Shown here piece by piece: positions 1 through 64,000 of a DNA stretch of 64,000 nt. How positions within the stretch are numbered: the first letter of the stretch is position 1; each line of letters begins with the position of its first letter. This stretch comes from Marinoscillum furvescens DSM 4134 (lineage in GTDB: Bacteria > Bacteroidota > Bacteroidia > Cytophagales > Cyclobacteriaceae). The stretch lies in the NCBI RefSeq assembly GCF_003386095.1, contig NZ_QREG01000002.1:2724-66723 (forward strand). The letters are read 5' to 3'. A model generated the notes under the pieces. The model worked only from the letters and a program-made list of their open reading frames with translations, did no database searches and was not told where the DNA came from. Position numbers and translations under genes: made by a program.

Positions 1-459
1 GGATTCCACAGGATTATAATGTAAGTAGTCTAAATTCTTTTGGATCGCTTTATTGCTCCACAGTTCAATAGGCTTGTTGTGATGCTGCCAGAACTGCATT
101 TTGTTCTGAGTTGTAGCATTTCTTTTTGCTGCCAACTCCATAAACCAAATGTATCTTTCCCTTTTACTTTCTTGTGGATGCCTTTTGATGAGTTCAACCA
201 GTTCTTTTGCTGTTGAGCTTTTAAAGCTTTGTAGCAACCTTTGCGGGTTATTTTCCTTAGCAGAGAATATCAGGTGAATATGGTTGCTCATAATGATCCG
301 GGCTCCCAACACCATTCCTTTTGCTTCAATACAAAATTTTAAATGTTCAACAATACAATCTTTGTAGATTCTTCTGGTAAAAACGCTCAACCAAAAAACT
401 GTGGCGAAACTCACGAAATACTATCCATCAGGATTTTGAAACTTATAATTCCTACTCAT
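1..459 (-). pseudogene. IS200/RAYT-type transposase, nonsense-interrupted and cut by window edge
   Basis: This is a second copy of the transposase gene at 1342-1893, aligned at a constant offset of 1434 bases. The nucleotide match is near perfect from position 2 to 523. The start codon corresponds to 457-459. Codon 13, TGG (Trp) in the intact copy, is TAG here (complement of CTA at 421-423), so the frame stops after 12 residues. The rest of the frame stays open and still encodes the HUH-like His-Ile-His region. The C-terminal part lies outside the window. The duplication is recent, because only scattered substitutions separate the copies. A downstream in-frame restart cannot be excluded. Confidence 0.85.
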
Positions 460-493
460 AGGAACCTAAAATAACAATCTCTGTCCAATTAAA

Positions 494-514
494 CCACCAT
501 GCAAAGCATGGCGG
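494..514. repeat. REP-like hairpin beside the broken transposase copy
   Basis: The arms CCACCATGC and GCATGGCGG flank an AAA loop; one G-U type pair interrupts an otherwise complete match. The same hairpin occurs at 1928-1948 beside the intact transposase, and a variant occurs at 1308-1330. RAYT transposases are known to associate with short palindromes of this kind. Confidence 0.6.
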
Positions 515-685
515 GAACGGAGGGTACTATTCTATTCAATACTATGCCCATAGCCACCTGTGGCATCGTCCAACACTCGTTTAAATCACATTAATCCGCT
601 TCCTAAGAATTAATCTCCAGCCTATCTTGGATTAACGTGGATTTAAACGCTAATTTGTTATCGGCAATCCCTGCCCAGTACAATC

Positions 686-1246
686 ATGATCAAGTGGCTT
701 AAGTACATATGGAACGAAACTGGCAAAACTAGTTTCTTGATTCGCTTTCTAATACCAATCTTCGGAGCAATTTTCACATGGCGATTTTTCGGACTAGTCT
801 ACGTAAACAACCTTGAACTTTCTGAATTCCAAAAATCAACTGGGACCGTATCCAATATCTGGATCGCAGCTGAAGAAACAATTGGAAGATTCAGCAGAAC
901 TGAACACAACCTCAAAATAAAGCTTTCCGACAGTGATGAAGAATTTCGAATCTATGACCGTTTTGAATACAGGTTCGATGAACTCTTTGAAAAATTGCCA
1001 ATTGGAACAACGGCAACAATTTACCATTTAGACCATGATGAAGCAATGTTCTCAATGTTGAAAGCTGAAGACTTATATCGAATTGACTCGAACGGAGAGA
1101 CACTCTTCAAATTTGAGTGGATGAAGTATAAGCGAACACGCGATATGAACTCCTTTGCTTTTCTAACTATAGCATGCTGGGCTGCATTTGGAATCTACAT
1201 CTACCAAGAACGAACTAAGAAAAAGAAAGCCGATAATAGTCGCTAG
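686..1246 (+). CDS. Hypothetical two-TM membrane protein
   Basis: The family of this 186-residue protein is not recognised. A hydrophobic segment at about residues 17-39 and a second at about 155-173 look like membrane spans. Between them is a polar domain of about 110 residues, predicted to be extracytoplasmic or to fold back on the membrane. The C terminus is strongly basic (a KKKK run). The layout (TM, soluble domain, TM) recalls DUF3592-type proteins, but I see no diagnostic motif. It is one of only two convincing plus-strand genes in the window and lies between the two transposase copies, so it may be accessory cargo. A clean start codon and coding-like composition support a real gene. 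Confidence 0.6.
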   Translation: MIKWLKYIWNETGKTSFLIRFLIPIFGAIFTWRFFGLVYVNNLELSEFQKSTGTVSNIWIAAEETIGRFSRTEHNLKIKLSDSDEEFRIYDRFEYRFDELFEKLPIGTTATIYHLDHDEAMFSMLKAEDLYRIDSNGETLFKFEWMKYKRTRDMNSFAFLTIACWAAFGIYIYQERTKKKKADNSR

Positions 1247-1307
1247 CACGAATGCGCCAACTGCCACTTTACAAACTTCAGTGCGAACATCCCCTTGTAA
1301 CCTTGTT

Positions 1308-1330
1308 ACCGCCATGCTTCGCATGGTGGT
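1308..1330. repeat. REP-like hairpin downstream of the intact transposase
   Basis: ACCGCCATGC and GCATGGTGGT pair around a TTC loop. The stem is almost the reverse orientation of the hairpins at 494-514 and 1928-1948 (CCACCATGC stems). The intact transposase gene is therefore bracketed by related hairpins at 1308-1330 and 1928-1948, as in REP-RAYT units. Confidence 0.55.
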
Positions 1331-1341
1331 AAGCGACTGGC

Positions 1342-1893
1342 TCACACCATTAAATTAACCTCTAGCATTCCCTTTCCTCCAACATAATCAATCGCTGAAC
1401 TATAAAGATAATGCTCCGGCTCTGCTACCTCTCCAGATTCCACAGGATTATAATGTAAGTAGTCTAAATTCTTTTGGATCGCTTTATTGCTCCACAGTTC
1501 AATAGGCTTGTTGTGATGCTGCCAGAACTGCATTTTGTTCTGAGTTGTAGCATTTCTTTTTGCTGCCAACTCCATAAACCAAATGTATCTTTCCCTTTTA
1601 CTTTCTTGCGGATGCCTTTTGATGAGTTCAATCAGTTCTTTTGCTGTTGAGCTTTTAAAGCTTTGAAGCAACCTTTGCGGGTTATTTTCCTTAGCAGAGA
1701 ATATCAGGTGAATATGGTTGCTCATAATGATCCAGGCTCCCAGCACCATTCCTTTTTCTTCAATACAAAATTTTAAATGTTCAACAATACAATCTTTGTA
1801 GATTCTTCTGGTAAAAACGCTCAACCAATAAACTGTGGCGAAACTCACAAAATACCATCCTTCAGGATTTTGAAACTTATAATTCCTACTCAT
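1342..1893 (-). CDS. REP-associated tyrosine transposase (IS200-like, Y1 family)
   Basis: This is a 183-residue single-domain protein of the Y1/HUH nuclease superfamily. The metal-binding motif is His60-Ile-His62, in the context SNHIHLIF. Near the C terminus is the Y-L-H-Y-N-P-V motif (about 145-151) typical of RAYT proteins, with Tyr145 the candidate nucleophile. Such enzymes cut and rejoin single-stranded DNA at hairpins; here matching hairpins lie just outside both ends (1308-1330 and 1928-1948). No second ORF (tnpB) is present. The length is normal for the family, and the frame is intact, unlike the copy at 1-459. A true mobile IS200 element would need flanking ends that I cannot define. 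Confidence 0.85.
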   Translation of the reverse strand: MSRNYKFQNPEGWYFVSFATVYWLSVFTRRIYKDCIVEHLKFCIEEKGMVLGAWIIMSNHIHLIFSAKENNPQRLLQSFKSSTAKELIELIKRHPQESKRERYIWFMELAAKRNATTQNKMQFWQHHNKPIELWSNKAIQKNLDYLHYNPVESGEVAEPEHYLYSSAIDYVGGKGMLEVNLMV

Positions 1894-1927
1894 AGGAACC
1901 TAAAATAACTATCTCTGTCCAATTAAA

Positions 1928-1948
1928 CCACCATGCAAAGCATGGCGG
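1928..1948. repeat. REP-like hairpin upstream of the intact transposase
   Basis: This sequence is identical to the hairpin at 494-514 (CCACCATGC, AAA loop, GCATGGCGG). It is part of the duplicated segment shared by 2-523 and 1436-1957, so the hairpin was copied together with the transposase gene. Confidence 0.6.
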
Positions 1949-1973
1949 GAACGGAGGATAGGGCATGTTAGAT

Positions 1974-2867
1974 TTATTTTTCATCAATTGGAGTTATCGT
2001 ATATCTAAAATCTTGCATTCGCACATGTGCTTCATTAGCTTTCTTCAAGTCTTCATCAAAAAAGAAGATTATAGGAAGAGTGTCCTCAGGTTTTCCTTTT
2101 TTGAGTAGAGTCTTTCTTGGCTGTATAATATTGTTGATCAAATTAGATGCAACATGAGTTAGAGCCATATCTCTTTCAGGGTCAAACTGTTTTGTTAAAA
2201 ATTCTCTGACACCAGTTTTCTTGTTGTGGCTGTAAATAGTGACAGAATCGTCCATGTCGAATTTAATCTTTTCTTTAAAAGTTTCAGGTTCCGCCAGAAT
2301 CAGACTTTTCATAAATGGAATGCTCCTTAGTCCATGCTTATAACTGTTCAATTCTTCTCTATTTGACAGTTCCTGAGCGAGTATTCTTAGAGCATCTTCA
2401 ATGACTGGTAAGCTTTTCTCAACGGACTCAACTATCTCATCTTTCCATAAGCCGAAATAAAAAATATGACGCAAGAAAGGTGCTTTTCGACCATTATTGA
2501 AGTTGATGTTTTTTTTAAGCCAATCAAGTTTACTTTTTTCTTTCTTGTTGAATTTTCTGATTTCTTCATAATATGGCTTCTTCTCTACCAGTCGATATAT
2601 TAGCGTCGCATCATTGATTTGATTTTTTTCATTGGGCAAAAGGCTAAATATTAATTCAAAAAGAGTTTCAATTGACAATAGGAAAGTTAGCCTAATGTCG
2701 CCCTTGACACTCCGTAAAAATTCTTCTTTTGACCCATTTACAACAGGTTGAATTAGCTTTTTGATTTCTTCATCAGGTAAGTTGAGTAGAAACCTATTGT
2801 TCAGCTGTTTATAATCAAAATGGCTTACTTGAAACCCATGATAAAATTCTTCAGGTCTATACATCAT
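1974..2867 (-). CDS. Hypothetical protein, 297 aa
   Basis: No family is recognised. The protein appears soluble, has no signal peptide, and is rich in charged residues and helix-forming stretches (for example residues about 95-125, Lys/Glu-rich). The C-terminal third is more mixed and ends in an acidic/basic tail. Base composition looks more A+T-rich than the PUL to the right, which fits an acquired accessory gene. It is followed on its 3' side by the RAYT transposase (gap of about 80 bases) and is preceded by about 260 bases without a recognisable gene. No catalytic motif is evident, so no function is proposed. Confidence 0.65.
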   Translation of the reverse strand: MMYRPEEFYHGFQVSHFDYKQLNNRFLLNLPDEEIKKLIQPVVNGSKEEFLRSVKGDIRLTFLLSIETLFELIFSLLPNEKNQINDATLIYRLVEKKPYYEEIRKFNKKEKSKLDWLKKNINFNNGRKAPFLRHIFYFGLWKDEIVESVEKSLPVIEDALRILAQELSNREELNSYKHGLRSIPFMKSLILAEPETFKEKIKFDMDDSVTIYSHNKKTGVREFLTKQFDPERDMALTHVASNLINNIIQPRKTLLKKGKPEDTLPIIFFFDEDLKKANEAHVRMQDFRYTITPIDEK

Positions 2868-3126
2868 GAGTGGTAGAAATTAAATCTAACGCCAAGCTAG
2901 CAGGAGTGCGCCCCGAGCCTAGCAAGTTCCGATAAAACTAATGAATATGCCGGTGCTTCCAAAGTGTGTAAGTGGCACTGCGTTCAGAAAGTCACCCATC
3001 CTGCGTAACTCACTCAGCAGATAAACACTCCCTTTCCCAGGGCTGACTTAGTGGTCAAGTTGCAGATAAAATGGCTCGAAAGTAGTATAAAGGCCATTCG
3101 TCTCTATCCAATGTTATCTGTCGTCC
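2868..3126. other. Intergenic stretch without a recognised gene
   Basis: No convincing coding frame or RNA gene is seen. The segment contains GCTAGCAGGAGTGCGCC (about 2895-2911), which matches GCTAGCACGAATGCGCC just after the small membrane-protein gene (about 1243-1259) at 15 of 17 positions, the only obvious internal similarity. Confidence 0.4.
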
Positions 3127-3596
3127 TTAATTCCCTAAGCGAAAAGGTATCGGTACAGAGATTTTTGATTCGATTAGCCTAGGTTTTTCACCTTCTCGTG
3201 CAATTGTTGCAGGAATCCAAGTTGGCGATTTCTTTATAAGTCGAATAGCCTCTTTGTTAAGGAGTTCGCTGGATGACTTTACAACAGTTACTGAGTTTTC
3301 GTTAACAGTTCATCAGTGAGAATTTCAAAAGATACAATTACTTTCCCTTCAATACCGGCAGTTCTAGCGGCAATTGGATAATTTAAGTTTTTCAGCAGGT
3401 ATTTGTAAAATGCTACTTGACCGCCTGGAAACTGGGGAGTGGTTTCCACGTATGTCTCAGAGACAGAGAAAGTATCTGATGGTAAGAGAGAATCTAATTC
3501 TACAAAGAGTTTATCCAATTCAGTTGTATCTTCATCTTGTGCATATATGCTACACGTAGAAAGCAAAAGAATCAGTAAAGTGATGAAATTTTTCAT
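3127..3596 (-). pseudogene. TonB C-terminal-domain (energy transducer) protein, frameshifted
   Basis: The N-terminal frame starts at 3596 with a signal-peptide-like segment (MKNFITLLILLLSTCSIYAQ). It then enters a TonB C-terminal domain: the TPQFPGG motif, then NLNYPIAARTAGIEGKVIVSFEI. The frame ends early at 3288. Shifting by one base near 3308-3318 continues the domain as NSVTVVKSSSELLNKEAIRL through SPTWIPATIAREG to a stop at 3127-3129. This is the expected second half, in which 'PTWIPA' replaces the common PKWxPG. Restoring one G after GATG would repair the frame, so a single-base deletion is the simplest explanation. A sequencing error is the alternative. The upstream in-frame start at 3641 adds 15 residues with no signal-peptide character and is less likely. 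Confidence 0.75.
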
Positions 3597-3735
3597 TGCG
3601 CTGATGCCAGATAACATCCAAATAATAATGCATTTATACACTATAACCTATTGTACCCTTCGAAGGTAATGGTTTTTGAACAATTGCAAGTACCTAAACT
3701 ATTAAACCAAAGCAGGACCAAACCCGGCCTTGTAT

Positions 3736-3770
3736 ACTTCACCTGGGATTAATGTAATCCAGGTAAAGTG
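3736..3770. repeat. Imperfect hairpin in intergenic DNA
   Basis: ACCTGGGATTA and TAATCCAGGT form a stem with one bulged base around a short ATG-containing loop; the stem can be extended outward with mismatches. No clear T-tract follows on either strand, so I do not call a terminator. The flanking 3600-3850 stretch holds no gene that I can support. Confidence 0.35.
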
Positions 3771-3852
3771 CAATTAGGATTATCATTTATCATTGTAAAC
3801 CATTATTAGAATTAAGTAAAAACCTGTCAAGTAATTTTAGGACGGGTCCATG

Positions 3853-4093
3853 CACGAGTGTAAAACTCAATTGCACGGGTGTTAAAGTCAATTGTACGGG
3901 TGTAAAAGCCGATTGCACGGATGTAAAAGTCAATTGCATGGGTGTAAAAGTCAATTGCACCAGTGTAAAAGACGATTGCATGGGTGTAAAACTCAATTGC
4001 ACCAGTGTAAAACTCAATTGCACGGGTGTAAGACCTTAATGCACGAGTGTAAGACCTTAATGTACGAGTGTAAGACCTCAATGCACGAGTGTT
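3853..4093. repeat. 21-bp direct tandem repeat array, 11 units plus a partial
   Basis: Units begin at 3853, 3874, 3895, 3916, 3937, 3958, 3979, 4000, 4021, 4042 and 4063, with a partial unit at 4084. The period is exactly 21 bases with no indels. The best-conserved core is GTGTAAAAGTCAATTG; the first six bases vary as CAC/TAC/CAT plus GGG/GAG/CAG. Units 9-11 form a subtype ending in GACCTTAATG or GACCTCAATG. Because the period is a multiple of three, the array encodes heptad-like repeats in several frames. However, unit 2 carries a TAA in the plus frame and no frame has a convincing start, so I treat it as non-coding. It lies 45 bases past the stop of the GH31 gene, at the PUL boundary. Confidence 0.95.
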
Positions 4094-4137
4094 TACCTCC
4101 ACTTTGGGATGACCCAAGCCATCCCCCCTACCAGCTC

Positions 4138-6777
4138 CTAATCAAATGCCACAGTCAGGGCGTCACCCTGGAAGTCTACCGTTTTAGTAGTGCCTCCGAT
4201 CATTTCTACCTCAAACGTCATTGGCGCCTGAGCCAGGTCCAGGTAGTCACCCGCACCTTTTTGGATGGTCAACGCTTTTTTAGTTTCGTCATACGAAAGC
4301 GCTATTTCTGAAAAAGCCCCTTGCTCATAAGCATAGCTCAGGTTGTCGTCATAGTACAGCGTAAATGTGGCATCCGCTCCCGGATAGATTTTGAGTGTGG
4401 TAGGTGCGTCTGTCTTCTGAGTGGCATACTGCACCTTCGGGCCAAATGGCACAATGGAGCCCGCTTTCACAAAAAGTGGGGTTTCGTCCAGAGGTGCATC
4501 CACAGTAATGTTTTGCGCACCCGATACCTGCTCGCCAGTCCAGTAGTTGTACCAGCTGCCAGCCGGCAAATACAGCGCTTTTTCACGCTCCTGATATTCT
4601 GTCACTACACCTACCAGCAGCGACTCACCAAAGAAAAACTGATCTTTGACAGCCCAGGTATTGGGATCGTCCGGATAGTGGTAAGCCAGCGGAGCCATCA
4701 GCTGACGGCCATTTTGTGTGATCTGCCATGCCTGCGAGTAGATGTAGGGCATGAGCTGGTAGCGCAGGTCGATAAACTTGCGTGCGGTGTTTTCAAACGC
4801 CTCATTGTATCGCCAGATTTCGGTCTCCGACACATAGCCATGGATTCTGAAAATAGGGCTAAAGGTGCCAAATTGAAACCAGCGTGTGAGCAGCTCAATA
4901 AACTCCGGGTTGGTATACTGGCTGTCAAAGAGGTTGTTGATGGACTTTGAATCTCTAAAAAACCCACCGATATCATGCGTCCAGTAGGGTACGCCCGCCA
5001 TGGTGAAGTTGAGGCCGGCGGCTATTTGCTCTTCCAGCTGCTCCCAGGAGGCCTCCGTGTCGCCCGACCAGGACGTAGCCCCATAGCGCTGCTGCCCAGC
5101 ATATGCCGAACGAGTCAGATTAAATACCCGCTCTTCTGGAAACTCTGCCCGCCTGCCTTCATATACCGCACGGGTCACCTCCAGCGAATAGGTGTTGTGC
5201 ACCACTTCAAATGGCCCCACTGCTGTCATGGCTTTTGCGTCTTTCACACCTTCCGGCTCGGTACCATCCAGCCAGATGGAGCTTACCCCCCACTGAAACA
5301 TGGAGTCACTCAGCATCTGGTAAAACCGATCCGCCACACCTTCATCATAGATATCGATGTAATTGCTGCTCGGTATTTTGGTGAGCGCATATTTTTCTTC
5401 CAGCCCTTTGTTTTTCACCTCTGGCCAAACGGATACCATCAGCTTCATGTTCAGGTCGTTCACTTCTTTGACCATCGCCTGTGCATCCGGGTATTTGTTG
5501 CGATCCCACTCCGGTCCTTTGGTGCCCTTGGGCCAGTAAAACCAATCCTGTACGATGTAGTCTACAGGGATTTCTCTATTGCGCATTTCGCGGGCATTTT
5601 CCAATAGCTCCGCCTGATTGTGATACCGCTCTCTACACTGCCAGAAGCCATAAGCTTTCTTGGGAAACAGTGGCGTTTGCCCCGTCAGCACGTGATTTTG
5701 GGCAATAACCTCACCAGGGTTTTCTCCGGCAATAAAATAATAGTCGATGCTGCTGCCCACAGCACTGCTAAAGACGGTTTTGTTGTAATCCGGCTCATTG
5801 TAAAAAAGCCGGCCGGGAATCCTGGCACCACTGTTTTGAAAAACCACTTTATAGGTTTTGCCTCCTTTGAGGTATTTCCTACCCGAATACCTTCTCGGCA
5901 TCCAGATGGTAGAGTAGTTGATCACCTCATCGCCATCTATGCTCACGATGATCTCCCCACGCATACGACCGTCATTGTCACTCAAAGCCAGAAAGGTGTA
6001 TTCTCCTGTTTTCTCGGGTGTAAAAGTCGTTTCGCGGATGTTCTTTTTCTCGGCTTCTTTGCTGGCATAGGCTGCCACATTTTCTTTTTCACCTCCCTCG
6101 GGTACCACCTGCTCCTCGCCTCCCGTAGCTACTTCTGCTTTGGTAGCAAACTGTATCTCATGCTGAGGTTCGTTGATATCCGTCAGGCTGTAGTTGTGCC
6201 AATAGATTCCATATCCTTTGGTAGACACCAAAAAGGGAATCGCGATCTCCTGGTTGTACTGCTGCAAGCGAATGGGTACATTTTTCCAGTTCATAATGCC
6301 GCTCTGAAACTGTCCCAGTCCATACAGTGCCTCCTCTCCTGCCACAAATGCCTGCGACACGTCATTGCCCTCAGCACCCGGTACTATGTAAGTCTGCTCC
6401 CGGGTTTCGGCGAGCAGCTCATTACCATCAGCGTCCGCATACCGAATGATCCCAGCGCTGTTCACCACCACTTTCATTTTGGAAGTAGCCAGGGTGAGCG
6501 CATCGGCAGATTCGGTCACCTCCCACGCCACGTCCTGTGGCTCCAGCACCGTTACATAGTCGGGCAGCTTGGACTCAGTACCCCTTTGTGGCGTTTTAGT
6601 CACATGAATGATGGCTTCATTCATCACGGTAAGCTCTATGGTGAGGCTGTCATGGTAAATAGTAAGCCCATTTTGGCCCTTATTATACTTCAGTGAGTAA
6701 GATTGCCCACAGGCGCTGAGCGCCATCAACATACAAATGCCAACAGCAGCACACAGGTTTTTCCAGTTAGGTTTCAT
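4138..6777 (-). CDS. GH31 family alpha-glycosidase with PA14-like insert (alpha-xylosidase-like), lipoprotein
   Basis: This 879-residue lipoprotein (lipobox ending at Cys23) is predicted to be exported to the outer membrane or periplasm. Domains in order are a GH31 N-terminal beta-sandwich (about 30-210), a PA14-like insertion (about 235-335), the GH31 TIM barrel (about 365-700), and C-terminal beta-sandwiches with a final hydrolase-associated domain. The catalytic nucleophile is Asp504 in IWLDGTEPEG and the acid/base is Asp573 in WSGDTEASW. A PA14 insert at this place is known in xyloglucan-active alpha-xylosidases, so release of alpha-linked xylose is the best guess; other GH31 specificities (alpha-glucose, alpha-galactose) remain possible. 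It is the most distal gene of the left enzyme block, 27 bases after the DUF6250-like gene. Confidence 0.9.
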   Translation of the reverse strand: MKPNWKNLCAAVGICMLMALSACGQSYSLKYNKGQNGLTIYHDSLTIELTVMNEAIIHVTKTPQRGTESKLPDYVTVLEPQDVAWEVTESADALTLATSKMKVVVNSAGIIRYADADGNELLAETREQTYIVPGAEGNDVSQAFVAGEEALYGLGQFQSGIMNWKNVPIRLQQYNQEIAIPFLVSTKGYGIYWHNYSLTDINEPQHEIQFATKAEVATGGEEQVVPEGGEKENVAAYASKEAEKKNIRETTFTPEKTGEYTFLALSDNDGRMRGEIIVSIDGDEVINYSTIWMPRRYSGRKYLKGGKTYKVVFQNSGARIPGRLFYNEPDYNKTVFSSAVGSSIDYYFIAGENPGEVIAQNHVLTGQTPLFPKKAYGFWQCRERYHNQAELLENAREMRNREIPVDYIVQDWFYWPKGTKGPEWDRNKYPDAQAMVKEVNDLNMKLMVSVWPEVKNKGLEEKYALTKIPSSNYIDIYDEGVADRFYQMLSDSMFQWGVSSIWLDGTEPEGVKDAKAMTAVGPFEVVHNTYSLEVTRAVYEGRRAEFPEERVFNLTRSAYAGQQRYGATSWSGDTEASWEQLEEQIAAGLNFTMAGVPYWTHDIGGFFRDSKSINNLFDSQYTNPEFIELLTRWFQFGTFSPIFRIHGYVSETEIWRYNEAFENTARKFIDLRYQLMPYIYSQAWQITQNGRQLMAPLAYHYPDDPNTWAVKDQFFFGESLLVGVVTEYQEREKALYLPAGSWYNYWTGEQVSGAQNITVDAPLDETPLFVKAGSIVPFGPKVQYATQKTDAPTTLKIYPGADATFTLYYDDNLSYAYEQGAFSEIALSYDETKKALTIQKGAGDYLDLAQAPMTFEVEMIGGTTKTVDFQGDALTVAFD

Positions 6778-6804
6778 GTGAATGGTGTTAAACTCGATAA
6801 ATGT

Positions 6805-7593
6805 TTACTCGTCTACTTTCGTCAGACGGTACACTTTAAAGTTGTCCAGGGTCATGTGGTTGTGGACGGTTCGTAGCCCAAAGTGGCCTTCGGTATAAGG
6901 GTTGGGGTCACGATAATCGTAGATCAGCTCGCCGTTTCGGTAGTACTGAATGACACCATCGTAGGCCACCAGGCGAATTTGCTTGAGCTGGTTTGGGGTG
7001 ATCAGGTATTTAGGATCAGAAAGGTCATGTTCCGGGAGCAGCGGCTTTTCGCCATTACCAGAGTACCTTCTAAAGCGGGTCTTGGTATTGAAGTGCCCAC
7101 CCATGCCCGTGTAGTACAAGCTCAGCGAATTGTAATTGGTAAACTTCCCAGACCGGCTTTCGGAGTTGGCAAAAAGGTTGTCCGGGTTTTCGCTATCAGT
7201 AGCCATCCAAAAGCAGTTGAGATCCGATGCCCGGTCATAGATACCGTCTTCTTCCTCGCTCTTGGTAGTATCCTGAAGCACCACCGCATCGTATTCGATC
7301 ATGATGGGCCCCTCCAGCTTTTCTTTAAACCACACCGTACACCCACGCCAGTCATTTACCTCCAGTTTTCCATCCTTATGGTACACGCTCCCTTTGGGCA
7401 TTTGCTCCACTTTCCAGTTGGAGATGCCTTCCGAAAAATCGTCACTATGAATCAGCTCCGCTTTCACTTTCAGGTCATCCGTAAGCTGGATGATCCGTGC
7501 CTCTTTTTGCTCTTGGCAGCCTATGGCAAAAAGGGCTACCAGGCTCACAGTCAGTGTACAAAATTTTGTTCTCAGCGTTGAATAAGGTGTCAT
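6805..7593 (-). CDS. DUF6250-like (concanavalin-type) lipoprotein
   Basis: This is a 262-residue lipoprotein with a lipobox ending at Cys26 (LFAIGC). The mature part reads as one beta-sandwich of the LamG/DUF6250 type: an opening 'DDFSEGISNWKVEQ' segment, a central Trp/Phe-rich strand set, and the closing pair 'NGELIYDYRDPNPYTEGHFG' followed by 'LRTVHNHMTLDNFKVY'. Proteins of this type sit in many PULs next to lyases and propeller hydrolases and are thought to bind or cleave glycans, but the activity is not established here. It lies 18 bases after the propeller hydrolase gene, probably in one transcript. The assignment rests on pattern recognition, not alignment. Confidence 0.7.
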   Translation of the reverse strand: MTPYSTLRTKFCTLTVSLVALFAIGCQEQKEARIIQLTDDLKVKAELIHSDDFSEGISNWKVEQMPKGSVYHKDGKLEVNDWRGCTVWFKEKLEGPIMIEYDAVVLQDTTKSEEEDGIYDRASDLNCFWMATDSENPDNLFANSESRSGKFTNYNSLSLYYTGMGGHFNTKTRFRRYSGNGEKPLLPEHDLSDPKYLITPNQLKQIRLVAYDGVIQYYRNGELIYDYRDPNPYTEGHFGLRTVHNHMTLDNFKVYRLTKVDE

Positions 7594-7611
7594 TGCTTTT
7601 TTTGGTTTTGA

Positions 7612-9195
7612 CTAAAACGATAAAGTGATTTTTTCTATGATGGGTTTGGAATCGTTTTCGGTAGCATCCGTGATCATTACTTCAAACTGGAATCCGTAGC
7701 CTTCGGGCAGGTTGCTTAGGTCCAGGCGGGCGGGTGTTTTGGCTACTTGCTTCGAAAAACCCTCTACGTAATCGTAGGATTCTTTCACAGGTTTCCACGC
7801 CGACCAGTAGTCAGCCAGCCCGTCGTTATCCGTATCTATGCCTACGCGGATGTCTACATTTTCCACCCATGGTCCCGGGCTCACAAAATCCAGGCTTTGC
7901 TGTGTGGCCAGGTAAAACTGGCCTTCTGCGAACATGATATCCGGATCGGGATGCCCCTGACCGATGTTTCCACAAAAGGTAAAAGGCTCGTTGATATCCG
8001 ATGAGGTAAACCATGCCACGCTCATGTCCTTGTTGCCATGCCCCTCTGCCGGATCAATATCCCCAAACAAATAATACTGCCCTCCGATGGAGATAGCCGC
8101 CCAGTCGCCGAAAGCATGCTGAGCGGGCTCGTGTATTTCATACTTTCCAAAAGCGCGCTTCTGGCCCTTTTTAATCCTATGCTGAGGGACATCCTCTTTA
8201 GCTTCCCTGGCGGGAAAGCGATCCGGCGCCTCTGCGTGCCAGTGCGGGTGTGGATATTCGGCAAACTCACCCGTAGGTGTGGTGCGCTCGTCCACGGGAG
8301 GGTCCAGAATCTCGAAATCGCCATACCCTTTGGTGCCCACCGCATGCATGGCCAGTGGAGAATCCCACCCGTTTTTGGACGCATCGATGGGTGACCAGTC
8401 TTCCAATATAAGATGAAACTTGCCTTGCATATCCCGGATGATGGCACAGTCAGAACCGTGAGAGGGATCCCAAAAAGCCATACCGATGTTTTCGCCAGGC
8501 TTTCCATCGGTCAGGTCCTCATCGATGTAGAGGTGTGGATCCTGATCATTGGGAAAGTCATAGTAGAGGTAAAACTTGCCGTCTACATACTCTGCAGAGG
8601 TCATCCAGCGTGAAGCATATTCCGATACGGGGCCATGGTGCACCCAGGTTTTCAGGTCTTTGCTCTGCCACGCGTGGTAGCCTCCCAGCGAAGGATTGAG
8701 CCCGCCCGGCGCATCGTACTGCTCCGGAAAAGGCGTGGTTTTGAGCGGCACGTCATACCCTTCGAGGGTGACTGGCTTACCTTCAAAGTCTTCCTTTTTC
8801 TTTCCTTTTGGAAATTGGTAGCGCCCAAACATCCAGTAGTCGCCTGCTTTGGTGCGCAGCATGATGGGCGCATCTCCCAGGTTGGAGGGCCCGATGTTGG
8901 CCACCGGCTGCCAGTTTTGCCATACGGGCGACTGCTCCACCACGATTTCGCTGGCAGCCCGCTTCGTAGCAAACCGCTTGAGCCTGCTGGTGTAAGTAGC
9001 CTTCCGGGCTGTAGGCACCGCCGCACCGTTTTCAAAAGTCAGGTTAGTGGTGTTGGCCGCCTGCTCCTGCCACTCGGTTTGTGTAGCGATCACCCAGTCT
9101 TGCCCAACCGCAGGGGTGCTGCAGGCCATCACTCCCACGGCCAAAACCATTTTTTGTATCCAATAGCGCTTCATGCTTCGCTTTCTTTTGTTCAT
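7612..9195 (-). CDS. Exported beta-propeller glycoside hydrolase-like protein (GH43/GH117-type fold)
   Basis: This 527-residue protein has a basic N terminus followed by a hydrophobic signal peptide (about residues 15-31). The body shows repeated blade-like strands typical of five-bladed propeller hydrolases: 'GDAPIMLRTKAGDYWMFG', 'GGYHAWQSKDLKTWVHHG', 'SAEYVDGKFYLYYDF', 'AIIRDMQGKFHLILEDWSP', 'FGDWAAISIGGQYYLFGDID'. The SKDLKTW phrase is common in GH43/GH117 relatives. Acidic residues in 'LILEDWSP' and 'FGDID' are catalytic candidates. The exact family and linkage are not determined. The start overlaps the sulfatase stop by four bases (ATGA), which implies translational coupling in the operon. 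Confidence 0.75.
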   Translation of the reverse strand: MNKRKRSMKRYWIQKMVLAVGVMACSTPAVGQDWVIATQTEWQEQAANTTNLTFENGAAVPTARKATYTSRLKRFATKRAASEIVVEQSPVWQNWQPVANIGPSNLGDAPIMLRTKAGDYWMFGRYQFPKGKKKEDFEGKPVTLEGYDVPLKTTPFPEQYDAPGGLNPSLGGYHAWQSKDLKTWVHHGPVSEYASRWMTSAEYVDGKFYLYYDFPNDQDPHLYIDEDLTDGKPGENIGMAFWDPSHGSDCAIIRDMQGKFHLILEDWSPIDASKNGWDSPLAMHAVGTKGYGDFEILDPPVDERTTPTGEFAEYPHPHWHAEAPDRFPAREAKEDVPQHRIKKGQKRAFGKYEIHEPAQHAFGDWAAISIGGQYYLFGDIDPAEGHGNKDMSVAWFTSSDINEPFTFCGNIGQGHPDPDIMFAEGQFYLATQQSLDFVSPGPWVENVDIRVGIDTDNDGLADYWSAWKPVKESYDYVEGFSKQVAKTPARLDLSNLPEGYGFQFEVMITDATENDSKPIIEKITLSF

Positions 9196-10637
9196 TCGTT
9201 TTCAGTCCATACATGACTTCCCGCTAGCAGGGCATCATATTCACTTATCAGTAGCTGCTTCATGGCCGTCAGTTTTTCCGGGTTTTTATTAGCCAGATTT
9301 TCGCTTTCGCTGATGTCGGCGGTGAGTTTATACAGCTCAAAATCCACCAAATCTGCTTCTTTGATGGTATTGATGTTTCCGGGGTACACGTTGGTATAGC
9401 GCTGCAAGTAGCTCGTGTCCGTCTTCAGGCGAGCGAGGATTTTCCAGTCACCATCACGCATGGCCACCCGATGCTCGTTGAGGGCATTGTAAAAAGCCCA
9501 CACCAAAGGCTTTTCGCGGTTGTAATCTTTAGCCTCTAATAGCGGTACAATAGACTCACCATCCAGCGTGCGGCTGGGCAGCTCGGCACCCGCCAACTCA
9601 CAGAAGGTAGGCATGAAGTCCAGCGATGACACCACCGCTTCTGAGGTACCTTTCGGTAACGATTTTCCTAGCCAGCTGATGATGCCCGGCACACGAAAGC
9701 CCGCCTCGTACGTCCAAAGCTTCATGCCACGCAAGTCTCCCGGCGAGCCGTAGGATCGCTTGGCCCTGTGATAGCGCATGAGCGTTTCCGGACCATTGTC
9801 GGAAGTAAACACAATCAGGGTGTTGCCTCCATGCTGCGCTTTGAGGTAATCCACCAAACGGCCTACGGCCAGGTCTACATTTTCTACATTGGCGAAGTAT
9901 TCCGCTTCTTCCAGTGTGCTGGCCTGTGGACGGTATTTGTCTACCAGATCCTGCGGAGAAGCTACTGGCTCGTGTGGCTCATGAAAAGTAACCTGAAGGT
10001 AAAATGGTTGCTCTTTCTTTTGCTGCTGTAGCCAGCTGAGTGCCTCATCTACCACAATCTGGCAGCTGTAGCCTTCGATCTCCCCTACATCTTCGCCATT
10101 CCGCACAAAGTTCTTAGGGTTTTCGTGGCTGGGTGCGGCGTTGTTGTGCGTGGCAAACCAGTGGTCAAAGCCAAAGTGATCGGGTGTCGGTTGCTTTTCA
10201 GGTTGATTGAAATACGAGCTGCAGTGCCACTTCCCGGAAAGACACGTGGCATAGCCTACGGATTTCAGCCTTGCCGGGATCGTTTCTTCATGAGCCTGCA
10301 GGTGCACCATGTACCTTAGGTTTTCGGTTTTCTTTGGTCCGGGTATAAAGTCATAAATCCCCGCACGATTTGGGCTCCTGCCCGTAAGAAGTCCTGCTCT
10401 GGACGGAGAACACACCGGTGCTGCTGAGTAAAAGCTGGTAAATTTCATTCCTTCTTCAGCCAGCTGATCCAGATTGGGCGTTTGGATCACGGGGTGTCCA
10501 TAAGATGACAGGTCTCCATAGCCCAGGTCATCACATAGTATCACTACGATATTGGGTTGCTCGTTGCCCTCCTGGCAAGCCACAAATGCCATGGCCCACA
10601 CCAGCAATATTCCTATTCTAAACATTTTCATTTTCAC
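9192..10637 (-). CDS. S1 family sulfatase, lipoprotein
   Basis: This is a 481-residue exported sulfatase with a lipoprotein signal (Cys21). The formylglycine signature is C76-S-P-S-R80 followed by AGLLTGR. The N-terminal metal-binding pair is Asp36-Asp37 (VVILCDDLGYGD). Also visible are SGKWH (Lys/His of the sulfate pocket) and the distal 'FTSDNGPE' metal motif with Asp and Asn. It removes sulfate esters from a carbohydrate after the Cys is matured to formylglycine by an anaerobic or aerobic enzyme not found in this window. Length is usual for S1 exo-sulfatases. The stop overlaps the start of the downstream propeller hydrolase. The S1 subfamily, and so the sulfated position, cannot be assigned by eye. 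Confidence 0.93.
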   Translation of the reverse strand: MKMKMFRIGILLVWAMAFVACQEGNEQPNIVVILCDDLGYGDLSSYGHPVIQTPNLDQLAEEGMKFTSFYSAAPVCSPSRAGLLTGRSPNRAGIYDFIPGPKKTENLRYMVHLQAHEETIPARLKSVGYATCLSGKWHCSSYFNQPEKQPTPDHFGFDHWFATHNNAAPSHENPKNFVRNGEDVGEIEGYSCQIVVDEALSWLQQQKKEQPFYLQVTFHEPHEPVASPQDLVDKYRPQASTLEEAEYFANVENVDLAVGRLVDYLKAQHGGNTLIVFTSDNGPETLMRYHRAKRSYGSPGDLRGMKLWTYEAGFRVPGIISWLGKSLPKGTSEAVVSSLDFMPTFCELAGAELPSRTLDGESIVPLLEAKDYNREKPLVWAFYNALNEHRVAMRDGDWKILARLKTDTSYLQRYTNVYPGNINTIKEADLVDFELYKLTADISESENLANKNPEKLTAMKQLLISEYDALLAGSHVWTENE

Positions 10638-10655
10638 TACTTAGTCGTTTCTACT

Positions 10656-12167
10656 CTACTTGAATTCAATGTTTTTTACAAACTCATTGGCCTTCACCTG
10701 ATCAGCCTCCACTACTTTTCCATCCAGCACCACATTATCAAAAACCACACCCTCTACGGTGTGCGTAGCATCAAAGCCCGTGAGCAACATGCTGGCATGG
10801 TCACGGATGATGTAGGGTTTCCAGTCAGGCCCATCCTGAAATCCCGTGAGCGTGGTATCTATCGGTGCTGAGGTGGCAAAAATATCTTTAAACACCACAT
10901 TGCGCACATTTCCCCGTTCCACTGATTCTGTCCAGCGGGTCTTCCCGATCCAGCAAGATATCAGTCTGCGCGCTTCTTCTACCCGGATGTTTTCAAAATA
11001 CACATCCCGGATCATGGCATCATCGCAATGATAAACCCGCAGCGCCGTTTCGCGCCCCACATCGTGGATCACGTCACAGTCCTCGAAGCGTACGTTGGTC
11101 ACATCTTCGTGAATTTCCGCACCGATGCTAAACGCATGTGCCAACTCGTTCCACACCACACATTTACGGGTGTGGATGTTGCGCACGGCTCCTTTGCCGT
11201 CAAAAGACTTGATCACCACCGCATCGTCCAGCGTTCGCATAAAGCAGTTTTCCACCAAAGCATTGCGGCTATTGGAGAGATCTACTCCGTCAGAGTTTCC
11301 ACGCCAGCCGATGATTTTCACATTGTCTACATGAATGTCTTCTGATGCCTGGATCGGGATGGTCCAGTGGCTGGGATCTACGATTGTTACGCCTTCAATT
11401 TTCAGGTTTTGAGTGTGCTGAGCAAAAATGGTATAGCGCCGCTTTTTCTTGTGGATCCCCGATTGATCAATGATACCACGACCTCTCACGGTGATGTTTT
11501 TGCCTTCCAGCAAAAAGGTAGGCGGACGTTGGTTTTGGCCGATCAAATGCTCCAGCTCCTGTTCATCGGTAGCTGTACCACAGCGCAGGTAGGCACCCCC
11601 GGCAATATAAACCGTAGTACCATCTTCCACTGCCACATGCGTCACATCATGTACACCCGGTCCGAAATACACCACATTCGGATCGTCAGGATTCGGGATG
11701 TTCTCCTCGAATGGATTGGCGAAAATATGGAGCGATTCGTGCCAGTCACCATTTACTTCTATGGTCAGTTGACGTGGCTTTTCCAGCGTAAGTGTAATTT
11801 GCTTTCCCTCTACCTCAGGCACAATACCATAGGATGTAGGCAACACTTTCACTTCCTGAACTTGCTCCGGATAGGTGACCGTTACCATTACTTTTCCATT
11901 CATATCAAACGACGCATAAGAAGCAAAGCCAAATTCGGATCGCGAGTGATTGAGCCGTGGGATCGGGCTTTTCGGTGGTATTTTGGTTTGGTATACGGGT
12001 ACCACTTGCCCATTAGCCGTTACGGCATAGGCCGTAGACTGCTCAATTCCTTCTGGCGCGGGGTAGACTTTTACCACTTTTTGCTCTGCAGCTTTTGGCG
12101 TACATGCCACCATTAATAGCATCACTGCCGTCAATACGCACATGGTTTTGTTCATCGCTTTTTGCAT
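10656..12167 (-). CDS. GH28-like right-handed beta-helix glycosidase, lipoprotein
   Basis: This protein of about 503 residues has a lipoprotein signal (LLMVAC). An N-terminal beta-sandwich (about the first 130 residues) precedes a parallel beta-helix. The GH28-type active-site block is present as N-S-D-G-V-D-L then L-D-D-A-V-V-I-K-S, corresponding to the NTD and DD motifs of polygalacturonases. The usual GHG motif is replaced by A-F-S-I-G-A-E, so specificity probably differs from pectin hydrolases. The chosen ATG forms a TGATG overlap with the sulfatase stop; an upstream in-frame start at 12194 would overlap that gene by 28 bases and is less likely. The protein is probably an exo-acting hydrolase on an acidic or decorated glycan. 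Confidence 0.8.
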   Translation of the reverse strand: MQKAMNKTMCVLTAVMLLMVACTPKAAEQKVVKVYPAPEGIEQSTAYAVTANGQVVPVYQTKIPPKSPIPRLNHSRSEFGFASYASFDMNGKVMVTVTYPEQVQEVKVLPTSYGIVPEVEGKQITLTLEKPRQLTIEVNGDWHESLHIFANPFEENIPNPDDPNVVYFGPGVHDVTHVAVEDGTTVYIAGGAYLRCGTATDEQELEHLIGQNQRPPTFLLEGKNITVRGRGIIDQSGIHKKKRRYTIFAQHTQNLKIEGVTIVDPSHWTIPIQASEDIHVDNVKIIGWRGNSDGVDLSNSRNALVENCFMRTLDDAVVIKSFDGKGAVRNIHTRKCVVWNELAHAFSIGAEIHEDVTNVRFEDCDVIHDVGRETALRVYHCDDAMIRDVYFENIRVEEARRLISCWIGKTRWTESVERGNVRNVVFKDIFATSAPIDTTLTGFQDGPDWKPYIIRDHASMLLTGFDATHTVEGVVFDNVVLDGKVVEADQVKANEFVKNIEFK

Positions 12168-13642
12168 CAGTTTTTTGCCTGTGTTTGGTTCCAAAGTCTG
12201 TAGGGATCGTCGTGCAGTTTCATTTGCTCCAGTAGCAAAGCCTCCATCTCGGCCAGCTGATTTGCATATTTCGGATTTTCGGCCAGGTCTGTGAGCAACT
12301 CTTCTTCTTTCTGGTGTTCTGGAAGATACTCCAGCGGATTTTCAGCCAAGTTAAACAGCTGCGTTTCCTGCACTGCACCGTCCAGCACATCGTATTTGAT
12401 GAGCTTCCAGTCCCCTTTTCGCACGGTGCGCATGCCCGGCTTGGTACCACCGCAGTACACGGCATACTGCACGTCACGAATGACTTGCTGCTCACCGGTC
12501 AGCACCGGCTTGAAGCTCTGGCCCTCTACGGTCTCCGGCACACGAATGCCCGCCAGCTCACATAGCGTAGGCAGCACATCTAGCAGGTAGATGTTGCCCG
12601 CCACCCGCTTGCCAGCCTGTACGCCCGGGCCCTTTACGATAAAAGGCACCCGCCACGTGTGCTCATACAGGTTTTGCTTGCCCTGAAGGCCATGCCTCCC
12701 GATGGCCATGCCATGGTCTGACGTATAGATGATGTAGGTATTGTCCAGCTCGCCCATGGCTTCCAGCCGATCCAGTACCCTTCCCAGCTGAATGTCAATG
12801 TTTTCTGAGCACGCAAACTCCCGTCCCAGCTCATTGCGAATGGTGTTTTCGTCTCTGCGCTTCCAAACCCCTTTTACCCGGTCTTCATCTCGCAGGTTGG
12901 GGTGTCCGTGGTGAAAAGGATGCGCCGACAAGTAGTTTTCTGGTATCGCAGGCTGCTTTGGATGGAGCGGCGGCACCGTGTCTTTGGTCACCTCATTGGT
13001 AGCGCCATATTTCTCCAGTAGCTCCGGTGTACCATTCCGTGGATCATGTGGGTGTGAAAATCCCAAATAAATAAAAAACGGATCTTTTTGCTGAGCAGAC
13101 GCTCGCTGGCCTAAATAGTCCAGCACCTGCTCGGCATGCCAGGCACTGCCTGTCTCAGCTGTACCACCGCGTTTGGTTTTGTCTTTGATGATCGAAAACT
13201 GGCGGTTGGCTCCCGGATACGAGTTGTTGGCCTTGCAGGTACGCATGGTACTGTAGCCCGCCCGGTTGAAAATAGCGGGCATGCTCATAGTGTCCAGCGG
13301 ATGGAAGTCCGTTTGCTTTTGAAACTCCGCACTAGGTGGCAGGTGCCAAAGGGTGCGCCCGGTCATGATCATGTGCCGTGATGGTGTGCACACTGCTCCG
13401 TTCATACTCCCCATGTGTCGTGCACTTTCAAACACCATTCCTTCACGAGCCAGTCTGTCGATCACTGGGGTTTCCAAAATGGATTTGGCATTGTATACCT
13501 GCAAATCATACGGCGATTGGTCATCCACCAGTACAAAAAGAAAGTTTGGACGCCTGGCCTCTTCCTGGCAGCTGGTGCCGAGCATGGCCACCGCCAGTAA
13601 TACTACCTGAAACAGAATTCCTTTCAATCGTATCATTAGCAT
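12167..13642 (-). CDS. S1 family sulfatase, second copy
   Basis: This lipoprotein sulfatase (LGTSC lipobox) is only distantly similar to the one at 9192-10637, so this is not a recent duplication. The FGly motif is C-T-P-S-R followed by HMIMTGR. Metal-binding Asp-Asp lies in FVLVDDQSPYD. Further conserved pieces are 'GFSHPHDPRNG' and 'YTSDHGMAIGRHGLQGK', the latter containing the distal Asp-His metal pair. Together the two enzymes suggest two sulfate positions on the substrate. I chose the ATG at 13642, ten bases after the lyase stop; 13636 is equally possible. The longer start at 13672 would overlap the lyase gene and place ten polar residues before the signal peptide. Confidence 0.92.
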   Translation of the reverse strand: MLMIRLKGILFQVVLLAVAMLGTSCQEEARRPNFLFVLVDDQSPYDLQVYNAKSILETPVIDRLAREGMVFESARHMGSMNGAVCTPSRHMIMTGRTLWHLPPSAEFQKQTDFHPLDTMSMPAIFNRAGYSTMRTCKANNSYPGANRQFSIIKDKTKRGGTAETGSAWHAEQVLDYLGQRASAQQKDPFFIYLGFSHPHDPRNGTPELLEKYGATNEVTKDTVPPLHPKQPAIPENYLSAHPFHHGHPNLRDEDRVKGVWKRRDENTIRNELGREFACSENIDIQLGRVLDRLEAMGELDNTYIIYTSDHGMAIGRHGLQGKQNLYEHTWRVPFIVKGPGVQAGKRVAGNIYLLDVLPTLCELAGIRVPETVEGQSFKPVLTGEQQVIRDVQYAVYCGGTKPGMRTVRKGDWKLIKYDVLDGAVQETQLFNLAENPLEYLPEHQKEEELLTDLAENPKYANQLAEMEALLLEQMKLHDDPYRLWNQTQAKN

Positions 13643-13652
13643 CTTTATCGTA

Positions 13653-16310
13653 TTAATCGAGGAGCACATCATTTCCTGCAGGATAGGTTTTCGCTTTTCC
13701 TTTTTTCAATCGAATGATTACAGGCTGGTCGGCGCTGTAGTATACCTGATCTCCTTCAAAACGCAGAGAGGCACTTACGCTTCCTGATACCGCTTCCAGG
13801 CTCACTTTGTCATGCTTGAGTTTTTGGCCATGGCCCAGATACAAATACTCCAGGTCCTCCCCTTTTAGTGAAATCACTCCAAATACGCCCTGAAATTCAC
13901 CGGACTTGCCTGTCTTAAAGACAGCATCCTCAGTAGCGTTGTAGATCAGCTGCGTTGAGTTACCCGATTTTACCCGAAGGCTTACGAGATCGTCATGCAG
14001 GTTTAGTTTTTCTATGGATTCTACCGATTTCTCCTTACCCTCATAGGCTTCAAATACCGCTACAAAAGGATTTTCAGCGCCATTGTTGTCCGTCTGTCTT
14101 ACCAGCAAGGTAGGTGTGGTCTGCGGTGCTTTGTTGACCTGCCCGGGCGTTACGTCGTGACGTAGCGTGGTATGCGGTGCCTCCATCTGGTAGAGGGTAC
14201 GCCCTTTTTGGCCAGCCATCCACATATAGGAGTTCAGTGCTGGGCTCACCTTGTTGATGGTCCAGATAGCCTGAAAGTCCCCCTGATGCGCTGTAGCACG
14301 AATGTTTTCGAAGAACGAATACGCATCGTGTGGAGGGTTGGCAATATCCGCGTCGGCCAATTGCAGCGGCTGCCCGGTTTCATCCATCAGCACCATTTCA
14401 TCTCCCAGGTTGTGGTGCAGGTAGTCGTTTTCTTCGAGATCTGACCGGAATATGTCCACATAATAGCCAGAAGAAGGCGATGTGCGAATCATGGCAATCA
14501 ACCTACGTTTTTCATCTGCAGAAACATCGGCAAACGAGCAGTTTTCGTTAATCACCACATCGTTGTAAAACTGTCCTTTAGGCACTTCCGGGTCCATGGC
14601 GTTGATGGTAATCTCCCCTTTGGCATAACCCTGAACGATGGTATTGCTGGCTACGGGACCGCTATAGTAGTGCATGTCTGGTGTCCAGTAAGACTCATAT
14701 CCGGCACCATCAGGAGCGAGTGCCCAGCCTTTGCCGTAAAACTGCCAGGCAAGCCCATTGGCGGAGAGGTGGCTTCCTTTCATGCCTCCATAGAGGGTAA
14801 ACATCATGCCATTATTCTCATCATTGCCATTGCGCATGATGAGGTGACGATGAAAGGGTGAGTATGCAGCTCTGTTGTAGGGCAGTGTGCTGTTATCAGT
14901 TTGTAAAGATTGGTTGAGAATGAGATCTTCCCAGCTTGCTTCGTTGCGATCGTACTGACCAGAGCGGATGCCCTTATTGATCACTGCTTCAATCTTTGCG
15001 GCATCTGCGTCATTCCCTTCCCATCGGTAGTAGGTAAGCAAACGCTCAAACACTTCAAAGTCCAGAGGACCTCCACGCATATCGCCAAACACCACCAGAT
15101 TGCCTCGCGCATCCAGCCAGCCCAGATTGGCCATGGCTGCTTTTTGGATCATGGGATTGTCACCGATAGTGTTAACCCCAGCGCGGTAGAGCGGCATAGC
15201 CATCTCCAGCAAGGCACCAATCATACCCGAAGCATAGCCCGGTGATTCGGGCCAAAGCCCCGTGTCTTTGTCGTAGTTTTCGATGATTTTAGGGAGGGCC
15301 GCATGGTGCTTGCGCGAAATCTCGGTGTAGTAAGGAATGTAGTGTTCGCGCCCTTTACCATCTTCATAATAGTCATTGGACTCCAGTACGAGAATGCTCG
15401 GGATGATGTGTCGGTAGCGGTTGACGTTCCAGTTGCCTTTGGCACCACCGCGCACCAGTCCTATTTCGATAAATCGTTTAAATACAGTACCTGCCAGGTC
15501 CGTGGCAGACATGTCCAACTGCTGCAAATGGGCATGCGGATTGGCATTCATGTAATCATGCAAAAAGTCGTAGGCCTTGGCTGCCGGCTCCTGACGATCA
15601 TCGTGGATGACTTCATAATCATAGTAGCCCATAATGCCACCTGGGGCATAGCCTCCAGGACCTTTGGTAGACTCTGAAGGATCTAGCGGTGGCTCCATGT
15701 AGTAGGTGCCCAGCAGCCAGGTCCAAAGGATATCAGAAGAGAATTTGGCATATTTTTCTTCCTTCGTGATGAAGTAGGCAAAGGCTGCTTTTTCTGCCAG
15801 CTTCAATATCTCCATGTTGTTTTGGCGGATCATGTGACCGGATTCCTTGTAAGGCACCAGCACTGGTGTAGGGTCTCCGGATGATCGGCTTACGCCCCAC
15901 ATGTCTCCCGTTTCATTGTATGGGGTGCGGTCTTCGAGCGGCCCATTGTAGTAGTCGTTCCACTTGCGCATGCCCGGTAGCCGTACCGTGGGCACGGGAG
16001 CGTTACCCTCGCCATAGTCCCAATCCTGCCCGGCGATGTAGCACTGGGTGTAGCGTTCACCATCTTTCCAGTACATGGCAAGCCGCGATACGATCCATTC
16101 AGGATCTGACTGATGTCTGTCTACGTGGGGGTTGATTTCTTCCAGTAGGGCCTCCCAGCTCTGCCTGGCCCAAGATTCGTTTTGTATTTTTTCGATCAAC
16201 TCCTCCCGGTTTTCTGTACTGGTATAGAGTACCGGGTGATTCGTATTGGATTGGGCTGTGAGCGAAATGCTGCCCAGCATTACTACTAACAGGCAAAAAA
16301 TTCGAGTCAT
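13653..16310 (-). CDS. Heparinase II/III-type polysaccharide lyase
   Basis: This exported protein of about 885 residues has a signal peptide (FCLLVVMLGSISLTAQ). The N-terminal half is an alpha/alpha-toroid with motifs such as GNWNVNRYRH and LWPESPGYASG. The C-terminal half is the heparinase II/III beta-sandwich, marked by 'GMKGSHLSANGLAWQFYGKG' followed by APDGAGY. This fold is shared by PL12, PL15, PL17, PL21 and some ulvan lyase families (PL40). The enzyme cuts uronate-containing chains by beta-elimination and gives 4,5-unsaturated ends, which GH88/105 plus KduI/KduD further right could process. The ATG at 16310 is preferred over a TTG 12 bases upstream. The exact PL family is uncertain. 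Confidence 0.82.
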   Translation of the reverse strand: MTRIFCLLVVMLGSISLTAQSNTNHPVLYTSTENREELIEKIQNESWARQSWEALLEEINPHVDRHQSDPEWIVSRLAMYWKDGERYTQCYIAGQDWDYGEGNAPVPTVRLPGMRKWNDYYNGPLEDRTPYNETGDMWGVSRSSGDPTPVLVPYKESGHMIRQNNMEILKLAEKAAFAYFITKEEKYAKFSSDILWTWLLGTYYMEPPLDPSESTKGPGGYAPGGIMGYYDYEVIHDDRQEPAAKAYDFLHDYMNANPHAHLQQLDMSATDLAGTVFKRFIEIGLVRGGAKGNWNVNRYRHIIPSILVLESNDYYEDGKGREHYIPYYTEISRKHHAALPKIIENYDKDTGLWPESPGYASGMIGALLEMAMPLYRAGVNTIGDNPMIQKAAMANLGWLDARGNLVVFGDMRGGPLDFEVFERLLTYYRWEGNDADAAKIEAVINKGIRSGQYDRNEASWEDLILNQSLQTDNSTLPYNRAAYSPFHRHLIMRNGNDENNGMMFTLYGGMKGSHLSANGLAWQFYGKGWALAPDGAGYESYWTPDMHYYSGPVASNTIVQGYAKGEITINAMDPEVPKGQFYNDVVINENCSFADVSADEKRRLIAMIRTSPSSGYYVDIFRSDLEENDYLHHNLGDEMVLMDETGQPLQLADADIANPPHDAYSFFENIRATAHQGDFQAIWTINKVSPALNSYMWMAGQKGRTLYQMEAPHTTLRHDVTPGQVNKAPQTTPTLLVRQTDNNGAENPFVAVFEAYEGKEKSVESIEKLNLHDDLVSLRVKSGNSTQLIYNATEDAVFKTGKSGEFQGVFGVISLKGEDLEYLYLGHGQKLKHDKVSLEAVSGSVSASLRFEGDQVYYSADQPVIIRLKKGKAKTYPAGNDVLLD

Positions 16311-16357
16311 ATATTCTATCAATCGTTGGGAAAATTTATGATCGCAATATCGAATAA

Positions 16358-16452
16358 GCGCCTGGCAATGTATATCAATTATGATTCGCGAAGGATGAAT
16401 TATGATTCATATCGCTGACTCACCAACTGACTACCCACACATTGCCAGGCGC
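16358..16452. repeat. 95-bp element with perfect 14-bp terminal inverted repeats
   Basis: GCGCCTGGCAATGT (16358-16371) and ACATTGCCAGGCGC (16439-16452) match perfectly. The 67-base interior holds the direct repeat AATTATGATTC at 16377-16387 and 16398-16408. It lies between the beta-helix/lectin gene and the lyase gene. It could act as an RNA hairpin between them or be a small non-autonomous element; there is no T-tract for an ordinary terminator. Confidence 0.7.
16374..16410. promoter_or_regulatory. Candidate regulator site: two direct repeats 21 bp apart upstream of the lyase
   Basis: ATGAATTATGATTCAT (16395-16410) is preceded by ATCAATTATGATTCGC (16374-16389), 13 of 16 bases identical and exactly 21 bases apart. 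The site is about 65-100 bases upstream of the lyase start. A 14/16 match, ATGACTTATGATCCAT, lies upstream of susC at 26522-26537. Direct repeats two helical turns apart suit AraC-type DNA-binding domains such as that of the local hybrid regulator. This is inference. Confidence 0.4.
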
Positions 16453-16492
16453 ACTATATTCACAGGTATTGATAAATACCGGTTAAGCTAAG

Positions 16493-19400
16493 CTATTTCT
16501 TAATCACTTTGAAGCTCTCCATGGTTTCCGGTCCTTGCAAAGTAATCATGTAGACTCCCGGAGCTAACCATGACAGGTCAATAGCGACCTGCTTGCTATG
16601 CTGTGGAAGTGGTTTTTCCAGGAGAACTTTTCCGCCCAGGTTTTGAATTTTCCATGAGCTCAAAGTGGCTGACGACTGATCGATGGTCAGCGTACCCACC
16701 ACAGGATTGGGATATACCTGCACGGACAGTGCACTGGTATTTAAGATAATAAAATCTGACTCCAAATCTGTGGTGTCTGCGTTATCAAACCTCCATTGTT
16801 GGTTTTCGCTGGCAAGGTTCAGGTAGTCCAGGTATACATTGTCCCCATTCAGTCGGCCATCACCTGCATCGATGACTAGCTCAGAGTCTTTGCGCAATAG
16901 CGTGTAATAGTCATCACCTCGCACCATTTTCACCCACTGCTGACCTGGAGCTTCCTCACTACATGGCTCCAGAGTAAGGTCTGTACCGCTTTCTGTTCCT
17001 GTGCCTCCATCCAGGCACAGGTTGGTGTTTGCTTTTTGGTAAGCGTAATAGCCTCCTGGTCTGGGCAGTTCTATCCAGGTACGATTTTCATGATTGGAAA
17101 CCTTGTGAAGCTGTACGGAGAATCCAGCCGAAGCGTCATATGACCCACCATCTATGGCATAAAACTTAGCACTGCGCTTCACCATCTGATAAGCACCCCC
17201 ATCACTGGGAGCTTCTCCAGCAAACACTTCTACTTCTGCCAATGTCAGCTGTCCGGATTCGTTGAGCTCTACTTTTACCAAGCTTCCTTTGCTCCCCTGT
17301 GCATCCAGTGTGAGCGAAGCCCCGTCCAGTGCTTCTATGTTTTGGCTAAAGGTAATTTCGCCGTTTGCTTTCATGATACTCACATTGAAATTAGCCAGGC
17401 GATCAGCACAGCAGGCATCCGTACGGTTGTATATTTTGATTTGCCCCAGAGTGTAATCTTTATCTAAGTAGACTTTCCACCAGGCATTGCGCTGATCACT
17501 GGTGTGCGTCACTGAGTTTTTCGAGTACGCTCCGTCTGTATTGCCGTCTACTGCCCGCGATGACACACCACCGTGCGCTGTAGAAGATTGTGCCGTTTCG
17601 CGCATATAGGCAAGGTTTGGGATGTCCTCAAATGGGATTCCATAAACGGTCAGTGCTGTTTTGGCAAGAGCGTTGCTTTCATAAGACACTTCGAAGGTAG
17701 CATCACCATTTTTTTGTACTTGTACCACTTCCAGCTGATGGTAGCCTGCTTCCAGGCATATTTCACCCGAAACTTCAGCCAAAGAACTTGCACTTTCACT
17801 CAGGATCACTTCTTCGTCTCCTATGGTGAGTGCTGCAGCATCATCGGAGTTGATGTAAAAGGTATAACGACCTGTGGCTGGTGCATGCACATAGCCATTG
17901 AACACCACAGCAAAAGCCGCCATGCTGTCTGCTGCAGAGTGTGACAAGTCCGCTACAAGACCTGAAGCCACAGGCTCCTCATCCTGAAGGTCAGGCAGCG
18001 TGCTCCAGTCGCCCTGATAGAGTTGGTAGTTGATGCCTGAGGTGGCCAGAGTGGGTAGCTCCACACCTACTTCGTTGATGCAGGCTGTGTCACAGGAAAC
18101 CAGTTTTACTGAATTGTTTTGTCCATTGTCTGTGATGGTACCACAAGACTGCCCGGATATGTTGTCACTATCACTGGTAAGCTCCACCGGGTAGCCGGTA
18201 AGGTTTTGGATTGTCACATTGGTAGGTGAATGGTTGTTTTGCGAAGGGTTGCTTCCCTCCAGCAGTCGGATGTTTTTCAAAAACCCACCAAATTGTATTT
18301 TTAGATCTGGGTTGGCGTCTTCCGGATTGCCTTTAAACACCAGGTTGTGACCACTACCACCGACGTACGCCACTACACCTGCACCATTGTAATATTCTTC
18401 ACTAGGCGGCAGAATGGTAATCTCAGCATTGTAATTTTTGTCTGAGTCGTAAGTGCTTTTGTAAACAGGACCATATACCACGTCTGCACTACAGTTGGTC
18501 ACCGTGCCACTTCCTATCGAAAAGCCGTTTTCACAGGCAATAGCCGTACACCCATCTACATATTTGGTACCGGAAGCATGCGCTAGTGTTACGCCTGTTC
18601 GCATGTATTTGATCGTACAGTTTTTTACCGTGGGGTTTGATGTCCCTCTTTGGTATTCTACACTATCTATGATGGTACGGCCGGCATTGTAAGCACGGAT
18701 GCCCGCCTCGCCAAGACTCAGCATATAGCCCGCTGGCAAGCGATAGCCCCATACCGTCATAAAGTCCACTTTGTCAGCTGGGGAACCTGTGCCTTCTTCC
18801 AGCAACATGTCATCTGTAGATCTCACTTCACCTTCCACGTAGCAGCCTTCAATGATCGGGTTGCTAGCAGCCTGCATGAAGATACAGTGTCCGTAGGATT
18901 TGTGAATAAACGTACAGTTTTTCACGTGATTGGACTCCCCTCGCACCAGGCATGCACTGTGTTTGCGGTGACCGATCACTGATTTTCCGCCTTTACCGAA
19001 AACATCACCATAGCCATATGGGTAAGACCCTTTGATGGTTACATGAAAACCTTCGATGCGGTTTCGTGCGCCATCCAAACAAATGTTTTGAGCTCGCTTG
19101 GCCGGAGCATCATCTACCGAGCCATCATCGATCATGGTCAGGTTTTTCAAGACATTGTCATTGCCTATTACCTGTATTTCCCGCACTTCATAACCGCCAA
19201 ATGCTTTGAATACTCCAGTTTGGATTTTGAGGGTAACGTCTGTAAAATCATAAGTACTGTTGTTGCCCTGAAACAATAACAACACTTTTACATGCGCTCC
19301 ACCAACATGTGTGGTAGACGTATACTTGTCGTTTTCGATATCTTCTACCGTAATGGTATAGGTACCGGGTGCCATTTTTACGTGTGTATTGCTTTCCTTT

Positions 19401-19507
19401 AGATAGGGCTGCAGTTCTTCCAGCGAATTTACCGTAACCTGAGCGGTGGCTCCCAGTCCCACCAGCATCAATGCCGTGTAAATAATCAATCCGTACAATC
19501 GCTTCAT
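16493..19507 (-). CDS. Secreted beta-helix enzyme with PA14-like, F-type lectin, ricin-like and T9SS domains
   Basis: This protein has about 1004 residues. Order by residue: signal peptide (to about 23), right-handed beta-helix (about 75-475), PA14-like domain (about 490-620), F-type lectin/CBM47-like domain (about 630-765), ricin-type beta-trefoil with QQW repeats (about 770-920), and a type IX secretion C-terminal domain (VQVYPNPVVGTLTI to the end). The lectin segment shows a His, 26 residues, then R-T-D-A-C-C-A-D-R, very close to the L-fucose-binding motif HX26RXDX4(R/K) but with one extra residue before the last Arg. The helix is probably a lyase or hydrolase; no family is assigned. The ATG at 19507 has GGAG just upstream; the longer TTG start is rejected. 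Confidence 0.85.
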   Translation of the reverse strand: MKRLYGLIIYTALMLVGLGATAQVTVNSLEELQPYLKESNTHVKMAPGTYTITVEDIENDKYTSTTHVGGAHVKVLLLFQGNNSTYDFTDVTLKIQTGVFKAFGGYEVREIQVIGNDNVLKNLTMIDDGSVDDAPAKRAQNICLDGARNRIEGFHVTIKGSYPYGYGDVFGKGGKSVIGHRKHSACLVRGESNHVKNCTFIHKSYGHCIFMQAASNPIIEGCYVEGEVRSTDDMLLEEGTGSPADKVDFMTVWGYRLPAGYMLSLGEAGIRAYNAGRTIIDSVEYQRGTSNPTVKNCTIKYMRTGVTLAHASGTKYVDGCTAIACENGFSIGSGTVTNCSADVVYGPVYKSTYDSDKNYNAEITILPPSEEYYNGAGVVAYVGGSGHNLVFKGNPEDANPDLKIQFGGFLKNIRLLEGSNPSQNNHSPTNVTIQNLTGYPVELTSDSDNISGQSCGTITDNGQNNSVKLVSCDTACINEVGVELPTLATSGINYQLYQGDWSTLPDLQDEEPVASGLVADLSHSAADSMAAFAVVFNGYVHAPATGRYTFYINSDDAAALTIGDEEVILSESASSLAEVSGEICLEAGYHQLEVVQVQKNGDATFEVSYESNALAKTALTVYGIPFEDIPNLAYMRETAQSSTAHGGVSSRAVDGNTDGAYSKNSVTHTSDQRNAWWKVYLDKDYTLGQIKIYNRTDACCADRLANFNVSIMKANGEITFSQNIEALDGASLTLDAQGSKGSLVKVELNESGQLTLAEVEVFAGEAPSDGGAYQMVKRSAKFYAIDGGSYDASAGFSVQLHKVSNHENRTWIELPRPGGYYAYQKANTNLCLDGGTGTESGTDLTLEPCSEEAPGQQWVKMVRGDDYYTLLRKDSELVIDAGDGRLNGDNVYLDYLNLASENQQWRFDNADTTDLESDFIILNTSALSVQVYPNPVVGTLTIDQSSATLSSWKIQNLGGKVLLEKPLPQHSKQVAIDLSWLAPGVYMITLQGPETMESFKVIKK

Positions 19508-19552
19508 ATTCTCCATTTTCAATTCCAAATCTTTAAACTCGTACTAAACACC

Positions 19553-19588
19553 AAAAAAGGGTGAAGTCTATACACCTCACCCTTTTTT
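19553..19588 (-). terminator. Rho-independent terminator after the TIG-domain gene
   Basis: AAAAAAGGGTGA (19553-19564) pairs perfectly with TCACCCTTTTTT (19577-19588) around a 12-base loop. Read on the minus strand, a GGGTGA/TCACCC stem is followed by six Ts, 33 bases past the stop at 19621. It separates the susCD unit from the beta-helix enzyme gene. The symmetry lets it work on either strand. Confidence 0.85.
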
Positions 19589-19620
19589 GCAATTCAGTTA
19601 TTAAAACTCACTAACCAATC

Positions 19621-21321
19621 TTAGTGATTTTCAGCGAAGGCTTTGAGGTCTTCTACTGTTTTGAATGTTCTCACCCAATCGGCTCCCCAAACGATTTCTC
19701 TATCGATATCTTCTTGAGGAAGCGTATTCCACTGGAAGCCAAAGCTATCCCACACGATCAGGCCATCTTCATTGAAGTCAGCAGGGTCAGCGTACTCACC
19801 ATGTGCCGGGCTCGAGCAATCCCAGTAAAGAATCTTGCCATCGTCCAGATAATTAGCTGTTTCCTCTCCCGTATCTCGGATTTGGTGTCCACCGTTTTCA
19901 CCTTTTACGTCTCTAAAGTATCTGCGGAACACTCCTGATTCAGGCTTGTCTACCAGACGGATTGCATAGATCGGATACTCAGGGCTATATACCCATGGCT
20001 CACGGTATCCAGGATCTCCAGGCTGAGCACCGTTGGTACCAGGACTGGTATAGCGGAACATGTGATAAAAGCCTGCTCTATTGGTTCCTGCAGGTTTGGT
20101 GATGATCACTTTACCATCTTCCTGCACTTCACCGTCCGACTGGTGATCTGTCCAATCCAACAATAGCGGATCAGTTGTTTCCAGGTCAAACTCGTAATAG
20201 TGTTCACCAGCATCCAGATTGTTTTCTACGTGCTCTTCGAGCAGTTCCATGGTTTCGGCAGAGATGATGTAGTCTACGCTATACTCCGTCTCGTTAGATC
20301 TGTTTTCTATTTTGAAGCCAAGGCTCTCGAAGAATGTAGGATCGTCCATAGACATGGTAGTCGTATTTCCACTGTCATCCACAAAACCTGCCGTAGTGAG
20401 GTCCCAGTAGAATACGTTGCCATGAAGTATACCAGTGTACTGATTTACATCGCCACCAAATACTCCAAACTCTGAAACCAAAGACAAATCAAAATCACCT
20501 AATCTGGTCATACGAATGGCCAGGTAAGGGAATGAACTTGCAGCGATAGCTACATAGCTTTCAGACTGTAGTGTAGACGATTTGGTACCATCGGCAAAAG
20601 CAACCGTCAGACGGCCGTCAGCCACGGTGGCCGTTCCACCTTGCTGAGGTTTCCAGTTTCCATCATCAGAAGAAAATCCCTCATCTACTCCAACAAATGG
20701 ATACGTAAACGTAGGTCCTGCAATGGTTTCAGGCTCCACATTAAGCGTAATGGCACCTGTGATACCGCCCACTGGAATCTCCACTTCGATTTTTGTGTCT
20801 GCTACAGTAAGTACCGTAGCACTTACAGGTGCATCGATTCCGGTAAACTCCACTGAAACGTCTTCTTTTACCGTACCAAAGTTTTGGCCATAAATGGTCA
20901 TTGTTCCACCCGGAGCACCCGATTCTGGTGAGATAGAATCAATAGCTGCGCTAGGCAACACCGTGAAAGCATCTTCGCCGAAAGACTTTTCGTGCGTCCA
21001 CACCTTAACTTTAACTTCTCCAGATACTGCACCCTGAGGCACTCGCACCTGAATCTCCTCATCAGCAATGCTTTCGATCCCTGTGGCCTCTACTCCACCA
21101 AAGGTTACGGTAGCTGCTTTATCAAAATCACCAAAATTGGAACCAGTGATCGTCACCAGTGTATTTGGCTTACCTGATTTTGGTGAAAAGTCAGCAATAG
21201 CTATTTCTGGATACTCGCGTACTTTGGGCATTTCAGGCTCAAACCCACACCCAACGTATATTCCTGCAACCAGCACCATAAAGATGCCGGTTACCATATT
21301 CTTTATTGAAATGTTCTTCAT
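19621..21321 (-). CDS. IPT/TIG-domain surface glycan-binding lipoprotein (SusE/F position)
   Basis: This lipoprotein of about 566 residues has the signal 'MVLVAGIYVGC'. Two IPT/TIG immunoglobulin-like domains follow: IADFSPKSGKPNTLVTITG with NFGDFDKAATVTFGG, and IDSISPESGAPGGTMTIYG with NFGTVKEDVSVEFTG. The C-terminal two thirds form a larger beta-rich module of the type found in SusE/SusF-like proteins, with 'SFPYLAIRMTRLGDFDLSL' and a Trp/Phe-rich end that may bind sugar. It sits 30 bases after susD, the usual place for a cell-surface binding protein that feeds SusCD. The ATG at 21321 has AAAGGAAAA as RBS; the TTG 30 bases upstream is rejected. A strong terminator follows. Confidence 0.85.
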   Translation of the reverse strand: MKNISIKNMVTGIFMVLVAGIYVGCGFEPEMPKVREYPEIAIADFSPKSGKPNTLVTITGSNFGDFDKAATVTFGGVEATGIESIADEEIQVRVPQGAVSGEVKVKVWTHEKSFGEDAFTVLPSAAIDSISPESGAPGGTMTIYGQNFGTVKEDVSVEFTGIDAPVSATVLTVADTKIEVEIPVGGITGAITLNVEPETIAGPTFTYPFVGVDEGFSSDDGNWKPQQGGTATVADGRLTVAFADGTKSSTLQSESYVAIAASSFPYLAIRMTRLGDFDLSLVSEFGVFGGDVNQYTGILHGNVFYWDLTTAGFVDDSGNTTTMSMDDPTFFESLGFKIENRSNETEYSVDYIISAETMELLEEHVENNLDAGEHYYEFDLETTDPLLLDWTDHQSDGEVQEDGKVIITKPAGTNRAGFYHMFRYTSPGTNGAQPGDPGYREPWVYSPEYPIYAIRLVDKPESGVFRRYFRDVKGENGGHQIRDTGEETANYLDDGKILYWDCSSPAHGEYADPADFNEDGLIVWDSFGFQWNTLPQEDIDREIVWGADWVRTFKTVEDLKAFAENH

Positions 21322-21351
21322 GTTTTTTCCTTTAAAATTTGAGTCAAACAA

Positions 21352-23169
21352 TTACCACTCAGGATTTTGCAGCAGCTCAGAAGTGAGTTGCAGTGCCTCC
21401 AAAGGAATGGAAAACAAGTAATTCTTTCTGGTAAAGTTTCTCACTGAATGATGATCCAACACCACAGTCTCGAGCTGAGAACCGTCACCTACTGTGATCT
21501 CCTCTGCCGGGAATAGATAATAGTCAGGACTGTAAAGGCTGGCATCCGTCTCATACACGGTACCTTCGATCACCGGACCATAGATGGTTTCACTCAATAC
21601 TTCCTCCGCAATAGCCCAACGCTTAAGGTCGAGGTAACGGCTGTTTTCTGCATACAGCTCGATAGTACGCTCTCTGCGGATCTCCTCCAGCATGTCCAGT
21701 CCATTGGCAGTCACCAGTGCATTGGTTAGTGGAGCTATTCCAGCTCTTTCTCTAGTCTTGTTGATCGAGTAGTTGAGGTCTGCATCACTCAGTGACCCAT
21801 CACGCTCAAACTTCGCCTCCGCATAAATCAATAGCAATTCTGCTAGTCTCATATACGGGAAGTTTTGGGACTCCTGACCCTGTGCCCGGTAATTCGGGTA
21901 GTCGAAAGCCTTGTGCTTTTGTGCCTGTATACCCACACCGGCATTGGAGCCAGACTGAGCATTGAGAGCTGGTGAACCATTCTCAGGTATGTTTCCAAAG
22001 TAAGACTGCATTCTAAAGTCTCTATTTTGCAGTTCATCATACACAGTGTTATACCCTTGAAACTGTGAAGACTGAGAAATCGGAAGACCGTCTCTACACA
22101 AGAACATGTCGAGCATTTTTCTACTAGGAGCAATACGTCCCTGCACTACGTGGCTGATGTTTCCACCTGATCTACGCAAGTCAAAATCGTAGATTCCCTG
22201 AATGATAAACTCGCGGTTTGAAGACTTGGTAAGTCCAGCCGGGTTTGAGCCATCCCCATCGATATTAAACAGGTAATAATTACTCATGTTGTTGAGCTCA
22301 TCGTTATGGTTCCACAGTTCGTAAGGGCCATTATCGATCACATCTGTAGCCAGCTCGATCGCCGTGCTAAGCATCTCATCGATAGAAGGATAGCCTTCGG
22401 GCTTAGCCGAACCGGCACCTACTGTTACGCCATCACCATCGGTAGTAGTACCTACATACTTCTCCCAGGTAGCTTCAAAAAGCATCAGTCTCGCCTTGAG
22501 GGCTTTTGCTCCTTCTTTGCTGATTTTACCTTTTTCTCCATCGCTGATTTCAGCTTCGAAAGGCAGGTTTTCGATAGCGGCATCCAGGTCCGCAACGATC
22601 TGCGCCACTACTTCGTATCGGCTGTTTCGCACACCTGTATGCAGCAACTCATCATCCAAATCATATACCTGCAATGCAAGTGGTACTCCACCGAATCGCG
22701 TAAGCAACTCATAGTGGTGGTATGCTCTGAAGAAGTAACCTGTAGCGAGGTAAGGCGCTATTTCTGACTGGTCGCCAGTGTATTCTTCTCCTTTTTTGAT
22801 GATCATGTTGGCATCTCTCAGGAAGTAGTAGTGACTCTTCCAATAAGGATCTGAATTAGATACAGTCAGTGTACCACGACCTTCGTCCTGCGCAAGGGCA
22901 GTGAGGTCTGTGCCAAAATCCATCCAGTCAGCAAAGGCTGTACGGTATTCATTCGGAAGTCCTGCTCCTTTGATTGCGCTCCAGCCTACCAGGTTGGTAT
23001 GTAGCTGATTGGAAGCATACTCAAAATGCTCAGGTGTAGTAAAATAGACTGCCTCGGTTATCGAATCCTGAGGATCAAGATCAATAAATCGGTCCTGACA
23101 GCCGGCTGCTAATGCTAGCACGCCAGCCAACGCTATATTTCTTATATTTTTCATTTTTCTTAGTCTCAT
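21352..23169 (-). CDS. susD: SusD/RagB family nutrient-binding lipoprotein
   Basis: This is a 605-residue outer-membrane lipoprotein (VLALAAGC lipobox at about residue 24). The SusD fold is supported by the N-terminal 'DRFIDLDPQDSITEAVYFTTPEHFEYASNQLH', the TPR-like helical core ('YFFRAYHHYELLTRFGGVPL', 'KALKARLMLFEATWEKYVG') and the C-terminal 'YMRLAELLLIYAEAKFE' and 'EIRRERTIELYAENSRYLDLKRW' segments. It caps the SusC transporter and binds oligosaccharide at the surface. The gap to susC is six bases, a standard tandem. A start at 23154 (MKNIRN) is equally possible. Confidence 0.96.
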   Translation of the reverse strand: MRLRKMKNIRNIALAGVLALAAGCQDRFIDLDPQDSITEAVYFTTPEHFEYASNQLHTNLVGWSAIKGAGLPNEYRTAFADWMDFGTDLTALAQDEGRGTLTVSNSDPYWKSHYYFLRDANMIIKKGEEYTGDQSEIAPYLATGYFFRAYHHYELLTRFGGVPLALQVYDLDDELLHTGVRNSRYEVVAQIVADLDAAIENLPFEAEISDGEKGKISKEGAKALKARLMLFEATWEKYVGTTTDGDGVTVGAGSAKPEGYPSIDEMLSTAIELATDVIDNGPYELWNHNDELNNMSNYYLFNIDGDGSNPAGLTKSSNREFIIQGIYDFDLRRSGGNISHVVQGRIAPSRKMLDMFLCRDGLPISQSSQFQGYNTVYDELQNRDFRMQSYFGNIPENGSPALNAQSGSNAGVGIQAQKHKAFDYPNYRAQGQESQNFPYMRLAELLLIYAEAKFERDGSLSDADLNYSINKTRERAGIAPLTNALVTANGLDMLEEIRRERTIELYAENSRYLDLKRWAIAEEVLSETIYGPVIEGTVYETDASLYSPDYYLFPAEEITVGDGSQLETVVLDHHSVRNFTRKNYLFSIPLEALQLTSELLQNPEW

Positions 23170-23175
23170 ATGTTC

Positions 23176-26100
23176 TTAAAACTTAGCACTAATACCCAGA
23201 GCATAAGATCTCATGAAAGGATATACTGACGTACCACTGGTACCCATTTCCGGATCGTAACCGTCATCCAGGCTGGTAGCCTCCCACAGGTCATTTCCTG
23301 CGAAGTACACTCTTACGTTTTCAAACTTGATTTTGCTAGTGACACTCTTAGGGATGGTGTATCCCACGATCAACGTCTTCAAGCGGATGTAAGCGTTGTT
23401 TTGAAGTCTGTAATCGTTATTGGCCCAGTTGTAGCTAGATCTGCGAGCATCGGTAGTAGCTCTTGGATAGTCAGCGTCAGGGTTTTCTTCAGTCCAGGTT
23501 TTACCCAAAAACTGAGGTGTGATGTTGGCCCAGTGCGCTCTGAAAGGATACGCCAGGTGACCTACTCGCTGAATGTTTTGCTTCAGCACGCCATTGAAGT
23601 TGGCAGTGAAGTCAAAGCCTTTCCACTTCAAGCCAGTATTGATACCGAAGTAGTAATGAGGCGCAGCATCTCCCATGTATTTAAGGTCTCCACCTTCATC
23701 TGATGTAGCACGGATTTCTCCGTTTTTGTCAAGGTCTACTTTGATTACATCACCAGGGCGCAGTTTAGAGTTGCCTGTAGGCACTTCTCCTCCAGCATAT
23801 TCTTCATAAAATGCATCTACAGCTGCCTGATCTGGGAAGAAACCGTCGGTTTCATACATCCAGTAAGAGTTTAGCGGGTAGCCAACACGCATGTTACCGC
23901 TGCCAGGCGAGTTAAGACCTGGCACCCATTTCTCAGCACCTTCGAGCGCTAGTAGCTCATTGCGAGCATCACCCATATTTACAGAAACATTGTATTCTAC
24001 ATCACCAACTCGGTCTTTCCAGCCCAATACAGCTTCCCATCCTTTGGTTCTGAGATGTCCGATGTTTTCGTTTGGAGCCTGACCACCAAGCAGTGCCCAG
24101 TAGTTTTTAGACGCCAGCATGTTCGGGTTGTCTTTGATGAAGTAATCAAATGAACCTGTAAGTCTGTGGTTCAACATCGAGAACTCTGTACCGAAGTTGG
24201 ACATGCTGATACGTTCCCAGGTAAACTGGTTGGTAGTGATGGCGCCTACTCTTGCGGTAGGGTGGAAACTCGGGCTGTAGCCGAAGACTGTTTGTCCGAA
24301 ACCGATGGTAGAGATGTACTCGTGGTTTCCGATACCTGCAGTACTACCCATCTGAGCGTAGCTGGCTTTCAGTTTTAGGAAGTTGAGCACCGGGTTGCCT
24401 CTCAGGAAGCTTTCCTCGGTAAGTACCCATCCTCCAGAAGCGGAGTAGTAGCTCTGCCACTTGTAACCATCTGCAAATCTTGAAGATGCATCTGATCTAC
24501 CTAAAAGCTCTACCAGGTATTTGCCCTGATAGTCATAGTTAAATCTACTCATGTACGAATAGAAGCCCCAGTTTCTGTTGTTGTTACCAGAGTTTCCAGA
24601 GCCTACAGTTACCTCACCATTGGCCAGGAATACATTGTATACGCCCAGGTTTTCAATGTTTTGGCGCTTCACCTGCAGCTGTCTTGAGCGTGAAAGCTCA
24701 GCAGTGATACCGCCCATGATCTTAAAGTTGTGACCGGCACCTATCGTCTTGGAGTAGGTTAGGTAACTGTTGTACAACTCATAAAGGCCGTGATTACTTC
24801 TTTCTTCGATACTCGGATTCGGGTTTGCGCTTTGCACATAGTCACCGTCCCAGGTGTAAAGCGGCACTTCCAATATGTACTTTTGGTACTGGTTGTCCGT
24901 GCTTCTGATAGAAGCGAGGAATCTGAAATCCAATCCTTCAAGAATGTTGGCAGTAACACCAAGGTTTAATTTGGTGATGTTGTTGTTTGATGATTCTCTT
25001 CCACCATCTGCAAGCTCTCCTGTTGCATTTCGGTTACCAATACCAAAGTTGGCATAGTACTGTCCGTATGGGTTGTATGCAGGGAAGATCGGAGGATCGT
25101 TTCCTATAGCTTTCCAGCTAAACCCAGTAGATGGGCCTTCTTTTTGGATGTTTTGATGTGAAATACCTACATCTACTTTCATCCAATCATTTACCTGCTG
25201 ATCGAGGTTTAAACGGAAGGTATATTGTTTCATACCATCATAGGCCACCTTGAGCGCACCCATGTCATCAGAGAAATTCCCAGAAAGACGGTATTTAGTT
25301 TTTTCGGTAGAACCCGAAATAGAGATCGTGTGCTGCTGTGAAAAAGCATCACCATACAGTTCATCAAATCTGTTGGCCGGGCCGAGGTATACATCCCCGT
25401 CATATCCCCATCCTGCTACAGCAGTAGAATAAATTTGTCCAAGCCCCTGAGACATATCGATCAATGTCTGCTCAGAACCCCACTGCTTATATACAAAGAT
25501 TTCATTCCCTTCTTCGTCGGTTCTTCCTTCTGCTCTTACAGCATCCAGATAGGTAGCTCCGTATTCAGCCATAGTAGGAGCCGGAGGACGGATACCGATT
25601 TTCTTCTTTCGGAAGCTTCCGCTATACTCAACAGACATTTTACCAGAACCTTGCTTGGTAGTAATTACAATTACTCCATTTGCAGCTCTGGATCCGTAGA
25701 TAGCTGCCGCACCATCTTTCAGTACCGATACGGACGCTATATCATCCGGGTTCATGTTGTAAAACTCCGTTTTGCTGGAGATCACACCATCGATTACATA
25801 GGTCACAGACCCACCGTTGATAGAGGTCACACCACGAATGGTTACATCCCCTGAGCTCTCACCACTTCCAGAAAATCCAGGACGTCCTGTATTTCTAGTT
25901 ACCAAAAGTCCAGGAGTTTGACCTTGTAGTGATTGTACCGGGCTGTTTACGGCCTGGCTTTGGAATGCCTCGTCTTTCACTACCTCTACAGCACCAGAGA
26001 GGGTTTGCTTAGACTGCTCACCATATCCTACCACTACTACTTCTTCGAGGCTGGCTACGTCTGCTTCTAGCGAAACCTCAATAACAGCTCGGGAACCTAC

Positions 26101-26349
26101 AGTAACCTCTTGAGCTGTATATCCCACAAATGATACTACCAGCACAGGATCTTCACCCTGGGTGGTCAAGCGAAAGGCACCGTCAATGTCCGTGGTTGTT
26201 CCATTGGTAGTACCTTTTTCCATAATGGTGGCACCCGGAAGGCCCTCACCAGTTTCATCAAGCACTTTACCGCTAACAGTTTGCTGAGCGAGTGCCAGAC
26301 TAGATAGCCCTAAGGCCATCAGAAAAATGAATAGTTTCATTTTCATCAT
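23176..26349 (-). CDS. susC: SusC/RagA family TonB-dependent outer-membrane transporter
   Basis: This receptor has about 1057 residues. After the signal peptide (LFIFLMALGLSSLALAQ) come a carboxypeptidase-like regulatory domain (TVSGKVLDETGEGLPGATI), a TonB-box-like EEVVVVGYGEQ, the plug domain with SLQGQTPGLLVTRNTGRPG, and a long beta-barrel ending in the aromatic terminus 'YALGISAKF'. It imports oligosaccharides with TonB/ExbBD energy together with SusD. The ATG at 26349 lies just after AAAAAAACG; the GTG start at 26400 adds 17 polar residues before the signal peptide and is rejected. The upstream gap carries the 16-base motif at 26522-26537. Confidence 0.96.
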   Translation of the reverse strand: MMKMKLFIFLMALGLSSLALAQQTVSGKVLDETGEGLPGATIMEKGTTNGTTTDIDGAFRLTTQGEDPVLVVSFVGYTAQEVTVGSRAVIEVSLEADVASLEEVVVVGYGEQSKQTLSGAVEVVKDEAFQSQAVNSPVQSLQGQTPGLLVTRNTGRPGFSGSGESSGDVTIRGVTSINGGSVTYVIDGVISSKTEFYNMNPDDIASVSVLKDGAAAIYGSRAANGVIVITTKQGSGKMSVEYSGSFRKKKIGIRPPAPTMAEYGATYLDAVRAEGRTDEEGNEIFVYKQWGSEQTLIDMSQGLGQIYSTAVAGWGYDGDVYLGPANRFDELYGDAFSQQHTISISGSTEKTKYRLSGNFSDDMGALKVAYDGMKQYTFRLNLDQQVNDWMKVDVGISHQNIQKEGPSTGFSWKAIGNDPPIFPAYNPYGQYYANFGIGNRNATGELADGGRESSNNNITKLNLGVTANILEGLDFRFLASIRSTDNQYQKYILEVPLYTWDGDYVQSANPNPSIEERSNHGLYELYNSYLTYSKTIGAGHNFKIMGGITAELSRSRQLQVKRQNIENLGVYNVFLANGEVTVGSGNSGNNNRNWGFYSYMSRFNYDYQGKYLVELLGRSDASSRFADGYKWQSYYSASGGWVLTEESFLRGNPVLNFLKLKASYAQMGSTAGIGNHEYISTIGFGQTVFGYSPSFHPTARVGAITTNQFTWERISMSNFGTEFSMLNHRLTGSFDYFIKDNPNMLASKNYWALLGGQAPNENIGHLRTKGWEAVLGWKDRVGDVEYNVSVNMGDARNELLALEGAEKWVPGLNSPGSGNMRVGYPLNSYWMYETDGFFPDQAAVDAFYEEYAGGEVPTGNSKLRPGDVIKVDLDKNGEIRATSDEGGDLKYMGDAAPHYYFGINTGLKWKGFDFTANFNGVLKQNIQRVGHLAYPFRAHWANITPQFLGKTWTEENPDADYPRATTDARRSSYNWANNDYRLQNNAYIRLKTLIVGYTIPKSVTSKIKFENVRVYFAGNDLWEATSLDDGYDPEMGTSGTSVYPFMRSYALGISAKF

Positions 26350-26521
26350 ACATCGTTTTTTTAAGTTGTCCAACAGGCGATTAGGTTGAGAATATTTCAC
26401 TAAACACCTTTTACTTTAAGTTTTGCTCCTCTTTAGAAGCTCTGTAGAACTAATAGGTGAAAATCGCTCTGAGACGATAATTACCTGTCTACAATGGTAA
26501 GTAAGCGGGCAAGCGGAGGCT

Positions 26522-26537
26522 ATGACTTATGATCCAT
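26522..26537. promoter_or_regulatory. Candidate regulator motif upstream of susC
   Basis: ATGACTTATGATCCAT matches ATGAATTATGATTCAT at 16395-16410, upstream of the lyase, at 14 of 16 positions in the same orientation relative to the genes. It is about 170 bases upstream of the susC start. No second repeat 21 bases away is seen. It could be a site for the hybrid two-component regulator encoded next door; this is inference from two sites only. Confidence 0.3.
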
Positions 26538-26548
26538 TTGGGTAAACT

Positions 26549-26587
26549 CATGGCTCAAAGTGGCCTTCTAGCTAACTCTGAGCCATG
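26549..26587. terminator. Inverted repeat downstream of the hybrid regulator, possible terminator
   Basis: CATGGCTCA (26549-26557) and TGAGCCATG (26579-26587) are a perfect 9-bp inverted repeat, starting 18 bases past the stop of the regulator gene. There is no strong T-tract on the minus strand, so termination would be weak; a protein-binding palindrome is also possible. Confidence 0.35.
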
Positions 26588-26605
26588 TTTTAAACTCGAT
26601 GAGTT

Positions 26606-29600
26606 TTATTTTCCCTTGTTGGACTCCATAAACTCGTTAGGAGTCATTTCGAACAGTTCTCTAAAGGTTTTGGAGAAGTAAGCTGTGGAATTAAATCCAG
26701 ATTTGAAGGCCACTTCTTTGATGGTACAATTATGCTGTTTGAGCAGCTCCGCGGCATATTTGAGGCGAACCGACCGAATAAAATGACTTGGATTTTGTCC
26801 AGTGAGCGATTGGATCTTGCGGTAGAAATGCGAACGACTCACCCCTACTGCATCCAGCATTTGCTTGAGGTTGAAGTCCGAATCGCTGATATTATCCAAT
26901 ACTACCTGGGTAGCCTTGTCCAAAAACTGCTCATCTAAAGTGTTTGTAGTCACTTCACTACTCGGCAGGATATTGGTTTGCTTCATGAACTTCTCTCGCA
27001 TCTTGCGCTTGGCTTGCAAGAGGTTTTTGATTCGCACTTTGAGTACGGTGATGTTAAAAGGCTTGGGAAGGTAAGCATCAGCTCCTATGCTATAGCCCTC
27101 GGCACGATCTTCTTCCAGGCTGCGGGCAGTCAGCAGTATGATCGGAATGTGACTGGTTTCAGGGTCACCTTTTAGCTCACTGCACATTTCGAACCCGTCC
27201 ATCTCAGGCATCATCACATCACTAATGATGATATCTGGAAAAAACTTTCTTGCTTTTTCCAGACCTTCTTTCCCATTGCTTGCCCCTTTGATGCGGTAAA
27301 GACTGCCTAGTTCATTCTTCAGGTGCACGCGCAGTTCGTTGTTGTCTTCCACGATGAGCACTGTCTGCACGGCTCCTCCTCCATCTACTTCTTCGTCCAC
27401 ATCGTCCTGCGCAGATATTGCCAGGTCATATTCGAGTGAAAGCAGGCTGTTTTGATCAAAATCATTGATTTCCTTGCGAACGCCCTGATTCGACTTAAGG
27501 GCTATATCCAGCGCGGCATTTTCTGTAGGGATACTCACCGTGAAGGTGCTCCCCTCCCCATACTCACTTTCCGCAGTGATCTCACCTCCATGCTGCTCTA
27601 CCAGACTTTTGGTATAGTGTAACCCTATGCCCGTGCCAGTCATGGTGTTGTCTACGTGGAAAAATCGATTAAATACCGCCTCTAACTGATCTTTTTTCAA
27701 TCCTATACCAGAATCACGAACAATGATCTCTAGTACATCAACGCTGGTTCCTCTTTTGGTGCCAATATTTATTTCCAGTGAAATCTTGCCCCCATCACCG
27801 GTAAACTTAATGGCGTTTGAAAGCAAGTTTCCTAGTATTTTTTCCAGCTTATCTGGATCAAACCACATGAAATATGATTCCCGGTTGGTAATCAAATCAA
27901 ACTTGATGGATCGGGAGTTGGCCAGTTCTGTAAAGAATCTATGGATGTCTTCAGTAAACTTTATGATATCTCCTTTTACAGGATCTAATGGCGCCTGTCC
28001 CATGTCAAGTTTTCTGAAATCGAGCAGCTGATTTACCAAATTCAGTAGTTTGCGCGCACTTCGCTGTATGACTAACGCCGAACTTTTGACCACTTCAGGG
28101 TTGTCATAGCTACTTAGCAGTTTGTCTACCGGATTGAGAATAAGTGTAAGCGGTGTACGAAACTCATGACTCACATTCATAAAGAAGCGCAATTTCATCT
28201 GGTCTAGTTCGTGCGCACGCTCTTCGTTGATCCGATAGGCGTAAAACCGGAAACCCTGCCAAACCACCACCACAAAGAATGTAAGGTATATCATGTAAGC
28301 CCACCAGGATTTCCACGGTGGTGGCAACACCTCCAGATTGATGGTAGTGATACCCGCAGCATCCCAGTCTCCATCCAATGCTGCCATTACCTCAAAGGTG
28401 TAGTCCCCTGCCGTAAGGTTTGAATAGCCAGCACTGCGTCCGTTTTGAATGTGTACCCATTCATCGCTAATTCCCACCATACGGTGTGCATAAGACACAC
28501 GATTTGGGTTGGAATAATTAAGCGCCACAAAATCAAACTGAATGAACCCTTCATCATAGTAAAGTTTAATTTTTTCGGTTTCTTCCAGACTGGTTGAAAG
28601 TACAACACGGTCAGAGAGTGTGTCCCCCACATGGATTTCCTGATTATGAATCTTGAGCGCCGTGAGTCGGGGACTGACCGTCTTATTTTTATCGGCTATT
28701 TGACGGGGATCAAAAATATTGAGCCCATTGATCCCTCCTGCGAGTATATGCCCGGAGGGTGTCAGGTCTACAGACTTGCTTTGGAATTCGGACCCCTGAA
28801 TTCCATCCTGAACATTAAAATTTTTGATTTTTCCGGAAGGAACATCCAACCTCGAAAGTCCTCCTTTAGAGGTCATCCAAATGGTGTTTTCGTCATAGGC
28901 CACCACTCCCACTACCAGGTTATTGATGAGTCCATCGCTGGTAGTATAAGACCTAACCAACTCCAGCTCGTTGGTAATGTGATACAATCCCTGATCTGTA
29001 CCGAGCCAAAAAGTACCGTCTGCTGCCTGAGTGATATGTGTCACGCGAAAGCCTTCCAGGCCAGATTTGGAAACATCCACCATGGGCAGTTTCATCCCCG
29101 ATGTTAATTCGTCTATGGCGTTGATATCTACAACCTGCAAACCATTTCGAGCTCCAATCAGCAGTCGGTTGCTGCGGTCTACCATCATGCCAACGATCAT
29201 GTTGTTTTGGATACCACTTTCTTCTGATGCAGGAAACCTATAAAAACGATCTTCTTTAGGTACATAGACATTGATACCGGCGGTATTGGTACCTAGCCAG
29301 GTTCTTCCTTGTGCATCGGCAGCCGCGCATGAAGCGGTATTCTGACCAATGGTAGTTGGGTCATTGGGATCATGAAGAAAGACTCTGCTGGTGCCCGTGG
29401 CAGGGTCAAAAAGGCTAAGCCCACCATCCCAGGTACAAACCCATATTTTATTTCCATCTCCCTGCGCCAGGTAGACAACCTTGTTTGAATTGATGGCTCC
29501 GTTTTCTTCAGTGAAATACTCAATTTTTTTGGCCCCGTCTCGCCATAAGTTGAGTCCTCCACCATCTGTTCCTATCCAGATATTTTCATGCTCATCCACC

Positions 29601-30697
29601 AGCACGGACTGGGCAATTTCCGAGCTTAGGCTCATGGGGTTGCCTGACTCGTAGCGTATGTGACGAAAGGTAGATTTCTCCAAGGACAGCTTACATATCC
29701 CCCGGTTGTAGGTAGAAATCCAGTAGATGCCATCCCGGTCTTCAGTAACCCTAGATGGCTGGTTATTGGGTAAGGAAAAAGGATCCTGAGGATTGTGCGT
29801 AATGTGCTGCAGGAGCGACATATTTTCATCCAACAGGTAAAGACCAAAACCTCCCGTAGACACCCAGGTTATTCCATTTTTATCACAATGAAGGTCATTG
29901 ATCGGTATCTTTTGGGAAGTGATTTTTACAAGTCTGATCTCATCGGCCTCCCTGTCCCAGTACGAGAGCGCCTCCAGGTTATTGCCTATCAGAAAATTCC
30001 CTTTGCTGTCCAGCATCAATAGCTGGGGCAAATGATTGAGGATAAGCTCCTCTGGTAGTTGGTGTTTTACAACCGAAAAGCTGTTTGAAGATTGGTCATA
30101 GCGAAAGATGTTGGGTCCATAGCCTGCCGCCCACAAATCACCACTTTTATCCCATTCTAGCTGAGCTATCTGCTCACCTTTCAGGTAGGTGTACTTTTGC
30201 ATCTCATAGGAGATATTCACTTCATCTTTGAGATACAGCAGATACAGCCCCTGATCAGTAGCTACCCAAAGCTTGTTTTCCAGGGAGTCATACTCCAGGT
30301 CGTTGATAGCTACCTCCAGGCCTCCTTTGACTTGCTTTAGTCTGATTCTGGCAAACTTATCCGTAAGTGGGTTGTACATATTGAGACCATTGCCAGTGCC
30401 TACCCAGATATGACCTTCCCGATCTTCTTCAATGGACAATATGCGGTTAGAGCTGATGGACTCCCGATCGCCAGGCATGGGTCGATAAATTTTGAAGTCG
30501 TACCCATCGTATTTATTCAGGCCATTGATGGTACCAAACCACAAGTACCCTTCAGAGTCTTCGAAGATTTCCAGACAGGTACTGCTAGAGAGTCCCTCCA
30601 GCGTAGAAAAGTTTTCGAACTTCAGGTTTTCATACTGCGCAAACGCAGTAATCCATCCAAACACAGATAAAATAACGCAAAATACAGGCTTCATCAT
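26606..30697 (-). CDS. Hybrid two-component sensor/regulator (HTCS)
   Basis: This protein has about 1363 residues. Order: signal peptide; two seven-bladed periplasmic propellers of Reg_prop repeats (about 25-690, with many 'DREGHIWVGTGNGLN'-type blades); Y_Y_Y domain (about 715-785); one TM segment (WWAYMIYLTFFVVVVWQGF); HisKA with the H-box VSHEFRTPLT (His at about 844); HATPase_c (DSGIGLKKDQLEAVF, TGTGIGLHYTKSL); a receiver domain with Asp in IIISDVMMPEMDG (about 1156); and a C-terminal AraC-type HTH (SRSHFYRKIQSLTG, AFKSGFNSTAYFSKTFRE). It senses a PUL oligosaccharide in the periplasm and activates PUL transcription. It lies upstream of susC as a separate unit. The ATG at 30697 is preferred over a GTG 12 bases upstream. 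Confidence 0.96.
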   Translation of the reverse strand: MMKPVFCVILSVFGWITAFAQYENLKFENFSTLEGLSSSTCLEIFEDSEGYLWFGTINGLNKYDGYDFKIYRPMPGDRESISSNRILSIEEDREGHIWVGTGNGLNMYNPLTDKFARIRLKQVKGGLEVAINDLEYDSLENKLWVATDQGLYLLYLKDEVNISYEMQKYTYLKGEQIAQLEWDKSGDLWAAGYGPNIFRYDQSSNSFSVVKHQLPEELILNHLPQLLMLDSKGNFLIGNNLEALSYWDREADEIRLVKITSQKIPINDLHCDKNGITWVSTGGFGLYLLDENMSLLQHITHNPQDPFSLPNNQPSRVTEDRDGIYWISTYNRGICKLSLEKSTFRHIRYESGNPMSLSSEIAQSVLVDEHENIWIGTDGGGLNLWRDGAKKIEYFTEENGAINSNKVVYLAQGDGNKIWVCTWDGGLSLFDPATGTSRVFLHDPNDPTTIGQNTASCAAADAQGRTWLGTNTAGINVYVPKEDRFYRFPASEESGIQNNMIVGMMVDRSNRLLIGARNGLQVVDINAIDELTSGMKLPMVDVSKSGLEGFRVTHITQAADGTFWLGTDQGLYHITNELELVRSYTTSDGLINNLVVGVVAYDENTIWMTSKGGLSRLDVPSGKIKNFNVQDGIQGSEFQSKSVDLTPSGHILAGGINGLNIFDPRQIADKNKTVSPRLTALKIHNQEIHVGDTLSDRVVLSTSLEETEKIKLYYDEGFIQFDFVALNYSNPNRVSYAHRMVGISDEWVHIQNGRSAGYSNLTAGDYTFEVMAALDGDWDAAGITTINLEVLPPPWKSWWAYMIYLTFFVVVVWQGFRFYAYRINEERAHELDQMKLRFFMNVSHEFRTPLTLILNPVDKLLSSYDNPEVVKSSALVIQRSARKLLNLVNQLLDFRKLDMGQAPLDPVKGDIIKFTEDIHRFFTELANSRSIKFDLITNRESYFMWFDPDKLEKILGNLLSNAIKFTGDGGKISLEINIGTKRGTSVDVLEIIVRDSGIGLKKDQLEAVFNRFFHVDNTMTGTGIGLHYTKSLVEQHGGEITAESEYGEGSTFTVSIPTENAALDIALKSNQGVRKEINDFDQNSLLSLEYDLAISAQDDVDEEVDGGGAVQTVLIVEDNNELRVHLKNELGSLYRIKGASNGKEGLEKARKFFPDIIISDVMMPEMDGFEMCSELKGDPETSHIPIILLTARSLEEDRAEGYSIGADAYLPKPFNITVLKVRIKNLLQAKRKMREKFMKQTNILPSSEVTTNTLDEQFLDKATQVVLDNISDSDFNLKQMLDAVGVSRSHFYRKIQSLTGQNPSHFIRSVRLKYAAELLKQHNCTIKEVAFKSGFNSTAYFSKTFRELFEMTPNEFMESNKGK

Positions 30698-30959
30698 CAA
30701 TTCACTCACATTTGTAAAACGTCAACACAACCCTTCGCCGGAGCCAGTAAATGATTAAAATAGGATAGGTGGATGACCAAATATAACATGCCAGAATGAA
30801 TTTTCTCAGTTATAATTTTCTCAATTTACCCACCCGTTATACCTGCATTTTTTACATATTCCCAATCAATCACTTTATTCACTCCAATATCACTAATAAA
30901 ATAACGAATGGCGGCAAGTAGAATCATTAGCTATTTAAACCCTGAGTCTATTTGCAGCA

Positions 30960-32123
30960 TTAAGACTGTGCATTTATCAGATTGCAGCCCGGAAGGTCCC
31001 CTACCTTTTCACAGCAGAGTTGCTCCATCACTTGCTGCAGTTGGGTTTTTAGCAACCCGATAGCATGATCACCTCCTTTGCTACCCAAGGCAGCCACGCT
31101 ATACATAAACGTCCGCCCCAAAAAGGTAAACGCGGCACCTGCAGCCATACTTCTAGCGATATCCGGACCACTACGTACGCCGCTATCCATCATTACTTTG
31201 ATCTGATCGCCGTATTTCTCAGCTATACGCGCTAGTGGTGCTACTGTAGACTCTCCAGCGTCAAGTTGCCTTCCGCCGTGATTGGAAACTATAATACCGT
31301 CCAAACCTAAACGTATAGCGCGCTCGGTGTCTGCTTCGCTCGCCACACCTTTCAGTACTATCTTACCTTTCCACATATCTCGGATAGGCTTGATCTTCTC
31401 TTCGTTGAGCCTACCGGAAAAGGTTTGGTTCATGAAGAGTCCCAACTGCCTCAGGTCCAGCCCCTTCGGCATGTATGGTTTCAAGTTTTCAAAGTTTGGC
31501 TGTCCGTTGATGAGGGTACGCAACGCCCACTCTGGCTTACCCATGATTTGCAAAATGTTTTGCAAGGTCATTTTTGGCGGCATGGCCAGGCCATTGCGGA
31601 TGTCTCGTGGCCTAAAGCCAAATGTGGGTACATCACAAAGCAATACCAACACCGGACAGTCAGCAGCTTCCGCCCGTTTGAGGATATCATCGCGTAGGCG
31701 GTTTTCTGCCGGGTGATACAACTGGAACCACGCCCTACCCTCGGTGAGCTCACTCGCCTTTTCGATACTCATGGTGGTCACCGTACTGAGTATAAAAGGG
31801 ACGTTGTGCTCCAGTGACGCCTTGGCCAAAATCTCTGGTGCTTTAGGCCACATAAGGCCCTGCAACCCAACAGGAGCTATACCAAAAGGCGCATCGTACA
31901 CATGACCAAACAACTCAGTAGCCATGTCTGAATGCGTGTGCTTACTCAGGTATTGAGGTACCAGCCGTACTTCACGCAATTCTTCAGTGTTTCGATGCAG
32001 GTTGACATCTTCGTTGCATCCGCCATCCAAATACTCAAATGCAAAGCGAGGAATTTTTCGTTTGGCTCCTTTGATGAGGTCATCGATGCCTGGGTAGTTG
32101 GTATTATAGTTCCATTTACTCAT
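30960..32123 (-). CDS. FMN-dependent alpha-hydroxy-acid dehydrogenase (L-lactate dehydrogenase-like)
   Basis: This 387-residue cytosolic TIM-barrel flavoprotein belongs to the LldD/glycolate oxidase family. The active-site signature is present: 'GLDGIIVSNHGGRQLDAGES', with the catalytic His, the following Arg and the substrate loop. Further FMN contacts are 'FGIAPVGLQGLMWP' and 'MMDSGVRSGPDIARSMAAGA'. It probably oxidises L-lactate to pyruvate, which suits an operon whose last pathway step releases L-lactate. It is the terminal gene of the deoxysugar operon and overlaps the mutarotase gene by four bases (ATGA). The C terminus is Cys-rich (LCCEKVGDLPGC), which is slightly unusual. Other 2-hydroxy acids are possible substrates. 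Confidence 0.9.
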   Translation of the reverse strand: MSKWNYNTNYPGIDDLIKGAKRKIPRFAFEYLDGGCNEDVNLHRNTEELREVRLVPQYLSKHTHSDMATELFGHVYDAPFGIAPVGLQGLMWPKAPEILAKASLEHNVPFILSTVTTMSIEKASELTEGRAWFQLYHPAENRLRDDILKRAEAADCPVLVLLCDVPTFGFRPRDIRNGLAMPPKMTLQNILQIMGKPEWALRTLINGQPNFENLKPYMPKGLDLRQLGLFMNQTFSGRLNEEKIKPIRDMWKGKIVLKGVASEADTERAIRLGLDGIIVSNHGGRQLDAGESTVAPLARIAEKYGDQIKVMMDSGVRSGPDIARSMAAGAAFTFLGRTFMYSVAALGSKGGDHAIGLLKTQLQQVMEQLCCEKVGDLPGCNLINAQS

Positions 32124-32449
32124 AGTTCAAATATTTTATTCATCAGCACCCATTTTTCATTTGGCCTGGCAAAGGGCAAACGCTCCTGGTAGTTATCCAT
32201 AAGCTCTTCCCACTTTTGCACGGTTTCGTTGGCAGCGTCGGCAGCAGCTTTTTGCTCAAATGAAAACGATTCGTTTGTTTCCATGATCATAAACAGTCTG
32301 GTGGCTACATGATAAATCTCCATCGAGGTGATGCCCGAATTCCGAATAGAGTCCACTATTTCCGGCCACACCTGCTCGTGATGCTCAATGTACTTTGCGA
32401 TTAGCTCAGGGTCGTTCTTTAGGTCGAGTGCAAAACAATATCTTTTCAT
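32120..32449 (-). CDS. L-rhamnose/L-fucose mutarotase family protein (DUF718)
   Basis: This 109-residue ferredoxin-like protein is of the RhaM/YiiL family (COG3254). Characteristic features are 'RYCFALDLKNDPELIAKYIEHH', with His residues near the anomeric centre, the 'HEQVWPEI' strand-helix and 'YHVATRLFMIMETN'. The family interconverts alpha and beta anomers of L-rhamnose, and members in oxidative L-fucose clusters (for example Campylobacter jejuni) act on L-fucose. With the neighbouring genes, L-fucose is the more likely sugar here. It overlaps the FMN dehydrogenase gene and follows the first SDR by 34 bases. Length and motifs are normal. Confidence 0.88.
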   Translation of the reverse strand: MKRYCFALDLKNDPELIAKYIEHHEQVWPEIVDSIRNSGITSMEIYHVATRLFMIMETNESFSFEQKAAADAANETVQKWEELMDNYQERLPFARPNEKWVLMNKIFEL

Positions 32450-32483
32450 AGTGAAGGTACTGATGGAAATCTAAGTGAGGTTT

Positions 32484-33266
32484 TTAGGCCATCGCCCTGT
32501 CAAGGTGAACATAGCCCCCGTCTACATATAGCCACTGTCCGGTAGTATGACCACTGCGATCAGAAAGTAAAAAGACGGTCATGGCTGCAATCTCCTCAGA
32601 TGTAGTCATGCGCTTTCCAAGCGGGATACGACTAGTGATCACTTCCAGGCTTCGTTCTTTATCTTCAAAAGAATCAATCCAACGTTGATATTGGGGGGTC
32701 ATCACTTCGGCTGGTACAATGGCATTTACACGTACGCCATGCTCGGCGAGCTCTACAGCCCACTCGCGAGTAAGTGCCAACTGGGCACCTTTGCTGGCAG
32801 CGTAGCCAGATGTACCTCCCTGACCAGTAAGTGCCGTTTTAGAGCTTACGTTTACAATGGCCCCTTTGGATTCGATCAGGTATTTGATGGCATAATGTAC
32901 CAGGTCGTAGTAGTGCGTAAGGTTGGTAGTCACCGAGTTTTTAAAGGCATCAGGGTTGCCCTCAATAAGTCCCACACCATCGTTTACTCCGGCGTTGTTG
33001 ACCACACCGTCTATTCTGCCAAATGCCTCTACCGTCTGATCAACAATGGATTTACAAATATCCGATTGTCCCAACACTGCATTGACCACCAGGCTTTTAC
33101 CACCTTTAGCGGCAATGGTTTCTGAGAGTTCATCAGCCTCCTTTTGGGACCTTCCTACTATGACAGGTATGCCCCCTTCCTGAGCCAGTTCTTCCGTGAT
33201 GGCTCTACCAATTCCTTTGGCACCACCGGTCACGATGAATACCTTATCTTTTAATTTCAGCTCCAT
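32484..33266 (-). CDS. SDR oxidoreductase, probable L-fucose dehydrogenase
   Basis: This is a 260-residue classical SDR. The cofactor motif is TGGAKGIG near the N terminus, with NNAG further on, a catalytic Ser in NVSSKTAL, and the Y-A-A-S-K motif. The C-terminal 'GQWLYVDGGY' is typical. It is predicted to oxidise L-fucose (or L-rhamnose) to the 1,5-lactone with NAD(P)+, the first step of the oxidative pathway. The assignment relies on operon context: a lactonase precedes it by seven bases and a mutarotase follows it. SDR sequences alone do not fix the substrate; the second SDR of the operon is the alternative candidate. Confidence 0.8.
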   Translation of the reverse strand: MELKLKDKVFIVTGGAKGIGRAITEELAQEGGIPVIVGRSQKEADELSETIAAKGGKSLVVNAVLGQSDICKSIVDQTVEAFGRIDGVVNNAGVNDGVGLIEGNPDAFKNSVTTNLTHYYDLVHYAIKYLIESKGAIVNVSSKTALTGQGGTSGYAASKGAQLALTREWAVELAEHGVRVNAIVPAEVMTPQYQRWIDSFEDKERSLEVITSRIPLGKRMTTSEEIAAMTVFLLSDRSGHTTGQWLYVDGGYVHLDRAMA

Positions 33267-33273
33267 TACACTA

Positions 33274-34104
33274 TTATAAATTGTAAAATTTCTTTGCGTT
33301 TAGTCCGAGGATTTGTGCGCTCTCGGTATCACTCAGCTCCTGACAAAAGCGTTTGATGTGCTCCACGACCTGATGGTAACTGGCTGCCAGTGTGCATACC
33401 GGCCAATCCGAGCCAAACATTACTCGCTCTGGTGAGAAGCAGTCCAAAACCACCTCCATGTAGGGCTTTAATTGCTCATAAGTCCAGTTTGTCCAGTTGG
33501 CCTCTGTCACCATTCCTGAAAGCTTCACCATCACATTTTCATGTGTTGCCATTGCTTTCATTTTAGCCTTCCAATGATGGAGGTCCTCCCCCTGGTGATG
33601 CGCTATGGCTGGTTTGGCCAAATGATCAACAACTACTGGCAGGTCCGGCAGCTGACGGACTAAGCGTAAAGCTTCGTCCAGCTGGTTTTCGTAAATCAAT
33701 AAATCGTAAGTATATCCGCTGGTGCTCAGGGTTTTTAATCCCTGAATAAATGATGGCTGCAACATAAAGCCCTCATTTTCTGCCTGAAGAATATGTCGGA
33801 AACCTTTTAAGTAAGAAGAGGTGGTGAAGATGTCCAGCGTTCCTGCCAGATCTCTGGACATCAAATCCACCCAACCGACCACACCACTTACAAAGGCGTG
33901 TTTTTCTGCTAAGTCTAGCAAAAACTTAGTTTCTGTTAACGACTGATCCGCCTGTACGGCCACACAGCCTTCCACTCCATTTTCCACCATCAGCGGATGC
34001 AGGTCTTCAGGCATAAAATCCCGCTTTAAGACCTGCATGGAGTCATCTATCCAGCTATCGCGAACAGGGTCAAACTTCCAAAAATGCTGATGAGCGTCAA
34101 TCAT
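33274..34104 (-). CDS. Amidohydrolase-superfamily sugar lactonase (L-fuconolactonase-like)
   Basis: This 276-residue protein of the amidohydrolase-2 group (COG3618) has the metal-binding H-x-H at the very N terminus (DAHQHFW), further His residues in VVDHLAKPAI, and the closing 'MFGSDWPVCTLAASYHQVV' with the conserved metal Asp. This group contains L-fucono-1,5-lactonases and L-rhamnono-lactonases. It would hydrolyse the lactone made by the neighbouring SDR to L-fuconate. It is cytosolic, with no signal peptide. It is five bases from the FAH-family hydrolase gene, so the operon is tightly packed. Confidence 0.88.
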   Translation of the reverse strand: MIDAHQHFWKFDPVRDSWIDDSMQVLKRDFMPEDLHPLMVENGVEGCVAVQADQSLTETKFLLDLAEKHAFVSGVVGWVDLMSRDLAGTLDIFTTSSYLKGFRHILQAENEGFMLQPSFIQGLKTLSTSGYTYDLLIYENQLDEALRLVRQLPDLPVVVDHLAKPAIAHHQGEDLHHWKAKMKAMATHENVMVKLSGMVTEANWTNWTYEQLKPYMEVVLDCFSPERVMFGSDWPVCTLAASYHQVVEHIKRFCQELSDTESAQILGLNAKKFYNL

Positions 34105-34109
34105 GAGAA

Positions 34110-34955
34110 TTATCCTTTGTAGGCCACTACTTCTTGTCTGGCTTCACCCAGACCTTCGATGCCTAGCTCTATTACATCACCCTCTTTGAGATACTTTGGT
34201 GGCTTAAATCCAAAGCCTACACCTTCTGGTGTACCTGTAGAGATAATATCTCCAGGCATCAGACTCATAAATTCGGACAAGTGCGCAATGACTTCCTGCA
34301 CATTGAAAATGAAATCATTGGTATTTCCATCCTGCACCTTTTCGCCGTTTAGCTTCAGCCACAGGTTTAGGTTGTTGGGATCAGCTACTTCATCTTTGGT
34401 AACCAGGTATGGCCCTAGTGGCGCAAACGTATCTGCACTTTTGCCTTTCACCCACTGTCCTCCGCGCTCCAGCTGAAAAGCACGCTCACTCACGTCATTA
34501 TGCACCACATAACCTGCCACATAATCGAGCGCTTCTTCTTTGCTCACATAGTTGGCCCGCTTGCCAATCACTACACCAAGCTCCACTTCCCAGTCAGTTT
34601 TTTCACTGTTTTTAGGAATTATTACCTGATCATTAGGCCCTACTATAGAAGAAGTAGCCTTGAAAAATACTACCGGCTCCTTGGGCACTTCCATACCACT
34701 TTCTGCTGCGTGCTTTCTGTAATTTAACCCAATACAAATGATTTTACCTGGGCGTTTCACAGGTGCTCCCAGACGTGCATCAGCAGGGATTTCCGGCAGG
34801 TCATTGCTGGCAATTTCTTCAAGCTTTTTCAGGCCATCATTGGCAAAAAAGTCCTCATCATAATCAGCCACCAGATGACTTACATCATATTTTTTTCCAT
34901 CAAGTTCTATCCCCGGTTTTTCTTCACCGAAAGCTCCAAATCGAATTAATTTCAT
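34110..34955 (-). CDS. FAH-family hydrolase, probable 2,4-diketo-3-deoxy-L-fuconate hydrolase
   Basis: This 281-residue protein is of the fumarylacetoacetate hydrolase superfamily. Metal ligands are visible in DWEVELGVVIG (two Glu) and GYVVHNDVSER (Asp), followed by GKSADTFAPLGP and the C-terminal 'GDIISTGTPEGVGFG'. In the diketo-hydrolase branch of L-fucose/L-rhamnose oxidation (LRA6-type) this enzyme splits the 2,4-diketo acid into pyruvate and L-lactate. No aldolase of the DapA or HpcH type lies in the operon, which supports the hydrolase branch. The gap to the next gene is 17 bases. Confidence 0.87.
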   Translation of the reverse strand: MKLIRFGAFGEEKPGIELDGKKYDVSHLVADYDEDFFANDGLKKLEEIASNDLPEIPADARLGAPVKRPGKIICIGLNYRKHAAESGMEVPKEPVVFFKATSSIVGPNDQVIIPKNSEKTDWEVELGVVIGKRANYVSKEEALDYVAGYVVHNDVSERAFQLERGGQWVKGKSADTFAPLGPYLVTKDEVADPNNLNLWLKLNGEKVQDGNTNDFIFNVQEVIAHLSEFMSLMPGDIISTGTPEGVGFGFKPPKYLKEGDVIELGIEGLGEARQEVVAYKG

Positions 34956-34972
34956 ATCTATTAGTTCTTGTG

Positions 34973-35752
34973 TTAGTTATTTAATGTTACAAACCCGCCA
35001 TCGATAGGAAAGTCGCTACCTGTGATAAATGACGCTTCATCGGCACAAAGATACAGCACGAGAGCACCCACTTCCTCCGGCTTGCCCATTCTACCGATCG
35101 GCTGAGATTTTGACAGCTTGTCAAAAATCTCTTCTTCCTGTCCGGCATAGTTTTTAGCAATAAATCCGTCTACAAACGGTGTATGCACACGTGCTGGTGA
35201 CACGGTATTGCAGCGAATGTTCTTATCCAGAAAATCGCGAGCTATGGACAATGACAAGGCATGAATAGCGCCTTTGCTCATGGAATAAGCCAAACGATCT
35301 GCTATGCCTACATGTGCGGCTATGGAAGATACATTGATGATACTACCACCTCCGGTAGTTTCCATGCGCTTTACTGCTTCCTGGGCACAGTGAAATGCGC
35401 CTTTTACATTTACCTGATATACCTTATCCAGATCTTCACCAGTCGTTTGGAGAAGGTTGCCGATATGCGCTATACCCGCATTGTTAATCAGGATGTCCAG
35501 TGAGCTATCTCCCAATAGCTGAGTAAATGTTTCGGCTACATGATCAGCATTGGTAATGTCACATACACCATAGCTGGATTTACCTCCATCTTTGGCTATT
35601 GCTTCGCTCAGCTCTTTGGCATTCTCTTCGTTTACATCCAAAATGATAGCATGTGCACCATGCTGTGCTAGCTTGGTAGCTATCGCCTTTCCTATACCAC
35701 TTGCCCCTCCCGTGATGATGGCTGTTTTGCCTGATAAATCAAATGTTTGCAT
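34973..35752 (-). CDS. SDR oxidoreductase, probable 2-keto-3-deoxy-L-fuconate dehydrogenase
   Basis: This 259-residue classical SDR has TGGASGIG for NAD(P) binding, NNAG, the catalytic Ser in NVSSIAA and the Y-S-M-S-K motif. It ends with 'SFITGSDFPIDGGFVTLNN'. It resembles the dehydrogenases that oxidise C4 of 2-keto-3-deoxy-L-fuconate (or L-rhamnonate) to the 2,4-diketo acid, the substrate of the neighbouring hydrolase. It is only about one third identical by eye to the other SDR of the operon, consistent with separate steps. It is the second gene of the operon, 20 bases after the dehydratase. Confidence 0.82.
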   Translation of the reverse strand: MQTFDLSGKTAIITGGASGIGKAIATKLAQHGAHAIILDVNEENAKELSEAIAKDGGKSSYGVCDITNADHVAETFTQLLGDSSLDILINNAGIAHIGNLLQTTGEDLDKVYQVNVKGAFHCAQEAVKRMETTGGGSIINVSSIAAHVGIADRLAYSMSKGAIHALSLSIARDFLDKNIRCNTVSPARVHTPFVDGFIAKNYAGQEEEIFDKLSKSQPIGRMGKPEEVGALVLYLCADEASFITGSDFPIDGGFVTLNN

Positions 35753-35772
35753 AGCTCTTCTATGGAATATTT

Positions 35773-37380
35773 TTAAAGTGAAACCCCTCTTTTCCAGGGG
35801 ATAAAATCGTTTTGTTCTAATTGCATGGCTTTGGAAAGCTCTCCGCTAGCCACACTGATAATTTTTTCTAACATGACCTCAGCAGCATCCTCTATGGATT
35901 GCGTACCCTCGATCACACCTCCGGTGTTTACGTCTATGATGTCATGCATACGCTCTGCCAGTTTGGTATTACTAGCTACCTTGATCACGGGAGTCACAGG
36001 GTTTCCTGTAGGTGTGCCCAGCCCTGTAGTGAATAAAATAACATTTGCGCCAGATCCTGCCAACCCTGTAGTAGACTCCACATCATTGCCCGGAGTACAC
36101 AGTAAGTTTAAACCAGGTTTGGTCACTGGCTCGGTATAGTCCAGTATATCTGAAATAGGAGCCGCGCCACCTTTTTTGGCTGCACCAGCAGATTTGATGG
36201 CATCTGTGATGAGTCCATCCTTGATATTGCCAGGTGAAGGATTCATATCAAACCCACTTCCTACAGCTTGTGCATTTTGCTCATATGCGCGCTGTATCCT
36301 CACAAACTTCTCTGCTAGTTCCTGCGTTTCGCATCGGTTGATGATGTTTTGCTCTACACCATTCAGCTCTGGGAATTCACTGAGAATGGTCGACGCTTTG
36401 AGGGTAACAAGTACATCCGAGACATAACCCAGGACGGGATTGGCTGAAATGCCCGAAAACCCGTCAGATCCACCACACTCAAGCCCTACTACTAGCTTAT
36501 CCAATGTTGCAGGTTTTCGTTCTATTTCATTGGCTTCCTTAAGGGCGTCAAGTGTCTGTGTAATGGCTGCAGAGATCAGCGCATCTTCTGAGGCCATCTG
36601 CTGCTGCTCAAAATAAAGCACAGGCTTCTCGCTATTAGGATATAGCTCTTTTTGGATAGATTGAAACCAATCGGCCTGCGCATGCTGGCATCCCAAACTC
36701 AAAACTGTAGCACCAGCAACATTGGGATGGTGCACATAGCCCGCCAATAATCGCAGCAATGTTTCGGCATCTTGTCGCGTACCGCCACATCCTCCGTGGT
36801 GATACAAAAATTTGATACCGTCGATATTTTCAAATACTCTGTCCGTAGCGTAGGTAGTCTGGGATTGAGTACCCGAAAGCACCTCACTTACAAGACTTTC
36901 GTATTGATTGGGCTTGTAGTATCCAAGCTGCTTGACCAACGCCTCCTCTATTACCTTTAGGTTTCTGTTTTCACAAAACACCAAAGGCACGAACAACCAA
37001 TAATTTGCAGTACCTACTTTTCCATCTCCTCGGTGGTACCCGTTAAAAGTCCTTTCTTTCCACTTACTCACTGCTGGAGGTGTCCAGCTATAAGGCTGTC
37101 GGTTTTCCAGAGCTAGAGGCTCCGCATAATGTTTGGTATTTTCGATGGTGAGTAAGGATCCTGCCGGGAGATTTTTGAGCACTACACCTACGGGCACCCC
37201 ATACATGATTACTTGCTCCCCTTTTTTCAGATCCGCGAGCAATACTTTATGCTTTTGTGCTATCGGCTCACGTACCTCCAGAGATCGCCCCTGATAGGTT
37301 ACAGTGCCAGGAGACAGCTCTTTTAGAGCTACCCACACATTGTCCCTGGCATCTATATGTAATACTTGATTTTGTTCCAT
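35773..37380 (-). CDS. UxaA-type altronate dehydratase family protein, probable L-fuconate dehydratase
   Basis: This is a 535-residue two-part dehydratase: an N-terminal SAF domain (about 1-95, 'KGEQVIMYGVPVGVVLKNLPAG') and the large UxaA C-terminal domain with 'YHRGDGKVGTANYWLFVPLV', the Cys/His-rich HGGCGGTRQDAE, 'LECGGSDGFSGISANPVLG' and 'FTTGLGTPTGNPVTPVIKVA'. The Cys residues probably hold an iron centre. UxaA-type enzymes dehydrate sugar acids; in C. jejuni-like fucose clusters a member dehydrates L-fuconate to 2-keto-3-deoxy-L-fuconate. It is the first gene of the operon and divergent from the LacI regulator. D-altronate remains an alternative substrate, but no other uronate-isomerase genes lie beside it. 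Confidence 0.88.
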   Translation of the reverse strand: MEQNQVLHIDARDNVWVALKELSPGTVTYQGRSLEVREPIAQKHKVLLADLKKGEQVIMYGVPVGVVLKNLPAGSLLTIENTKHYAEPLALENRQPYSWTPPAVSKWKERTFNGYHRGDGKVGTANYWLFVPLVFCENRNLKVIEEALVKQLGYYKPNQYESLVSEVLSGTQSQTTYATDRVFENIDGIKFLYHHGGCGGTRQDAETLLRLLAGYVHHPNVAGATVLSLGCQHAQADWFQSIQKELYPNSEKPVLYFEQQQMASEDALISAAITQTLDALKEANEIERKPATLDKLVVGLECGGSDGFSGISANPVLGYVSDVLVTLKASTILSEFPELNGVEQNIINRCETQELAEKFVRIQRAYEQNAQAVGSGFDMNPSPGNIKDGLITDAIKSAGAAKKGGAAPISDILDYTEPVTKPGLNLLCTPGNDVESTTGLAGSGANVILFTTGLGTPTGNPVTPVIKVASNTKLAERMHDIIDVNTGGVIEGTQSIEDAAEVMLEKIISVASGELSKAMQLEQNDFIPWKRGVSL

Positions 37381-37461
37381 ATTTCACTTTTTCTCTCCTA
37401 AGAGCACTACATATTTAGCCAGACTATGGTGTGAATCTCAACTTAATCTACTTATAATTGC

Positions 37462-37479
37462 TGTGCACACAAGTGCACA
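37462..37479. promoter_or_regulatory. Palindromic operator candidate between lacI-type gene and deoxysugar operon
   Basis: TGTGCAC (37462-37468), a four-base spacer ACAA, then GTGCACA (37473-37479) form a perfect 7+7 inverted repeat. It ends ten bases before the LacI start codon and is about 80-100 bases upstream of the dehydratase start. The position suits autorepression by the LacI protein and control of the divergent operon. LacI operators are usually even palindromes of about this length. Confidence 0.55.
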
Positions 37480-37488
37480 CACTGTGAT

Positions 37489-38496
37489 ATGGCCAAGTAC
37501 ATCACCATAAAAGAAATAGCAAAGCAACTAGGGATGTCGCATTCCACAGTGTCGCGCGCCCTTAGTGACCACCCACGTATCAGTGCCAAAACCAAAGAAA
37601 AAGTAAGAAAACTGGCTGGCGAACTTGGCTACCAGGCCAATATCAATGCTCACTCTTTTAGAAGTAGCAGCAGCCGTCTTATTGGCATTATCGTACCTGA
37701 CTTGAGCATTCATTTCTTTGCTCGTGTAGTACAGGGCATGCAAGAAGTCCTGGCTGATAAAGATTATGCACTTGTACTTTTTGATACCAAAGAACAATTA
37801 GAATCCGAAACCATGGCTGTGGAGCGGTGTCTCCGGTATCGTGTGGACGGTATTCTGGCAGCTATAACGATGACTACCGACAAGTTTGATCACTTTTCGC
37901 ACCTCATCAAACAAGAAGTTCCGCTCGTATTTTATGACCGGGTGGCCAATTTTTTACCCATCCCAAAAGTGGTAACCAATGACTATCAGGCCGCCTACAA
38001 TGCTGTGCAGCATCTCATCCAGCGAGGCAGAAAACAAATTGCCCACATAACAGCCAGCATTAATCTAAACAATAGCAACAACAGGCTATACGGCTATATG
38101 GATGCCCTGAAAGATGCTGGTATGAATGTAAATGAAGCGTTAATTCTATACTACAAGTTTGAGCCAGCCGCAATAGAGACTTTTATAACGAAAGCCCTGA
38201 AAGATTACCCTGACCTGGACGCAATTTTTGTATTTAATGACTATGCGGCCAACTACTCAGTGAACGTACTCCAGAAACACGGCAAAAGAGTACCTGAAGA
38301 CGTGGCAGTAATGGGCTTTTCGGATGAGCCAGTAGCTACCCACATGACTCCACAGCTCAGTACGGTAAAACATGCTGGAGAAAAAATGGGACAGCTAGCC
38401 GCCCAAAAGCTGCTAGCTGTCATTGAGAAAAAAGAACCTCTGGAAAATGAAAAAATCATCATAGACCCGGAGCTCATCATAAGAGAAAGCACCTAA
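37489..38496 (+). CDS. LacI-family transcriptional regulator
   Basis: This 335-residue regulator has an N-terminal LacI HTH (ITIKEIAKQLGMSHSTVSRA, then LSDHPRISAKTKEKV) and a hinge around residues 45-60. The periplasmic-binding-protein-like effector domain follows ('RLIGIIVPDLSIHFFARVVQ', 'VMGFSDEPVATHMTPQLSTV'). It is the only plus-strand gene in the PUL. It is divergent from the seven-gene deoxysugar operon, with an operator-like palindrome in between, so it probably represses that operon and itself until a pathway metabolite binds. It converges with the GH2 gene, whose stop is five bases away, with no terminator seen between them. Confidence 0.95.
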   Translation: MAKYITIKEIAKQLGMSHSTVSRALSDHPRISAKTKEKVRKLAGELGYQANINAHSFRSSSSRLIGIIVPDLSIHFFARVVQGMQEVLADKDYALVLFDTKEQLESETMAVERCLRYRVDGILAAITMTTDKFDHFSHLIKQEVPLVFYDRVANFLPIPKVVTNDYQAAYNAVQHLIQRGRKQIAHITASINLNNSNNRLYGYMDALKDAGMNVNEALILYYKFEPAAIETFITKALKDYPDLDAIFVFNDYAANYSVNVLQKHGKRVPEDVAVMGFSDEPVATHMTPQLSTVKHAGEKMGQLAAQKLLAVIEKKEPLENEKIIIDPELIIREST

Positions 38497-38501
38497 GTCC
38501 C

Positions 38502-40970
38502 CTACTCGGTTTGCACCTGGATTTTTGCTCCTTTTAACCCTTTTGATTTTGCTGTTAGTGTGATAGTACCTGCCTTTTCTCCTGAGTTTAGGATAGCCAG
38601 GGCCATTCCACTGAAGGCCTTTCGTTTGGTATCCTGGAATGACTCCAGGGTAGCAGCATTACCATTGTCCACAGCGATCAACTTACCCGCACCACGAACA
38701 TCAAATGTGACAAGATTGTCAGCATTGGGGCACAAGTTGCCGTCCTTGTCTTCTATGCGCACAGTTACATACGCTAAGTCTCTCCCATCCGCAGCTATGC
38801 GATTTCTATCCACCGAAAGGCGCACTTTTGCAGGCTTCCCAGCTGTGCGGATAACTTTTTCACTTACCTGGCGGCCATCTTTGTAGCCTACAACTTTTAG
38901 CTCACCAGCCTCATATGGCACTTCCCAGCTGAGTCTGTAAGGTGACTCGAAGGTCTTTGGCTCATAGCGAAAGAAATCGATAAGAATGGTCGTTTTGTCT
39001 ACGCCTTTTACTTTGCGGCCCAGCGATTTACCATTCAGAAACAGCTCTGCTTCATCACAGTTTGTATATGCATAAACCGGAATATTTTCGCCTTCCATAC
39101 CTGCCCAGTTCCAGTGAGGCAATAGGTGAATCATGGGCTTTTCGGTCCACTGGCTTTGATACAGATAAAACCGATCTTTCGGGAAACCGCAAAGATCCAC
39201 TGCGCCAAAATATGAACTGCGTGCGGGCCAGTCATCGTTCCAATAGCCATTGGTGGAGTTGTCTCGTCCCCCATAAGGCGTAGGCTCTCCCAGGTAATCA
39301 AATCCTGTCCAGATAAACTCTCCCATGACATAAGGGTTCTTTTCCTGAAAGTGAAACTCAATATCTGGAGGATAGGCCCACCCTGGACCAATCAGGTCGT
39401 AGCTCGTCACTTGTAGAGACGGGTGTGTTTTGTACTTTTCGATAGGCAAATGATACACCCCACGGCTACTTGTACAGCTACTGGTTTCAGAGCCGTAAAT
39501 AGGCAAACCCGGATAGTTTGAGCGCACCTCGCTGTACCTACTAGGCTTGTAGTTCATGCCCACGACATCTACCTGCTGAGCCATGTTGTTGTCATAAGGA
39601 GCCGGATAGTAATTGAGCCCTACAGATGTGGGCCTGGTAGGGTCCGTTGCCCGGCAGACATCATGCAATTTTTTGGCTACAGTCCAACCATTCTTTTTAT
39701 CTCGCTGTTCGATGATCTCATTCCCGATACTCCACATCACGATGGACGGGTGATTGCGGTCACGCACAATCATATCTTTGAGATCAAGCTCTCCCCACTC
39801 CTCAAAGAACAGGTTATAGCCATTGGGCACTTTCTCCATTTTCCACACATCAAAAGCTTCGTCTTGCACCAGTAAGCCGAGCTCATCACACAGTTCCAAA
39901 AATGTTCGGGATGGAGGGTTGTGACTCGTTCTAATGGCATTGACACCCATTTCTTTCATTATTTGAAGTTTACGCTCGTCGGCTCGTCGGTATACCGCAG
40001 CTCCTAGGGCTCCATTGTCATGATGCAGGCACACCCCATTGAAGCGCACCTGTTTTTCATTGAGATAGAAGGCATCACGTGTATAGCGTATAGACCGAAT
40101 ACCAAATGTAGATCTATAGGTATCCGTCACTTGTCCATCTACAGTAAGAGTGGTCACGGCAGTGTACAAATGTGGTGCATCTAAATCCCACAGTTTTGGG
40201 GATTCAATAATGGTATATAGTGCGGACGTGCCCGTTTGCCCTGCAGGTATTTCCAGATCCTCCTTGGCTGAGCCTACTTTTGTCCCTGAGGGATCCAGAT
40301 ACTCATGCGTTACTGTAATCTGCTGATTATCTGCAGACTTATTTACCACGTTTGTTTCTATCTGAACGGTAGCCTTCTCGGGAGTGGCGGTGGGTGTTGT
40401 GATATAGGTACCCCATTGGTCTACATATACCGGATTATCGATTTTTAACCATACTGATCGGTAAATACCCGCACCAGGGTACCATCGTGATGAAAGATCC
40501 TGCGGTGTGAGCCTTACAGCCACTACATTGTCAGAGCCATCATATTTGAGGTACTCCGAAATATCAAATTCAAATCCAATGTAACCGTAAGGTCTATTCC
40601 CTACCAAATTTCCATTCACCCACACATGCGCATTGTACATGGCTCCTTCAAACTCTAGTCGAACGACTTTACCTTTTGCAGTGGCAGGCATGGTAAAATG
40701 CTTGCGGTACCAACCTGTGCCGTGTATTGGCAACCCTCCATAGCGGGCGTTGTATTCGCTACTAAATGGACCTTCGATGGCCCAGTCGTGGGGCAAATTA
40801 ACTTGTCGCCACTTAGAGTCATCCAGTTCAGGTTGTTGCCCGTTAGGGTTTTCATCATTGTAAAAAAGCCAATCCTTGTCGAAGTTTTCGCCGGGCTCAT
40901 ATTGTGCCCAAACAGAAAACCCTGAAAGAATAATGGTAAAGGCAAACAAGACTCTTTTGAAAGCTGTCAT
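38502..40970 (-). CDS. GH2 family glycosidase (beta-galactosidase-like)
   Basis: This 822-residue exported enzyme has a signal peptide (VLFAFTIILSGFSVWAQ). GH2 domains in order are a sugar-binding jelly roll (about 30-190), an Ig-like domain, a TIM barrel (about 295-600), and C-terminal Ig-like domains including a DUF4982-like one (PVYAYTNCDEAELFLNGKSLG) and a Big-type end. The acid/base Glu lies in VMWSIGNEI and the nucleophile Glu in PIYGSETSSCTSS. Activity on beta-galactose is the usual reading, but beta-glucuronidase or beta-mannosidase cannot be excluded, and the uronate-processing neighbours make a glucuronide plausible. The gene follows a strong terminator at 41001-41036, so it has its own promoter or depends on readthrough. 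Confidence 0.9.
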   Translation of the reverse strand: MTAFKRVLFAFTIILSGFSVWAQYEPGENFDKDWLFYNDENPNGQQPELDDSKWRQVNLPHDWAIEGPFSSEYNARYGGLPIHGTGWYRKHFTMPATAKGKVVRLEFEGAMYNAHVWVNGNLVGNRPYGYIGFEFDISEYLKYDGSDNVVAVRLTPQDLSSRWYPGAGIYRSVWLKIDNPVYVDQWGTYITTPTATPEKATVQIETNVVNKSADNQQITVTHEYLDPSGTKVGSAKEDLEIPAGQTGTSALYTIIESPKLWDLDAPHLYTAVTTLTVDGQVTDTYRSTFGIRSIRYTRDAFYLNEKQVRFNGVCLHHDNGALGAAVYRRADERKLQIMKEMGVNAIRTSHNPPSRTFLELCDELGLLVQDEAFDVWKMEKVPNGYNLFFEEWGELDLKDMIVRDRNHPSIVMWSIGNEIIEQRDKKNGWTVAKKLHDVCRATDPTRPTSVGLNYYPAPYDNNMAQQVDVVGMNYKPSRYSEVRSNYPGLPIYGSETSSCTSSRGVYHLPIEKYKTHPSLQVTSYDLIGPGWAYPPDIEFHFQEKNPYVMGEFIWTGFDYLGEPTPYGGRDNSTNGYWNDDWPARSSYFGAVDLCGFPKDRFYLYQSQWTEKPMIHLLPHWNWAGMEGENIPVYAYTNCDEAELFLNGKSLGRKVKGVDKTTILIDFFRYEPKTFESPYRLSWEVPYEAGELKVVGYKDGRQVSEKVIRTAGKPAKVRLSVDRNRIAADGRDLAYVTVRIEDKDGNLCPNADNLVTFDVRGAGKLIAVDNGNAATLESFQDTKRKAFSGMALAILNSGEKAGTITLTAKSKGLKGAKIQVQTE

Positions 40971-41000
40971 TTAATCAAATCAATTATTCATCAAACCAAT

Positions 41001-41036
41001 AAAAAAACAGGGTCCTATTACCCCAAAAGGACCCTG
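41001..41036 (-). terminator. Rho-independent terminator after the fucosidase gene
   Basis: CAGGGTCC (41008-41015) pairs perfectly with GGACCCTG (41029-41036). On the minus strand the stem is followed directly by seven Ts (complement of 41001-41007), 17 bases past the GH29 stop. This is a textbook intrinsic terminator that separates GH29 from GH2. Confidence 0.92.
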
Positions 41037-41053
41037 CACCCCATGAGAACTGT

Positions 41054-42583
41054 TTATTCCAGCTCCATTTTAAAAACGTTGGCAATTGGGCTAAGCTCAG
41101 TGTTTGGCACAGTAAACGTGTAATATCGCTCCGTTTTCTCCCAAACCACAGGTTTTCCAGATTTCAGCTCAGTGATTTGCTTCACAGGGCTGGCCGGCCC
41201 AAAGCCAATGTCGTTGAGTTTTAATTTCACTTCCTTGCCCGCTTCCGGTTTACCCAAAAGGAAAACGTACATGGATTTTTTGTCTTTGGAACAAGTAAAT
41301 CGCACATCGCTGGCAGAATACTCCACCTTAGCCGACTGTCCGCCGTGTTTGCCATCTGCTGCTTTGGCCATGCCAAAACCGTAAGTATGAAAAGGCACTG
41401 TGCCATAGACAGCCTCACCATAGACATCCATCCACTCTCCAATGCTCAATAGGATATCACGCTGTTCTTTATTGATCGTACCGTCTGCTTTCGGTGAAAT
41501 ATTAAACAACACCACTCCATTCTTACTCCACACGTCGATCATGTTTCGCACGATCATTTCAGGCGTTTTATACACCTGTCCTTCGGTGAAGCACCAGCTG
41601 CCTTTGTCACTAATCGTCACATCGGTCATCCATACTTCATCAGATACATCTTTCTTACCACCTTGCTCAATATCCAGAACACTCATGGTCTTTGGAAGGT
41701 CATCGTGTTTGGCAATGAGCACGCCCTCTTGCCCCGTTTTTTGAGTGTGATTGAGGTAATAAGCAGCCATCTCCTTGATTTTGTCCTCTGACACATGATT
41801 GAGCCACACGTCGTACCATAGCATATCTGGAGAGTATTTGTCCACTACTTCATTCACCTGATCTAGCCAGTACTGGTCAAATTCCTCTTGAGGCATGTTG
41901 CCATAAAACTTACGAAGGTCCGGATCTTCGGAGGATGTAGGATAGTCTGGGTGGTAGGCGAAATGGCTGTTGTAGGTATCCCATTTTTCAGGATTTCCTT
42001 CATGCCTTTGGCGTAATCGAGCGTGATGAAACGACGTAATGGTTTTCAAGCCTCGCTTCTTCAAAGCTGCCAGCATCTCGCCAGTAATGTCTTTTTGAGG
42101 TCCCATGTCTGCAGCATTCCACGGGTTGATTTCACTGTCCCACATGGCAAAGCCATCATGGTGCTGGGCGACAGGTCCGGCAAACTGAGCTCCGGATTTC
42201 TTAAACAATTCTGCCCAGTCCTCGGCATCAAACTGTTCCGCTTTAAACATCGGGATAAAATCGTGATAGCCGAATTCTTCTAACTTACCATATTTCTTTT
42301 CGTGATACTGCTTGTACTCCGGAAAGGCATCAGTCCTATACAACCTATACGGATACCACTCCGAGCCAAACGCCGGTACGCTGTATACGCCCCAGTGAAA
42401 GTAGATGCCAAATTTGGAGTCTTTGAACCACTCGGGGGCGGCATTGTGGCGCGCCAGAGATTCCCAGGTGGGTTCATAAGTAATTTCTTCTTCGTTAGTT
42501 ACTTCTTTTGCCATGGGCGCAGTGCATGACCACACTGCAACGGCCAATCCTACAAACAATATCAGTCTTGACATTTGATACAT
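41054..42583 (-). CDS. GH29 family alpha-L-fucosidase, lipoprotein
   Basis: This is a 509-residue lipoprotein (lipobox Cys20, VAVWSC). The GH29 barrel is clear: 'EWFKDSKFGIYFHWGVYSVP' and 'FAGPVAQHHDGFAMWDS' (His-His substrate contacts), then 'DMLWYDVWLNH' with the nucleophile Asp258. A C-terminal beta-domain follows (about 395-509). It removes terminal alpha-L-fucose and is direct evidence that the substrate contains fucose. The released sugar would feed the oxidative operon at 30960-37380. A strong terminator follows. Acid/base assignment is not obvious by eye, as is usual in GH29. Confidence 0.93.
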   Translation of the reverse strand: MYQMSRLILFVGLAVAVWSCTAPMAKEVTNEEEITYEPTWESLARHNAAPEWFKDSKFGIYFHWGVYSVPAFGSEWYPYRLYRTDAFPEYKQYHEKKYGKLEEFGYHDFIPMFKAEQFDAEDWAELFKKSGAQFAGPVAQHHDGFAMWDSEINPWNAADMGPQKDITGEMLAALKKRGLKTITSFHHARLRQRHEGNPEKWDTYNSHFAYHPDYPTSSEDPDLRKFYGNMPQEEFDQYWLDQVNEVVDKYSPDMLWYDVWLNHVSEDKIKEMAAYYLNHTQKTGQEGVLIAKHDDLPKTMSVLDIEQGGKKDVSDEVWMTDVTISDKGSWCFTEGQVYKTPEMIVRNMIDVWSKNGVVLFNISPKADGTINKEQRDILLSIGEWMDVYGEAVYGTVPFHTYGFGMAKAADGKHGGQSAKVEYSASDVRFTCSKDKKSMYVFLLGKPEAGKEVKLKLNDIGFGPASPVKQITELKSGKPVVWEKTERYYTFTVPNTELSPIANVFKMELE

Positions 42584-42794
42584 AATTAGTGAAAAAATAG
42601 CTTGAACATTTACGGTTCAAATGTCCGGTATAGCACTAAGATCAATCGTGAAAAATTACATTGAACAAAGGGGGTAAATTGACTAATCCATAAAAATAGG
42701 CGTTGACCCGTGCTGTTTTATCCAAAAAAGCGGGGGGATTTTTTATTTGGTCCCCATTTTCTTTGATGCAAAAAACTTTTGAGCAGTTGTCTGC
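42584..42794. other. Intergenic region upstream of the fucosidase
   Basis: About 210 bases hold no gene. A 6+6 inverted repeat TTGAAC/GTTCAA lies near 42602-42620, within 40 bases of the GH29 start, and could be an operator. A weak G-run/C-run stem near 42731-42756 past the lactate permease might terminate it. The region may carry the GH29 promoter; no consensus boxes are certain. Confidence 0.3.
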
Positions 42795-44399
42795 TTATGA
42801 GGTCAACGCACCAATGACAATCCCCAACACCCCGGTGGCCAATATATAGTATATCGTTGGGATGATCGTTTTGCGAATGGTCTGGCCCTCCACTCCGCTC
42901 AATCCCACAGTGGCTGAAGCCGCTACCACATTATGAATGGCAATCATATTTCCAGCCGCTGCACCAACGGCCTGCAAGGCTACCACCCAGGCTGGATTCA
43001 AGCCGGTCTGCATGGCCATGGTATATTGGAATTGAGAGAAAGTTAAATTGCTAATGGTGTTGCTCCCGGCAATGAACGCACCGAGCGCGCCCACGGCGGG
43101 TGCGAAAAACTCCCACATCACTCCAGCCCAACTAGCCATGGCTTCTGCAGCGACTATTGGCATGGAGGACAACTTACTGCCATTTTAGTCAGAATTGATG
43201 TAGACCCTGACCAAAGGCAAAGTAAACACCAATACCACCGAGGCTTTCAGTAGTGAACCAAAGGATGTTTGAATGGCAGAATAGACTCTTTGAGCGTTTA
43301 CCCGATACAACAACACCGTTAAAATTGCGGCAAGCAGCATAAAGGTACCGGGCAGGTACAAAGGACTGGTACTGGCCGCGATTTCCGAACCAAAGATTCC
43401 AGCCCATTTTAAGGAAAGCCCTTTCAAGTAGGCCCCAACCCCAAATTGAGGTATTCTCGAAAGCACCAGCAATAGGGTCATCACAAGATACGGAGCCCAT
43501 GCCTTTATCAAATTTCGATTGCCAGAAAATTCAGAGACTTGCGGGTTTTCCTTAAAAGTCAGTGGACTTTTGGGAAGTAATATTCCAGATTTCGTCAGCG
43601 CAACAGCCAGTAACAGACCTACCCCTGCTCCCAGTAAAGAAGGAAACTCAGGACCAAGTAATCGAACCGTTATATAATAAGGAACGGTAAAACAAAGACC
43701 ACATATTACCGCATAGGGAAGTATTTCCACACTACTGCGCCAGCTTGCTAAGCGGTTATAAAATCGGTTGATCATGGTCACCATCAAAAAGGGCATCAAA
43801 GTACCAATAAGCATGTGCAACAAGGCGGCGTGGTTGGTGACTTCTTGCAAAAAGACAGGTAGCTCTCCGGGCGGAAGTTTTACTCCTCCCGTCACGCCTA
43901 CCAGGATCGGTGTACCTATGGCGCCAAAAGTCACTGCCGTACTCATGGTCATCATGGCCACCACCAGTGCTGCCCCTACCGGGAAACCTATGGAGACTAG
44001 AAGTGGTGCCACTATGGCTGCCGGAGTGCCAAACCCTGAAGCCGCTTCGAGAAATGAGCCAAAAAGCCATGCTATGATAATGGTCTGCACTCGATAATCC
44101 GGACTGAGATGTACAAATCCCTGCCGGATGGCATCCATAGCTCCGCTTTGTACTAGCATGTTGAGCAGCACCAGGGCGCCGAAAATAATCCACAGTATAT
44201 CAAATGTAATGAAAAGGCCCTGCACGATACTCGCAGCTACTGTATCGGCAGGCATCTGCCAGTAACTCCATGCTATAAGCACAACCAACAAAAGGCCTAG
44301 TGGCATCACTCGAGCAGCCGACCATTTAAAACCCACGATCAAAACGGCAACTACAAAGAGTGGCAAAATGGCAAGCACTGCCGGGAGTAAATCGTTCAT
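42795..44399 (-). pseudogene. L-lactate permease (LctP/LldP family) interrupted by an in-frame stop
   Basis: The first 404 codons (start 44399) encode the N-terminal membrane domain of a lactate permease, with many TM helices and '[20 protein letters not shown]', the family hallmark. An in-frame TAA at 43185-43187 ends the frame after VRVYINSD. The same frame then continues without any shift through NGSKLSSMPIVAAE to 42795, including the conserved 'GALGAFIAGSNTISNLTFSQ' and 'GNMIAIHNVVAASATVGL'. The joined length, about 534 residues, is normal. One base change would explain it. The protein would carry L-lactate, the predicted end product of the fucose pathway. Options are a real pseudogene, stop readthrough, a split protein (TTG at 43172), or a sequencing error. 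Confidence 0.88.
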
Positions 44400-44532
44400 A
44401 TCTAAAAAAATAGAAAAATGAGTTAAGGAATGTAATTGAAACTGGACTTACAATCATGAAAATGACCCAATCACTTAATCGTTACGGCCCGATAAATCAA
44501 GATTCGAACTACCACGTCAGCTACTGAGTAGG

Positions 44533-45909
44533 TTATTCCAAATAATAATACACATCAGCTCGCAGGGCATTGTCATTGTGGCTAAAGCCTCCGCCGTTTT
44601 CTCCTTTGGTAAATAATAGCGCCGGTGTCCGTGGACGCTCAAACCAGAAGCCATGCTCAAGCGCAGGTTGCCAGGAGGCACCTGCGGTTTCTGCTACAAC
44701 CTTTGGCACGCTCAGCGTCTGCACTTCTCCATTTTCCAAGCTCACCCAAAACAATTCCGTAGAGGGATCTCCATAGGGAATAATGGATTTACCTGTATCA
44801 TCGGCTATTTGCAAAATGATATGAAACTGACCGGACTGATCTAGGGATAGGGTCGACTGAGGATGTGCCCGTTTGCCTTTGGGGATCAGCTGCGTCAGTG
44901 GAGTAGTCTCCCAGCCGTTGGGTTTGTGGTGATAAAAATCCACATCACCAGTAGACAGGTTTTGCACCACCACTGCAGGATTCTCTTCTGAATCTACCTG
45001 CAGATTGGAAAGCATCAACTGAAAGTAGCGGTAATGTGAAGGGCCGGGGCGGTTAAGGGCAGTAGTGTCTGCCGGGGTTAGTACGGCAGTACTTTTGTCA
45101 GTGGTAAAGAGCTGTAAATCTGAAGAATATACGGGGAAATCAAGTTTTTCCTTCCTGTCAAACTGCTTCCAACTGGCACCTCCATCTGCACTATAGATAT
45201 GACCCGCTCCATGATTTATATTGCCCAGGCTGTCAGCAAACACGGATGCAAAAACCAAATGAAGTATTTCCCCATCCGGATCCAAAGCAAGTGAGTTGGT
45301 CCAATAGATATATCCTTTTTGAGGGGATCTGATCAGCACATTGGGTTCTGACCAGCCATTCTCAGGTTCATACTTCCTGTGGTGAAGCTCCCATCTACCA
45401 GCGTACTCGTCTATGGTCTCCCGGTAGGTAAGGTGGAGTTCGCCATTGCTACCAGCCACCAAAGCCGGATAGGTGCTGTAGGCTTCAAGTGTACTGACCT
45501 TAGTCCACGCGATGGTTTCGGATTGCGCGGCTAGCAGGTAATGATCCATAGCAGACCAGTGACCACCCAACACCATATGTATGGTACCATCTGGAGCCTT
45601 GGTTAGCGTGGCTCCACAATGATTATCTGGCCTGGCGTCACCTACACTCCCTTGCTCTATTATGACCCCATTGGGGTCTATGAGTGCCCATTGGTTCACT
45701 TTATCTGCGCCGAGCCAGGTTATGAGCTTGTTTTCTCCTCTGCTCACGATTTTGTTACTCATAATGTAAGCAGTAGCCCGATCTCCCCCCTGCTCGCTTA
45801 TCAGGATGGGTGCATCGGGAGCCTTGCTGGTCTCGCATCCTACTGCGAACAGCAGACTCCACACGCAAGCGCACCAAACTTGGATAGACATCTTCATTAG
45901 TCTGGTCAT
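44533..45909 (-). CDS. BNR_4-type beta-propeller lipoprotein (PL24/PL25-like lyase candidate)
   Basis: This 458-residue lipoprotein (Cys25, FAVGC) has a seven-bladed-propeller pattern. The BNR_4 signature is clear: PDNHCGATL followed by DGTIHMVLGGHWSAM, placing His97 and His117 where BNR_4 proteins of the PL24/PL25 ulvan lyase families have theirs. Other blades include 'HHRKYEPENGWSEPNVLIRS' and 'YWTNSLALDPDGEILHLVFA'. The likely role is beta-elimination or binding at a uronate-containing chain; this is not certain, because many BNR_4 proteins are uncharacterised. The start codon shares a base with the upstream stop (TAATG), so translation is coupled to the 613-residue protein. Confidence 0.78.
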   Translation of the reverse strand: MTRLMKMSIQVWCACVWSLLFAVGCETSKAPDAPILISEQGGDRATAYIMSNKIVSRGENKLITWLGADKVNQWALIDPNGVIIEQGSVGDARPDNHCGATLTKAPDGTIHMVLGGHWSAMDHYLLAAQSETIAWTKVSTLEAYSTYPALVAGSNGELHLTYRETIDEYAGRWELHHRKYEPENGWSEPNVLIRSPQKGYIYWTNSLALDPDGEILHLVFASVFADSLGNINHGAGHIYSADGGASWKQFDRKEKLDFPVYSSDLQLFTTDKSTAVLTPADTTALNRPGPSHYRYFQLMLSNLQVDSEENPAVVVQNLSTGDVDFYHHKPNGWETTPLTQLIPKGKRAHPQSTLSLDQSGQFHIILQIADDTGKSIIPYGDPSTELFWVSLENGEVQTLSVPKVVAETAGASWQPALEHGFWFERPRTPALLFTKGENGGGFSHNDNALRADVYYYLE

Positions 45910-47750
45910 TAGTCTTCTACAAATAGTCGCTCATGATCCTCCCAGTGTGCGATCATCAGTTTCATTTTTTTTCGGAGTTGTGCCACCAAATCAGGACCCA
46001 GGATACGAATGTCTTCCTCTGCTTTGGTATCTGCCAGATGTAAAATCGGCTCCTCAGTAGACTCCAGCAACTCGATGAGGGTAGCTGCATTGTCCAGCTC
46101 CTGACGGGCTATGGCCATCATACGCGTGCGCTCGGGCACACTCAGGTAGTGCCAAAGGCGCTCCATGGGGCGATGCTTCAGGTTCCACTCCTTGCTTACA
46201 TCTACAAAGTACTGGTAGCTCACCGCGTGGATGCAGTTGTTGACGATGCACTCAAAGGCATGCAGCCTTTTGTCTAAAAGCTGTAGTTTCCCAGCGTCAC
46301 CCGCCTCCGCATCGATGATCACCTGTAGGTTTTCGCGTGCCGTACCTATATACCCCTTTAGGTGTTGCAGAATCCGGTCATTGAGAAAATGCCCTCCGAA
46401 TCCCTCGAAAAAATAGGTGGACTGAATCTCTGCCAGTGACTGTGCGCGCTCCTCCGAACGGGCCTGAAACAGATAGGGCCGGTAGTAACTGACCTCTTCT
46501 TTGGTGAGCTCCTCTGGAAACGGCACGAACGGCCGGGTAAGCCAGCGCTGGTGCACCGATCCGATGTAAAACCAATAGCCCCCCTGATTGTACTGCCACT
46601 GATGGGTGTGGGCTTCATAGAGGTTGCGCCATACGTCTAGTAAATGATCTGCGTGAGCCTCTCCCACTTCTTGTGCTGCCAGTGTCCGCAGCATGTTCAT
46701 GCGCGACAGGTAAGTGGTGGTAGACTGCTCCTGAAAGCGATCATAAAGGTCAAAATAAAGGTCTGTATTGAACCGGTCACCCATTAGTACAAATAGCCGG
46801 GGTGCAGGGTTTTCTGCTGCCTGCTGCAGTTCAGTGAGGAAGCGAACAGGAAAAGGGATTCCCCTGACCGGATAAAAGACATAGTCGTAATCCAGCAGGA
46901 AACCTACCGTGTTCTTGTATTTGGTAGCATCTGGTCCTTCCAGATTTTTCAGCGCCATGCCCGGCTTAAGTTGCTGAGCGATGTATTCCGGGTTTTGCTC
47001 ACGTACCCACTCGGCATCTATTTCTATGGTGCTGCCCATTTCTTTGGCCCCTTGCTGTATAGCATTGAAAAAGGCAAAGTACCGAGTATGCATCGGCTGA
47101 TCCTGATACAGGGTATTGCCATTAGCTCCCGGATAGAGCCCCTGGCTCCAGCTCATGCCTGTACCTGAGTCGTTGGTATGCAGGGAGATAATCTCGATTT
47201 CAGGACACCTTTTGAGTAATATTTTGATGGACTCAGTATAGAGCTGCTGCACCTCCGGGTGCTCTACTGCCGGGGTGAAGCGTGGAGCGATGGCTCGCAG
47301 AGGGTGCTCTACTTGTGGCCCTCGCCACATGGGGTACTCCTCATACACCGACTCGGGCAACATCTGCGGCTCAAAGGTGGTAAAAGCGGCTTTCAGCCCC
47401 AGCTTGCGAAGTACTTTGCAGCGAGCTTCCAGGATGCCCAAGACTTCCTCCGCATAGTCTTGTGGGATGTGCGGCTTGATCACGTCCGGCGTGGCGATTT
47501 TGAGTAGGCCTACATTGGAAATGGCCCAGGCCGGATAGGGATCTCCAGGTGTGTCATACTGCCAGCGAGCCCAGGGAAGATCCTCAGCAGTGAGTACAAT
47601 GTGTGTAGCTCCAGACTCACGAGCTCTGGTGGCAAAAGCTTCAAATGCTTCTAAATCTTCTGCATAGCAACCAAAAATGACTTTTTGGGAGGGTTGAGCC
47701 CAACAAAACAGCGGTACAAACACCAGAAAAAACACAATCCTTGTTAACAT
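45909..47750 (-). CDS. Uncharacterised exported 613-aa protein, possible TIM-barrel glycosidase
   Basis: No family is confidently recognised. A signal peptide (MLTRIVFFLVFVPLFCWAQ) is followed by what reads as a (beta/alpha)8 barrel of about 340 residues: 'ESGATHIVLTAEDLPWARWQ', 'LGLKAAFTTFEPQMLPES', 'EIEIISLHTNDSGTGMSWSQ', then 'GSTIEIDAEWVREQNPEYIA' and 'FLLDYDYVFYPVRGIPFP'. The THTNDSG-like loop with Asp is reminiscent of GH20/GH67/GH115-like enzymes. The C-terminal 250 residues are helical and charged. Context (between GH141-like and BNR_4 genes) suggests a glycoside hydrolase acting on the PUL glycan. It is 613 residues long, with no lipobox. Confidence 0.7.
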   Translation of the reverse strand: MLTRIVFFLVFVPLFCWAQPSQKVIFGCYAEDLEAFEAFATRARESGATHIVLTAEDLPWARWQYDTPGDPYPAWAISNVGLLKIATPDVIKPHIPQDYAEEVLGILEARCKVLRKLGLKAAFTTFEPQMLPESVYEEYPMWRGPQVEHPLRAIAPRFTPAVEHPEVQQLYTESIKILLKRCPEIEIISLHTNDSGTGMSWSQGLYPGANGNTLYQDQPMHTRYFAFFNAIQQGAKEMGSTIEIDAEWVREQNPEYIAQQLKPGMALKNLEGPDATKYKNTVGFLLDYDYVFYPVRGIPFPVRFLTELQQAAENPAPRLFVLMGDRFNTDLYFDLYDRFQEQSTTTYLSRMNMLRTLAAQEVGEAHADHLLDVWRNLYEAHTHQWQYNQGGYWFYIGSVHQRWLTRPFVPFPEELTKEEVSYYRPYLFQARSEERAQSLAEIQSTYFFEGFGGHFLNDRILQHLKGYIGTARENLQVIIDAEAGDAGKLQLLDKRLHAFECIVNNCIHAVSYQYFVDVSKEWNLKHRPMERLWHYLSVPERTRMMAIARQELDNAATLIELLESTEEPILHLADTKAEEDIRILGPDLVAQLRKKMKLMIAHWEDHERLFVED

Positions 47751-47791
47751 CTTCTAAGTTATTTTAAATTAAAAAAGCATATTCAAGCCCT

Positions 47792-47833
47792 AAAAAAGCA
47801 TCGGAACCAGCCATTCTATTTGTGACTGGCTCC
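47792..47833 (-). terminator. Intrinsic terminator after the T9SS GH141-like gene
   Basis: Read on the minus strand, GGAGCCAG pairs with CTGGTTCC (one G-U pair) around a loop of about 15 bases and is followed four bases later by six Ts. The stem occupies 47803-47833 and the T-tract complements 47792-47797. It starts about 64 bases past the stop at 47897. Confidence 0.7.
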
Positions 47834-47896
47834 GTACGTTCATTTGATTGGATTAAGAGGTCATTTACCTGCAAACGCTCTTTTACTCACAATTGG

Positions 47897-50743
47897 CTAT
47901 TGTTTCAAAATGCGCTGGGTGAGGCATCCTTTGTCTGATTTGACGGTTACGACATAAATGCCATTAGGCAGGCTCGTAAGCACTATTTCGTTGACACCCT
48001 TCTGCGCCTCCAACTTCCTGAAAGGTTTTCCGCTCAGGTCAGTTATTTCTATACTGCCACTCTCTTCAAGTTGTACAGTCAATGCATCCTGCACTGGATT
48101 TGGATAAATATTTAATTGGAAAGCAGGCTCCATAGTAGTTGTCTGACGAGACCCTGTGGAGCTTACAAACTCCCATTGCTTATCGTTACCACTCGTGCCA
48201 CTGGTAATGTTCGTATTCCAGCCTGTAGACGAGTCATCAGCGTCGGCATACATATTAGAAGAGTTGGATACCCGTAGCCTGTAGTGCGTCCCATCACCCG
48301 TATCTTCTACATACCACTTGCTGTCTGCGGTGATGCAGCATGAGGAAACTATACCGTTAGAACTGGTAGTAGATCGCTTCATATAGCGACTGTCCCATGT
48401 ATTTTGAAAGGCCCAGGTGCCGTCACCCTGATCCAGTGCCGTCCATTCGCTATATTCATTTTGGTAGCCTGACGTCACGACATTGTTTGCCGTGGATGTA
48501 GACATTTTCATATAGCGGCCATACTGCCGATTTTCGATATAGTATTTTTGATTGTGTGTCACCGGACTCCCACCTCCACCTGAAGATGCCGTGATATCCA
48601 ACCAGTCATAGCGCCCCATTTCACCGGTATTCACATTGCTCTCCAGTCTGATGTAGTCTCCATTATTGATTGTGACGTTGCTAATGGTACGCGTACGCCA
48701 ATCGATGGTGCTGCCGCCTGTATACTGGTTGGCGGTCCAGCTATCCACTAAACTGCTGTTTACGAATACTCTGAACGAAGAAGCTCCGTCAGGCTCATCT
48801 CCATAGCGGATCTCCAGGTCATAAGATCCGGAGGTTCCGGTAAAACGCCCCTGAGCCGATCCATAGTTGACCGTGTTGGCCATGATTCGCCCCTGAGCTG
48901 CTTCCACTGTATATCCCATCAGGTCGAGGTTTTCAGCCTGTGTCTGTCCCGTGCCCAATATCACGTTTGCCGGAACATATCCTGCACTGATTCCCGAGTT
49001 GTTTTGAATAGCACTATTGGAGCTTACATTATTGGTAATTTCATTGTTGCGCGCCCCGATGCCTGTTTGCTCATGTATAAAAATCGTAGTATTTGATATG
49101 ACATTCTGATCGGTAGTATAAAACTCCGTATAGTTATCCATATAAATACCAGCGGTAGTGTAGGTACCGGTCACCCCATTGTTGATAACATCTGATACAT
49201 AGTTTTTATAAATATAGCTAGCATACTGCCTTGCCAGGGTGTAGATACCACCACCATCATCATGCAGCTGATTGGTATCATAGATCCTATTGTACCTGAT
49301 CCGGTTATTAGCCATTCCATTGTCCTCATAGGTGGTGTTTTGGTTACCAATATCCATCCCTGAATATGGGCAATCGTAAATCTCATTGTGATCAACAATT
49401 AGTCCTTCGATAAAATGTGCCTGAATACCATCGCCATTCGTATACTGTTGGCCTACTTTATGAATTTCATTGTTCCAGATATGCACATCATTACACTGTA
49501 GTGAAAGCGAAGGGTTCTTGGTTTTGTCTGCACCTACTTCTATTCCATTGGCACCGATATCCACAAACTCATTTCCCTGAATGTCTATGTCATCACAGCC
49601 AGAAAACAACTGAAGGGCTGTAGCTCCAGCACGCCTAAATGTACAATCTTTGAAAGTAAGCCCTTCAGCATAAATCACTTTGACCATTCCCTGAGTATAG
49701 TTGAGGTCGTCTTTGCTTCGTGTGGTCCCCTGTCCGCTGATCTCATAGGGTTGCACACCCTGAGTGGCTGCAAGACCTATTTCTGACGGACGTGTCCATT
49801 TCGAATACTGGATAGTGATCCCTTCAAATTGCAAGTTTTTGACTGGGCTTGATGAGGTACCTTCGATTTTAATTACATGCGTCAGGTTGGGGTGAGAAAT
49901 AGATACGGTGCTCATGTTTTCTCCAGCACGTGGCTTGTAATAGATGTAGTCATTGATGGTATCCAAAAACCACTCACCTTCGGCATCTACAAAATCGTAG
50001 GAATTTTCAAAATAGTATCCAAAGTTGTAATACGATGAGTTTTTGTTGAAGAGCTTATCTCTGTAAATGTCTTTGGGCTGTACCCAAACAAAGCTACCGT
50101 CTATGGAAGCATTGTCAAAGAGGGCATTGTCATGAATCCAGTGGCGCTTCACCACTATTTCCATGGCACTTTTGTTAGCACTGGCGGCTTTGGCATCCCA
50201 GTCACTTTTCAGGATTTTATATTTCTCTGTACTGGTATTAGCTCCCTGCATGGTGTAGTACGGACCGAAATCTACGTCACTCGTTCGGTTTGGGTGGCGG
50301 GCTCTAATTGCACGGATATAATTTACGTAAAGTGTTCTGAAGTTTTCCGAGCATGACGTCCTGTAGATGTTTTTGGAAGCATCGTACAGTGTCCACCCAG
50401 TAAGCTTTTTATGGCCACTAATCACTGGAGAGTGTCCCGAAAGTGCTTTGTAAATCACTTTGTGACCATTAGTACCACCGTCCTCTGCATCAAAATTGAG
50501 TGTTGAAGTTTGGGTGTGCACACCATTCATCAGGTAGACCGTAATATCGCCAGACATATTATTATTGTTGGCATTTACAGTGGTTTTGGCTTTGGTCAAG
50601 GTTTCAAAAGCTGCACCAGAAGAGGTGCCGCTGTTGCCATCGCTCCCATTGATGGGATCTACGTAGTACGTTTGGCCCATAGCTGCGTTTGCCAGCGCTA
50701 TGCAAATGCCAAGCATCATCACTTTTAGTTGTTGGTTCATCAT
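47897..50743 (-). CDS. GH141-like right-handed beta-helix enzyme with CBM, beta-trefoil and T9SS domains
   Basis: This 948-residue secreted protein has a signal peptide ending ANAAMGQ, then the opening YYVDPINGSDGNSGTS and GHSPVISGHKKLTGW typical of GH141-like beta-helices (to about 600). 'LTFKDCTFRRAGATALQLFS', 'ANGIEVGADK' and 'HDDGGGIYTLARQYASYIYK' are helix rungs that may form the active site. A jelly-roll CBM6/35-like module (about 620-715), a beta-trefoil/fascin-like module (about 725-865) and a T9SS sorting domain (LNIYPNPVQDALTV to the end) follow. GH141 includes alpha-L-fucosidases and xylanases, so a fucosidase role fits the locus. It is related to the next upstream gene. Confidence 0.85.
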   Translation of the reverse strand: MMNQQLKVMMLGICIALANAAMGQTYYVDPINGSDGNSGTSSGAAFETLTKAKTTVNANNNNMSGDITVYLMNGVHTQTSTLNFDAEDGGTNGHKVIYKALSGHSPVISGHKKLTGWTLYDASKNIYRTSCSENFRTLYVNYIRAIRARHPNRTSDVDFGPYYTMQGANTSTEKYKILKSDWDAKAASANKSAMEIVVKRHWIHDNALFDNASIDGSFVWVQPKDIYRDKLFNKNSSYYNFGYYFENSYDFVDAEGEWFLDTINDYIYYKPRAGENMSTVSISHPNLTHVIKIEGTSSSPVKNLQFEGITIQYSKWTRPSEIGLAATQGVQPYEISGQGTTRSKDDLNYTQGMVKVIYAEGLTFKDCTFRRAGATALQLFSGCDDIDIQGNEFVDIGANGIEVGADKTKNPSLSLQCNDVHIWNNEIHKVGQQYTNGDGIQAHFIEGLIVDHNEIYDCPYSGMDIGNQNTTYEDNGMANNRIRYNRIYDTNQLHDDGGGIYTLARQYASYIYKNYVSDVINNGVTGTYTTAGIYMDNYTEFYTTDQNVISNTTIFIHEQTGIGARNNEITNNVSSNSAIQNNSGISAGYVPANVILGTGQTQAENLDLMGYTVEAAQGRIMANTVNYGSAQGRFTGTSGSYDLEIRYGDEPDGASSFRVFVNSSLVDSWTANQYTGGSTIDWRTRTISNVTINNGDYIRLESNVNTGEMGRYDWLDITASSGGGGSPVTHNQKYYIENRQYGRYMKMSTSTANNVVTSGYQNEYSEWTALDQGDGTWAFQNTWDSRYMKRSTTSSNGIVSSCCITADSKWYVEDTGDGTHYRLRVSNSSNMYADADDSSTGWNTNITSGTSGNDKQWEFVSSTGSRQTTTMEPAFQLNIYPNPVQDALTVQLEESGSIEITDLSGKPFRKLEAQKGVNEIVLTSLPNGIYVVTVKSDKGCLTQRILKQ

Positions 50744-50829
50744 CTTTATATGGTTTGTTGGTTAATATGCATGGGTTAGTCCGAGAGCATTCATCATTCT
50801 TCAAGGTCTGTATTTAGACCTGATGATTC

Positions 50830-52812
50830 CTAATTGGGTCTATTTTGAATCCCCTCTCTGAGGTGGTGATAGGGTTGCTCAAGTCCGGCATTAAGTCGGA
50901 TTTCTTTTGCAGCTTCAGTTTCTACAGCATCCTGAAACGTATGGGTAGCCACGGTCTGAGATCCAGGTCGTATCCGCTCCTCAGAAATATTGGTATAAGT
51001 GCTATCGATCGCATTAGCACCAAGGCTGTTGACATGCAACCATCTCGAGCCACCGTCGGTCACGTTGTTGGTAATGTGGTAATTGTCTGAGCCTTCATCG
51101 GGGTAAATAGATCCATACGGATTAAAAAGGTTTTTTAGGTAATTATCACGGATCAGGCTAGGCCCGCTGGTAAGGCCCAGCGTATAGATGTGCCCACCGT
51201 CATAAACTTCCCTTGTCACATCGAAGATTAAATTGTTATTGACCGTCACATTGCGTGTAGGAGTCGGGCCATCCGTGGAAATACCTCCAGTCTTATCCGC
51301 AACATTGCCGCCTACATACTCCCATCCCCAACCGATATGGAGGCCCGAGTACGGCAAGTTACCGATCTCATTGTGCGCTATGGTGAGGTCTACCGGGTAG
51401 GCCGCCCCTATACCGCTGGCTGAGCAGTATTCTTTGGCCACATCATGGATGTAGTTGTTGGTCACCACATGCCCCTGCTGCAGCAGACGCTCATCAGAAG
51501 GGTAAAAGTCCTCCCGGTCCCCCCTGTTGTAATCGTCTCCGAGCTGGATAGCCGTGTGCGAAATGTCCGTAAAGCGATTTCCTATAATACGGCACTGTTG
51601 AGTACCGTCCAGGGTAAGTATGCCGATGTAGCCGAGCTGATTAAAGGCACACCCCTCGAAATGGATACCGGTAGCATTTTTGATCACCACGGCTCCATTG
51701 GGGTCAAGGTATTCGATGTACTTCGGGTAATCCGTATACGTCTTGGTTTCGCCCATGTAAGTACTTCCGTCTACCAAAAACCGCTCCCTGAGCACACCAT
51801 TTTGTGCATCAGGAAAGCCATTTCTACTCGGGTGGAGCCAGGTAGTATGTTGAAAAGTAATGCCTTGAAAGGTGATATTTGTTGCGCGTTCATCGAGGCT
51901 GGCCCCGGCTATGCGGATGAGCGTTTCCTGCAAAGGAAGTATCGCTGCCACCTCGCTCATCTCTTCGCCTTCACGTGGCAGGTAGTAGATTTCGCTGGTA
52001 GATTTATCCAGGTAAAACTCCCCGGGATCGTCTAACAGTTCGTAGGCGTTTTCGATGTACCACGGCCCGTCTATTGGTGAAGACATGCCTTTGTTGGTGA
52101 CCCAAAAGTATTCCGGGTTTTTCATGTACACTTTTGCCAATCCGCTACCGAAGGAAAAGATTGAATCTACATGGGCGCGTGGGTTGGTCCAGTTGCGTTT
52201 AAAGACGAACTCAATGTCTTGTTTATTTTTCCACCGGGCCATATCGGCCCATGTAGTGATAAAACCCATGTTTACAAAGCCCTGATCATCACGGTAGGGA
52301 TGATCGGTTCTTCTGAATTTCATACGTTCTACTCCGTGCAAACCTCCTACACTGCGTGCACGAATAGCACGCTTACCATTTACAAAAAACTGGCGACTAT
52401 CGGTTCCCTGTGGCAACTGAGCTTTCCAGATATTGAGCTCCGCACTATAGATTTTCCAGCCCTCTACCTGCATACCTCCGGAAATCACTGGGTAGGCTCC
52501 GGGTGCAGCACTGAAGACCACACGATGGCCATTGCCTCCGCTGTGGCGCTCACTGAGATGTAGAGGTCTGTTGAGGATATACCTTCCTTCCAACAATCGG
52601 ACATGAATATCCTGAGTTTGATCTTCACCTGCCAGATTGGGGAGTAGCGAAACTGCATAATCGAGGCTGCAAGGTTCATTCTCATTACAGCGGGTACCAG
52701 AACCAGTTGATGACACGATTAGCTCCTGCGCATGAAGAGATGCTATCCGCAACGTACTCATCACGGAAATAATCGCCATAATTAGTAATGTCTTATGTTT
52801 TAGAGGCTTCAT
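50830..52812 (-). CDS. GH141-like beta-helix enzyme
   Basis: This 660-residue exported protein has a signal peptide (LLIMAIISVMSTLRIASLHA). The N terminus has the same plan as the adjacent gene at 47897: a 'ELIVSSTGSGTRCNENEPCS' strand set, GAYPVISGGMQVEGW, then FFVNGKRAIRARS. Parallel beta-helix rungs run to about 590 ('VVIKNATGIHFEGCAFNQLG', 'DGTQQCRIIGNRFTDISHTA', 'YDGGHIYTLGLTSG'). It lacks the CBM, trefoil and T9SS parts of its neighbour, so it is probably periplasmic while the neighbour is secreted or surface-attached. Tandem paralogs imply two linkages or two places of action. It is 26 bases after the KduI gene. Confidence 0.84.
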   Translation of the reverse strand: MKPLKHKTLLIMAIISVMSTLRIASLHAQELIVSSTGSGTRCNENEPCSLDYAVSLLPNLAGEDQTQDIHVRLLEGRYILNRPLHLSERHSGGNGHRVVFSAAPGAYPVISGGMQVEGWKIYSAELNIWKAQLPQGTDSRQFFVNGKRAIRARSVGGLHGVERMKFRRTDHPYRDDQGFVNMGFITTWADMARWKNKQDIEFVFKRNWTNPRAHVDSIFSFGSGLAKVYMKNPEYFWVTNKGMSSPIDGPWYIENAYELLDDPGEFYLDKSTSEIYYLPREGEEMSEVAAILPLQETLIRIAGASLDERATNITFQGITFQHTTWLHPSRNGFPDAQNGVLRERFLVDGSTYMGETKTYTDYPKYIEYLDPNGAVVIKNATGIHFEGCAFNQLGYIGILTLDGTQQCRIIGNRFTDISHTAIQLGDDYNRGDREDFYPSDERLLQQGHVVTNNYIHDVAKEYCSASGIGAAYPVDLTIAHNEIGNLPYSGLHIGWGWEYVGGNVADKTGGISTDGPTPTRNVTVNNNLIFDVTREVYDGGHIYTLGLTSGPSLIRDNYLKNLFNPYGSIYPDEGSDNYHITNNVTDGGSRWLHVNSLGANAIDSTYTNISEERIRPGSQTVATHTFQDAVETEAAKEIRLNAGLEQPYHHLREGIQNRPN

Positions 52813-52838
52813 AGTCTAACGGTTTATTTTTAAAAACA

Positions 52839-53666
52839 TCACTTCAATTTTCTGATGGGTATTGACTCTATGGGGCTGTCATCACCTGCCATACCCCAGA
52901 CGAACGCATAGGGCGAAGTGCCTGCAGCACAGTGCATAGACCATGGCGGGGAGATCACGGCCTGCTCGTTGCCAATCCAGAGGTTGCGGGTCTCTGACTG
53001 AGTGCCCATGATATGGCATACCTGTCGGTCTTCGGGGATATCAAAATAGAAGTACACCTCCATCCGCAACTCATGAATGTGAGGGGGCATCGTATTCCAG
53101 GCAGCCCCAGGCGCCGGCTCTGTGATGCCCATCATCAGCTGGCAGGTTTCCACGGCCAGGTAGGTGATGGGCTGGTAGAGCCTGCGCTTGCTGTTCTCCT
53201 CCACTGACCCCAACTCAATGAAAGGTGAGTCTTCGATACGAATAAGTTTGGTTGGCAAGGGTTTGTGGGCAGCTGCCGAATTGAAATAGAATTTGGCTGG
53301 CTGCCCGGCATCTTCCGAAGTAAAACTCACATTTTTCGCCCCCTGACCCACGTACAGGGAGTCTCTATTCTTTAGGATATACACCTCATTATCCACCGTC
53401 ACCACACCGGGGCCTCCCAGGTTGATGATCCCGACTTCTCGCTTCTGCAGGTGATAGTCCACAGCCATAAATGGGTCCACTCCTAGCTCCAGGGGGCTTG
53501 TGGTAGGTACCGCACATCCCATGATCAGCCGATCGTAATGCGAGTACACCATGTGGGTCTTTCCTGACTCCACCAGATCGGTCACCAGAAACTCCCCACG
53601 AAGCTGAGCCGTGTCATAGGACTTAAAATCGTTCGGATGATGTGTGTAGCGTACTTTAAAGGTCAT
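52839..53666 (-). CDS. kduI: 5-keto-4-deoxyuronate isomerase (4-deoxy-L-threo-5-hexulose uronate isomerase)
   Basis: This 275-residue cupin-type isomerase has KduI motifs: 'YSHYDRLIMGCAVP', 'LELGVDPFMAVDYHLQKREV', GGPGVVTVD, and the metal site 'PPHIHELRMEVYFYFD' (His-x-His-x5-Glu) followed by a later His in SPPWSMHCAAGTSPYAF. It converts the 5-keto-4-deoxyuronate formed after lyase and GH88/105 action to 2,5-diketo-3-deoxygluconate, which KduD reduces. It lies in the cytosol. Its presence shows that the glycan contains hexuronic acid cleaved by beta-elimination. It sits between the GH141-like gene and the sodium symporter on one strand. Confidence 0.95.
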   Translation of the reverse strand: MTFKVRYTHHPNDFKSYDTAQLRGEFLVTDLVESGKTHMVYSHYDRLIMGCAVPTTSPLELGVDPFMAVDYHLQKREVGIINLGGPGVVTVDNEVYILKNRDSLYVGQGAKNVSFTSEDAGQPAKFYFNSAAAHKPLPTKLIRIEDSPFIELGSVEENSKRRLYQPITYLAVETCQLMMGITEPAPGAAWNTMPPHIHELRMEVYFYFDIPEDRQVCHIMGTQSETRNLWIGNEQAVISPPWSMHCAAGTSPYAFVWGMAGDDSPIESIPIRKLK

Positions 53667-53702
53667 TTTCTATTGTGTTAAAAATTTTAGATCTCTATCC
53701 TG

Positions 53703-55874
53703 CTAGCTCCCGATATTTACCACCAGGTACAAGAAGCCAATAATGGCCACCACCACGAGCAAAGCCAGTATAAACCCAACCGTGTCGGTTTTATTCCACT
53801 TTAATATCTCCCAATCCGTGTTCGGAAACATAAGCCTGCTGGTAAACTGATTTGGATTTTGGCTAGCCGAATGGATGGCTTTTTGGTCGGCCTCAGGATC
53901 TTCCTGTACCGGCGTTTTCATTTTTACAAAAAAGGCATCCAGACCGGCTTTCTCTTTTGATGATTGACTGAATCGGTAGCTGAGCAAAATCAGTAATGCA
54001 AATGGAAATAGCGTGCGGATCAGTACACGAATCGTTTCATTGAGCGCGTATGAGTTTTCTGTTAAATCAAAGCCAATACGCTGCAACAAGACCAACTCCA
54101 GGCTCAGCAGCCCATGTCCATGCAGCAGCCCGTCCTCGGCAAGCTCCACTCCTGATGTCCAGAATATGGACTTTCGTGGTAGCTGATAGGTCTTTGTAAA
54201 CGTCTGACCGACTGCCAGTGCTGCTGGTGGCGCTCCCTGACACTTCCACTGAGCTATCTGCTCGCTTCGCTGGTTTACATCTGCCTGATTGGCGGTGTAG
54301 ACCCGCTCGGTCACCACCGGACGGGTGCGAAGCGTCAGTGCCTCATGGGTGCGCAGGGAGGGAACCATACTGGTGAGCACTATGGGCAGGAGAAAAAACA
54401 GTGACAATGATGCACCGATCGTTACCCAGGCTGCCCGAGCATTGGCCTTGCGCCACAGTATGCCCAGCCAAAATGCACTGGAGAAAATCACGCCAAACTC
54501 CCACCACAACTTGAGCTGCCCAAGGATGCTGTCACTATATATGCTCATCAGTGCCGCACCGATCACTACCACACCACCCAGCACGCGTCCTACGTTGAGG
54601 TAGTGCTGCTCCGATCGATGCCTGATCAGCGAGCGGTACACATTCTGGGTGAGCAATGCCGAGGTGGTGATCATCAGCATATCTGCCGTAGACATGAGAG
54701 CTGCCATGAGTGCGGCTATCATCAGGCCTACAAGCCCGACATTTAGCGGGCCGAGCAGCTGCATAGAGGCATAGCCCCAAAGCAAGTCCGGATCGGCGAT
54801 CTCCTGGCCAAACAAGAGTACAGCGGCCAGTGCAGTTAGTCCCCACAGTACCGTGGTAAACCGCTTGAGGTAGCTACCGAACGTGAGGCCAAATCTAGCG
54901 GCGTACTCATTGCTAGCTGCTCCGGGGGTCACAAAATGATTGGCCTGTGCCGACACGTTGATCAGCGCCATAAAGGCCACCGCTCCTATGTAATACCATG
55001 TGAAATCAATCGTACTTGGCGAACCAAACACCTCGAAAAAAGAAGCAGGAAGCTGTTCGTGCAGATGCGTAAAGGCCTGCATCATACCACTGCCACCGAA
55101 ACGGTCGTTGATCTCCGAAAAGGCAAATGGCACCAGCATAAAAGAAAGAATGATGATGAAAATACCCTGGATCAGGTCACTGATCAGCGCGGCTTCCAAC
55201 CCTCCTGTGATGGCATAGAGGCATACGATAATGACGATGGAAAAAATCAGCCCTTCTTTGCTAATATGTGAGAAAATTTTCGACGGTTTCAGGGCGGTAA
55301 GTCGGTCCAACTCCTCCCGCTCACTGGAAGACAAAGCGCTATAATCTCTCAACTGTAGGACATCCAGCCGCTCAGCCTGCTCGTATTCCGCACGCTCTGC
55401 CACGGTAAGCTCTTGCGCGTCTTTAGCAGTCATTACCATGACTGTTTTGGTGATGCTGATCAGCCCTATCGACAGTAGGATCATGAGCCCCACACTGGAG
55501 ATCATCGCATAGGTCGCCGCCAGTGACTGGCTGCCAAATCGCTCTTTGAAAAAATCACCCATGGTAACGATGCGCAAGCGCCTGTACCAGACTCCTGTAA
55601 ACCAAAAAAATGGTGTAGCAAAAAGCATCAACAAGGCACTCCATACCCCTGCGGCTCCATTGTTGTATGTGGTGGTGGCCACCGAAGGACCACTATCTGA
55701 TGAGGTGGCCTGACCAAAGGCTGCAAAAACCTGAATGAGCTTACCAAACCGTCTGCCGCCCATAAAGTAATCCTCTTGCCCGCGGATCCGGCGCATAGAC
55801 CATATGCCAATGGCTATCATGCTAATGAAATAGCATGCAATCACGATGATATCTGTAATGTCTAATCCGTACAT
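53703..55874 (-). CDS. Sodium:solute symporter family protein with large insert
   Basis: This 723-residue SSS/SLC5-type symporter begins 'DITDIIVIACYFISMIAIGI' and carries 'SSDSGPSVATTTYNNGAAGV' and 'NHFVTPGAASNEYAARFG', as in sugar and uronate SSS members. Two insertions are unusual. One is a charged segment of about 60 residues after the fifth helix (TAKDAQELTVAERAEYEQAE onwards). The other is a soluble insert of about 120 residues near 500-620 (THEALTLRTRPVVTERVYTA to LLQRIGFDLTENSYALNE) between late helices. It probably imports a deoxyuronate or other mono- or disaccharide from the periplasm across the inner membrane. It follows the 99-bp nested palindrome. Confidence 0.9.
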   Translation of the reverse strand: MYGLDITDIIVIACYFISMIAIGIWSMRRIRGQEDYFMGGRRFGKLIQVFAAFGQATSSDSGPSVATTTYNNGAAGVWSALLMLFATPFFWFTGVWYRRLRIVTMGDFFKERFGSQSLAATYAMISSVGLMILLSIGLISITKTVMVMTAKDAQELTVAERAEYEQAERLDVLQLRDYSALSSSEREELDRLTALKPSKIFSHISKEGLIFSIVIIVCLYAITGGLEAALISDLIQGIFIIILSFMLVPFAFSEINDRFGGSGMMQAFTHLHEQLPASFFEVFGSPSTIDFTWYYIGAVAFMALINVSAQANHFVTPGAASNEYAARFGLTFGSYLKRFTTVLWGLTALAAVLLFGQEIADPDLLWGYASMQLLGPLNVGLVGLMIAALMAALMSTADMLMITTSALLTQNVYRSLIRHRSEQHYLNVGRVLGGVVVIGAALMSIYSDSILGQLKLWWEFGVIFSSAFWLGILWRKANARAAWVTIGASLSLFFLLPIVLTSMVPSLRTHEALTLRTRPVVTERVYTANQADVNQRSEQIAQWKCQGAPPAALAVGQTFTKTYQLPRKSIFWTSGVELAEDGLLHGHGLLSLELVLLQRIGFDLTENSYALNETIRVLIRTLFPFALLILLSYRFSQSSKEKAGLDAFFVKMKTPVQEDPEADQKAIHSASQNPNQFTSRLMFPNTDWEILKWNKTDTVGFILALLVVVAIIGFLYLVVNIGS

Positions 55875-55891
55875 TGAAACTTTCTTTATTC

Positions 55892-55990
55892 AATGTCTTT
55901 TAGTTAAGCTCCTACACTCCCTCTTCAAAGAGGGTGTAGGGAGATGTTTATTCTGAAAATTTGCTTAACTAAAGGACATTTCTTTATGCG
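55892..55990. repeat. 99-bp nested palindrome between the symporter and GH88/105 genes
   Basis: The outer arms 55892-55909 and 55973-55990 match at 17 of 18 positions (left arm AATGTCTTTTAGTTAAGC). Inside, CTCCTACACTCCCTC and GAGGGTGTAGGGAG form a second stem around TTCAAA. It lies immediately upstream of the symporter start (55874) and 22 bases past the GH88/105 stop. It may be a terminator, an attenuator or a small non-autonomous element. Confidence 0.75.
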
Positions 55991-56012
55991 TTCATTTTAT
56001 ATCTATACTCCC

Positions 56013-57281
56013 CTACTTCCAAACCCAGGGATCAAAAGGCTCCAGGTCTAGCATGGCCATGCCGGCCATCAAAACCGCACCTATTCCATGGGGGTCGTCT
56101 GGGACTGGTGGTATCCGGTAATAGAAGGGCAAGTCTGTGCGCAGGTTGAAGCCCAGGCTGATACCATCTACAGTGCCATCGGCTCTGATCTGGTCGGTAA
56201 GTCCCTGCCAGGCAGCAATCACTACCGGCGTATATAAGTTGTCCAACCACCCCTGGTGAATGGCTACGGCCATGGCATAGCAAAACATGGCTGTCCCGGA
56301 AGACTCCAGGAAGCTGTCCTGCTTATCCAAAAGCTGATGCCACATGCCTCCAGCATCCTGATAGCGAGTCAGACCTGTTAGGTGGCGGTTAAAATTGCTC
56401 AGCAACTGATCTCGATCAGGATGAGTCTTGGGCAATGCCTTCAACAACTCTGTATAAGCCATCGCCACCCATCCATTGGCCCGCCCCCAGTGGGCTACCC
56501 CATTTACCCCCAGATCGGGATAGTAGCAGTGATAGTACAGGCCTTTCGATTCCTCAAAAAGATGCTTATGGGTATGGAGCGCCATTTGCACCGCATCCTC
56601 CAGCAGTGCATCCTCTCCCGTTTGTTGCCACCTACGCACCAAAAAAGGAATGCTCATGTAAGCGTCATCGGCCCACACGCTGCGCCTGCCCTCGCAGGTG
56701 CGACTAAAGGTGCCATCGGGAAGTCTGTCCTGTTGTTTGGTAATGTACTGGGTGACACGCTCCAGCCGTGATTCGAAGGTTTTCGTATGCTTTAGCTGAC
56801 TGGCTGCGATGAGACCGGCATCCATGGCTCCACAGTCGTCCAGGCGATCCAGCCTGAAAAACTGGTGCATGCTCCCGGAGTGGTTGCCTGATACATATTG
56901 CTGCTCGAAAAACGCCTGATTACGAAAAGTAAATTCGTAATTGGCCAAAACGTACTCCTGATAACTGGGTGCCTTAAATCGCTCTGCCAGTTCTAAAAAC
57001 GCCAGGTGAATGACCCCATTCCAGTATTTCCAATCGTTGAAGCCACTGCGAATTTTGACAGCTTTCATGTCTGCCGACAACTCCGCAATTCGTTCCCCTG
57101 ATTTGGATTCAAAATCAAAACTTGTAGCATCCACTACCCGATCAGCGATCTGCAAGAGCAGTGCCTTTACACTCCTGTGGTCTGGCAGCTGATCCAGCCG
57201 GTTGGTTTCAGCCATCATCTGGTGATAAACCTCACCCATGCGGGTATGACTGTCTTTTGCTTTTGTCTGTGTAGTGCTCAT
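56013..57281 (-). CDS. GH88/GH105 unsaturated uronyl hydrolase
   Basis: This cytosolic or periplasmic alpha/alpha-barrel hydrolase of about 422 residues removes 4,5-unsaturated uronic acid from lyase products by hydration of the double bond. Family features are SRTCEGRRSVWADDAYMSIP with the Asp pair of the active site, then GRANGWVAMAYTELLKALP, and QLLDKQDSFLESSGTAMFCY. No signal peptide is visible. The ATG at 57281 has AGGGA just upstream and starts nine bases after the KduD stop. An ORF extension upstream to 57401 would overlap KduD by 112 bases and is rejected. The substrate (glucuronyl, galacturonyl or iduronyl) cannot be fixed. Confidence 0.9.
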   Translation of the reverse strand: MSTTQTKAKDSHTRMGEVYHQMMAETNRLDQLPDHRSVKALLLQIADRVVDATSFDFESKSGERIAELSADMKAVKIRSGFNDWKYWNGVIHLAFLELAERFKAPSYQEYVLANYEFTFRNQAFFEQQYVSGNHSGSMHQFFRLDRLDDCGAMDAGLIAASQLKHTKTFESRLERVTQYITKQQDRLPDGTFSRTCEGRRSVWADDAYMSIPFLVRRWQQTGEDALLEDAVQMALHTHKHLFEESKGLYYHCYYPDLGVNGVAHWGRANGWVAMAYTELLKALPKTHPDRDQLLSNFNRHLTGLTRYQDAGGMWHQLLDKQDSFLESSGTAMFCYAMAVAIHQGWLDNLYTPVVIAAWQGLTDQIRADGTVDGISLGFNLRTDLPFYYRIPPVPDDPHGIGAVLMAGMAMLDLEPFDPWVWK

Positions 57282-57289
57282 AATTCCCT

Positions 57290-58060
57290 TTATCTTCCCA
57301 TCCATCCTCCATCTACTGTAAGGATGGTTCCGTTGATATAATCTGATGCTCTGGAGGACAGGAATACCACCGGCCCTGCCAGGTCTGTCGGTTGTCCCCA
57401 CCTGCCCTGAGGTATACGCTCCAGTATGGCGCCGTTGCGTAGCGTGTCTTTTCGCAGTGCCTCGGTATTATCCGTGGCGATGTAGCCTGGTGCTAAAGCG
57501 TTCACATTCAGCCCTTTGTCGGCCCATTCATTGGCCAGGGCTTTGGTCAACTGACCGATTGCGCCCTTGCTCGCGGCATATCCGGGCACGGTGATGCCTC
57601 CCTGAAAGGTGAGCAAGGATGCGGTAAATATGATTTTGCCACTTCCTCGCTCCAGCATGTCCTTGCCGATTTCTCTGGCGAGGATAAATGGGGCGTTGAG
57701 GTTTACATCGATCACCTCGCCCCAGTAGGCATCTGGATGGTCTGCTGCTGCAGCACGCCGGATAGTGCCCGCATTGTTGAGCAAAATATGCGGTGTATCG
57801 TGAGCTGCTCGCAGTTGTGCTATGAACTGTTGTAGACCTGCCCGTTCATTAAAATCACAGCTGTAAGCATCAAATCGCCTGCCCAGTGCGCACACTTGCC
57901 GAGCCACCTCATCATCAGGCTGCAAAGTGGCCGAGACCCCAATGATATCTGCGCCTGCTTCTGCCAGGGCAAGGGCCATAGCCTTACCTATTCCTCGCTT
58001 GCAGCCGGTCACTACTGCCAATTGACCGCTCAGATCGAATGGATTAGTTTTCATTTGCAA
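57290..58060 (-). CDS. kduD: 2-deoxy-D-gluconate 3-dehydrogenase / KduD SDR
   Basis: This is a 256-residue SDR: TGCKRGIGKAMA for NAD(P), NNAG, a catalytic Ser in TASLLTF, the Y-A-A-S-K motif and the C-terminal 'NGTILTVDGGWMGR', which is close to the KduD ending. It reduces 2,5-diketo-3-deoxygluconate to 2-keto-3-deoxygluconate, the next step after KduI. The 5' end overlaps the BNR_4 gene stop by 17 bases from this start, or 11 from the internal ATG at 58054, so translation is likely coupled. KduI lies 3.6 kb away in the same transcriptional direction, with GH88/105 and the symporter in between. Confidence 0.9.
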   Translation of the reverse strand: MQMKTNPFDLSGQLAVVTGCKRGIGKAMALALAEAGADIIGVSATLQPDDEVARQVCALGRRFDAYSCDFNERAGLQQFIAQLRAAHDTPHILLNNAGTIRRAAAADHPDAYWGEVIDVNLNAPFILAREIGKDMLERGSGKIIFTASLLTFQGGITVPGYAASKGAIGQLTKALANEWADKGLNVNALAPGYIATDNTEALRKDTLRNGAILERIPQGRWGQPTDLAGPVVFLSSRASDYINGTILTVDGGWMGR

Positions 58061-59648
58061 TCGGGGTTTGGTCTAGTGGGTCTTCCAACAATTTCTGAGG
58101 TTTGGCCTCATCATCTTCCATATACTCCGGCAGGCCATATACACTGCCTTGTTTGTCGGCATAGTAAAGCCTGCTTTTTGATACTTCCCGCGCATGGCCA
58201 TCTGCCCAAAAGGCATAAAAGTCTGGATGCGCATTCAATGGTTTGCGGACATACGTGTGGTTGTATGCACTGCCCGATGTGAGCGCTCGTTCGAGCTGCC
58301 AGGACTCGCCCTGGTCGGTACTCACATACATGCCTACTTCTCCTCCCGGATTGTATGCCTGTGCGCCCTTAAGTGTCGGTGCCATCACCACCCATCGGTC
58401 CTCGCGTTCGGTGTAGATGGAGCCCATGTCGTAGTTGTGGTCTGAAGTAGTGATCTGCGAGTGCAGCCACTTCTCACCATTCCATTTGGCCAGCCGCCAG
58501 GTACGGGGATCATTGTCAGGACCTGACTCATAGCCTCTACTGGTGAGGTACAGGATTGCAGGATTACCAGCTGCATCGTACACCATGTCTTTCATGTAGA
58601 CCAGCAAACTATCCGCTTCGTAGGCCTTGACCAGCGCCGGGCTGTTGACGTCTGTTAGTGGCGTTTCTAATGGCTGACCTCCCACTGTTTTCCAGCTATT
58701 GCCAAAATCATCTGTCTCCATATAGTAGAGGTTGGTGCGGTAGTTGAGTCCCTGCTCAGGTAGTTTCTTCCGTGGGTGGTAGTTAAACGCCACCCCGGCC
58801 TTTTCTCCGTTTTGTGTACTGATGGGGTAGTGTCCTTCTCCTATGGCTCCGATGGTCTGCCACTCAGACCATGCGCTTCCGTTTTTGCTTGTCGCAAAGA
58901 CTAACGTACGCTGTGCGGGGTTGCCATGTGGTCCCACAATGGTGCCGCCTGCATCCGAATAGCTGCTGAAGAAGGCCAAAAACCCTCGGTATTTTAGATG
59001 CCATGGCTGAAAATAGGAAAAGTTATCCATCGGTACTTCTTGCCCATTTTCCATTTTTACCGGACGAATCAGCTCGAACGAATCGATGGAGTAAGGTTTC
59101 TTGCTTTTGTGGATATACGCCGGTCGCCAGCTGCCATGCGCTGTACTAAATATCCAGATATAGCCGTCATCATCTATCGAGATGACCGGGTTGTCATGTG
59201 CATCGCCTGTCAGCTTGTCCAGCAAGATGGTAGGGCGTGGAACGGTACCCGTTTTGTGGTCAAAGTAGGAAACCATGTGCCAGAGGCGTTCATTGTTTGA
59301 GGGTGCTGCTCCTCCGTAAGTGAAAAATGTCTTTTGGGCCTCAGGACTGTAGATGGCAAGTGGGCGATGCTTGGCTGTATAGGTAGCCAGTCCTCCACTG
59401 TACTTGTATTTGTACTCGTTATCGAGCGGTTGGTTATGATCCCAGATACCCCGATATCCTGTGTCTTTGACATTGGCCGTAATGGTACCGGGATCCGTAC
59501 GCGTATCGGTCTCCAGCCCTTCGATGGCATTGCCCTCATAGGTGAAGGTGTGCGGGTCAGGCAATTGCATTGGTCGCCGGACCTTGCTACATGCTCCTGC
59601 CACCAGCATTAAAATTGGGAGCAGTCTAAAAGTTGTTTTCCAGTTCAT
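58044..59648 (-). CDS. BNR_4-type beta-propeller lipoprotein, second copy (lyase candidate)
   Basis: This 534-residue lipoprotein (Cys20, LVAGAC) has the BNR_4 signature 'GDAHDNPVISIDDDGYIWIF', then STAHGSWRPAYIHKS, with His151 and His171 spaced as in PL24/PL25-type propellers. Additional blades are 'GNPAQRTLVFATSKNGSAWS', 'VAFNYHPRKKL' and 'DHNYDMGSIYTEREDRWVVM'. It is only distantly like the 44533-45909 protein, so the two probably attack different linkages. It is placed directly before KduD and GH88/105, which process unsaturated uronates, and this supports a lyase role. An alternative is a non-catalytic binding protein. Confidence 0.8.
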   Translation of the reverse strand: MNWKTTFRLLPILMLVAGACSKVRRPMQLPDPHTFTYEGNAIEGLETDTRTDPGTITANVKDTGYRGIWDHNQPLDNEYKYKYSGGLATYTAKHRPLAIYSPEAQKTFFTYGGAAPSNNERLWHMVSYFDHKTGTVPRPTILLDKLTGDAHDNPVISIDDDGYIWIFSTAHGSWRPAYIHKSKKPYSIDSFELIRPVKMENGQEVPMDNFSYFQPWHLKYRGFLAFFSSYSDAGGTIVGPHGNPAQRTLVFATSKNGSAWSEWQTIGAIGEGHYPISTQNGEKAGVAFNYHPRKKLPEQGLNYRTNLYYMETDDFGNSWKTVGGQPLETPLTDVNSPALVKAYEADSLLVYMKDMVYDAAGNPAILYLTSRGYESGPDNDPRTWRLAKWNGEKWLHSQITTSDHNYDMGSIYTEREDRWVVMAPTLKGAQAYNPGGEVGMYVSTDQGESWQLERALTSGSAYNHTYVRKPLNAHPDFYAFWADGHAREVSKSRLYYADKQGSVYGLPEYMEDDEAKPQKLLEDPLDQTPIANEN

Positions 59649-59705
59649 TTTTAAGTGCTTCGAATGTATCTTTTTCTATTTCTTAGCTGATAAAGGCTTC
59701 TTTAT

Positions 59706-60569
59706 TCACTGTAAGGTTTTTTCTGAATTAGTCCGTTTCAAGTCGGAGAGAGGCAGCATACTTACCGCCTCTTTCATCTTCAAATTGAGCTCCCATTGAT
59801 CAGCCAACGGCTGCCCTGTAAAAGGCACTTGTGCCATGTATGGTGCTGGCCCAAACTCCGGGGTGAGGGTAAGGTTTTGTCCCTTGAGGTGTAGAACCTG
59901 ACTCCACCATTCCATGTGTACGCGTAGGGCTTCCTCGTTTTCGGGTAAGAAAGGATCCACTACCTGAGGACCATGCCGGTGGCCTACCCGCAAATGCAGA
60001 TGATCGGTGCGTGAAAATGCCAGCTTCAGTGCTTCCGACTGGTCGTGTAGCCATGACTCACAGACGCACGCCCAGTGCGAAAAGTCACCCGCCAAACGCA
60101 ACTCGGGGTACTTCTCCAAATAAGGTTGAGTTGCAAACGGCGCGAATGAAAACTTGCCCCTATGAGTCTCGTGCACGAGTGTTATTCCTGAGCGCTCAGA
60201 CCATTCTGCTGCCATTTCCAGCAACTCACAGTTTTGGTCGAAAGTGAAGTAATCCTTCCCTGTTTGAGCGTTGACGAATATGGGCATCAACTCTTCCAAT
60301 TCAGCAAGTTTACGCTGATAAAGCGATTTGTATTCATCGAAATGCATAGAGGGGGCATTCCAGGGTATGGCCACCTGAGCCACCAGCTGCAACTCATAGT
60401 AATCGAGAAGTTGTCGTAACTCAATATTTAACTTACTCCATGTTGGCACTGAAGTTTCTATACCCTTATAGCCGCTTTCTTTCACCAGGCGTAAAAAAGA
60501 CTCTGGCTTTCGATCATGAAATCCCCATACTGTAGCGTAAAAATTCATTTCACTGGTTTTTATCGACAC
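59706..60569 (-). CDS. Sugar phosphate isomerase/epimerase-like TIM barrel (AP endonuclease 2 family)
   Basis: This 287-residue soluble protein of the xylose isomerase-like superfamily has a TIM barrel with metal ligands in GITLVHETHRGKF (Glu, His), LAGDFSHWACVCES (Asp, His), 'TDHLHLRVGHRHGPQVVDPF' (His residues) and LTLTPEFGPAPY (Glu). The family covers sugar isomerases, epimerases and dehydratases; the substrate is unknown. Such proteins are frequent in carbohydrate loci and may act on keto- or deoxy-sugars. It is 14 bases from the dioxygenase gene and 57 bases before the BNR_4 gene, likely one transcript. There is no signal peptide. Confidence 0.8.
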   Translation of the reverse strand: MSIKTSEMNFYATVWGFHDRKPESFLRLVKESGYKGIETSVPTWSKLNIELRQLLDYYELQLVAQVAIPWNAPSMHFDEYKSLYQRKLAELEELMPIFVNAQTGKDYFTFDQNCELLEMAAEWSERSGITLVHETHRGKFSFAPFATQPYLEKYPELRLAGDFSHWACVCESWLHDQSEALKLAFSRTDHLHLRVGHRHGPQVVDPFLPENEEALRVHMEWWSQVLHLKGQNLTLTPEFGPAPYMAQVPFTGQPLADQWELNLKMKEAVSMLPLSDLKRTNSEKTLQ

Positions 60570-60583
60570 TGATCATTTAACTC

Positions 60584-61342
60584 TTAATGGCCATCTCGCC
60601 CACTCACCTCATCTGCCTGGATCTGAGTCACTCCATGGATGTCTGTCCATCTGGGATGATCCAATAGTTTCACACGCTGGCCATTTACCTCAGCTATTAC
60701 ATCATTGCGATGAAATTGTACCGCATAGGCCACTCGATTGTCGTTCGTATCGTTTGGACCGCTACCATGCACTGTCAATCTGTCAAATGCGACCACATCT
60801 CCTGGCTCCATGTCGAGCACCTGGAAGTCTTCAGGCTCAAAATCGAGTGTAAGGTGATGATCACCTTCACCTGCATTTACCGCTTGCAAGTCTCCCATTT
60901 TGTGCGATCCGGGAACCACCTGCAAAGCACCGTTTTTCTCAGAGGTAGTGACAAAAGGGGCCCATATATTGATGCCTGGTCCTTCGAAAGTTGTGTATTG
61001 ATTGTCCTGATGAAAATGAAACTTACCTCCTCCTCCACCGCTTTTCACGGCCGAGAAAGGTAAATACATCGTAGCCTCACCTCCCATCAGTTGACTAGCA
61101 ATGCTTTTTAGGAGTTGGCTATTGATGTAAGCATCCAATGTGGAGCCTTTGAGGTACTGCTGCGTTTGCCGCAGTTTTGTATGCCCCAGCCCGATGACAG
61201 ACATGATATGATCAATGTCTGATTTAATATCCTGAGCCAGAGTTGAAGAAAACACAGTTCTGAGCACGACATATCCATGCTCCTGATAGTGCTTCAAATC
61301 ATCAGCACTACAGGTGTAGGCAGAAAAACTAGAAGAGTTCAT
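60584..61342 (-). CDS. Phytanoyl-CoA dioxygenase (PhyH) family protein
   Basis: This non-heme Fe(II)/2-oxoglutarate oxygenase-like protein of about 252 residues has the iron motif in FHFHQDNQYTTF (His-x-Asp), the distal His in LTVHGSGPNDTNDNR, and the Arg that binds 2-oxoglutarate just after it. The N terminus 'DLKHYQEHGYVVLRTVFSS' is typical of PhyH. Members hydroxylate small molecules; a role in a PUL is unusual, possibly modification or demethylation of a methylated sugar. The ATG at 61342 (MNSSSF) is preferred; an earlier start at 61414 adds 24 residues with no support. Confidence 0.82.
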   Translation of the reverse strand: MNSSSFSAYTCSADDLKHYQEHGYVVLRTVFSSTLAQDIKSDIDHIMSVIGLGHTKLRQTQQYLKGSTLDAYINSQLLKSIASQLMGGEATMYLPFSAVKSGGGGGKFHFHQDNQYTTFEGPGINIWAPFVTTSEKNGALQVVPGSHKMGDLQAVNAGEGDHHLTLDFEPEDFQVLDMEPGDVVAFDRLTVHGSGPNDTNDNRVAYAVQFHRNDVIAEVNGQRVKLLDHPRWTDIHGVTQIQADEVSGRDGH

Positions 61343-61426
61343 CCGTTGAAATTTTGTGATTAAATGAATTTTGGATTTGGGATATCGTGGGTGACAAAAA
61401 CTAGCTCTTGTCACCCGCGGTATGAG

Positions 61427-62812
61427 CTATTTTGCCCACCAAACTTTATCTGCATTCGTTAGGCTTGTAAATGTTTGCCCTTCTAAATTGCTATTGATAT
61501 CCGCCTCGCTATTAGGCAATGGGAACTTTACAGGTTGTTCTTCCTGATTTGCAGGTATACCCGTTCGCCGAATATCATTGTAGGCTTCTATGCCTTGATA
61601 CACAAAGAATGACAAAAACTTTTGTCTCATGATATCCTCTAATGCTAAGGCGCTCGCACCAGGAAAAACTTCCGAAGCAGCTGCAAAGGTGGCAATAGCT
61701 GCTGCGTCTACCCCAAATGAGTTCATAGACGCGGTAACAGCAGCTTCATAGGCATCATTGGACGCTACGGTATTGCCCTGTCGGAGCAGTGTCTCAGCCT
61801 CTATAAATTTCAACTCACTAAAAGTTAACAGCGGCATAGGAGCAGCTGGCCCAAAGAAGGGTGCTTTTGGAGCCGAAAAGTCATTGTAAAGCCCCCCAGA
61901 CTCTGCAAAACCTATAGCGCCTTTATAGGTATTATCATGAAGTGTCATCCATATTTCGGCACGTGGATCGGTAACACTATCACCGTTTTCAAATTGGAGA
62001 AGCGTGTTCACAAATGTACTATGAACTACCAGGTCCGCATTTAGATTGCCGATTGGATTTCGGTTATTTTCGCTGTAACCTGAAAAGACCAAATTGTCAT
62101 CATTGCTCTGATAAGCTGACGCCAGCGCGGCAATGATCTGATCATCATGATCGCTTCTATTACTCAGCCGATTTAAGTATCGTGCCTTCAGTCCGTAAGC
62201 AGTTTTGAGCCAAAGTCCAATATTTCCTCCATAAAACTGATCTACACCAGCAAAATCATCCTCAGCACCTTTTCCTAAATCTGCAATTCCACCTTCTAGC
62301 AAAGCCAATACTTCTGCATAAATTGCTTCCTGGGTATCAACTTTAGGGTTTTGAATCTGAGTAGGCTTACCCGTTTCAGAATAAGGGATATCTCCAAACA
62401 AATCAGTTGCGACTGCCAGAGTATAGGCTTTCAGCACCTTTGCACACCCTGCAAAATTCCAACTTTCATTCGCTTCAGCACGGGTGATGATTTGCTCAAA
62501 ATCATTGAGTGTATAGTACATCTGTACCCATGTAGGAGTAGCTGTAAAGTCTGCTCGATAACCATTGTTGGTGGAGTTTGACAGTAGCTCCGAAAATGTA
62601 GCGGCTGCCACAGCTGAAGTATTACCCATAACATTGGTCACCAGGCGCTCGGATGCAGCGACCCATACATTGACCGGCAGGACCTGCTGCGGGTTGAGTG
62701 CGTTTGGATCCGTATCTATTTCATTGAGCACTTCATCACTACAGCTCCATCCAAAAGTGCTCATACTAAGTATCAGAATGGATTTGATGATATTTTTATT
62801 GATCGAATTCAT
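61427..62812 (-). CDS. SusD-like (SusD_like-2 type) lipoprotein of the second transporter pair
   Basis: This 461-residue lipoprotein (lipobox STFGWSC) has 'DEVLNEIDTDPNALNPQQVL', an N-terminal feature of the SusD_like-2 (SusD/RagB-related) family, helical repeats 'NFAGCAKVLKAYTLAVATDL' with FGDIPYSE, and a C-terminal 'LTFSELKFIEAETLLRQGN', then FVYQGIEAYNDIRRTG. It pairs with the SusC-like gene to its right (gap about 125 bases) and would bind a different oligosaccharide than the first pair. It is about 84 bases before the dioxygenase, so both may be cotranscribed. Confidence 0.93.
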   Translation of the reverse strand: MNSINKNIIKSILILSMSTFGWSCSDEVLNEIDTDPNALNPQQVLPVNVWVAASERLVTNVMGNTSAVAAATFSELLSNSTNNGYRADFTATPTWVQMYYTLNDFEQIITRAEANESWNFAGCAKVLKAYTLAVATDLFGDIPYSETGKPTQIQNPKVDTQEAIYAEVLALLEGGIADLGKGAEDDFAGVDQFYGGNIGLWLKTAYGLKARYLNRLSNRSDHDDQIIAALASAYQSNDDNLVFSGYSENNRNPIGNLNADLVVHSTFVNTLLQFENGDSVTDPRAEIWMTLHDNTYKGAIGFAESGGLYNDFSAPKAPFFGPAAPMPLLTFSELKFIEAETLLRQGNTVASNDAYEAAVTASMNSFGVDAAAIATFAAASEVFPGASALALEDIMRQKFLSFFVYQGIEAYNDIRRTGIPANQEEQPVKFPLPNSEADINSNLEGQTFTSLTNADKVWWAK

Positions 62813-62937
62813 GTCGTTAATATTTTATAATGCGTGCCGAAGTAAGACATTGAAGTCATGAGCCAAACATTCATCCTTCAGGTGATCATGATGTCGAATG
62901 ATTGAACTCATTACTTCAGGCATTTACATTTAGTTGG

Positions 62938-64000
62938 TTAAAAAACAAGCTTTAAGCCTCCACCAAAGCTCTTGGTCACCGGATAAGTACTGTACTCGAT
63001 ACCGAATGTCTCGCCTTCGGTCTGTCTCAGGTTTTCCGGATCTGAATTCGGGTAGTCCGTGATGAGTAGCAAGTTTCTCCCCACGATGTATGCCGAAATA
63101 CCCGAAAACAGCGGTACATCAACCACCTTCGTAAGGTCAAAATCCAACCGCAGTTCACGTAATCGCACAAAAGACGTCTCATAAGTGTAAAACTCATTGT
63201 TGCCATCTACGCCACCTCTCCAGGGGGCATCAAAATATGCCTGACCTTTAACGATCGCTATATCGTTAGCCTCGCCGGTAGATACAATCTCCCCATCTAC
63301 GACACTGCCTTTGACCCCATCTATCACTACTTCCGTTTCTCGATCTTCAGTAAAAGCAAATGTTCCTAAACGTCCTCCTAATCGATTTGGTCCTGAAAAT
63401 TGATTTCCACCTTTTCTCCAGTCAATCTGAGCGGAAAGCGACACAAACTTGTAAGTAAACCGATTGATAAATGACATTTCAAAATCAATAGGCGCCTCTG
63501 CATAAGTTTGTGGGGTTATGGAAGTGAGAGGTATCCCAGTGGAGCTATCTACGATGATACGGCCTTGATCATCTCGTGCGTAGACTCGACCTCTGAGCGC
63601 TGGAAACCGCCTGCCTTCTTCCACTACCAGCGACATTCCATTAAAACCAGATTCATTGTAAGCGAGCCTCTTCACACCTGTTTCATCATCCGTTTCTACT
63701 CCTTCTGAGGTGATTTCAGTAACTACATTGTTATAGGAAGTAAAATTGGTGGTCAAATCCCAGCGAAAACCATTAGTCACTATCGGAGCTACTGTCAACG
63801 AAATTTCATGTCCATTACTTTCTACGGTAGCGGCATTTTCTAAAATGGAGGACGCAGTAGTAGAAGCAGGTAGCTGTCGCTCAATGATCTGATCTTCGGT
63901 TCGTGTATCAAAATAGGTGTAATTAAAATTGATTCGATCATTTAGGAAACCAAGGGCCAGATTATATTCCATTCCTTTTGTATTAACTGGGCGTAAATCT
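62938..64000 (-). CDS. SusC-like TonB-dependent transporter, partial (C-terminal part)
   Basis: The frame is open through the right edge, so only the last 353 codons or so are seen; the N-terminal carboxypeptidase-like domain, plug and most of the barrel lie outside. The visible part shows barrel strands ending in the aromatic terminus 'GGGLKLVF', with 'DRINFNYTYFDTRTEDQIIE' and 'VSLSAQIDWRKGGNQFSG'. It is the partner of the SusD-like gene at 61427-62812. The track-type start inside the window is not a real start; residues DLRPVNTKG precede it in frame. Confidence 0.93.
   Translation of the reverse strand, partial: DLRPVNTKGMEYNLALGFLNDRINFNYTYFDTRTEDQIIERQLPASTTASSILENAATVESNGHEISLTVAPIVTNGFRWDLTTNFTSYNNVVTEITSEGVETDDETGVKRLAYNESGFNGMSLVVEEGRRFPALRGRVYARDDQGRIIVDSSTGIPLTSITPQTYAEAPIDFEMSFINRFTYKFVSLSAQIDWRKGGNQFSGPNRLGGRLGTFAFTEDRETEVVIDGVKGSVVDGEIVSTGEANDIAIVKGQAYFDAPWRGGVDGNNEFYTYETSFVRLRELRLDFDLTKVVDVPLFSGISAYIVGRNLLLITDYPNSDPENLRQTEGETFGIEYSTYPVTKSFGGGLKLVF

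What the first reader, a model, noticed from the sequence alone, without database searches (positions are those of the whole stretch)
4138..64000. About 60-kb PUL whose gene content points to a sulfated, fucose- and uronate-containing glycan
Fucose side: GH29 fucosidase, two GH141-like helices, an F-type lectin domain and a complete oxidative 6-deoxyhexose operon. Uronate side: heparinase II/III-like lyase, two BNR_4 propellers, GH88/105, KduI and KduD. Sulfate: two S1 sulfatases. Xylose/galactose: GH31 and GH2. I know of no well-described PUL with this exact combination, so the target may be new (for example a fucoglucuronan or glucuronate-rich fucoidan). No rhamnosidase family is recognised, which weighs against plain ulvan.
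Basis: partly seen in the sequence, partly recalled or inferred. Interest (0 to 1): 0.75.

Follow-up and report, generated by a model that had tools for sequence, protein, structure and literature searches.

The report
Brown-algal fucoglucuronomannan degradation locus plus neighbour
The left half of this marine bacterial gene cluster carries a close relative of the known enzyme that cuts sulfated fucoglucuronomannan, a brown-seaweed polymer, inside a gene set that recurs beside that enzyme in other seaweed-degrading bacteria; the right half is a second sugar-uptake system whose target is still unknown.

Summary
The gene content is real, with corrections, but the 60 kb hold two SusCD systems. 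The decisive gene was missed: 16493-19528, seen as an F-type lectin helix, has a domain 65% identical (292/447) to FdlA, the crystallised lyase of sulfated fucoglucuronomannan (SFGM), with the five mapped active-site residues kept. Its neighbours (GH31, DUF6250, two S1 sulfatases, GH28, a PL40-like lyase) recur at 53-77% identity near FdlA in other marine genomes: one sulfatase within 60 kb of FdlA in 16 of 20 genomes, the PL40-like lyase in 14 of 20. The 'heparinase II/III-like' lyase is a distant relative (25%) of ulvan lyase Uly1040, in an FdlA-linked clade lacking a histidine of the Uly1040 metal tetrad in 10 of 10 members examined. The left half most likely targets SFGM, a known polymer, with an L-fucose oxidation operon beside it. 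A similar PUL (Maribacter dokdonensis 62-1) was published as mixed ulvan and fucoidan. The right half (GH2, GH29, two GH141, two BNR_4, GH88, KduI/KduD, ECF-sigma SusCD) has no recognised sulfatase and almost no counterpart near FdlA elsewhere; its target is unresolved.

The parts
4138..6777 (-). GH31 glycosidase with a weak PA14-like insertion; core gene of FdlA loci
   Evidence: PF01055 E 1.3e-88; 66-69% identical copy in the FdlA region of 6 of 12 genomes
6805..7593 (-). DUF6250 protein, probable lipoprotein
   Evidence: PF19763 E 1.2e-64; 53-74% in 7 of 12 FdlA regions, 63-68% on two Persicobacter plasmids
7612..9195 (-). GH43-like protein
   Evidence: PF04616 30 bits, below its cut-off 32.2; no copy in 12 FdlA regions
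9192..10637 (-). S1 sulfatase S1a
   Evidence: PF00884 E 1.2e-64, CSPSR motif; 62-70% in 6 of 12 FdlA regions
10656..12194 (-). GH28-type beta-helix
   Evidence: PF00295 E 4.4e-16; 61-73% in 4 of 12 FdlA regions
12167..13672 (-). S1 sulfatase S1b, the most constant companion of FdlA
   Evidence: PF00884 E 4e-40, CTPSR motif; within 60 kb of the best FdlA hit in 16 of 20 genomes
13653..16322 (-). PL40-like lyase; clade lacking the second His of the Uly1040 metal tetrad
   Evidence: Uly1040 E 1.3e-33; clade and residues; within 60 kb of the best FdlA hit in 14 of 20 genomes
16493..19528 (-). FdlA-type sulfated fucoglucuronomannan lyase (residues 25-481) with PA14, F-type lectin, ricin-B and T9SS tail
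   Evidence: PDB 7xzf E 1.2e-190, 292/447 identical; domains
19621..21351 (-). TIG/DUF4979 protein in the position of a SusE/F glycan-binding protein
   Evidence: PF01833, PF16351; 34% on a Persicobacter plasmid
21352..23169 (-). SusD 1
   Evidence: PF07980 E 6.8e-41
23176..26400 (-). SusC 1
   Evidence: PF13715, PF07715
26606..30709 (-). hybrid two-component regulator (HTCS)
   Evidence: Reg_prop, HATPase_c, Response_reg, HTH_18
30960..32123 (-). FMN-dependent L-lactate dehydrogenase-like
   Evidence: PF01070 E 3.6e-114; NF008398 284 bits, below its cut-off 376
32484..33266 (-). L-fucose dehydrogenase
   Evidence: NF052481 417.6 bits, cut-off 300
33274..34104 (-). L-fuconolactonase-like amidohydrolase
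   Evidence: NF052480 270.7 bits, below its cut-off 400
34110..34955 (-). 2,4-diketo-3-deoxy-fuconate hydrolase-like (FAH family)
   Evidence: PF01557 E 6.5e-77; NF053535 388.9 bits, below its cut-off 500
34973..35752 (-). SDR, probable 2-keto-3-deoxy-L-fuconate dehydrogenase
   Evidence: SDR family only; role inferred from position
35773..37380 (-). UxaA/altronate-type sugar-acid dehydratase, probable L-fuconate dehydratase
   Evidence: PF20629 E 1.5e-94; role inferred from position
37489..38496 (+). LacI-family regulator
   Evidence: PF00356, PF00532
38502..40970 (-). GH2 (right module)
   Evidence: PF18565, PF02836; no copy in 12 FdlA regions
41054..42583 (-). GH29, equally near an alpha-L-fucosidase and an exo-alpha-L-galactosidase structure
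   Evidence: PF01120 E 2.8e-96; 7snk 312 bits, 7ljj 309 bits
43185..44399 (-). L-lactate permease
   Evidence: PF02652 E 4.9e-63
44533..45909 (-). BNR_4 protein, probable lipoprotein
   Evidence: PF15892 E 1.2e-15; no PDB match at E 1
45909..47750 (-). unassigned secreted protein (P0001), family unknown
   Evidence: no Pfam, NCBIfam or PDB match; 31% homologue on plasmid OY725838.1
47897..50743 (-). GH141-like helix with ricin-B domain and T9SS tail
   Evidence: PF21231 35.8 bits, PF18962; 33% to the neighbouring GH141
50830..52812 (-). GH141
   Evidence: PF21231 E 3.4e-13; BT_1002 5mqp E 4.2e-49
52839..53666 (-). KduI
   Evidence: NF002091 356 bits, cut-off 250
53703..55874 (-). sodium:solute symporter (SSF)
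   Evidence: PF00474 E 1.4e-20
56013..57401 (-). GH88/105 unsaturated glucuronyl hydrolase (true start probably further in: overlaps KduD by 112 nt)
   Evidence: PF07470 E 4.6e-67; overlap
57290..58060 (-). KduD
   Evidence: TIGR01832 324.8 bits, just below its cut-off 338.85
58044..59648 (-). BNR_4 protein, weakly PL25-like
   Evidence: PF15892 E 3.6e-18; 5uam E 2.9e-4; matches in 50 of 390 genomes of the order, own included
59706..60569 (-). xylose-isomerase-like TIM barrel
   Evidence: PF01261 26.9 bits, below its cut-off 31.1
60584..61414 (-). PhyH-family oxygenase
   Evidence: PF05721 E 2.3e-22
61427..62812 (-). SusD 2 (SusD-like_2)
   Evidence: PF12771 E 4e-54
62938..64000 (-). C-terminal part of SusC 2; continues past the window to G000:C2:69140, followed by FecR, ECF sigma and a GH51-like gene (to C2:72916)

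Best explanation
Window 4138-30709 is an SFGM (glucuronomannan-type fucoidan) utilization locus. The HTCS senses an oligosaccharide. The exported FdlA-type lyase (T9SS tail), held on fucose by its F-type lectin, cuts the Man-alpha-1,4-GlcA bond by beta-elimination. SusC1/D1 import the pieces. S1a and S1b desulfate, and the PL40-like lyase, GH31 and GH28 trim. The adjacent operon (32484-37380, with LldD and a lactate permease nearby) oxidises L-fucose to pyruvate and L-lactate. The right module (38502 to about 6 kb past the window) is a second SusCD unit under ECF sigma/FecR. Its GH29, GH88, KduI and KduD could finish the FdlA product (unsaturated uronate on mannose with a fucose branch), but it probably also serves a different, unsulfated fucose/uronate glycan. 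Shown here: FdlA and PL40-like homology, residue conservation, recurrent linkage of the left genes. Inferred: substrate, order of steps, role of each trimming enzyme, sensing.
For: FdlA: E 1.2e-190, 292/447 identical; Lys141, His176, Phe179, Arg240 and Tyr242 (paper numbering, mapping mine) are kept. FdlA acts on SFGM, and polysaccharides without sulfated fucose were not cleaved (PMC9410043, passages). In the FdlA regions of 12 of 20 held genomes: S1b 69-77% in 11/12, PL40-like 59-69% in 8/12 (one cut by the edge), DUF6250 in 7/12, S1a 62-70% in 6/12, GH31 in 6/12, GH28 in 4/12. Genome-wide, S1b lies within 60 kb of the best FdlA hit in 16/20 and PL40-like in 14/20 (13 at 54-68%, one at 37%), against about 2.6% expected per genome. 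Parts of the set are on two Persicobacter plasmids. GH95 fucosidases lie within 7 kb of FdlA in 3 of the 5 loci from which ten ORFs were scanned. The own genome has 8 FdlA-family lyases. L-fucose dehydrogenase equivalog.
Against: No activity data. FdlA-family homologues down to 25% identity exist, so 65% supports but does not prove the same bond. SusC1, SusD1 and HTCS relatives at 42-48% were seen in only 2-3 of 12 regions. Of 20 FdlA genomes, 2 lack S1b and 3 lack the PL40-like lyase at E 1e-100. One Persicobacter stretch has no FdlA match, the other no S1b orthologue. The PL40-like lyase is kin to an ulvan lyase, and the second-best PDB match of S1b is named 'alpha-L-rhamnosidase/sulfatase (GH78)'. 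No GH88 relative lies in any of 12 FdlA regions, so the proposed last step is not part of the conserved set. The linkage genomes were chosen for holding FdlA and share ancestry, so the binomial tail overstates independence.
Confidence: 0.75

Rival explanations
1. All 60-70 kb are one integrated SFGM/fucoidan PUL: the left half depolymerises and desulfates, and the right half (GH29, GH88, KduI, KduD, symporter) finishes the trisaccharide.
For: The combined enzymes fit the known FdlA trisaccharides: GH88 for the unsaturated uronate, GH29 for fucose, Kdu enzymes and the fucose operon for the monomers. All listed genes but LacI are on one strand, mostly with short gaps.
Against: Two SusCD pairs with different regulators. 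In 12 of 12 FdlA regions there is no relative of the right-hand GH2, lactate permease, BNR_4s, P0001, symporter or GH88 at E 1e-3; KduI 51% and KduD 40% occur in one, and GH29/GH141 only as 21-28% paralogues in 7 of 12. Relatives of BNR_4 58044-59648 in two loci read more closely follow a SusCD beside non-fucoidan genes.
Confidence: 0.35
2. An ulvan PUL: PL40-like and PL25-like lyases cut ulvan, the Kdu enzymes take the uronate and the oxidation operon takes rhamnose.
For: PL40-like resembles Uly1040; BNR_4 58044-59648 is weakly PL25-like; PL40 was read as an ulvan lyase in Maribacter; an Algibacter PUL with GH29, PL40, PL25 and GH106 was read as fucoidan, ulvan and/or rhamnogalacturonan (PMC10233909, passages).
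Against: L-fucose dehydrogenase model 417.6 vs rhamnose dehydrogenase model 145.3. No rhamnosidase family in Pfam. An FdlA orthologue is present. PL40-like is 25% identical to Uly1040 and lacks a tetrad His whose mutation inactivates Uly1040.
Confidence: 0.05
3. A genuinely new polymer (fucoglucuronan or glucuronate-rich fucoidan without mannose).
For: No family dedicated to mannosidases was recognised in the window; no close counterpart of the right module was found.
Against: An FdlA orthologue implies a Man-GlcA backbone, and a lyase plus GH88 would free mannose without a mannosidase (inference).
Confidence: 0.12

Closest known systems
FdlA/FdlB fucoidan lyases, Flavobacterium sp. SA-0082 (PDB 7xz7-7xzf; PMC9410043, passages)
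   Same: Catalytic domain 65% identical, mapped active-site residues kept, F5/8-type and T9SS C-terminal domains
   Different: Here 1011 aa (697 in FdlA) with added PA14 and ricin-B domains, and set in a SusCD/HTCS locus
Maribacter dokdonensis 62-1 'ulvan and fucoidan' PUL (PMC8072126, passages)
   Same: PL40 lyases, sulfatases, GH28, GH29, GH141, kduI/kduD and fuconate genes close together
   Different: There also PL33, GH95, GH97, GH117; PL40 read as ulvan lyase; FdlA not mentioned in the passages seen
Uly1040, PL40 ulvan lyase (PDB 9vtk; PMC12915356, passages)
   Same: Homologous over about 750 residues; Asn245, Trp246, Glu301, Tyr305, Asp358, His485 equivalents kept
   Different: 25% identity; the His487 position is Ser/Ala/Gly in the ten FdlA-linked clade members examined
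BT_1002 (GH141, RG-II alpha-L-fucosidase) and Wf141 endo-fucanases (PMC12786026, passages)
   Same: GH141 family
   Different: 50830-52812 matches BT_1002 at E 4e-49 (the other GH141 was not searched in PDB); both lack the HQxWxxxD signature of the fucoidan branch, but the 39 FdlA-neighbour loci checked lack it too, so this is weak
Flavobacterial FCSP PULs of North Sea isolates (PMC6298971, passages)
   Same: GH29, sulfatases, GH31, GH2 families; one FdlA genome found here (Polaribacter Hel1_85) is among those isolates
   Different: Described there by GH29/GH95 content; FdlA not mentioned in the passages seen

Membership tests
FdlA-type SFGM lyase | homology over the whole catalytic domain | tested here: met
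   residues 25-481, E 1.2e-190
FdlA-type SFGM lyase | residues Lys141, His176, Phe179, Arg240, Tyr242 | tested here: met
   all identical in the alignment; numbering mapped by me from motifs
FdlA-type SFGM lyase | beta-elimination activity on SFGM | not testable with these tools
   needs assay
PL40 ulvan lyase | base His485, acid Tyr305, Asn245/Trp246, Asp358 | tested here: met
PL40 ulvan lyase | His487 of the Mn tetrad (H487A inactive in Uly1040) | tested here: not met
   Ser in window; Ser/Ala/Gly in 10 of 10 clade members examined. [quoted passage not shown]
PL40 ulvan lyase | official CAZy assignment or grouping with P10_PLnc | not tested
Bacteroidota PUL | adjacent SusC/SusD with CAZymes and regulator | tested here: met
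   two pairs
Ulvan PUL | rhamnosidase and rhamnose route | tested here: not met
   no rhamnosidase in Pfam, only a 26.8-bit match to an NCBIfam rhamnosidase model with cut-off 700; fucose rather than rhamnose dehydrogenase
Fucoidan endo-fucanase GH141 branch | HQxWxxxD signature | tested here: not met
   absent in both window GH141s
SulfAtlas S1 subfamily | subfamily number | tested here: inconclusive
   S1b best PDB matches are an N-acetylglucosamine-6-sulfatase, a GH78 rhamnosidase/sulfatase and an arylsulfatase; S1a not searched in PDB; no SulfAtlas tool

The most novel reading that the evidence does not exclude
The PL40-like lyases linked to FdlA are a separate lyase (sub)family for the glucuronomannan of fucoidan that has dropped a metal ligand and uses a rewired or metal-free His/Tyr mechanism. 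FdlA plus this lyase, S1a/S1b, GH31, GH28 and DUF6250 form a portable SFGM module, chromosomal and plasmid-borne, and published 'mixed ulvan-fucoidan' PULs are SFGM PULs misread through the PL40 label.
Probability: 0.4. Interest if true: 0.62.

Novelty: new variant of a known kind. Interest (0 to 1): 0.48.

Why it matters
Fucoidan is a slowly degraded carbon store, and many genes of its degradation loci have no assigned function. A small gene set tied to the one structurally known SFGM lyase gives named enzymes to test (S1b, the PL40-like lyase, GH31, GH28). It also warns that a PL40 label does not by itself mean ulvan.

Tried and rejected
Ulvan PUL: rejected on fucose dehydrogenase, FdlA and absence of a Pfam rhamnosidase.

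P0001 (45909-47750) by single-sequence AlphaFold: pLDDT 42.8, not searched against folds. Its genome-contig scan found no relative. In the order, 2 of 291 genomes had a match, the window's own and one weak 89-residue match.

Finding the right module elsewhere: BNR_4 58044-59648 matches in 50 of 390 order genomes (own included, some weak), but 20 fetched 20-kb neighbourhoods showed no other module gene beyond general SusC/SusD/HTCS/SDR/sulfatase similarity. GH141 relatives at E 1e-30 are 29-35% in 12 of 395 class genomes, own included. SusC2 matched only itself at E 1e-200 in 395 genomes, with only 2 candidates scored per genome. GH88 matched in 10 of 20 FdlA genomes, at most 33% identity. BNR_4 44533-45909 had no match in plasmids.

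Paper searches for an FdlA-centred PUL: none seen in the titles, abstract starts or passages read. Listings were partial where more papers matched (e.g. 20 of 24, 30 of 164, 20 of 207, 8 of 1,152), and the library is open-access only.

Full report
Setting. The window is G000:C2:2724-66723 of a 5.96-Mb genome with 67 matches to the sulfatase family and eight FdlA-family lyases on three contigs, which suggests a specialist on sulfated algal glycans. The closest named FdlA relatives are in Cellulophaga baltica (68%) and Echinicola pacifica (67%); the species itself is not told.

What is in the window. Two identifications change the picture. The residues that the FdlA paper singles out (Lys141, His176, Phe179, Arg240, Tyr242; passages of PMC9410043) are kept; I mapped the numbering by eye through the GHIVF, FGKGG and IRAYN motifs. 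FdlA cleaves sulfated fucoglucuronomannan at Man-alpha-1,4-GlcA, does not cut polysaccharides lacking sulfated fucose, and ends in sulfated trisaccharides with fucose on mannose (same passages; the unsaturated uronate follows from the lyase mechanism). Second, 13653-16322 has no Pfam or NCBIfam match and is related to the PL40 ulvan lyase Uly1040 (E 1.3e-33).

A recurrent module. A scan of named genomes with the FdlA domain found 23 loci. I gave 21 of them to a whole-genome search; 20 genomes are held. In about 60 kb around the best FdlA hit of 12 of these 20 (48 kb in one) the left-hand genes recur at high identity: S1b in 11 of 12 (69-77%), PL40-like in 8 of 12 (59-69%, one cut by the region edge), DUF6250 in 7 (53-74%), S1a in 6 (62-70%), GH31 in 6 (66-69%), GH28 in 4 (61-73%). 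Echinicola keeps the order S1a-S1b-PL40-like, without the GH28 between. SusC1, SusD1 and HTCS relatives at 42-48% appear in only 2-3 of 12. Genome-wide at E 1e-100, S1b is found at 66-77% in 17 of 20, at 49% in one and not in two, and lies within 60 kb of the best FdlA hit in 16 of 20. The PL40-like orthologue is found at 54-68% in 16 of 20, at 37% in one and not in three, and lies within 60 kb of the best FdlA hit in 14 of 20 (13 at 54-68%, one at 37%), against about 2.6% expected per genome. The genomes are related and were chosen for having FdlA, so the binomial tail is only a guide. Two Persicobacter plasmid stretches carry parts of the module: both have PL40-like (54-55%) and DUF6250 (63-68%); one has S1b 70% and S1a 63% but no FdlA match, the other has FdlA 53% but no S1b orthologue. 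Ten neighbour ORFs from five FdlA loci gave GH95 in three loci, and GH39, GH43 and GH120 once each, as expected of fucoidan loci.

The PL40-like clade. In an alignment of 33 rows (29 distinct genes) the ten members of the FdlA-linked clade keep the catalytic His, Tyr, Asn-Trp, Glu and Asp of Uly1040 but carry Ser, Ala or Gly where Uly1040 has His487, the second His of its Mn tetrad; mutating it to Ala inactivates Uly1040 (PMC12915356, passages). The 18 other distinct paralogues keep H-x-H; a Pontiellaceae row has Gln. The clade is supported 100/100 in a tree of 29 rows, with Uly1040 a long branch of unsure place at 21-27% identity to all rows. In six of the nine non-window orthologue loci the lyase stands in tandem with an H-x-H paralogue; Formosa L2A11 also has an adjacent 30% paralogue, residue not looked at. 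Published work read a two-PL40 PUL of Maribacter dokdonensis as ulvan plus fucoidan (PMC8072126, passages). The linkage here makes SFGM alone a simpler reading for PULs of this type, unproven.

Fucose operon. 32484-33266 passes the L-fucose dehydrogenase model (417.6 vs cut-off 300) and scores 145.3 on the rhamnose dehydrogenase model. Lactonase and hydrolase match their models below the cut-offs; the SDR and the UxaA-type dehydratase are placed by family and position. LldD and a lactate permease fit the L-lactate end product. Five operon genes recur (44-66%) in the Tamlana laminarinivorans FdlA region, one (54%) in a Cellulophaga.

The right module. From GH2 to past the window end, genes precede a second SusCD whose regulators are FecR and an ECF sigma factor, with a GH51-like gene beyond. 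No sulfatase was recognised in it. In 12 of 12 FdlA regions there is no relative of its GH2, lactate permease, BNR_4s, P0001, symporter or GH88 at E 1e-3; GH29 and GH141 appear only as 21-28% paralogues in 7 of 12; KduI 51% and KduD 40% in one. Relatives of BNR_4 58044-59648 match in 50 of 390 genomes of the order. In two loci read more closely they follow a SusC and SusD behind a FecR- and sigma-like pair (Pfam-checked: the sigma factor in one, SusD in both; the rest by size, place and similarity), beside genes such as GSDH, Nramp, an acyl-CoA dehydrogenase type and an aminotransferase. GH29 is equally close to an alpha-L-fucosidase and an exo-alpha-L-galactosidase structure. The target stays open; its GH29, GH88 and Kdu enzymes could also finish SFGM trisaccharides.

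Verdict. Observation partly confirmed; interpretation partly supported. The left half is best explained as a sulfated fucoglucuronomannan locus: a known polymer with a known lyase, but in the listings and passages I saw no PUL described around that lyase. The new elements are the portable FdlA module and the PL40-like clade that lacks a metal ligand.

Noticed in passing
window 45909-47750 (P0001): Secreted 613-aa protein without Pfam, NCBIfam or PDB relatives; a 31% homologue lies on 'Subdoligranulum variabile' plasmid OY725838.1 with GH78, GH38 and GH2 genes within 20 kb. Possibly a new glycosidase family.
   Followed up: partly
L141, L142 (Persicobacter plasmids NZ_AP025297.1, CP012862.1): Parts of the core SFGM gene set sit on plasmids, suggesting transfer of the module.
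   Followed up: partly
G000:C20:25863-118916 and C10:75116-177448: Seven further FdlA-family lyases (C20 four, C10 three); two PL40-like paralogues with H-x-H at C20:57545-59974 and C20:116271-118916.
   Followed up: partly
G000:C2:71243-72916 (L144:10244-11917): GH51-like gene (alpha-L-arabinofuranosidase C-terminal domain, 28.9 bits) upstream of the ECF sigma, perhaps the outer end of the right module.
   Followed up: no
window 1-4000: GC falls to 0.38 against 0.445-0.517 in the other 4-kb blocks; an IS200-like transposase lies at 1342-1893, perhaps marking the left edge of the cluster.
   Followed up: no
L143 (Bacteroides finegoldii plasmid NZ_OY725958.1): A PL40-like heparinase-annotated protein (29.5%, H-x-H) near pflB and an HTCS in a gut Bacteroides record.
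   Followed up: no
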